33,435 nucleotides of DNA from Geosiphon pyriformis (taxonomy: Eukaryota; Glomeromycota; Glomeromycetes; Archaeosporales; Geosiphonaceae). The stretch is from contig JAAOMT010000722.1 in the NCBI GenBank assembly GCA_016748015.1, forward strand, positions 1-33,435. Reading direction: 5' to 3'. Both the position numbers and the translations under genes were made by a program. The first letter of the stretch is position 1; each line of letters begins with the position of its first letter. This document shows, one piece after another, positions 1 to 33,435 of the stretch. The notes under the pieces were generated by a model. That model was not told where the DNA came from. It saw only the letters and a list, made by a program, of their open reading frames with translations, and ran no database searches.

Positions 1-874
1 TCAATGCAGGAATTATTTGCGCAGTTAGTTGATTAAGTAGTTTGTAGTAGCAATCTTTTGATGATATTTCGAGGATTACATGATTCTGTTTTTTAGGGTG
101 CTACCAACTATATTCCTTATCGCTTACGATACATTGGTCTCTCACACTGTTGCCAAATGTATAAAGCCTGTGGCTTTGGGTTTGTCTTCACTCGCGCAAG
201 AATTAATGAGTCTCCATTGGTCAGAATTAAGGTCCGAAAAGAATTAATATAGTTGCATCATTCGAAAGATAGATTAAAATACTATAAACCGAGCCTTTTT
301 ATATTTATCATTAGATCGGAAAGCCTAGCTTACGAGAAAATAATTGAAAGCTTTCGTGAGAATGAATTAATGTTAGGAAAAGCCATTTCCCTTCTCCGAA
401 AGGTAAGCCAAATTGTTTTAGCAATATCCATTTATTTGATTGAATATGACTAAAAAAAGGTGATAAAATTCTTTCCAATACGTCAAGTTCCCAAATCAAT
501 TCAATTTGGTGGAGAGAATCCTCAAGAATCCTGAAACAAGAGTCGAAAAAGGTGATGAACGTGAAGTGGTATACAAATTGTTTGCATCCGGAGGTATTAG
601 AAATTAATATTTATATTTCATTTTCTTACTGAATGACATGATTTTGGTCAAATTGAAACTTCTTACCCGATTTAGTTGGATGAAATTTTCTCATTTATAT
701 TCACAATTTGTAGCTTCACTCAATGGTGCTTTCCCACATCCTACAACACGTGAGTTTATCTTAGAAACAGCCAAAAAAAACGACCCTTTAATTTCGAGGG
801 TAGTCCCGGCGAGGATGTATGTGCTTTTAAGTGAAAATGGAATGCGTTTGGTCGAAATGGGTGGCAAAGCATGA
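1..874 (+). CDS. RAB3GAP1: RAB3GAP1-like gene, 3' fragment (exons 7 partial to 11)
   Basis: This is the C-terminal part of the Rab3 GTPase-activating protein catalytic subunit, cut by the window start. Exons are read at 1-23, 97-231, 315-402, 488-593 and 714-874, all in GT-AG introns. The C-terminus carries the family-typical stretch PTTREFILETA followed by VPARMYVLLSENGMRLV, matching the conserved end of animal RAB3GAP1. It is the same sequence as the tail of the complete gene at 28453-33080. It is therefore most likely the same locus seen twice through the terminal repeat, not an independent paralogue. Confidence 0.85.
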
Positions 875-1229
875 TGTCATGGGGAATTTTTATCTATAAA
901 TCTAATGCTATGTATAGTTTAGACTGAAATAGAATCACAGCGATTTAATAAATCAAAAGTAACATAGTTATTAGTTATTAGAAATATAATTTGTAGCAAT
1001 TTGTAGATCTAAAGAACAATATATAAAAATAAGAATATATAGTTTCTATTGTACACGAAGAAATATCAAAATGTTCACATCTAAAATACTTTAAGTAATA
1101 AAAGTTCATTTTTCTTTACAGAAATGACATGTCCTTCACTTTCATCAGTGCAAGATGAAGACGCATGGCAAGTCTAAGAAAGGAAAACAGATGTAGAATT
1201 AGTTTATGATTGTAAAAAAAAAAAAAAAA
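1..1229. repeat. Left copy of a 1,229-bp terminal direct repeat
   Basis: This segment appears identical, base for base where compared, to 32207-33435 at a constant offset of 32,206. It contains the last exons of a RAB3GAP1-like gene and the last exon plus part of the last intron of the TTC39-like gene. The right copy stops exactly at the last A of a 16-A run (1214-1229 here), while the left copy continues into TTC39. This is the signature of a circular or tandem unit, or of overlapping contig ends. Confidence 0.97.
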
Positions 1230-3603
1230 GCAATTTTTTCGAGACTCACCTGAACTCAAATTCATAGCCATTGAATCCTGCTGCAGTATCCCAGACAGCT
1301 CGCGCTCGGTCAGTATTACCACGTAAAAACGCTGTAACTCCCGACTCCCAATAGGCGAATGGTACGATAAATTTCTCCTCATTTATTTCATTATCATGAT
1401 CAAAAATCCAATTCAGCGACGCCCTGTTTGTAAAATAAAAAATTATTATTAAAATTTTCAAATACAAAAATTTTATAACATCTGGAAACTCACGTAGCTT
1501 CCGTGTATTGTTGAAGCTGATTTAAAATTGAAGCTTTAATGAGATGTAAAGTGGCCTGTGGATCAATTAAATCGGATGTAGATAAAAGTTTCTTTCCTTT
1601 TCCATTATTAATACTACTACGTTTATTACTAAAATTGTGCAATCGTGCATTCACAATGTTCAAGCAGCGGGTCAAATCTTGCTCTTTCATAAATGCAAAG
1701 CCGTTCCATATCAGTAAAATTTCTAGACCAGGAAGTAACGTGTTTGCAAAATTTCCGCTGATGTATTGTTTTACTTTACGAGTAACATATTGTTCAATAA
1801 GTATGGTTCGTCCACCAAATTTTCTATTGACTAAATTTGGCACTTCTGTATAAATGGGGATGGCTTCTTCTTTTCGTCCTTCCATTTCTAGACAAGCGGC
1901 GTAGGAATATAGGAAAAACGCCTTGCTCCAATAATGTTCCTCTGATAACAATTTGAAGTATTCGCCAGCAGCTTTCCAATCCAATGTCATGGCTGCATTC
2001 ATTCCTAACTCGTATTGACAAAGACGCGCTAATTCAGCCCCAAAATCAGTGGCAATATTGCTACAGACGGATTTAAAAGCCTTAGTGGATGCATCAAGAT
2101 CACGGCGATAACGAAGATTTCGCCCGGAGAAAAAGGTGAAGAAGTCTGATCCGGGGAAATGTTCAAGTGCATCCTGGATGTATTTTTCTGCCTTTGGTAT
2201 CTTAAAAAGAAAAGTTATAAGTCAAACTATTTTTTAATTTGGAGATTTAAAGAAAGATCTTGTTGATTTGGGTAAAGCTTACATTTTCTGGGCCCAAAAC
2301 TGATGGGGCAAATGATGTTATAATTGAGTAGGCGCCTACAAATCTAAAATAAAATGGAATGGAATGAAATTTGAGATCCTTTTTATTGATTAAAAGCTCA
2401 ACTCGAGAAGACTTACAACAACGATGCCAGAGGGGATCTAATGCCTCGTCCTTGTAAACTCGCATTAACCAATTCAACCCCTAATTCTCGATTTCCCTTG
2501 TAACCAATTACTGAAATTATTTTGATTATTTTTCCTGCCAAGAAAGAGAGGACCAAATTACAGGTTCCAAACCTAAATATGATAAAATCTTGAGTTATTT
2601 CATAAATTTTGCATAATATTCTCAGTGACAAATCCTACCCAAATTCAACACCACCCTTGGTGTGAATATCCACAGGGGTGTTAAAACCAGGCTTTTTCAT
2701 TTCTTCAAACACCAGTTCATAGTTTTTATATCCTGAAAGAATGTTTGTCATTTAACTTGTTCTGATACTTGGGGAAATTCAATTTTGAATATTTACCACG
2801 TCTCAAGTTTAAACCAGCCTTAACATAGCTAGCTATGCTTTCCTGGGTCAATTGAACAAGTGCGATCAACAAAACCGATTCTGCTTTTATGACTGTACTT
2901 CGCAATTGTCCATTGGACATGTACTGGGAGTTTTTATTGGCATTATACCCGAAAAACTTGCTAAAGCTAGCGGCTATAGTGGGTTTTGAAGCTTGTAATT
3001 CAGCATTGGCTAATGTTTCAGCAACAGATAAATGTTTAATAGCTAGACTAATATCTTGTTCGTTGAAAGTTGTAATAGCTAAAAATGAAAGTGGATAGGT
3101 TTAGAAAGTATCAAATAGAAGTTATTGATTTAATTGAAATTGAAAAATGTTTTTACCTTTCAGAAAGGATACACACCCTCGACCAAGAGCGTATAAAGGA
3201 TCAGTGTCACTCCTCTCTGCAAAAATACTTTGGGCTTCAGAGTATCTGTTGCAAAAAAATGCTTTTACCTGGAAAAGAAATTTGAGGAAAACCTTCAAGG
3301 AATTGAATGAACAGTTTCTAGAATGGTAAAACTTGGTAAAAGAATCACAACTTACCCCTTGCAACATTCTTTCATCTATGTACATTCGAGAAAAGTAAGT
3401 ATGAATTCGAGATTTATATGAAAAGGGAGATTTTTGTGGTTCTCTTAAAGGCTTTTACCTTCTTTCTCTTGCTGTTCGGCCGTTAAGGTGTTGGCAGTGA
3501 TTTTGCTCACATCAACCGAAATATCGTTTTGTTCGACATCTAATGAATCATTAGCAGAATCAAGAGAAACCTCAGACATGTTTCCCTTATTTTTGGGAGC
3601 CAT
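1116..3603 (-). CDS. TTC39: TTC39/IML2-family tetratricopeptide-repeat protein
   Basis: Ten exons splice into 602 codons plus stop with consistent phases: 3603-3459, 3375-3356, 3268-3157, 3078-2797, 2732-2639, 2572-2417, 2343-2283, 2200-1494, 1423-1250 and 1173-1116. The order of motifs follows TTC39 proteins. First comes a short acidic N-terminus, then FFCNRYSEAQSIF with YALGRG. GGVEFGFGTCNLVLSFLAGK and VIGYKGNRELG follow, then TPR helices around WSKAFFLYSYAACLEMEGR. LLPGLEILLIWNGFAF precedes a final MRLHLALMKV helix. Yeast Iml2 of this family acts in inclusion-body clearance and binds lipid-droplet proteins; the role here is inferred. Exon 2 is only 20 nt. The gene is convergent with the RAB3GAP1-like gene. 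The start is the ATG at 3603, the first in a frame that splices cleanly. TTC39C or Iml2 orthology cannot be separated by eye. Confidence 0.88.
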
Positions 3604-3895
3604 GATTTGACAGTTTTTTGAGATGTAAGAGTAAAAATCAAGTTCGTGTGGCACACAAATTGAGAGTTAATATGCCTTTAGGTAATCATGATTGGTTACA
3701 TCAAAGATATTTTACGTCGCATATGATTGAGGGAAGTTGTCTTCAGAATAGAACAATAAAGGTTTATTAAAGTCTTTGTTGAACTACCTTCTTGTGTTTG
3801 ATTCATTCTTCCAATAGTAAAAGATAATCATTTAGCCAGAAAACATATTAAATTAAATAAATTGGGGATTTTAATAATTTAATTCTGTTCATAAT

Positions 3896-3937
3896 TGAAT
3901 GAATGAATGAATGAATGAATGAATGAATCAATCAATC
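3896..3937. repeat. (TGAA)8 microsatellite
   Basis: Eight TGAA units run from 3896 to 3927 and pass directly into a (TCAA)-type stretch, making a small mirrored tetranucleotide tract upstream of TTC39. There is no coding potential. The 3604-3985 interval around it is otherwise AT-rich and presumably holds the TTC39 promoter, but no clear TATA element was recognised. Confidence 0.9.
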
Positions 3938-3985
3938 GTTTATAATAAAAGGAAATATTTTTCTTTAAATATAATAATAAATAAA

Positions 3986-4276
3986 GGGAATTGCTAAATC
4001 GACCCACCCGCAACACGTGATATTATTTTACGTCATAGTTTCGTATTCACCTATATATAGGAACATATTAACGAATATTATGGTTGTCCACAACGAAGTG
4101 TTTTTTAATTTATAAAACACTATAAATTACTTAAGGCATAATAAAAAATTAAATATATAATCTATATTCAATTTTATATAAGAAAAAGTTATTTTTTATT
4201 TTAATTAATAAAAAAATATTAAAATTCTATATATATTAATATCACGTGTTGCGGGTGGGTCGATTTAGCAATTCCC
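3986..4276. mobile_element. MITE-like non-autonomous DNA transposon with perfect TIRs
   Basis: The 291-bp element is bounded by perfect 40-bp terminal inverted repeats at 3986-4025 and 4237-4276. The outermost bases are GGGAATTGCTAAATCGACCC. The sequence TAAATAAA occurs directly outside both ends (3978-3985 and 4277-4284), consistent with an 8-bp target-site duplication, although that sequence is low-complexity. Each TIR carries the palindrome CACGTG and is far more GC-rich than the 211-bp AT-rich core. The core contains no ORF of note but has a small inner hairpin around 4100-4128. Eight-bp duplications are known for hAT, P, Merlin and Novosib elements; the superfamily is not assigned. Confidence 0.85.
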
Positions 4277-4580
4277 TAAATAAATTATGTAATTAAAAGA
4301 TGATTTTGATTTTGATTTTTTGTTAATTTCATTTTTTAAAAAATGTTAGCTTAAATAAAATTTACTTGTGTTGTTTAAAACAAAGTTATGTTAAGTATTG
4401 TAAAAAAGATTATTTAATATTTAATATTTATTAATAATAATAATTATAAATAAAGTTTAATTTAATATTTTTTAGTTTATTAAAAAATTTAAAACCGAAT
4501 AGTTAAATGTCTTAATTAATATTATAAATATTAATAAAAAAATAATGATAAAAATAAAAACACGGAATTTTTTAATATGG

Positions 4581-4616
4581 CAAATGGAGATATTTTTAAA
4601 AAAATATCTCCATTTG
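4581..4616. repeat. 36-bp near-perfect palindrome
   Basis: Two 17-bp arms, beginning CAAATGGAGATATTTTT on the left, are exact reverse complements separated by only AA. The structure lies about 190 bp beyond the 3' end of the kinase gene. It could extrude as a cruciform or fold as an RNA hairpin. The rest of 4277-4805 is AT-rich with nothing else recognised. Confidence 0.85.
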
Positions 4617-4805
4617 TGTGTGAAAATAAGATGGCATAAAAGTATATCATTTTCTTATAATCTTTTATCATAACCCATCACAAATTATTAACTTCGTATA
4701 TATATTTTTATTAAAAGATGATTTCGCTAAATATATAAATAATTAAAATTAAAAAATCATGATTAGATCTATTTAAACTTATTTAAACGATTACACATGA
4801 AAAAT

Positions 4806-6321
4806 TCATTCAACTTTGTTACTCTCAGGTAAATAGACTAATTCTTTAAAAAGAAAGTTAAAATATGTAATTAAAGCAAATAAAATGAACCATTTTATAA
4901 AATAAATAAACAAACCTGTTGAAAAATTGACCATTTGAGCAGTTATAATACGACTTGTATAAACTGCTTCTGAATGAATTGCTATCGAGTCATTTTTTGC
5001 TGTTTTTCTTATGAGTTTATCTGATTTCCCAAAGTGTATCCATCTTTTAAACCTATTATTAATATTATTAAACTTATACAAATGGTTAAGTTCCATAAAC
5101 TTTCCTGTAAGTTCTCTAGCAGTAGGACGATTCTTAGGATTAGCATCCCAACACTTTTTAATGAGTTTACGGATAGAAGGTGGAATAAGTGGGGAGGTAA
5201 TATTAGGTCTTTGACCATTTAAAATAGCCATTATAAGGATTTCGTTATGAGGACAATCATAAAAAGGAGGTTTTCCTGTTGATAATTCCCATAATAACAT
5301 TCCTAGACTATAAATATCACCAGCTGTTGTAAACTTTTCTCCTCTTAAAACTTCTGGTGGAATTTATGGAATCACTCCAAATATCTTTTTTTCCTCTGTT
5401 GTTATTGTTGTTGTTGTTGCTTCATGGTTTGTAGGTTGACATAATCCGAGGTCTCCAATATTTACACAGTTTTCCCTTATTTGTAGGATGTTGCCCGAGT
5501 GTAAATCACGATGAACCATACCAGAAGAATGAATTGAAGAAAGTCCAATAGCTATATCAGACGCGAACTCTAATTTATTAGACCAACTCGTAGAATGAAA
5601 ATTTGTTGATAAATATTTTCGCATATCTCCATGTTCGGCAAACTCCATCACAATTCCATACTCGAGTGTTTCAGCGTTTCGCGTAATCCCCAATATTTTA
5701 GAGACATAAGAACTTCCATTTCGAATGTTATTAATCAAAATAGCATTTTGAATATATAACTATCAAAACACAGTGTAAAAAAAGATTAAATAAATAGATA
5801 ATATATATAGTAAATAAATAATAGGTAAATGTGAATTAAATTAATATATATAAATATAAATAGTTTGTTACCTCTTTAAACACTTCTGAACTGTTCGTTG
5901 GGATAATTTTTATTGCTACTTGCATCCCATTATTATGTCTTTCATATTCCATTTCACCATGATGTTTTATACTTTCTACATCAATAAATCCATCAATATA
6001 GGTCGCTTTATAAATTATCCCAAATCCTCCTCTAGCAATTTCGTTGATATCTGACAAACGCTCCCATGGAATCCATTCATAGTAATTCAATTCACCATAT
6101 TTATAAGTTTGATTAGGTGGAATATAGATTGGATTCTTAATTATTTTATCAATTTCTTCATAGCCACATGAAAAGTCTTTATAATGTTTTTCAAAAAACA
6201 TGAACTGGCATTCACTACAATTATTAGTCCTATTATATTTAATACTCTCTTGACACCGTTGACATTCATTGCAATCATGAGCGTATGGACGAGTCGTTCT
6301 TTTAATTTCTTTGTTTTCCAT
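4806..6321 (-). pseudogene. TKL-like protein kinase, one in-frame nonsense codon
   Basis: Three exons (6321-5872, 5759-4916, 4843-4806) join in phase to 443 codons interrupted only by TAA at 5366-5364. The N-terminus has a Cys-rich CxxC region (CNECQRC, CSEC; residues about 15-45). The kinase domain starts with the glycine loop ARGGFGIIYKA and the VAIK lysine. The catalytic loop VHRDLHSGN is intact, and DLG replaces DFG. The nonsense codon falls in GVIP*IPPEVL, where a tyrosine codon (TAT or TAC) would be expected just before the APE-like PPEV motif. IKKCWDANPKNRPTA marks the end of the domain. Such kinases are massively expanded in Glomeromycotina. A truncated product would lack the C-lobe. 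Either this is a young pseudogene or there is a single-base sequencing error. The start is the ATG at 6321; decayed copies align to the same point. A TATA-like ATATAAATAAG lies about 100 bp upstream. Confidence 0.85.
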
Positions 6322-6667
6322 GATATAAATAACGGACAAAGGATAAAATGATTATTCAAAGAGGGTTTCTTTAAAGGTTTATTTGATAGTACGTTTATAG
6401 TTATTTGTCTAAAGGCGAGTTCTTATTTATATTGTTTCGCATAGTGTAACCAATCAATTTATTAACCTTATTCATCAGACTGTGATTCGCTACAAATCAT
6501 ACTAAATAGGTTTAACTATGAACAAATCTAAGTAGCTATAATGCACAGAGACGCCAAACAAGTTTCCCATTGTCACATTGTCTTGTTACCTAAATTAAAT
6601 GAATAGTTCAATTTCTTTATATAACAACAACAATACTAATAAAAAAGATTTACGCTTTGTGTGATGC

Positions 6668-7045
6668 ATGAAAAATACCGTACTGCTGAAATTCTGTGAA
6701 GGCCAAAATTTTATCAAAACTTATCGTGTTTCTAAATTCCAAAAAAGGCCGACACTTAAATGTTATTTTTGTTTACCTTGATATCCACCGTTATATTGCC
6801 AGCCATTCACTAAAAAGCTTCAAGAAGCGCTTGCGATAAGTCGAATCTTCGGGGCATGTGTTCGAATGTTTGTTATAAAGGATTGGTATAGTAATGCGCT
6901 AAAGACCTTCGGATCCACTAAGACACCCATTAGTAAGATTTTGCTGATAATGGCACACAGGGAAAGGGTGTGGTTACCGACCGCGAAATTGAGAGCAGAA
7001 TATGAGAAGCACAGCATGATTTATGGAATTTGTCAGTTGCAATAA
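6668..7045 (+). pseudogene. Unrecognised reading frame with one internal TGA
   Basis: ATG at 6668 opens 37 codons, TGA follows at 6779-6781, and the same frame then runs open for 87 more codons to TAA at 7043-7045. The second part is rich in basic and hydrophobic residues (for example RMFVIKDWYSNALKTFG and MAHRERVWLPTAKLRAEYEK). It lies in an island of clearly higher GC than the surrounding desert. A short intron spanning the TGA (for example ending at the AG near 6800) is conceivable, but no strong donor is visible. I do not recognise the family. A short A-run follows at about 7203-7211. Nothing else was recognised in 6322-6667. Confidence 0.4.
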
Positions 7046-7209
7046 GATTAGGATTTTGGTTTGAGTGATAAGCTTAAATTTTTCTTTTATGGACTTAAAA
7101 TAATGTAATGATGATATGTTGAATAGTGCATAGTGTTGCCTTGATAGACTCGGGTGGCTGGTCACATGCGGACAAAGCGTGGGCCTCACTTTGTTGAGCA
7201 AATAAAAAA

Positions 7210-9400
7210 AAACTATTTAAATATTTTGATTTAATTAATATAATTATTTTTTTTAAAAATTTATAAATTATTTATACATGTATTTATTTTGTTGTTTTTA
7301 TAACAAAAAATTATTTTTTTATATGATATTTTAGCTTTTAAAAATTTAAATATTAACGTTATTTAAATTTAAATTTAAATTTATAATATTATTTTAATAT
7401 AAAATAATATATGCATGTAAATAAGATTTTCATAAAAATATATTAAGAATATAATAAAACCAATTTATTACTAGTAGTATAATGATTAAAAGATTTGAAG
7501 TTTATAAAGTATTTAATTTTACATTGAGTCTTAAATTTAAAGATGATAAACAAACAAAATTAAAAAATTGATAAATTAAAGTAATTTTAATATTCTTAAT
7601 TAATATATATTTATTAATAAACTTCAACCTAAGAGAAAATAAATTTGAATTTAACATATTAAAAACTAATTTTTATTATTATAACAGTTTAAGTTACTCT
7701 GTTATTTATGATTTTTTATTTATTTATTAATAAAATATAATATTATTTTTAAATCTATTATTTAAATAAAGCTTTTTAAATAAATTTTTTATTTTATTAC
7801 CATTTTTATAATAAGATTTTTATTTTTTATTTTTTATTTATATCATAAAAAATTAAGAAAATTAAAAAAACTCATTTAAAAACTTATAATTATACTTTTT
7901 AAGAAAATATGATTGGGTTCCACTCGTAAAAAAATAATAATAATAAAAAAATAAAAACAAAAAATATGTTGTATATTGATTCATATTTTTTTATTAAAAA
8001 TTTTTAAGTAATTATAAAATAGTTGATAAAATAATTAATAAAAATTAACTAATAATAGAATTTTTTTAAAATTAAATTTTTTATGTAAATTTATTATGAT
8101 ATATATATAAATATAATAAATAAAAAAAATAGTTTTGCTATTTTTATTTAATAACATTAAAGAATAATATTAAAATTCTTAAATTTAACTTCTATTAAAA
8201 ACTTGCGAAAAAATTAATATATATTAAAATCATATTAAAATTATTTTTTGTATAAAACTTATTAAATTTATATATTAATAAAATAACAAATGTTTTAAAA
8301 ACTAGAAATAATTATATTTAAAATAATAATATAATAAAAACATAATATAATTGTTTATTATAATTATATTTGTTATTATTTAAATTATTTAATAATATTA
8401 TTAATAATTTTTCTACTTTTTTGAAAGTATTTTAATTTAATTAAATATATTTATTTTTCAAATTCAGTAATTGTATACTATTATTAAAAATTTGATCAAT
8501 TTTTATAAATAAATACTATAAATTTATTTTTAATTTTTAATTTAAATATAATAAGAAATTGTTTTTTTTAAACAATTTTCAATAATAAAATATTTTAAAA
8601 TATTAATTTAATATAAGTTTTAAGTCTTAATTTTACAAAACTATTATAATATTTACTTATTTTAAACTTCATAATTTGAACATATTTAAAGTTATTAATT
8701 TTAACAAAAAAATAAATAAAAGATTTTATAATTTGGTTTAATAAAGTATATTTATTTTATGTATTAAAACTGATATATATTTCGTTGTAAAATACATTTT
8801 TTATTTAGTTTGATATTTTTTGTTTAAATTAGTTAAAATAATTGAAATTTCTATTATTACATTTTTCAATTTAGCATTTAGTTACATTTATAATTTAATG
8901 TAAATTGATTATAATAATTAATTTAAAAATTTATTATCTTGTACTAATAAAAATTGAATAATTAATGTAATTTGTAAAATATTAATTAATATTAAGTTGA
9001 TAATAATTAATAATAATAATTAAAACTAATTTTTAAACAAAGTTATAACTAATAACAACGGTTCTAAAAATAAATAAAGTATTTTTAAAAATCATATTTC
9101 AAATAAATAAATTAGTTAAAAAAGTAGCAAGCAAAAAAAAATAGGTTAATATGTTTATAAAAAAAAATTTGTTTTTTTGTAAAAATTGCTATTAAACGAA
9201 AATACAAAAAAAATCAATATTTTTCATATTGATCAATTAGCAAATATTCAAATCACTTGTATGTATATATATGAAAAACAGAAATACGTGTTAAATGAAC
9301 CAAATTTTGTTTTAATAATTGTTGGAAAAAGCCTTAATTTTAAATAAACTGTGTTTTTAACAGTTTTCAAACACAATTGAACATTTGGTACAAGAGAAAA
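7210..9400. other. AT-rich desert without recognisable genes
   Basis: This stretch is dominated by A/T homopolymers and ATTTAA-type repeats (for example 7360-7383). I found no ORF, splice pattern or RNA gene. Near 7912 a short GATTGGGTTCCACTCGTAAA sequence resembles element termini found at about 12.1, 12.8 and 14.15 kb. This suggests decayed inverted-repeat elements. Confidence 0.7.
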
Positions 9401-9407
9401 AGCAAAA

Positions 9408-9555
9408 GATTGGATAATCCCAAAGCATACAAAAAATTACATATTAAATTTCATATCAATAAAATTTGTTGCTTTTGGTATTTCTAATGATATATTAATC
9501 ATATTATTTCGTGTAGATAGTATGAAACATCATGGTAAAATGTAATATGAAAAAA
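9408..9555 (+). pseudogene. Kinase relic, exon-1 fragment, plus strand
   Basis: The fragment corresponds to the middle of exon 1 of the kinase at 4806-6321. DWIIPKH parallels EWIPWERL, INKICCFWYF parallels INEIARGGFGII, and a MKHHGKM*YE stretch parallels IKHHGEMEYER. Several stop codons show it is dead. It is abutted at about 9560 by a relic of the same family on the opposite strand. Confidence 0.6.
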
Positions 9556-9589
9556 AAACTGATTCGAAGGGAAGATTTGAAATAAAGGG

Positions 9590-9773
9590 AAAGATAATAT
9601 TTAATTTTTGACCATTTAAAATAGCCATTATGAGGATTTCGTCATGATAATAATCATGAAAGAGAGGTTTTCCTGTTTCTTGATAAATACTTCCGTATTG
9701 GGCGAACTCCATTATAATCCCGTATTCGAGGGTTTCAGCATTTTGTACAATACAAATAAATAGTAATTAAATG

Positions 9774-9808
<35 letters not shown>

Positions 9809-9962
9809 TTTAGTACCTCTTTAAAGACATCATCTTAAAAAGTTTTGTAAAAATTTTCAAAAAATATGTATTAGCATGTAGCACAATAATTATTTCCATT
9901 TTTTTGAATGTTTTCTTGACATGAAATTCTGGAAGAATTTTCTTAATTTCTTTGTTTAGATA
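9590..9962 (-). pseudogene. Kinase relic, minus strand, internally deleted
   Basis: From right to left this carries the N-terminus (NKEIKKILPE, then CQENIQKN and NNYCATC), with stops and frame changes. A decayed exon end comes next, then QNAETLEYGIIMEFAQYGSIYQ. The last is joined directly to ETGKPLFHDYYHDEILIMAI. Relative to the intact copy, about 320 bp between the N-lobe end and the TGKPPF motif are missing. Both breakpoints lie at TTATCAA in the intact gene, which suggests microhomology-mediated loss. The putative intron contains an (AAT)n tract at about 9776-9808. Confidence 0.75.
9776..9808. repeat. (AAT)n microsatellite
   Basis: About eleven AAT units lie within the intron position of the minus-strand kinase relic. 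Similar ATT/AAT tracts occur at about 10144-10162, 13977-13996, 22489-22526 and 24758-24789. Confidence 0.9.
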
Positions 9963-10313
9963 AAATATGAATAAATTCGTTGTTAGGAGAATGTGTCGAT
10001 AAAATATTATTTGTTTTATATTTTCATATTATCATGTTTCATAATCATGTACTCTTTAACTTTAAAAAATGATGTTTTTCACCAAAATATAATTACAATA
10101 ATAAATTTAATATATTATATATTTTTTTGAATTTTAAAAATTGTATTATTATTATTATTATTTTAAAGGGTTCATTCTTATTTATTTTTTATTATATTTA
10201 TATATTTTATCTAATTATTTATTTATTATTCTTTAACTTTTTGATAGTTAAATATTTAAAGAATCATGTTCAATAATAATAATAGCAATTTTTATACAAT
10301 ATATTTAAAATAT

Positions 10314-11051
10314 ATGGAATTACCCAAAACACTAAAACATTTGAATATGAAATTGTGATACATTTTGCTCAATATGCAAACATGTAGAAGTATTTATCAA
10401 CAAATCTTCATTATATAAATTGGAAAGATAAATTAGTAATCATGCAATATTATTTACAATCAGTACAAATTGGAGACCTCATCAGAAGTTTTAAGAGAAA
10501 AAAAGTTTACAATAGCTGGTAATATTTATAGTTTAGAAATGTTATTATGAGAATTATCAACAGGAAAACCTCCTTTTCATGATTGTCCTTATGACGAAAT
10601 CCTTATAATGGCCATTTTAAATAGTCAAAGACCTAGTATTACCTCCCCACTTATTCCACCTTCTATTGGTAAACTCATTAAAAAGTGTTGGGATGCTAAT
10701 CCTAAGAATTGTCCTACTGCTGAAAAAGTTTGGAAAAAGTCGGGAAAACTTGAAAATTTGTACAATAATATATTTAAAAGATGGATATACTTTAGGACAA
10801 TAAAATTTTCAAAAAGCATTCAACCCCTTAAAAAGACTATGAAACACGATAAGAAAATAATTCATACAGGAGCAATTTATACAAGTTGTCCTTTAACTGC
10901 TCAAATGATTCATTTTTCTAAAGGTTAGTTCATTTAATTTCAAAATGACTGATTAGGTTATTAGTTAAATTGAATATGCTAAACTTTTTGCTTTTTATTT
11001 TGCTTTTTAAAAGAATTAATCTATTTGCCTGAAAATAACGAAGTTGAATAA
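10314..11051 (+). pseudogene. Kinase relic, C-terminal half, plus strand
   Basis: Aligned by eye to the kinase at 4806-6321, this begins at the end of the N-lobe (TFEYEIVIHFAQYANM*KYL). It then loses most of the catalytic loop and carries several stops to about 10555. From 10608 an open stretch of 106 codons keeps MAILNSQRPSITSPLIPPS and IKKCWDANPKNCPTA. The final intron (10924-11013) and the last exon ending LIYLPENNEVE plus TAA at 11049-11051 are preserved. It lies in the same orientation as the 9408-9555 fragment and may be the other half of one gene copy split by the minus-strand relic. Confidence 0.8.
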
Positions 11052-12085
11052 ATTTTCGAATGAATTTTATGTATTTTATTTATTTTACTATTTATTATGT
11101 TTAAATGAATTTAAAATTCAAAATAATTAATCTATTATTAAAATAAATTTAAATTAAATATTAATAATTGGTATTGTAATACTGTTTTAATTGTGAAATA
11201 AAAAATAAAAATATTAAAATAGTATTTGAAAAATAGTTAAAAATGTATTTAAACAAAATAACAAAAAATTTAAAAATACTAACAAAGTTATTTAGTTAAT
11301 AATTATGTTTTTTGGTTTGATTTTTATACATATATAAATATTTAGGTATTTAATGTATTATATTGTAAAATATTATAATAAACAAAAGCAAAAAAACATT
11401 TAATAATTAAAATAACTATAAAAAACAAAAAAAATTAATTAGAAAAAATACAAAATATGTAAATTATAATTAATTATTTTAATAAATTATCAAAATTTAC
11501 AAAAATATTAAATTTTACATTATTCTAAAATATTAAATTAAATAACCACTTTTGATAAAGTAATTTTATTAAAACTTTTAATATGTTATTTAATTCTTTT
11601 TAATTGAATTTACAAGATCACATATCCTATGTGGAGTTTTCAACCCAACTATACTTTTTCAAGGCATGAAAACTAAATCATTTAGTCATTACACAAATAG
11701 AATTTGATTAATTCTTTTAGTTAAAAGATATATTTTCTATTCTGTATTAGCGTTATTGTGCTTTAACTAAAATTTAAAACCTGTTTAACCATTAAGGCTA
11801 ATAGCTAATAATAATTTCGTAAATAACGTCATTTTTTAAAAGTTTAAAAAATAAATAATTGGGTTTGAAATTCTGTAATTGTTGCTTTTAAAATAATTGT
11901 CTAGAAATTAGATGTGCTTAAAAGCTATTTAATTGGTTTTGGTTTAGAAAAGCCTATTTGTTTTTTTTAGATTTAGTTATAAATTTTAGAGTTGTATTAA
12001 GTATACAATATAGTTTTAATTGACTAAATAACTAATTACATATAAAAAATATATAAATCGTATTTATTTTAAAACATATTTTTAT

Positions 12086-12840
12086 TATATTGTAGTAATA
12101 GTAGTTGGGTCTTACTTGTAAAATAAAATAATAATAAATAATAATAATAATAACTTAATTATTAATTTAATATTAAAAACTTCAACCAAAAAAACAATGT
12201 TTTTAAACAATTAAAAGTTTTTAATATTTATAATATTTTGTTTAACTGTTTTTTAGTTATCATAAAGCAAAATTTTTATTACTTAAACATAATTTTTTGT
12301 AATTTAAAAATCGCATAATTAAATCAAGTTTTTTTTTGTGGTAATTTTATTGTTATTTGGTAAAATTAAAATTTAAAACAAAATTATTTAATAAAAAATG
12401 TGTTTGGTGTTTTGTGTTTTATTTAAACTTAAAATTATTTTATTTTATTTTTAATAAAATTAATAAATAATAATAATAATTTAATGTAAATATTATTTTT
12501 AAGAATTAAAATGTTATTTTCTAAATTTTATTTTATTTAATATATTTATAAAAAAATATTCAATGTTATAAAAAAATTAATGCTAATTTAAAATATATAT
12601 GTATATATATATTCTTAATAAAAGATTTCATGCATAAAAATTAGTATATAATTATAATTATAATAAATAAAAAATATTATAATAAATTACTACAAAGATT
12701 ATTGTATTAATAAAAAGTTTTGTATTTATATATTTTAAAAAAATTTAATTATTAATTGTAAAAAACAAATAATATAAATAATTATTTTTTTATTAAATGT
12801 TTAACAAGTGAAACCCAACCACTATCTATTACACTATAAC
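12086..12840. mobile_element. Candidate degenerate TIR element
   Basis: The left edge (about 12086-12123, including TAGTTGGGTCTTACTTGTAA) and the right edge (about 12798-12840, reverse strand GTGGTTGGGTTTCACTTGTT) are inverted and roughly 75-80% alike over about 40 bp. The core is AT-rich and non-coding. Related edge-like sequences at 7912, 11645 (reverse) and 14151 suggest an old MITE-like family. No target duplication could be fixed. Confidence 0.4.
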
Positions 12841-14520
12841 AATAAATGTTCTAAAATAGATGTGATTTATGCACTAACTACACGTAACCAGCCAATGTTA
12901 TACTACACGTTTATAAAGACAGTAACATTATTTCCAATACCCAAAAAAACAGGTACATCTTTACTATAACCAAAAGCAGTTGACAAATTCTCACGAACAC
13001 CTAACAAGTGGACAACACCCTTGAATAAAAAATTGACAAAACCCACCAAAAATAATTAAACATAATAATAGAGAATAATAATATTAAATATAAACAAAAA
13101 TAAAAATTTTATAAAAATATTAAAAATATATGATAATGCATGTCGGTCAATTCTTTTAGATTGAATTGATCATGTCATAACACCTGAGATTACATAATTT
13201 CTCAAGTTTTGGTTTCCGCGGAACCTCTCTAGAGAATTAAAAATTTCTTTCAATCTAACGATATTTAGCATATGATAAATATAATATTATAAAAATAGCA
13301 ATAAAACAATAAGAAACCTATGCACTCAAGTTAATTAAGGTTAAGTTAACTAAAGCCTAAATTAATTGATGACTCATTTTATTTTTTAATTAATCGGAGG
13401 TCCGAAAGTAAAATAGTTAAACTAGATATACTATTTTATTACTTTATAAATTTACTATAAATAAAAGCTTTTAATAAAACATCCTTTTCAAAGTTTAAAG
13501 AAAAGAAATTAATAAAATTCAACTAAATTCTATTCTTTTTATATTTATTGATACCATGGAAAATGTTGAAATTAAAAAAACCTCGTCTAAAAGCCCATAA
13601 TTGAAACGAGTGCAAAGAGCGTTAATGAACTATCAAACATAATTGAAGAGAAAATAATTGTGTTGCTTATTAAATTTTATTTATTAAAAAAAAAATTATC
13701 TGGATTTTTCAAGCTGTAATAAAGTATTTGATAAAATAATTAAAATTTATATTTTATATTTTATATATTTTACCCAATAATAAAAATATATATGGCAGAG
13801 TTAGTTATTATTTTTGAATTCTATTGAAAATTTTAAAAAATTAGTCAAGCAATATTTGATAAATTCATTAATTTAATTAGTACAAAAAATTATGGTAAAA
13901 TAACTATATAAAATAACAATAAAATTTACAAAATATTTTAAAAAATAATAAATGTATTTATTAAAAAACCAACATTATTATTATTATTATTATTATCATT
14001 ATTATTATTAATTCTAAACTTATTAAAAATTTTACTCATATTGTTTAATAATTTTTATTTAATTTATTTTTATTAATATTTTGTTAAATATTTTATATGA
14101 AAACAATTAATTTTTATTATTTTAAACTTTTTATTATTAATTTTTTTAGCAGTTGGGCTATATTCGTTAAAAAAAAATTTTTGGGAAAAATTTTTGCATT
14201 TTTCTGTATTTAACAAAATAAAAATTACAAAAAGCAGATATAAACAAAAAATTAGTAGTTAAAAAAAACTTTTTTTTTAATAAAACAATTCAATTTAATT
14301 GGTCTACTGTTACTAACCGAAATTTGAGATATTAATTAGCATGAAATTATTCTTATAATTTCTATCATTAACTAGCATATATTCTTGTTTCAATTTATTA
14401 CTTATTATATTATCAAATTATACAAATTATTATTCAATTAATAACCTGATTTGTACAGAACACAAATGTAACCAAATTGTAATGATCAAATCATGTAATA
14501 CACTAAACTATGTAACATTC

Positions 14521-14640
14521 AGAATTCACTGAAATAATAGTAATTCGACGAAATATTCAACAATTTACTAAAATAATCTATAGTTCACAGAAATAACTTA
14601 TAATTTGACAAAATATATCTTTAGTTTGCTGAAATATTAG
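14521..14640. repeat. 20-bp minisatellite, six units
   Basis: Six imperfect units start at about 14523, 14542, 14562, 14582, 14602 and 14623, with spacing of 19-21 bp. All share a core of the form ARTTY followed by AAAT about five bases later (for example AATTCACTGAAATAAT and AGTTCACAGAAATAAC). Divergence between units is high, so the array is old. Confidence 0.75.
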
Positions 14641-14980
14641 AAAAAGAAAGAGTATTAAATTATAAAATAGTACTATAACAAGTTGTATAAAAAAAGAGCT
14701 TTTTTCTTTGAAAAAATATATCTTCTATTAGATATCTTAGTTTAAAATTATCATTTATCCTTAGAATAATTTTCTTTACAAATCAATTCCAATAAAACTT
14801 ACTTGAAAAACATAAAATTTCTTAATTAATATTGCTTTAAAATTAACCATTTTATACTAATATTTTGAAATTGATTAGCTATTAATTTCAGTAAACTGTG
14901 AGCAACTTCCAGGTTTGAATTCAAAATAACTTTCTTGACAGATTTTTTTATTTTTTTTTCTTTTATATTATTGGGTAGTC

Positions 14981-15104
14981 TACAGTCGAAATTTTCTATA
15001 GAAGAGTTAACTTTTACAGCAAAGTAACTACATACATTTTTAAAAAGCTTACAGATGAAATTTTTCTATAAAAAAATTGACTTTTACCACAAAGTAACTA
15101 TATA
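14981..15104. repeat. Two-unit tandem duplication, about 69-bp period
   Basis: TACAGTCGAAATTTTCTATA at 14981 is repeated as TACAGATGAAATTTTTCTAT at 15050. Both are followed by ACTTTTAC, then CAAAGTAACTA and ATA. The units differ by scattered substitutions and a one-base indel, so this is an old local duplication in non-coding DNA. Confidence 0.75.
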
Positions 15105-16099
15105 ATTAATTGGCATAGAATTGGCCATTCTATTATAAGCCCAATAGCATATATGGTTTAAAGTATAAAGAAATATTTTGGAAAAAAAATTAGCTTATTA
15201 AAAATTCATCAACTTTTATTAACAACAGAATTAACAACAAAACAGCATTAACAACATTAAAAAAAGAGTAGAAAAATCTCCAATAACACCACAAACTGCT
15301 ATCTAAATATTAACACAGTTCATGTTTTTCTACATGTAACCAACCATCTAAGCCAATTAAGACCACAGTTAGGTACACAATCAACTATAAAAGTTATACT
15401 TAATCTTAAATGTCTTATTCTAAAAACACTTATGTAACAGCTCAGACTCACTATTTTATCTTTTTATATTAATCAATAGACCAATGTTAAAATTTTTGTT
15501 TTAATACAACATTTTCAAGATTTAATTTAAAATAATTATAAAACAAAAAGTATTAAATTTATTACAAGTTTAAATATTAAAAAAATGAAGCAATTTTTGA
15601 TAATATTTTACACAAATAAATATAGAATAAAAGTGATGTGCAAAATATATTCAGTTATCAAAAGATAAACTAATTAAATCATAAACTTTATGTTAACTAT
15701 TACTTATGAGTATAAATTTAAGATGATCAATGTAGATATTTTACTGTTCTAAAAGAAAGATTACACACAGGTTATGCATATCACAAATGGGGAAAATTAT
15801 CCCGATATTTCATATACAAATTTTTTTATCAAATCACAAATAGGAAAATTAATTTCTATTCTGAATTAATTTTATCCGATATTTCCAAAGAAATTTATAA
15901 GCGAAACTGGCAAACCTTTTTATTCTTAGATCTTCTATCAGACAAATGACGTTTTAAAGTTTGAGTAATTTTGGAAAAATGTATTTAAAAACACCTTGGC
16001 ACTTTTTTTTTTGAGGCATCTGAGATCTCAAAGTCAGATATAACAGCTACTTTTAATTCCTTTGAATATTCTTTTTCTAAATTTAATTTATCTTGCAAA

Positions 16100-17880
<1,781 letters not shown>

Positions 17881-19757
17881 CAACAATATTGAAATGTAGA
17901 AGTTGGAGTAGTGATTATTGGACTTGTCCTAATTGTAGTTAAAATAAAAGTTTTTTATTATATGAATAAATTAGCCAATTGTAACTTTTCTTTCTAAATA
18001 GCTTTCATTTTTGTCAAGATTTTGATAACAAATAATAAATAATAAATTAAATTTATTAAAAAGCAGTAATAGCATTGTTATAAAATGAAATAAAAACCAA
18101 AAAAACGTTTTTAGTCAATGTATCCGGATGTGAACACAAGAAATAATAGCATAATATCTAAAAGGTTGTATAAAAATTAATAACTCTAACCTGAAAATTA
18201 AAAGTAGATTTTCCGAAATAAATAATCTTTATTTCCTATTTGTTGTTTAACCTAATTATTTAAATAATAAGATAGAATTTGTTCAAATAATTTAAATTAA
18301 AATATTAAAAACTTTCCAATTTCGCATCTTGAGCGATTTTCCTATTTTTTTTTTGTAATAATTGAGATTTTTTTGCATACATGGTAATAATCTTTAAACA
18401 GAAATCAAAAATTTTATTAACAATGATTTTTAAAAACTATTTTTAAATAGACCAAAAAACGATTATTGACTCTTGTTTACGTGATTCTGAAGAGAGTGAT
18501 TACAATGTAAAGGTTTAATAATCTTTATAAGTCAATAAAAAAAAAAAAAAAAGATGAAAGATATAGAAATTTAATAAATTTAGTTTTAAAATTAATTAGT
18601 TATAAGAAAATAAAACTACAATTTGCAAATAACAACATAATTATACACATCAACGAATATTTAAAATTAAAGTTATACAGTTTATTTATGATTAATATTA
18701 AATATGTATTTTTGTTTTTTAAAAAAAAAAAATTTTTTTTGATTGCATTAAAAAACTACATAATATTTAAACTAGCTAATATATTATTTTTAAAATTTTT
18801 TAAAATTTTTGGTATATTATTTCTTAAACACAACTTTTTTAACTAAAGCTATATAAATTCTATTACTACTATTTATATTAAAATCTATGTATTTTAATAT
18901 TAAATTTTTTAAAATGTTAAAAATTAAAAATTTATTACCAAAAAAAATTACAACATAACTTTATATTTAAAAATACATAAAAATATATATTATCTAAAGA
19001 TTTAATATTATTATATATTAATATAATTTTTAACAGATTTTTTTACTATTATAAAATATTTAAATAAATGCGTACCATATCAACCAAAGAATTGGGAAAA
19101 TAATTTTTTTTTACATTTTTACACATTCAAATAAATAATACAAAAAGATTCAATATTTGTGTCAAATCATATTTATCAATTAACAAAGCTATTGTACAGT
19201 TTCAAGAAATTTAGCAGATTCTTTATCCCCCCCTTCTCCTTCTCCTCCTTCTCTCCTTTTATGCTTTTCCAGTAAGCACGAATTCTTGCGTATCCGTTAA
19301 ACGTATCATTGTCTCAGGGGATTCAAAAAGAATTTTTATCATTTAAAAATATTACACACCTCTTAATATAACAATCTGTCTAACTTTCCCTCCTCCTTTG
19401 AAATCAATAAAGCTAGTAAACCATTGTCTAAAATTAATTGAAATTACTCCTGATTTTTCATGAAAACCATGTATAATAATATTTATATTTGCGGTTCATT
19501 ACTTGTTGCGAAGTGGAATTATCTACAGATTTACTTCATTTTTTTCCAACAGTATACTTTTATAAATAAGTTAACCATTCAAAAGTTAACAAGTCATCAA
19601 GGAGGCATTGAATCAAAATGGCCTACTTTAATTTTCGAGATTTTGAACTAAATATCAGTAAAGGGAATAAAAATGTATTGTAAAGAATCGTGAAAATGCA
19701 TGTTTTGATTAAGAAACAGTTATCCTAAAGATCATCCATTTAAATTGTTAAGAATTG
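17881..19757. other. AT-rich intergenic region
   Basis: No gene was recognised. The region holds A/T homopolymers (18538-18552 and 18719-18731), a C/T-rich tract at 19228-19258 (TCCCCCCCTTCTCC and following), and probably the 3' UTR of the MATH-BTB gene near its right end. Open frames here have no recognisable similarity. Confidence 0.6.
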
Positions 19758-20948
19758 TCACAATCGAACCGTCGTGATAAATTCCTCAATCAAATCAACA
19801 TTGGCGTCACGTAAAATGTCTTTATAAGCCTCAGTCTCCCGAATAAATCTCCACTTTTTCCTTGTGAAACGATAAACAGCCTGGCGTAATTGAAAAACAT
19901 CGCTTTCCCAAGCAAACAATAATAAATTGTCCCATGTCTCATCGTTAATTAATGCTGCCATTCGGGCAATGATAAAGTCGATTAATTCATGAATGGCATC
20001 AATCTTAAGAGTTTTACGCATCTCTGCATCATTAAACAGTTTTTTGAGTTTAGCCACTTTGACGAGTTCCCCATCTCCAGTGATTTCCATCAGTGTCCCC
20101 GAATACAGATAATAAAGAATTGAATAAAATGTATCATAATCGACATCATGAACTGGAACGGGATTCTCTTGAAGTTTCCAATCATTCTTAATCAAAGTTT
20201 TAAAATAATGCGACCTCTCAGTCAAGATAAGTTGATGTGCATATATAACCTTTTCTTCCACTAAAAACTTGATATCACTGAATGTAGGATTATTCAAAGC
20301 TTGTCCGAAAGGTAGAAACTTTGCTGATTTGTTCAATACCGCTGATTGCTCTTCTACTTCATCACCATCATCACACCCAGGTTTCGGTGTGATGATAACA
20401 ACGTGCACAATTAAGGTATCATCATCAAAATGATGATGATGGTGAGGGAATAAAACTTTAATTTCTTGGCTGGCTGCATTGTTCGTTATTTTCTCACTTA
20501 ATGAAGTCTTTGGACAAAAATTTGGCCACCCCCAAGCTGGTTTCACTTTTAGAAACTCGTGACGTTCCGTACGTCTTTTCACCACTCGAACTGTACGCTC
20601 TTCTCCTTGTTGTACTGGGATGAAGAGACCAATGTAAAAGTTTACGTTCACTCTTGCACTAGCTGAGGCATCGTTAGGGAATATAGATTCCAGGTACAAG
20701 CTTAAATGGCCACCTTCAGAGTTATCAACATTACCATTTGGGTGAAGCTTGAGACGCCAATTCAGAGGTTTATAAGTACAACTGTTTTCCCCGTCAAACA
20801 TGCAAACGTTACAGTCCCATATCGGACTCTGTAGATACTGAGGTTTTGGTGTAAGAAGACAAACTTTGCTGAATTCAGGTATTACCCAGGTGTAGTGATG
20901 AATGATACTGGCGCCAATTGTAGGAAGCTCGTCAGTTAGGCTCTCCAT
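19758..20948 (-). CDS. MATH-BTB domain protein
   Basis: This is a single-exon gene of 396 codons, ATG at 20948. Residues about 15-185 resemble a MATH/TRAF fold: YTWVIPEFSKV, then WRLKLHPNGN, GGHLSLYLESIFP and a late FLKVKPAWGWPNF. A histidine run (HHHHH) sits in a loop near residue 170. Residues about 220-300 form a BTB/POZ domain: NNPTFSDIKFLVEEKVIYAH, then LTERSHYFKTLI and DTFYSILYYLYSG. A helical BACK-like tail follows. MATH-BTB proteins such as SPOP act as substrate adaptors of Cullin-3 ubiquitin ligases, with the MATH domain binding substrate; that role is inferred from the family. The family is strongly expanded in arbuscular-mycorrhizal fungi. A CRE-like and TATA-like module lies 84-117 bp upstream of the start. 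Confidence 0.9.
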   Translation of the reverse strand: MESLTDELPTIGASIIHHYTWVIPEFSKVCLLTPKPQYLQSPIWDCNVCMFDGENSCTYKPLNWRLKLHPNGNVDNSEGGHLSLYLESIFPNDASASARVNVNFYIGLFIPVQQGEERTVRVVKRRTERHEFLKVKPAWGWPNFCPKTSLSEKITNNAASQEIKVLFPHHHHHFDDDTLIVHVVIITPKPGCDDGDEVEEQSAVLNKSAKFLPFGQALNNPTFSDIKFLVEEKVIYAHQLILTERSHYFKTLIKNDWKLQENPVPVHDVDYDTFYSILYYLYSGTLMEITGDGELVKVAKLKKLFNDAEMRKTLKIDAIHELIDFIIARMAALINDETWDNLLLFAWESDVFQLRQAVYRFTRKKWRFIRETEAYKDILRDANVDLIEEFITTVRL

Positions 20949-21031
20949 GTCTCAAGTTCAAAGATTTGTATATTTTTGACCAATAATATCATCCGGCAAA
21001 ATTGTGATTCCGCTGATAAGCTCCTCTTAAG

Positions 21032-21065
21032 CCTTATATGGGGACAAAGTGAACATGTGACGTCA
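21032..21065 (-). promoter_or_regulatory. Promoter-like module, copy 1 (MATH-BTB)
   Basis: Read on the minus strand this is TGACGTCA (a perfect CRE/ATF palindrome), then CATGTTCACTTTG, then CCATATAAGG (TATA-like), about 84-93 bp before the MATH-BTB start codon. The first 21 bases are identical to the copy at 26093. Position and content suggest a core promoter. Confidence 0.6.
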
Positions 21066-21438
21066 TACGAGCATCCCAACTCATAGTTCTTTACCTCTTC
21101 TCTTTCTTCGGCAATTGCTCTTGTAAGTCGTTTATTTGCGTCTCATAAAAAACAGTCATTCCTCCAGATTAGATAAAAGCGGAAGTTCTTTTTCCCCACC
21201 TCACAACCACAAACATGCTTACCATTAAAAAAATCTAAGTCGGTTTAACTTTTATGCTAGCGATTAATTTTTGCTCCTGTGTTTTCTTCTTTTCTATCAA
21301 TTGGTTAATGAAATATTCGGGAGAAGAGAAAATTCAGATAGTACGCGTGATATGCAAAGCTGATAGAAGGGTCTGGAAATAATCTTCCATGTAATTATTA
21401 GTTTTTTGTTAATTACTTCTTGATAAGAAACTTACCAT

Positions 21439-22480
21439 TTAATAATGTTTTTGAGCATTAACCATAATTATTTTTTCAAGCTGAATTCCCTTACTTACAT
21501 TATAATTATTCCTATAAGAAAAATAATTAGTTGGTTTATTACTTTCACTAATAGCTCTTTTTTTAGCATTTATTAAATTATATAATTCTTGCTTTTATTC
21601 TTCACTATAAGGGGAGAATTAGTAATTTTCTTTTCGTAAAGTTACTATTTCTTCTTTTTTGGTTCAGATTTTCTACTTCGGTTAGTAAATCAGAATATAG
21701 TTTTTTATAATCTAGGCCATCTTCTTTTGAAGCGGGGAGCGGAGTATCTTCTTCGGGATTATCCTCTTCTTCTTCGGTTAATATTTATAATTAACTTTCT
21801 CTTGAACTAACTTAATCAGTTTTTTTCTCTTAATTCAAGGGGATTACCTGCTAAAGAAAATTGTTTAAAAAAATTAGCCGTTCAAAACTGCCCTGAACTT
21901 AACTTTTTTAGATTTTACTGCCCAAGCTTTTTTTATGAGTGTGGCTCATCCAGATTTATACCTTAATAAAAGCAGTCTTTCTAGTTTACAAAGACTATTC
22001 GTTAGCAAAAAAAAGTAATTTCTTTTTAGAAAAGCAAGGGCTTACTGAAACGATTACTTATCAGAAAATTTTAAAATTTTTGAACAAAGGAATTGGCACA
22101 ATACAATTCTTTTAAATTTTTTAAACCACTAACATCTAAGTCTTTAAGAAAACCAAGTTGTCAAATATAATCAAAAAATTCAAAACAATAAAGACTTTCA
22201 AAGTTTACCAAGTTCTTTACTTCTGGAAATTTATCAGAAGGATTGTTATCACAAACCAAATGTTTCAAAGCCAGATTGTTACTTAAATCTAAATTTTTTA
22301 ATTACATTTTCCAGTCTTCAAACTTGATTAAAACCTGATAAATCTAGAAAAGATAAGGACAATTTTTTAACTTTTAATTTAATTTCAGTTATTTTGGAGT
22401 TATAATAAAATTCTTATTACTTAAAACTTTAATGGTATGTTAGTGAAATTTTCACTTTAAATCTAAACTTGTTAATTTAA
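21439..22480 (-). pseudogene. Decayed leucine-rich-repeat and coiled-coil protein
   Basis: On the minus strand from 22480, LRR-like pieces appear in order: KLTSLDLK, LSLSFLDLSGFNQ, LKNLDLSNNLALKHLVCDNN, and LKDLDVSGLKNLKELYC. An acidic stretch (TEEEEDNPEEDTPLP) and a coiled-coil-like tail (LLTEVENLNQKKEEIVTLRK, then EEQ-type KQELYNLINAKKR) follow, ending at TAA 21441-21439. Many stops and at least one frameshift (near 21655) show it is dead. The L..L.C..N pattern resembles LRR families seen in arbuscular-mycorrhizal genomes. A middle part, 21840-22010, reads LRR-like on the plus strand (CLKKLAVQNCPELNFFRFYC), suggesting an internal inversion. Confidence 0.55.
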
Positions 22481-22487
22481 CAATAAA

Positions 22488-22488
<1 letters not shown>

Positions 22489-22526
<38 letters not shown>

Positions 22527-22560
22527 GCTATTGTTATTGTTATTGTTATTATTATATTCT
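22489..22560. repeat. (ATT)n microsatellite with TTGTTA variants
   Basis: About twelve ATT units run from 22489 to 22526 and grade into TTG/TTA variant triplets. The following DNA to about 23270 is AT-rich without recognisable features. Confidence 0.9.
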
Positions 22561-23275
22561 AAGACTATGAAATTTGCTAATTTATTAACATTAAATTAAT
22601 ATAACTATTATTAAAACAGTAAAGTTTTTTAATTTTAAGACAATTAGTAATAATTAATTTTTTCAAAATAAGTTTTAACTTTTTTGATAGTTTTATTTTT
22701 CTTTTTTTCTTTTTTTCTTTTAAAATTATTTTTTGATTATGTAAAGTAATAATTTTTTTAAATTAAAAACAGTTTTTAATTTTGTAAAAAAGTTTTTAAT
22801 AATTAATTTATTTTTTAAAATTTGCTAAGAAATTTTTAATATTTTTTTTTATGCTTATTAATATTATTTAAGTATTTTTTATTATATTTAACTTAATTAA
22901 GTTTTTAATCAGTATTGATTTTTATATTTTATTTATTAAAAATATTGATTAAATTGGTTTTAAACAAAAAAGCAATTATTGTAATAAAAATATTTCTGGT
23001 AATTTAATTTTATAGAAAAAAACACTTATATCAAAAATAACAAAATCTTAATTTTTAATAGCAAATTTAAGTTTTAAATTTTTTGGTTTTTAATAATTTG
23101 CATTCTTGAAAAAGCCATAAACAAATTCTTGGAATTTTCGCAAACCTAATAATTTTTAAAAATAAATTTCCAAACCACTTATAATAACAAAATATTGAAT
23201 TTATACAATTTACCTTGGTTTACAAAAAAACTTTTAATCAAAACAAAACTATTATTAAAGTTTAATTCAATACTT

Positions 23276-23933
23276 TCATAATACCCACAAATTACCAAAT
23301 GCAAATAAAACCAAAGTGGTATTATTTTTCTTTTGTCCACCCACATTGTCACAAGTAACTTTTAAATGCTTTTCTCTTTTATTCAATTGCTTAATTCCAT
23401 TGAAAACTTAACTAAGTGTACCATTTGAACCTTTTCCAAGAAGTTCATTCTTGTCAACAACATCATTAATTTGTTCACGAAACACTTCATCTTGGATACC
23501 AAACAAATGCATTTTGCGAGCACTAAGATAATACACCTTGCCAATCTGTTGATCTGAATGGGGCACATGAACATTTTGGGCCCAGTCGTAACTGTAATAA
23601 ACGGTAGCATCAACGCTGCGATATTGAGCCTTAACATGTGTCGGTGAATGTTGATTGACGAGCTTCCTTTGTTCTGCCAATTTGGTATTTTTGTTATAAT
23701 AATTCTTCTCTAACTTGGCTTTGGCTAGATGATCTTTAATAAATCTCAGCCTCTTCCTCTTTACAAGCTTTGAATTGCAAGTCATTCTGTAAATTTTGAC
23801 AAGTGTCGCATAAATCAGTTCGGGGGCTCATGATTTGGATATGCAGAGTTAGCTGATGCCACAATTTGCGAAAAGCATCATAATTCAAGACGCGCAAAGG
23901 GCTATCTTCTAGACCAGCCAGGTAATCATGCAT
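23276..23933 (-). pseudogene. Transposase-like protein relic (Cc8L18.2-like family)
   Basis: From ATG at 23933 the frame gives a Cys motif CDTCQNLQNDLQF, then shifts by one base near 23737. It continues KDHLAKAKLEKNYYNK, HYS-type YYSYDWAQNVHVPHSDQQIG, YYLSARKMHLFGIQ, and ELLGKGSNGTLS. TAA at 23410-23408 interrupts the frame, which resumes FNGIKQLNKREKHL and CDNVGGQKKNN before TGA at 23278-23276. The order CxxC, YSYDxAQxxHxP, then DNxGGQxKNN is typical of a widespread mobile-element-derived family with an RNase-H-like core. The DN Asp is a plausible catalytic residue. N- and C-terminal parts are missing. It lies head-to-head with, and about 55 bp from, the gene at 23988. Confidence 0.65.
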
Positions 23934-23987
23934 ATTTCACTGCTAGCATGTCATCTTTTTACAACTTTTAATCGTTAATGTGTATAG

Positions 23988-24746
23988 ACCTTGGTTAACC
24001 TTGACCTCAACGAGGAGAGCGGGGATTATGAGGATCTTATAGCTGGGTCGGAAACAAGAACAGATCAGGATGAGGTACAAGTACAATAGCCTCCCTTGAA
24101 GATGATTTAGTCATTGATCTTCTAATTCTTCTTTCACTTGCCAGGAGGAAAGCGCTGATGACATAAAGGTTGAGTTGAACAAGAAGTATATGAAGTTATC
24201 AAATGATCAAAAGTGGAAGCTTCCATCAGGTAAATACGAAGACATTTTTTACGAATGTGGTAAAAATTTACCCTATGTAAGGTGAGTGTCTGAAATGATG
24301 TACCTGGAAGTCCATTGTCAGGCTGCAGTCTGACTGTGCCTGTGCACTCATATTCTATCAGCGTGGTGCATAGCTTCATCATCGATATCAGCAAGACAAT
24401 CATGAATCTCTTCAGCGAGGAGGATCAAGATCAGATCACGACCCATAACGTTCTACGTGATCCAGAAATAGATAACGAGCTAATGGAATATCTGCTCAAT
24501 TATCGCAAAGTGAGTATTATTGTCAAGCTCAAATAGGAAGACGCGTATAAATTAAAACGGCTCTTCCGCATTCTCTAGATCCAACCTCAGGAAATGTGTG
24601 AAGTCATAAACGCGGGGATAAAAATCTCGCCCTATGATGCCAAGAAACATTTTAATTCTCATTATATTCATCAGGCCTTTCCGCAACTGTGAGTGATTGG
24701 GCTACATTCTGGGTGTATATTATTATTGATGTCTTTCATCTTATTA

Positions 24747-24789
<43 letters not shown>

Positions 24790-25754
24790 GATTTCTTTCC
24801 GTTTCGTGAATTTTGTTGCTATTAGGCTTCCCAGATACGAGCTGCGATCTAACGATTTTACTATGTCCCATCTGGAGGGATGGTTCACCAGCAACATCTG
24901 GAGCGTTATCATTGACCCCTGTTTCGTCGATGTCGAGACCGTAGAGTTTATTCAGTAAGCAATGCTGTTTATGTTCTGTTCTCACTTTTCAGTTTCAGGT
25001 CCTGTTATATATATATAAATCTTTCTTTTCAGAGGCGAAGGCTGTTCCCGTGCATCCGGAAAACGGAAGAATTCTGCGAGAGCTCAGAGACTAGGATGTT
25101 ACTCGGATACAAATGCGATGGGATAGTGCGGGAGTTAGAATCACCTGAGGAATTTGCAGTTAGCGAGGAAGGTCGGAATTGGACTGGAGAAGACGGCACG
25201 AAGTATTTGGTGGATGGGGGCCTGAAGATCTCCAAAATTATGCGGGATATGTTACATCAAAAATTGAGAAAGGGGTGTAATGTTGGGAGGTCTCGCAAGA
25301 TAGAAATCGTCGGCTTTCTACATTCTGGTAAATATCTTTGCTAATACGGTTTCCTTGTGTCTTCACTGGGTATACTGATTAATACGATTATATTACACCC
25401 AACATCTTCAAGTACTTACGATGGGTACTCCGGCCGGGTACATGTGCCAACTTCGAAGTTATACCTCTACGAAGGTCCCACCGACCCTTCATGATTCATC
25501 AGGTGCTCATCGGGAAAGTATGTTTCCTAAATTGTAATATATTTTTAGCCAATATCGCCATACTTACAGTTTGCGATTTACCCCAGCTTCGAAGTCTGGG
25601 TTCGAGCTGTGTACAACTCACCAGCAACCAAGTGTTGAAGGAACGCTTGAAAAAAAAGCCCATCAAGCTGCAAGCACACGACGATTACGACTTCCCAGAC
25701 ACACAGCGTACTCCCAAAAAAAATGGATTAAGAGGTTCATCGTGTAGAGGTTGA
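23988..25754 (+). pseudogene. Uncharacterised fungal family protein, 5'-truncated, possible frameshift
   Basis: Eight exons are read: 23988-24074, 24145-24281, 24329-24509, 24579-24688, 24826-24954, 25033 (or 25035)-25327, 25413-25517 and 25549-25754. Motifs in order: VHSFIIDISKTIMNLFSEED, LEGWFTSNIWSVIIDPCF, GEGCSRASGKRKN, and GYKCDGIVRELESPEEF. EEGRNWTGEDGTKYL, IVGFLHSG and GTPAGYMCQLRSYT follow. They match a large family I know from Rhizophagus-type genomes, function unknown. D(G)I, then E, then GRxxxGxxGTK recalls a PD-(D/E)XK nuclease-like pattern; that is inference. No start codon precedes the first exon, which begins after an acceptor AG, so the 5' end is lost or unseen. At exon 6, using acceptor 25032 keeps the conserved GEGCS motif but meets TAG at 25124. 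Acceptor 25034 stays open but loses the motif. Confidence 0.6.
24758..24789. repeat. (ATT)n microsatellite in an intron
   Basis: About ten ATT units lie in the intron between the exons ending at 24688 and starting at 24826, preceding the AG acceptor at 24824-24825. Confidence 0.9.
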
Positions 25755-25820
25755 TCGTCATGGTGGTAGACGAGGATGTAGAAACATCGTAATCCAAATT
25801 ATTAAAGAGTATCATTGAGT

Positions 25821-25875
25821 TGATGTCAAAAGTTCACTTTGTCTGGTTTTTAACATGCAGCATGCCCCATATAAG
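25821..25875 (+). promoter_or_regulatory. Promoter-like module, copy 2 (orphan)
   Basis: TGATGTCA, then AGTTCACTTTGTCTGGTTTT, GCAGCATGCC and CCATATAA (25867-25874) align to the copy at 26093-26142 at roughly 80%. The CRE-like core has one change (TGATGTCA). No gene with a convincing start follows. A 49-codon open stretch without an ATG runs from the TATA-like part to 26023. Confidence 0.5.
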
Positions 25876-26092
25876 TACGCGTAAAATTCAAGCTTCCAAT
25901 ATTTATCGTGTTAAAACTAGGGTGAGTGATTTAAAAGCTGAAGACTTTGCTAGAGTAGCCGAGGAATATAAAGCAAAGCCAGTGACCAAATTAGTAGAGA
26001 AGCATGAAAACAGAGAGCATTAGGTTATACTTTTGGCTTGCTTACTCTGATTATTTTATTGAATCATTAGCAAAAATAAAATCTTGCTCGAG

Positions 26093-26142
26093 TGACGTCA
26101 CATGTTCACTTTGCCTGATTTTATTGCAGCACGCCCATATAA
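26093..26142 (+). promoter_or_regulatory. Promoter-like module, copy 3 (orphan)
   Basis: A perfect TGACGTCA (26093-26100) is followed by CATGTTCACTTTG, CCTGATTTTATTGCAGCACG and CCCATATAA (26134-26142). It points toward the 3' end of COQ1 on the opposite strand, with no sense gene recognised downstream. It is a direct repeat of the copy 272 bp upstream. Confidence 0.5.
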
Positions 26143-26331
26143 TTATTATATAAAAAGGAAGCAATGGACTAGGTCAATTGAATAAAACCTGTATAGCGTT
26201 CAGTGTAGATTCTTGGCTATTATATTAATTTTCTCCTTAAATATTATTCAATCTAGAACATCAACCTTTTGCCTCGATTCAAATAAATATATAATAAGAG
26301 TAATAATTCTTGTTTTTAATATCTACTATTT

Positions 26332-28060
26332 TCACCTATTTCGTGTCAAAACCTTTTCCGTAAGTTGTATGAGGGAGTATCTGGCCTTGGATTGAGGTAA
26401 TTTTAGAATAGAGGCGATGGCCTTTTGACAATGGGAAGCAGCCAATAACTTTGTTTTTTCAAGTCCTTTACTTTTGAAAACTATTTCCTGTGCCTTTGAA
26501 TAAAAAATATTTGAAATTATTAATCATTTATTATAAGACAGGAAAGAACTTTTAGCGAATTCAAGAGGAATAACAAACCAATTCGATGTCACCTTCGTAT
26601 TTAAATTCACGATCTATCAGCGGCCCAAGCTCTGGATATTCTTCCCAAGCATATAATATGGGTGCAGTGGCCAATCCGAGCTTTAAATCTGCACCCACAG
26701 GTTTTCCGAATTCGTTGGATGTAGCAATGAAATCTAACATATCGTCCACGAGCTACACGAAATCAGAGTAATAAGGATACGTAGAAATTTGATATATGGG
26801 TTTGGATACCTTTTGGGTAAAATAAGCGAGGAATATACCGCCATCAATCCGAAAAAATTGTAACAGGTTTATCAAATAGTATTACGAAAAAAACTCCACC
26901 TGGAATGCCAAACCCAGATTACGGCCATAAGCATATGCAATATCGCTCACTTCTTTAGTACAACCACCCAAAACTGATGCAGCACGACAGCTCTTAGCCA
27001 TCAGACTGGCTGTTTTCATATAGCTTTTTTCCATATAATAATCAAGTCTATTAGGATGATTTTTGTTGCTTCCAAGCTTTCCTTCCGGATTATTTTTTAA
27101 TTGCATAAATTCCCCTTCAACTAAATTTGCAATTACTGTCGCCAATAATTCAATAACCTCGGGATTACGAAGACGGGCCAGTGCAACAGAGGCACGAGCA
27201 AGCAAAAAATCGCCCGCAAGAATGGCCATTTTATTGCCAAAATTAGCGTTAGCTGAAGGAAGATTGCGACGTGATTCAGAAGCATCAATTACATCATCAT
27301 GAAGTAAAGTAGCTGTATGAATCATTTCCGTAATTTCTGCAAGACGGCGTTGAGTTGGTAGAATGCTAGTACCTTCAACCGAGAGTGAGGGATGATAAAG
27401 ATGGGGAGAATCGCAGTTCACAGTTGCCATACCTTCATTAATATTGAAGGATGAAGATGATAATGGTAGGTCTATATTTTGAAAATAATCTGTTTTTGCT
27501 ATTTTTGATTCTTTTGGCGTCAAACTTGTTGCTTGCGCCATTAACAATACAATTAAAGGCCTAATACGTTTTCCCTCAACTGTAAAATAATATTTGCTGA
27601 TTTTTTCCAATACTGGGTGCCCGCTACTCAACAATCTCTTAATGTTTTTCGTGAGATCCACTAAATCACTGCCCAAAAGTTTGATTGGATCAATATATGG
27701 GCCGCCTTTATGACCAACTAACAGCTCGGCTTCAGAAATTGCTTGATTCCATGAAGGTGCATTTTCAATTATCGTCAAATCGCCAGAATTGGGGCCGCTT
27801 GTTATAGAGTTAGCTTCCGGGAGTTTACTTTTAAATACAACATTTCTGAGATTTTTGCACCCATCCGCGATACGTTCAAAGATTGTAATCGGATTTTTAC
27901 CCTGGACAGTTGAATTTGTGGCATCTACAAATGGAGCTGAAGCCGTTGTTAAAATTGTGGATTTTGGGAGGAGCGCCTTAAGCCTATTGTTTCTAAACGA
28001 GGAAATAATACGAAAAGACGAATATTGCCTGGTTATACGATTAAGGAAAGTTTTTTTCAT
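26332..28060 (-). CDS. COQ1: Mitochondrial trans-polyprenyl diphosphate synthase (COQ1)
   Basis: Three exons (28060-26900, 26752-26579, 26493-26332) give 497 codons plus stop. The enzyme condenses isopentenyl diphosphate units to build the ubiquinone side chain, in mitochondria. The N-terminus MKKTFLNRITRQYSSFRI is basic, without early acidic residues, like a matrix presequence. GKRIRPLIVLLMAQA precedes the first aspartate-rich motif in LLHDDVIDASESRR. MAILAGDFLLARASVALARL and GEFMQL are the conserved helices. The second motif, LVDDMLDF, is rebuilt across the first splice junction after GLAFQ. The C-terminus GLEKTKLLAASHCQKAI and LTEKVLTRNR fits the family. An insert of about 50 residues between the RPL and DDVID motifs resembles those of other fungal orthologues. 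The frame is open upstream to 28135 but has no ATG, so 28060 is the start. The product chain length cannot be told. Confidence 0.93.
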
Positions 28061-28452
28061 TGCAAGAGGTTCTCCTTCCTCCACTTCCCTGAACTTGGGG
28101 CATGGAAAATACTTATTCAGAAAAAGACTAGACAATTAGATGAAAGCATTGTGTTTGCGCGTGAAAAATCAAAAAATTTTTTACGTAATGTGTCACCATA
28201 TGAATAGATATCAATGACACATCTAGGTATAGAGAATCTGCACAAACATCAGGGCAACACAAATTTTGCCCAAACTTGAGAAAAATTGTTTTTATTGCAG
28301 CTAATATAAAATGACTTGTCAAGCAGACCGACTTCTTTTTTCCTTGGGCTTTAGTTTACATTTTTGAAATGGTTGATTTCTCCCTATTAAAAAGTTGATA
28401 TAAAAATTAGCTTATAGAAATAATTTTGGTGGACACAAAACGAATTAGAATC
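28061..28452. promoter_or_regulatory. Shared intergenic region of divergent COQ1 and RAB3GAP1
   Basis: The 392 bp between two start codons on opposite strands must hold both promoters. A TATA-like TTGATATAAAAATTAG lies at 28395-28410, about 45-55 bp before the RAB3GAP1 ATG. No clear element was seen for COQ1. No other gene fits here. Confidence 0.5.
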
Positions 28453-31400
28453 ATGGACAAACAATTCCCCAACTCCTTGATAGTAGACGACGACAATTTT
28501 GAGTTCGTAGATTATGTTGCCTCTTCCTATTGGGAACGCTTTATTACCACTGTTGAAGAGGTCTTGACTGGTTGGGGTCTTAATGAAGGGAAACTCGGAA
28601 TTTTCGATGAGAAAGATCTACGTTCCTTTCGCCCAATCGATGGTGTTGTCAACCCTTTTGTTCAAAGAGAGATCATTATACTTGACGAAAACTCCTACAC
28701 TTTATCCTACCATTATCATCCTATAGAGTATGATGAGCGTTTTCAATTAGAAAAGGCTTCTTCCGCTGATGATTTGCTACTCAATCTGCAATCACCAGCT
28801 TCCACCTCTAACTTTATTTTACCAAAAAAATTTGATCCTCTTATTCCCAGCTTCGTGTTTCTGCCCCTTTCCTTTCCCAACTCACAAAAAGTTGATCCGC
28901 CAATTAATTTTCATAAAATTCACCGATGGACTGGCCTTACTCATATATTAGTGCTCACGCCGATTTCAATATCAGACCCTTTCCATTCTGGACCCGTATC
29001 TTATTCAACAACCATGGATCTTACCACAACAAAAAATCTACTTTCTTCTTTTGCAATTGCCTTCCGAAACACTAAATGCAAGCTACCTGTTTTTGTACCG
29101 GCAGGACAACTTGTCAATTCACTTTATGCTGGATATATGTGTATCTTTAATCAGGGAAATGATAGATCCCATGGAAATCATGTCGAATTAAAATTTAATA
29201 CAACCTTTACCCGTGATGTTCCTTCTGGCTGTTCACATTTAGCTGGCTTGACTAGTTTATTTTTACAAAAATTGGAATTAACACAGTCGCTGTTTGGTAA
29301 GTTCTTTTTTGATCTATCAGTCGTCTCAATTTTGGGTTCTCATTGCCAAATCAACCCAGCAATATTGAACGCTCTATGCTCAAGTGCGGTGTTTACCTAG
29401 ATCTGATCCAGATATCGTTTCAATCGGGTTCGGTTAACAGATCCGAAAAATGAGTCTTTTGATCTCAATGGTATCTCTGAGCCCAAAATATCGGTTGCAG
29501 CATTATTCTCTTACGAACTGCAAAATTGGGACGATGATGATTGGCGAAGACTTGATGATGATGATGATGATGATGATGATAATGGTGGTGGTGGTGGTGG
29601 TGGTGGTGGTAGTAGTATCAACAATATTAAACCATTGGAAAGCACAGGCCCCCCCTTTGAAGAAGACTTGTTCCTCCAGGACCTTGAAAGAGAAAACGCT
29701 AATGTTTTTGGAAAGCGTAAGGTCGCTCAATTAAATGAATTTTCAGAATCAAACCAAAACCTCAAGCTTTCGCGGATTGCTAGTCTCGTTCCCAATATAC
29801 CCTTCGGGCCTCAGAAAGACCCTCTTAAATCTGTTATCCTCACGGCTTTCTTTCCATCTTCTCCGCGAGATACTTATCTCGATGACGACGTTTTTACCGA
29901 AATAGACGCTGGAAGGGCCCAAATTTGGTTTCTGAAATGCAAGTTTTCTTCAGAAACCCCACCACATGCCTTACTCGCCACCATTCTTGAGGATTCTATA
30001 TCTTCATGGGTTAGGGATCGCTCGAATTCAAAGAGTTCGAAAACAGGTGAAAACAAATTATTTAATGGTAATAACACAAAAAGATCCAATGTTCCAAAGT
30101 TTTCGGGGACATTAAGAGCCCTTGAATCTCACATTTTTGACACTGGGCGCTCAACACGTTTAAATCTTGGTGGAGTTACCATTGTCGATACAGTTGAAAT
30201 AGATAACTTCATCCAAGGTTTATTTGATTCATCACGAAACATTGATAACTCCTTGTTACATTCCCCTGTTGGATCTTCTTGCGGAGTTTCTCTTATTTTA
30301 ACACCTGAATTAAGTCGCAATTTGCGCTATGCCACAACTTTCCCATATAAGTCTTTTTTATGGAATTTTCTTGAATATTTACTAGAGACAGTGTCTCCAA
30401 CCTCTAAGTTTCAGCACTGTTCTTCACTCATGGGATCTCTCAAAATCTTATGGGCTGAAGTGTTAAAACATATTCGCCTGTATTGGGAGAGAGGTGACGC
30501 CATACCAAATATCAACCTCAATACCTTGAATGACAAGTGTTTCTCCAAAAATCCTGTATTTTTGGATCAACGGAACACCACTAGCGTTTATGATGTTGTC
30601 GAGAAAAATTATATGAGCAATATTGGGATTGATATGAGCTCCAATTTGATTCATCAAAAGTTATGCATGATTAATTGTTGTACATCCCGCCTTCAAAAGA
30701 TACAAAAAGAAAATTCCAAACTTTCTATTAGCTCTATATTCAGTAAAACAAGCCTACCATCAAACAGCTCTATGTCTTCATCATTCAACTCCCTCAACAA
30801 GCATAATAAAAATGTATTTGTTTCTATGAATGAACAAAAACAGAAAAATACAGAAGGGAAAAATAACTGTATAATTCCGCTAGATGGTTATGATGATCCT
30901 AATTCAGTTGACCCATCAGAACCTAATGGTGGGATTGAGAATTCAAAGATGGCAAATGTATCAACCAGCGTAGAAAATGTAGGTTTCCTTTACGCAATAA
31001 ATTATGGATATTTGAACATATTAATAGTATTAATATTGATTATATCAATACATAGATGCAGTCTCCAAATGCTGACCTATCTTTTTTTGTACCCGAAGAG
31101 GACGATGAACCATTTCTTACAAACGTATCAGTATCCCCGTTGGGTATTCCTCAAAATGCTGAAAATGCTCACAGATCTGTTTTACAACATCGACCTTCCC
31201 CCTCTTCTTTCTCCCACGGACAATCTTTCTCGCCAACTCATTCTCTCTTTTCTGATCATTCTGATCCGAATATCCACTCATCCTCCTTAACCGAATCTTT
31301 CATTCAACTTAATTATTCCTCTAGCATGGAGTCATCATCGGGATTCGAATTCTCTGGTCGGTCACCTAGGGCAGACAATAAGATTTCCGGGAAAGGGGAA

Positions 31401-33080
31401 TCAAAAGAGGGAGATGAGTGTTTTGAAGTTAAGGACGAGAATATGAGAGAAGGGCATTTATACGTTTTTGAAGGCCATATCTTGCTTAAAACTGGTGAAC
31501 CGATGTGGGTGCCTGCCATACAGGTATTTTGGGTAGATGTATCATTTATGGAATTTTGAATAATCTGACAACTTGGATGTTTAGGACAATGGCTTCATGA
31601 CTGAAGATATGATTCGGGAACAAGAGGAGTATTTTGAGAAGCTGGGAAATTCTGAGGAGGCAGTCAAGAAAAGAGCCCAACTTCAATCTGCCCATTTAAA
31701 ATCTGGTATATTCTCAGTCATATAAAGTTTATTTATATTATAGCTTTAATGACAAGGACACATTAAACTATATCCCAATTATTCCATAAATTAGACATGG
31801 AAGCCTTTAAAGCTGCAAATCCTCATGCTACGTTCGAGGATTTCGTTAGATGGCATTCACCGCGAGACTGGATCCCTAACAACAGTGGTGACATCAATAG
31901 TGGTAATTTAAGTCCTAGAATGGCAAGGGAGGAAAATTTTTGGAAAGAATTGTGGAAGGTATTAATGGTGTTTTATTTCTTTCTGCTCAAACCTAAAAAT
32001 TGAATAATATAATTAATTGCGAAGATAATATCTAATGGATCTAGAATGCACGCAGAATACCTGCCAGTCGACAAAGGCCTTTATTCAATCATAACAGAGA
32101 AGGTGAAAAAGTAGGTGAAAATATGCTTATTTCATTTGTTTGTTTATCTAACTTAAATTTATTTGAACCCTTAATTTCATAGGCTCTTCGCTTTCTTGAG
32201 CAGTTATCAATGCAGGAATTATTTGCGCAGTTAGTTGATTAAGTAGTTTGTAGTAGCAATCTTTTGATGATATTTCGAGGATTACATGATTCTGTTTTTT
32301 AGGGTGCTACCAACTATATTCCTTATCGCTTACGATACATTGGTCTCTCACACTGTTGCCAAATGTATAAAGCCTGTGGCTTTGGGTTTGTCTTCACTCG
32401 CGCAAGAATTAATGAGTCTCCATTGGTCAGAATTAAGGTCCGAAAAGAATTAATATAGTTGCATCATTCGAAAGATAGATTAAAATACTATAAACCGAGC
32501 CTTTTTATATTTATCATTAGATCGGAAAGCCTAGCTTACGAGAAAATAATTGAAAGCTTTCGTGAGAATGAATTAATGTTAGGAAAAGCCATTTCCCTTC
32601 TCCGAAAGGTAAGCCAAATTGTTTTAGCAATATCCATTTATTTGATTGAATATGACTAAAAAAAGGTGATAAAATTCTTTCCAATACGTCAAGTTCCCAA
32701 ATCAATTCAATTTGGTGGAGAGAATCCTCAAGAATCCTGAAACAAGAGTCGAAAAAGGTGATGAACGTGAAGTGGTATACAAATTGTTTGCATCCGGAGG
32801 TATTAGAAATTAATATTTATATTTCATTTTCTTACTGAATGACATGATTTTGGTCAAATTGAAACTTCTTACCCGATTTAGTTGGATGAAATTTTCTCAT
32901 TTATATTCACAATTTGTAGCTTCACTCAATGGTGCTTTCCCACATCCTACAACACGTGAGTTTATCTTAGAAACAGCCAAAAAAAACGACCCTTTAATTT
33001 CGAGGGTAGTCCCGGCGAGGATGTATGTGCTTTTAAGTGAAAATGGAATGCGTTTGGTCGAAATGGGTGGCAAAGCATGA
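28453..33080 (+). CDS. RAB3GAP1: Rab3 GTPase-activating protein catalytic subunit-like
   Basis: Eleven exons: 28453-29296, 29401-30978, 31056-31523, 31585-31705, 31795-31958, 32045-32110, 32183-32229, 32303-32437, 32521-32608, 32694-32799 and 32920-33080. RAB3GAP1 with RAB3GAP2 regulates Rab3/Rab18-type GTPases at the ER and in secretion and lipid-droplet traffic. FEFVDYVASSYWERFITTVE opens the protein. The GAP region is clear: LYVFEGHILLKTGEPMWVP, then MTEDMIREQEEYFEKLGNS, SDMEAFKAANPHATFEDFVR with WHSPRDW, and RRIPASRQRPLF. The C-terminus is REFILETA and PARMYVLL. Exon lengths sum to 3,778 nt, one more than a multiple of three. The frame breaks at AAAAA (29446-29450); with one A fewer, all exons would be in phase. 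So there is one frameshift or homopolymer error, or an unseen intron. A (GAT)9-AAT-(GGT)9 tract encodes Asp and Gly runs. The ATG at 28453 is the first in frame. Confidence 0.9.
29554..29610 (+). repeat. Coding (GAT)9-AAT-(GGT)9 microsatellite
   Basis: Nine GAT codons (29554-29580), one AAT and nine GGT codons (29584-29610) encode nine Asp, one Asn and nine Gly inside exon 2 of the RAB3GAP1-like gene. They probably form a disordered linker. Slippage here would change length in whole codons. Confidence 0.9.
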
Positions 33081-33435
33081 TGTCATGGGGAATTTTTATC
33101 TATAAATCTAATGCTATGTATAGTTTAGACTGAAATAGAATCACAGCGATTTAATAAATCAAAAGTAACATAGTTATTAGTTATTAGAAATATAATTTGT
33201 AGCAATTTGTAGATCTAAAGAACAATATATAAAAATAAGAATATATAGTTTCTATTGTACACGAAGAAATATCAAAATGTTCACATCTAAAATACTTTAA
33301 GTAATAAAAGTTCATTTTTCTTTACAGAAATGACATGTCCTTCACTTTCATCAGTGCAAGATGAAGACGCATGGCAAGTCTAAGAAAGGAAAACAGATGT
33401 AGAATTAGTTTATGATTGTAAAAAAAAAAAAAAAA
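32207..33435. repeat. Right copy of the 1,229-bp terminal direct repeat
   Basis: This is the same as 1-1229 at an offset of 32,206, including introns and the 16-A run at 33420-33435. The window ends on the last A of that run, whereas the left copy continues with GCAATTTTTT. It begins inside exon 7 of the RAB3GAP1-like gene. Confidence 0.97.
33322..33435 (-). CDS. TTC39: TTC39/IML2-family gene, last exon only (cut by window end)
   Basis: Exon 33379-33322 encodes the terminal MRLHLALMKVKDMSFL, and the rest is the start of the preceding intron. It is the right-hand view of the same 3' end seen complete at 1116-3603. It converges with the RAB3GAP1-like gene, whose stop is 241 bp away. Confidence 0.85.
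   Translation of the reverse strand, partial: FFFFFYNHKLILHLFSFLRLAMRLHLALMKVKDMSFL

Follow-up and report, generated by a model that had tools for sequence, protein, structure and literature searches.

A contig assembled from a circular replicon can show overlapping ends, and extrachromosomal circles can form between direct repeats. Circular DNA of eukaryotes is treated in PMC7430651, the accessible part of which has a section on direct repeat loci. False duplication in assemblies has also been described (Genome Biology 2022, PMC9516828); in the accessible text of that source one locus stands twice on one scaffold, with no divergence and with truncated second gene copies, the causes are haplotype differences and sequencing errors, and the mark is a gap between the two copies. 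Literature on circular DNA retrieved with mycorrhizal or fungal terms held no title or abstract opening on circles in mycorrhizal fungi, and a literature search on chimeric contigs found nothing.

The stretch analysed here (the window; 33,435 bases, C106:1-33435, from a contig of 54,825 bases in total) shares the exact suffix-prefix overlap of a contig from a circular replicon, but it differs in that the contig continues past the second copy, carries eukaryotic genes with introns, and closes its ring through a repeat that reads as a hybrid. The doubled locus, the lack of divergence and the truncated second gene copies are those of the false duplications in PMC9516828; unlike there, a run of N lies behind the second copy, and the probable cause would be a crossing between kinase repeats that closes a cycle. 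As for extrachromosomal circular DNA of the kind covered in PMC7430651, recombination between the kinase repeats would give exactly this ring, seen here in the assembled letters.

Letter-by-letter comparison of the two ends found agreement at 1,229 of 1,229 positions (1-1229 and 32207-33435; 0 mismatches), as the initial annotation had claimed, and no exact suffix-prefix overlap of the window is longer. This overlap, hereafter R (copies R1 and R2), is far beyond chance. In the whole assembly (124,688,122 bases, 406 contigs) R was found at these two places only (2 candidates, both scored), a search in which, as in the other assembly searches below, absence of a match is not proof of absence; a dispersed repeat was ruled out on this ground. 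R is an exact end overlap whose visible edges are set by the limits of the data and are not biological ends: the outer edges coincide with the first base of C106 (R1) and with the last base ahead of the N run (R2). The earlier claim that the window closes on itself holds for the exact overlap of the ends, but the contig runs past 33435 to 54,825, with 3,906 N followed by 17,484 bases (C106:37342-54825; the post-N piece), and because it continues beyond the N run it is not a closed molecule as assembled.

As a baseline, the first and last 1,300 bases were compared in 20 other contigs. Six of the 20 start with N throughout the first 1,300 bases, so that their ends are not comparable, and no direct end overlap, exact or near-exact, was found in the other 14, which makes such an overlap unusual in this assembly. 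The ends of C109 gave a weak internal match (69% over 227 columns). Separately, C20 starts and ends with the same 340 bases in inverted orientation (an exact match), which may mark it as a fold-back contig, and the starts of C104 and C109 resemble CCCTAA telomere repeats (12 bases seen).

Table 1. Features of the window; positions count from its first base.
Feature	Position	Strand	Remarks
R1	1..1229		First copy; Rab3GAP1 3' exons (+), TTC39 last exon (-), poly-A run 1214-1229
TTC39/Iml2 gene	1116..3100	-	5' end approximate; last exon 1173-1116 within R1
Protein kinase gene	4806..6351	-	Reads as hybrid of two paralogues; in-frame TAA 5366-5364
Post-N-like stretch	5119..5363		245 bp identical to start after N run (C106:37342)
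C402-like stretch	5262..5562		300/301 vs C402 right end, where C402 stops
Switch zone	5262..5363		102 bp shared without mismatch by window, post-N piece and C402 end; putative loop closure place
Aldo-keto reductase gene	15900..18400	+	Other matches found: three copies on C402
MATH-BTB protein gene	19758..20951	-	
Polyprenyl synthetase gene	26882..28135	-	Open frame
Rab3GAP1 gene	28411..33080	+	5' end approximate, from open frame; complete only with R2
Rab3GAP1 exon	32183..32229	+	Spans R2 left edge 32207; donor 32229 or 32233, splice sites by eye
R2	32207..33435		Second copy, 1229/1229 identical; N follows

Both inner edges of R are crossed by genes (Table 1). The exon of Rab3GAP1 at the left edge of R2 leads by open GT-AG intron chains to a stop codon at 33078-33080 (872-874 in R1), and at the right edge of R1 the last intron of TTC39 (1249-1174) spans 1229/1230, its upstream exon ending at 1250. 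The two stop codons lie tail-to-tail, 241 bp apart. The Pfam profile Rab3-GTPase_cat matches 31585-31704 and 31791-31958 and the profile Iml2-TPR_39 matches three places within 1517-3082 (one reading through a stop), and in the whole assembly no further Rab3GAP or Iml2 profile match was found outside C106. These matches agree with the names given in the initial annotation (RAB3GAP1 and TTC39), and the layout of exons and stops across the junction confirms that the genes are convergent. R thus lies in a native single-copy locus, with an exon and an intron spanning its edges and with the profiles in C106 only.

For the Rab3GAP1 splice model, ranges of splice sites were picked by eye with the acceptor fixed at 32182, and 64 chains stay open. 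One of the 64 can be aligned in a single stretch, residues 1-170, with human Rab3GAP1 (8vyb); R starts at chain residue 85, and the alignment to the human protein is weaker past about residue 97. The C-terminal Rab3GAP profile was considered as proof of continuity and set aside as weak: the R1 frame 608-871 alone matched Rab3-GAP_cat_C at E 0.0067, below the curated cut-off, the spliced chain gave no match to this profile at E 0.01, and the chain's Rab3-GTPase_cat match stops at residue 82, three residues ahead of R. The main support for continuity of the predicted Rab3GAP1 chain is the splice model together with the human alignment. Since both edges of R lie inside genes that read through them, 32206/1 is a normal boundary between convergent genes. 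A break inside the 241 bp would also keep both genes whole, but needs a special place. With 32206/1 native, reads spanning it are expected under every hypothesis, so the mapping of long reads across this junction, proposed earlier as a test, is not decisive.

If R is normal, the odd join must sit between 1230 and 32206. The kinase gene in this interval matches kinase profiles at 4809-5363 and 5367-5759 (no kinase profile match in 5839-6351), and two other sequence ends fall within it: the right end of C402 (763,939 bases) at window 5562 and the start of the post-N piece at window 5119. Left of the switch zone (5119-5261), the post-N piece agrees with the window at 143/143 positions and C402 at 133/143 only (372/462 alignment columns over 4699-5118); after 5363, the identity of the post-N piece drops, and the C402 end agrees with the window at 198/199 positions (5364-5562). 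With the three sequences compared column by column, the window follows the post-N piece at 10/10 informative columns in 5138-5261 and with C402 at 35/36 in 5364-5562, where 15 of the 36 columns are one insertion in the post-N piece; at position 5466 the window stands alone and differs from C402 too.

Site by site, ten copies or pieces were compared (the start of the post-N piece, the end of C402 and eight more, a part of all kinase copies). The window shares 5246 T and 5261 A with the post-N piece alone (9 other copies differ), and 5364 T, 5475 C and 5480 T with the C402 end alone (8 other copies differ); private variants on swapped sides, shared by window and C402 on the left or by window and post-N piece on the right, numbered 0 among the compared copies. 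The T at 5364 creates the in-frame TAA and is carried by the window and the C402 end only among these copies, being absent in the 8 others that cover the site. The kinase stretch has at least 40 matches in the assembly (best 40 of 237 candidates scored, window included). The window-C402 link on the right side is strong in these alignments, because the next best copy there reaches 177/199 and the post-N piece 178/214 columns. On the left side, three other copies (140-141/143) come near the post-N piece; the link there is therefore carried by the two private sites plus the gap distance, the end of R1 lying 3,889 bases from window 5119 as against 3,906 N in the run (a difference of 17 bases).

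Independent support for the link between window and C402 comes from the aldo-keto reductase stretch: the assembly search gave four candidates, each of them scored, and these are the window itself and three copies on C402, with none found on another contig. All three copies, in the same orientation, lie within the final 50 kb of C402, between 715,472 and 761,986. Over 1,204 aligned columns, gaps left out, the post-N piece is 93.2% identical to the window kinase, and seven other long kinase copies are 89.3-93.4% identical to it; a uniformly diverged second copy of the unit was therefore ruled out for the post-N piece, its identity being within the range of the other copies and only its first 245 bases being identical.

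The window kinase reads as a hybrid with an internal switch between repeat copies in 5262-5363, and the two other sequence ends hang there. On balance, we think it probable that the terminal repeat is one linear locus written twice by a repeat-mediated chimeric contig. The order on the chromosome would be C402, window 5364-32206, R, window 1230-5118 and the post-N piece, with each gene present once; two directly oriented kinase paralogues, separated by about 32.2 kb, would have 102 identical bases in common. In assembly, the left side of the second paralogue would have been connected with the right side of the first one, closing a cycle and leaving C402 and the post-N piece hanging; the contig would have been written out until it met itself, its ends overlapping by 1,229 bases, and the genuine downstream sequence would have been set after R2 from linking data, at a gap near the length of 1230-5118. 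We infer both this linear order and the assembler's way of working from the alignments. On this reading, undoing one crossover would explain together the end overlap, the ring, the length of the N run and the places where the post-N piece starts and C402 stops.

We take the switch to be an assembly error, probably not a recombinant in the DNA, because no more than a short stretch is shared (102 bases) and both regular adjacencies are represented, one by the C402 end and the other by the post-N start. The analysis supports the assembly artefact to which the initial annotation leaned. Counted against a chimeric contig are the close copies on the left (140-141/143), the C402 mismatch at 5466, the contigs starting with N (6/20) and the lack of an end overlap in 14 contigs. 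Should the preferred reading hold, it is a correction that explains a false ring and false partial gene copies, and C402 could be extended by the unit in the window and by the 17 kb after the N run.

Recombination of the kinases in the DNA itself, leaving a tandem duplication or releasing an excised circle, would produce these letters equally well. That kinase paralogues about 32 kb apart recombine in vivo to yield a 32.2-kb circle or tandem duplication seems to us possible but doubtful. If they did, the copy number of housekeeping genes (Rab3GAP1, TTC39, polyprenyl synthetase) would be changed by an expanded kinase family; if the hybrid kinase is real, expanded kinase families would be recombination sites that alter the dose of unrelated genes.

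The better surviving form of such recombination, which we nevertheless regard as unlikely, is a real tandem duplication, in which unequal crossing-over between kinase paralogues would have doubled the 32.2-kb unit with the hybrid kinase between the two units, and the assembler would have collapsed them. It predicts the same hybrid kinase, C402 end, post-N start and gap length, and the numerous kinase copies (at least 40 matches, seven of them long and at 89.3-93.4%) would be a natural substrate for unequal exchange. A tandem duplication needs an extra event, however, and searches of the assembly with R and with the Rab3GAP and Iml2 profiles found no second unit, although collapse or the N run would hide one.

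Far less probable, in our estimate, is a 32,206-bp extrachromosomal circle that would have been excised by exchange between direct kinase repeats. The circle predicted from such an exchange is the contig read as a ring; it would carry Rab3GAP1, TTC39, polyprenyl synthetase, the MATH-BTB gene and the aldo-keto reductase, and the junction specific to it would be 5262-5363 and not 32206/1. No part of the sequence demands such a circle, and a ring would not include the post-N piece that stands behind R2.

We give an equally slim chance to the N run hiding a real second copy of 1230-5118; R, TTC39 and the 3' portion of the kinase, about 5.4 kb together, would then form a partial duplication whose end lies inside the kinase. 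R2 is identical to R1, and the first 245 bp of the post-N piece repeat 5119-5363 exactly, close to the distance expected, as such a copy would have it; the 6 of 20 contigs that start with N are poorly explained by assembly gaps, so the N run of C106 may likewise be a withheld stretch. Six small contigs (3 whole, 3 in large part) held no internal N run and one N run at a contig start, and together with the contigs starting with N this speaks for withheld stretches generally. Against a hidden copy, a length off by 17 bases is more in keeping with an estimated gap than with a perfect copy, and both the ending of C402 in the same kinase with the right-hand variants and the reductase copies on C402 are left unexplained. 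We infer that the N run of C106 marks a gap in the assembly, probably not withheld sequence. An organelle circle was dismissed, the window being without tRNA (bacterial code) and without an Rfam match at the gathering threshold; a COX1 search of the assembly, meant as a positive control for how a circle gets written, gave no match.

The interval 4.4-18.4 kb of the window is a belt of repeats with the kinase gene, a kinase fragment (weak profile match) and the aldo-keto reductase, and its G+C falls to 12%. The expanded kinases and the MATH-BTB gene here presumably recall arbuscular mycorrhizal fungi. G+C of the window is 28.6%; the accessible parts of two sources give 27.2% for Rhizophagus clarus (PMC6007072) and an expanded kinase repertoire of 2,533 members for R. 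irregularis (PMC10234402).

Several further features lie in the window and in the post-N piece. A short interspersed element at 3953-4320, with inverted arms at 3962-4047 and 4215-4300, resembles a MITE; a search with 2800-4690 gave 118 matches on many contigs, most of the listed ones to this element. The repeat family at 23256-23930 has at least 32 places among the matches listed (main pieces), at 69-83% identity, and holds a 139-codon open frame on the minus strand that is without a Pfam match. The stretch 24165-25768 is 66% identical to C3:101350-102937, has open frames on both strands, of which the three tested gave no Pfam match, and possibly belongs to an unnamed gene family. The post-N piece carries large inverted repeats of its own (in its own coordinates): 1-1432 against 7592-6198 (91%), 1434-1902 against 5789-5320 (97%), and 3426-3523 and 3627-4744 against 17484-16284 (93-95%).
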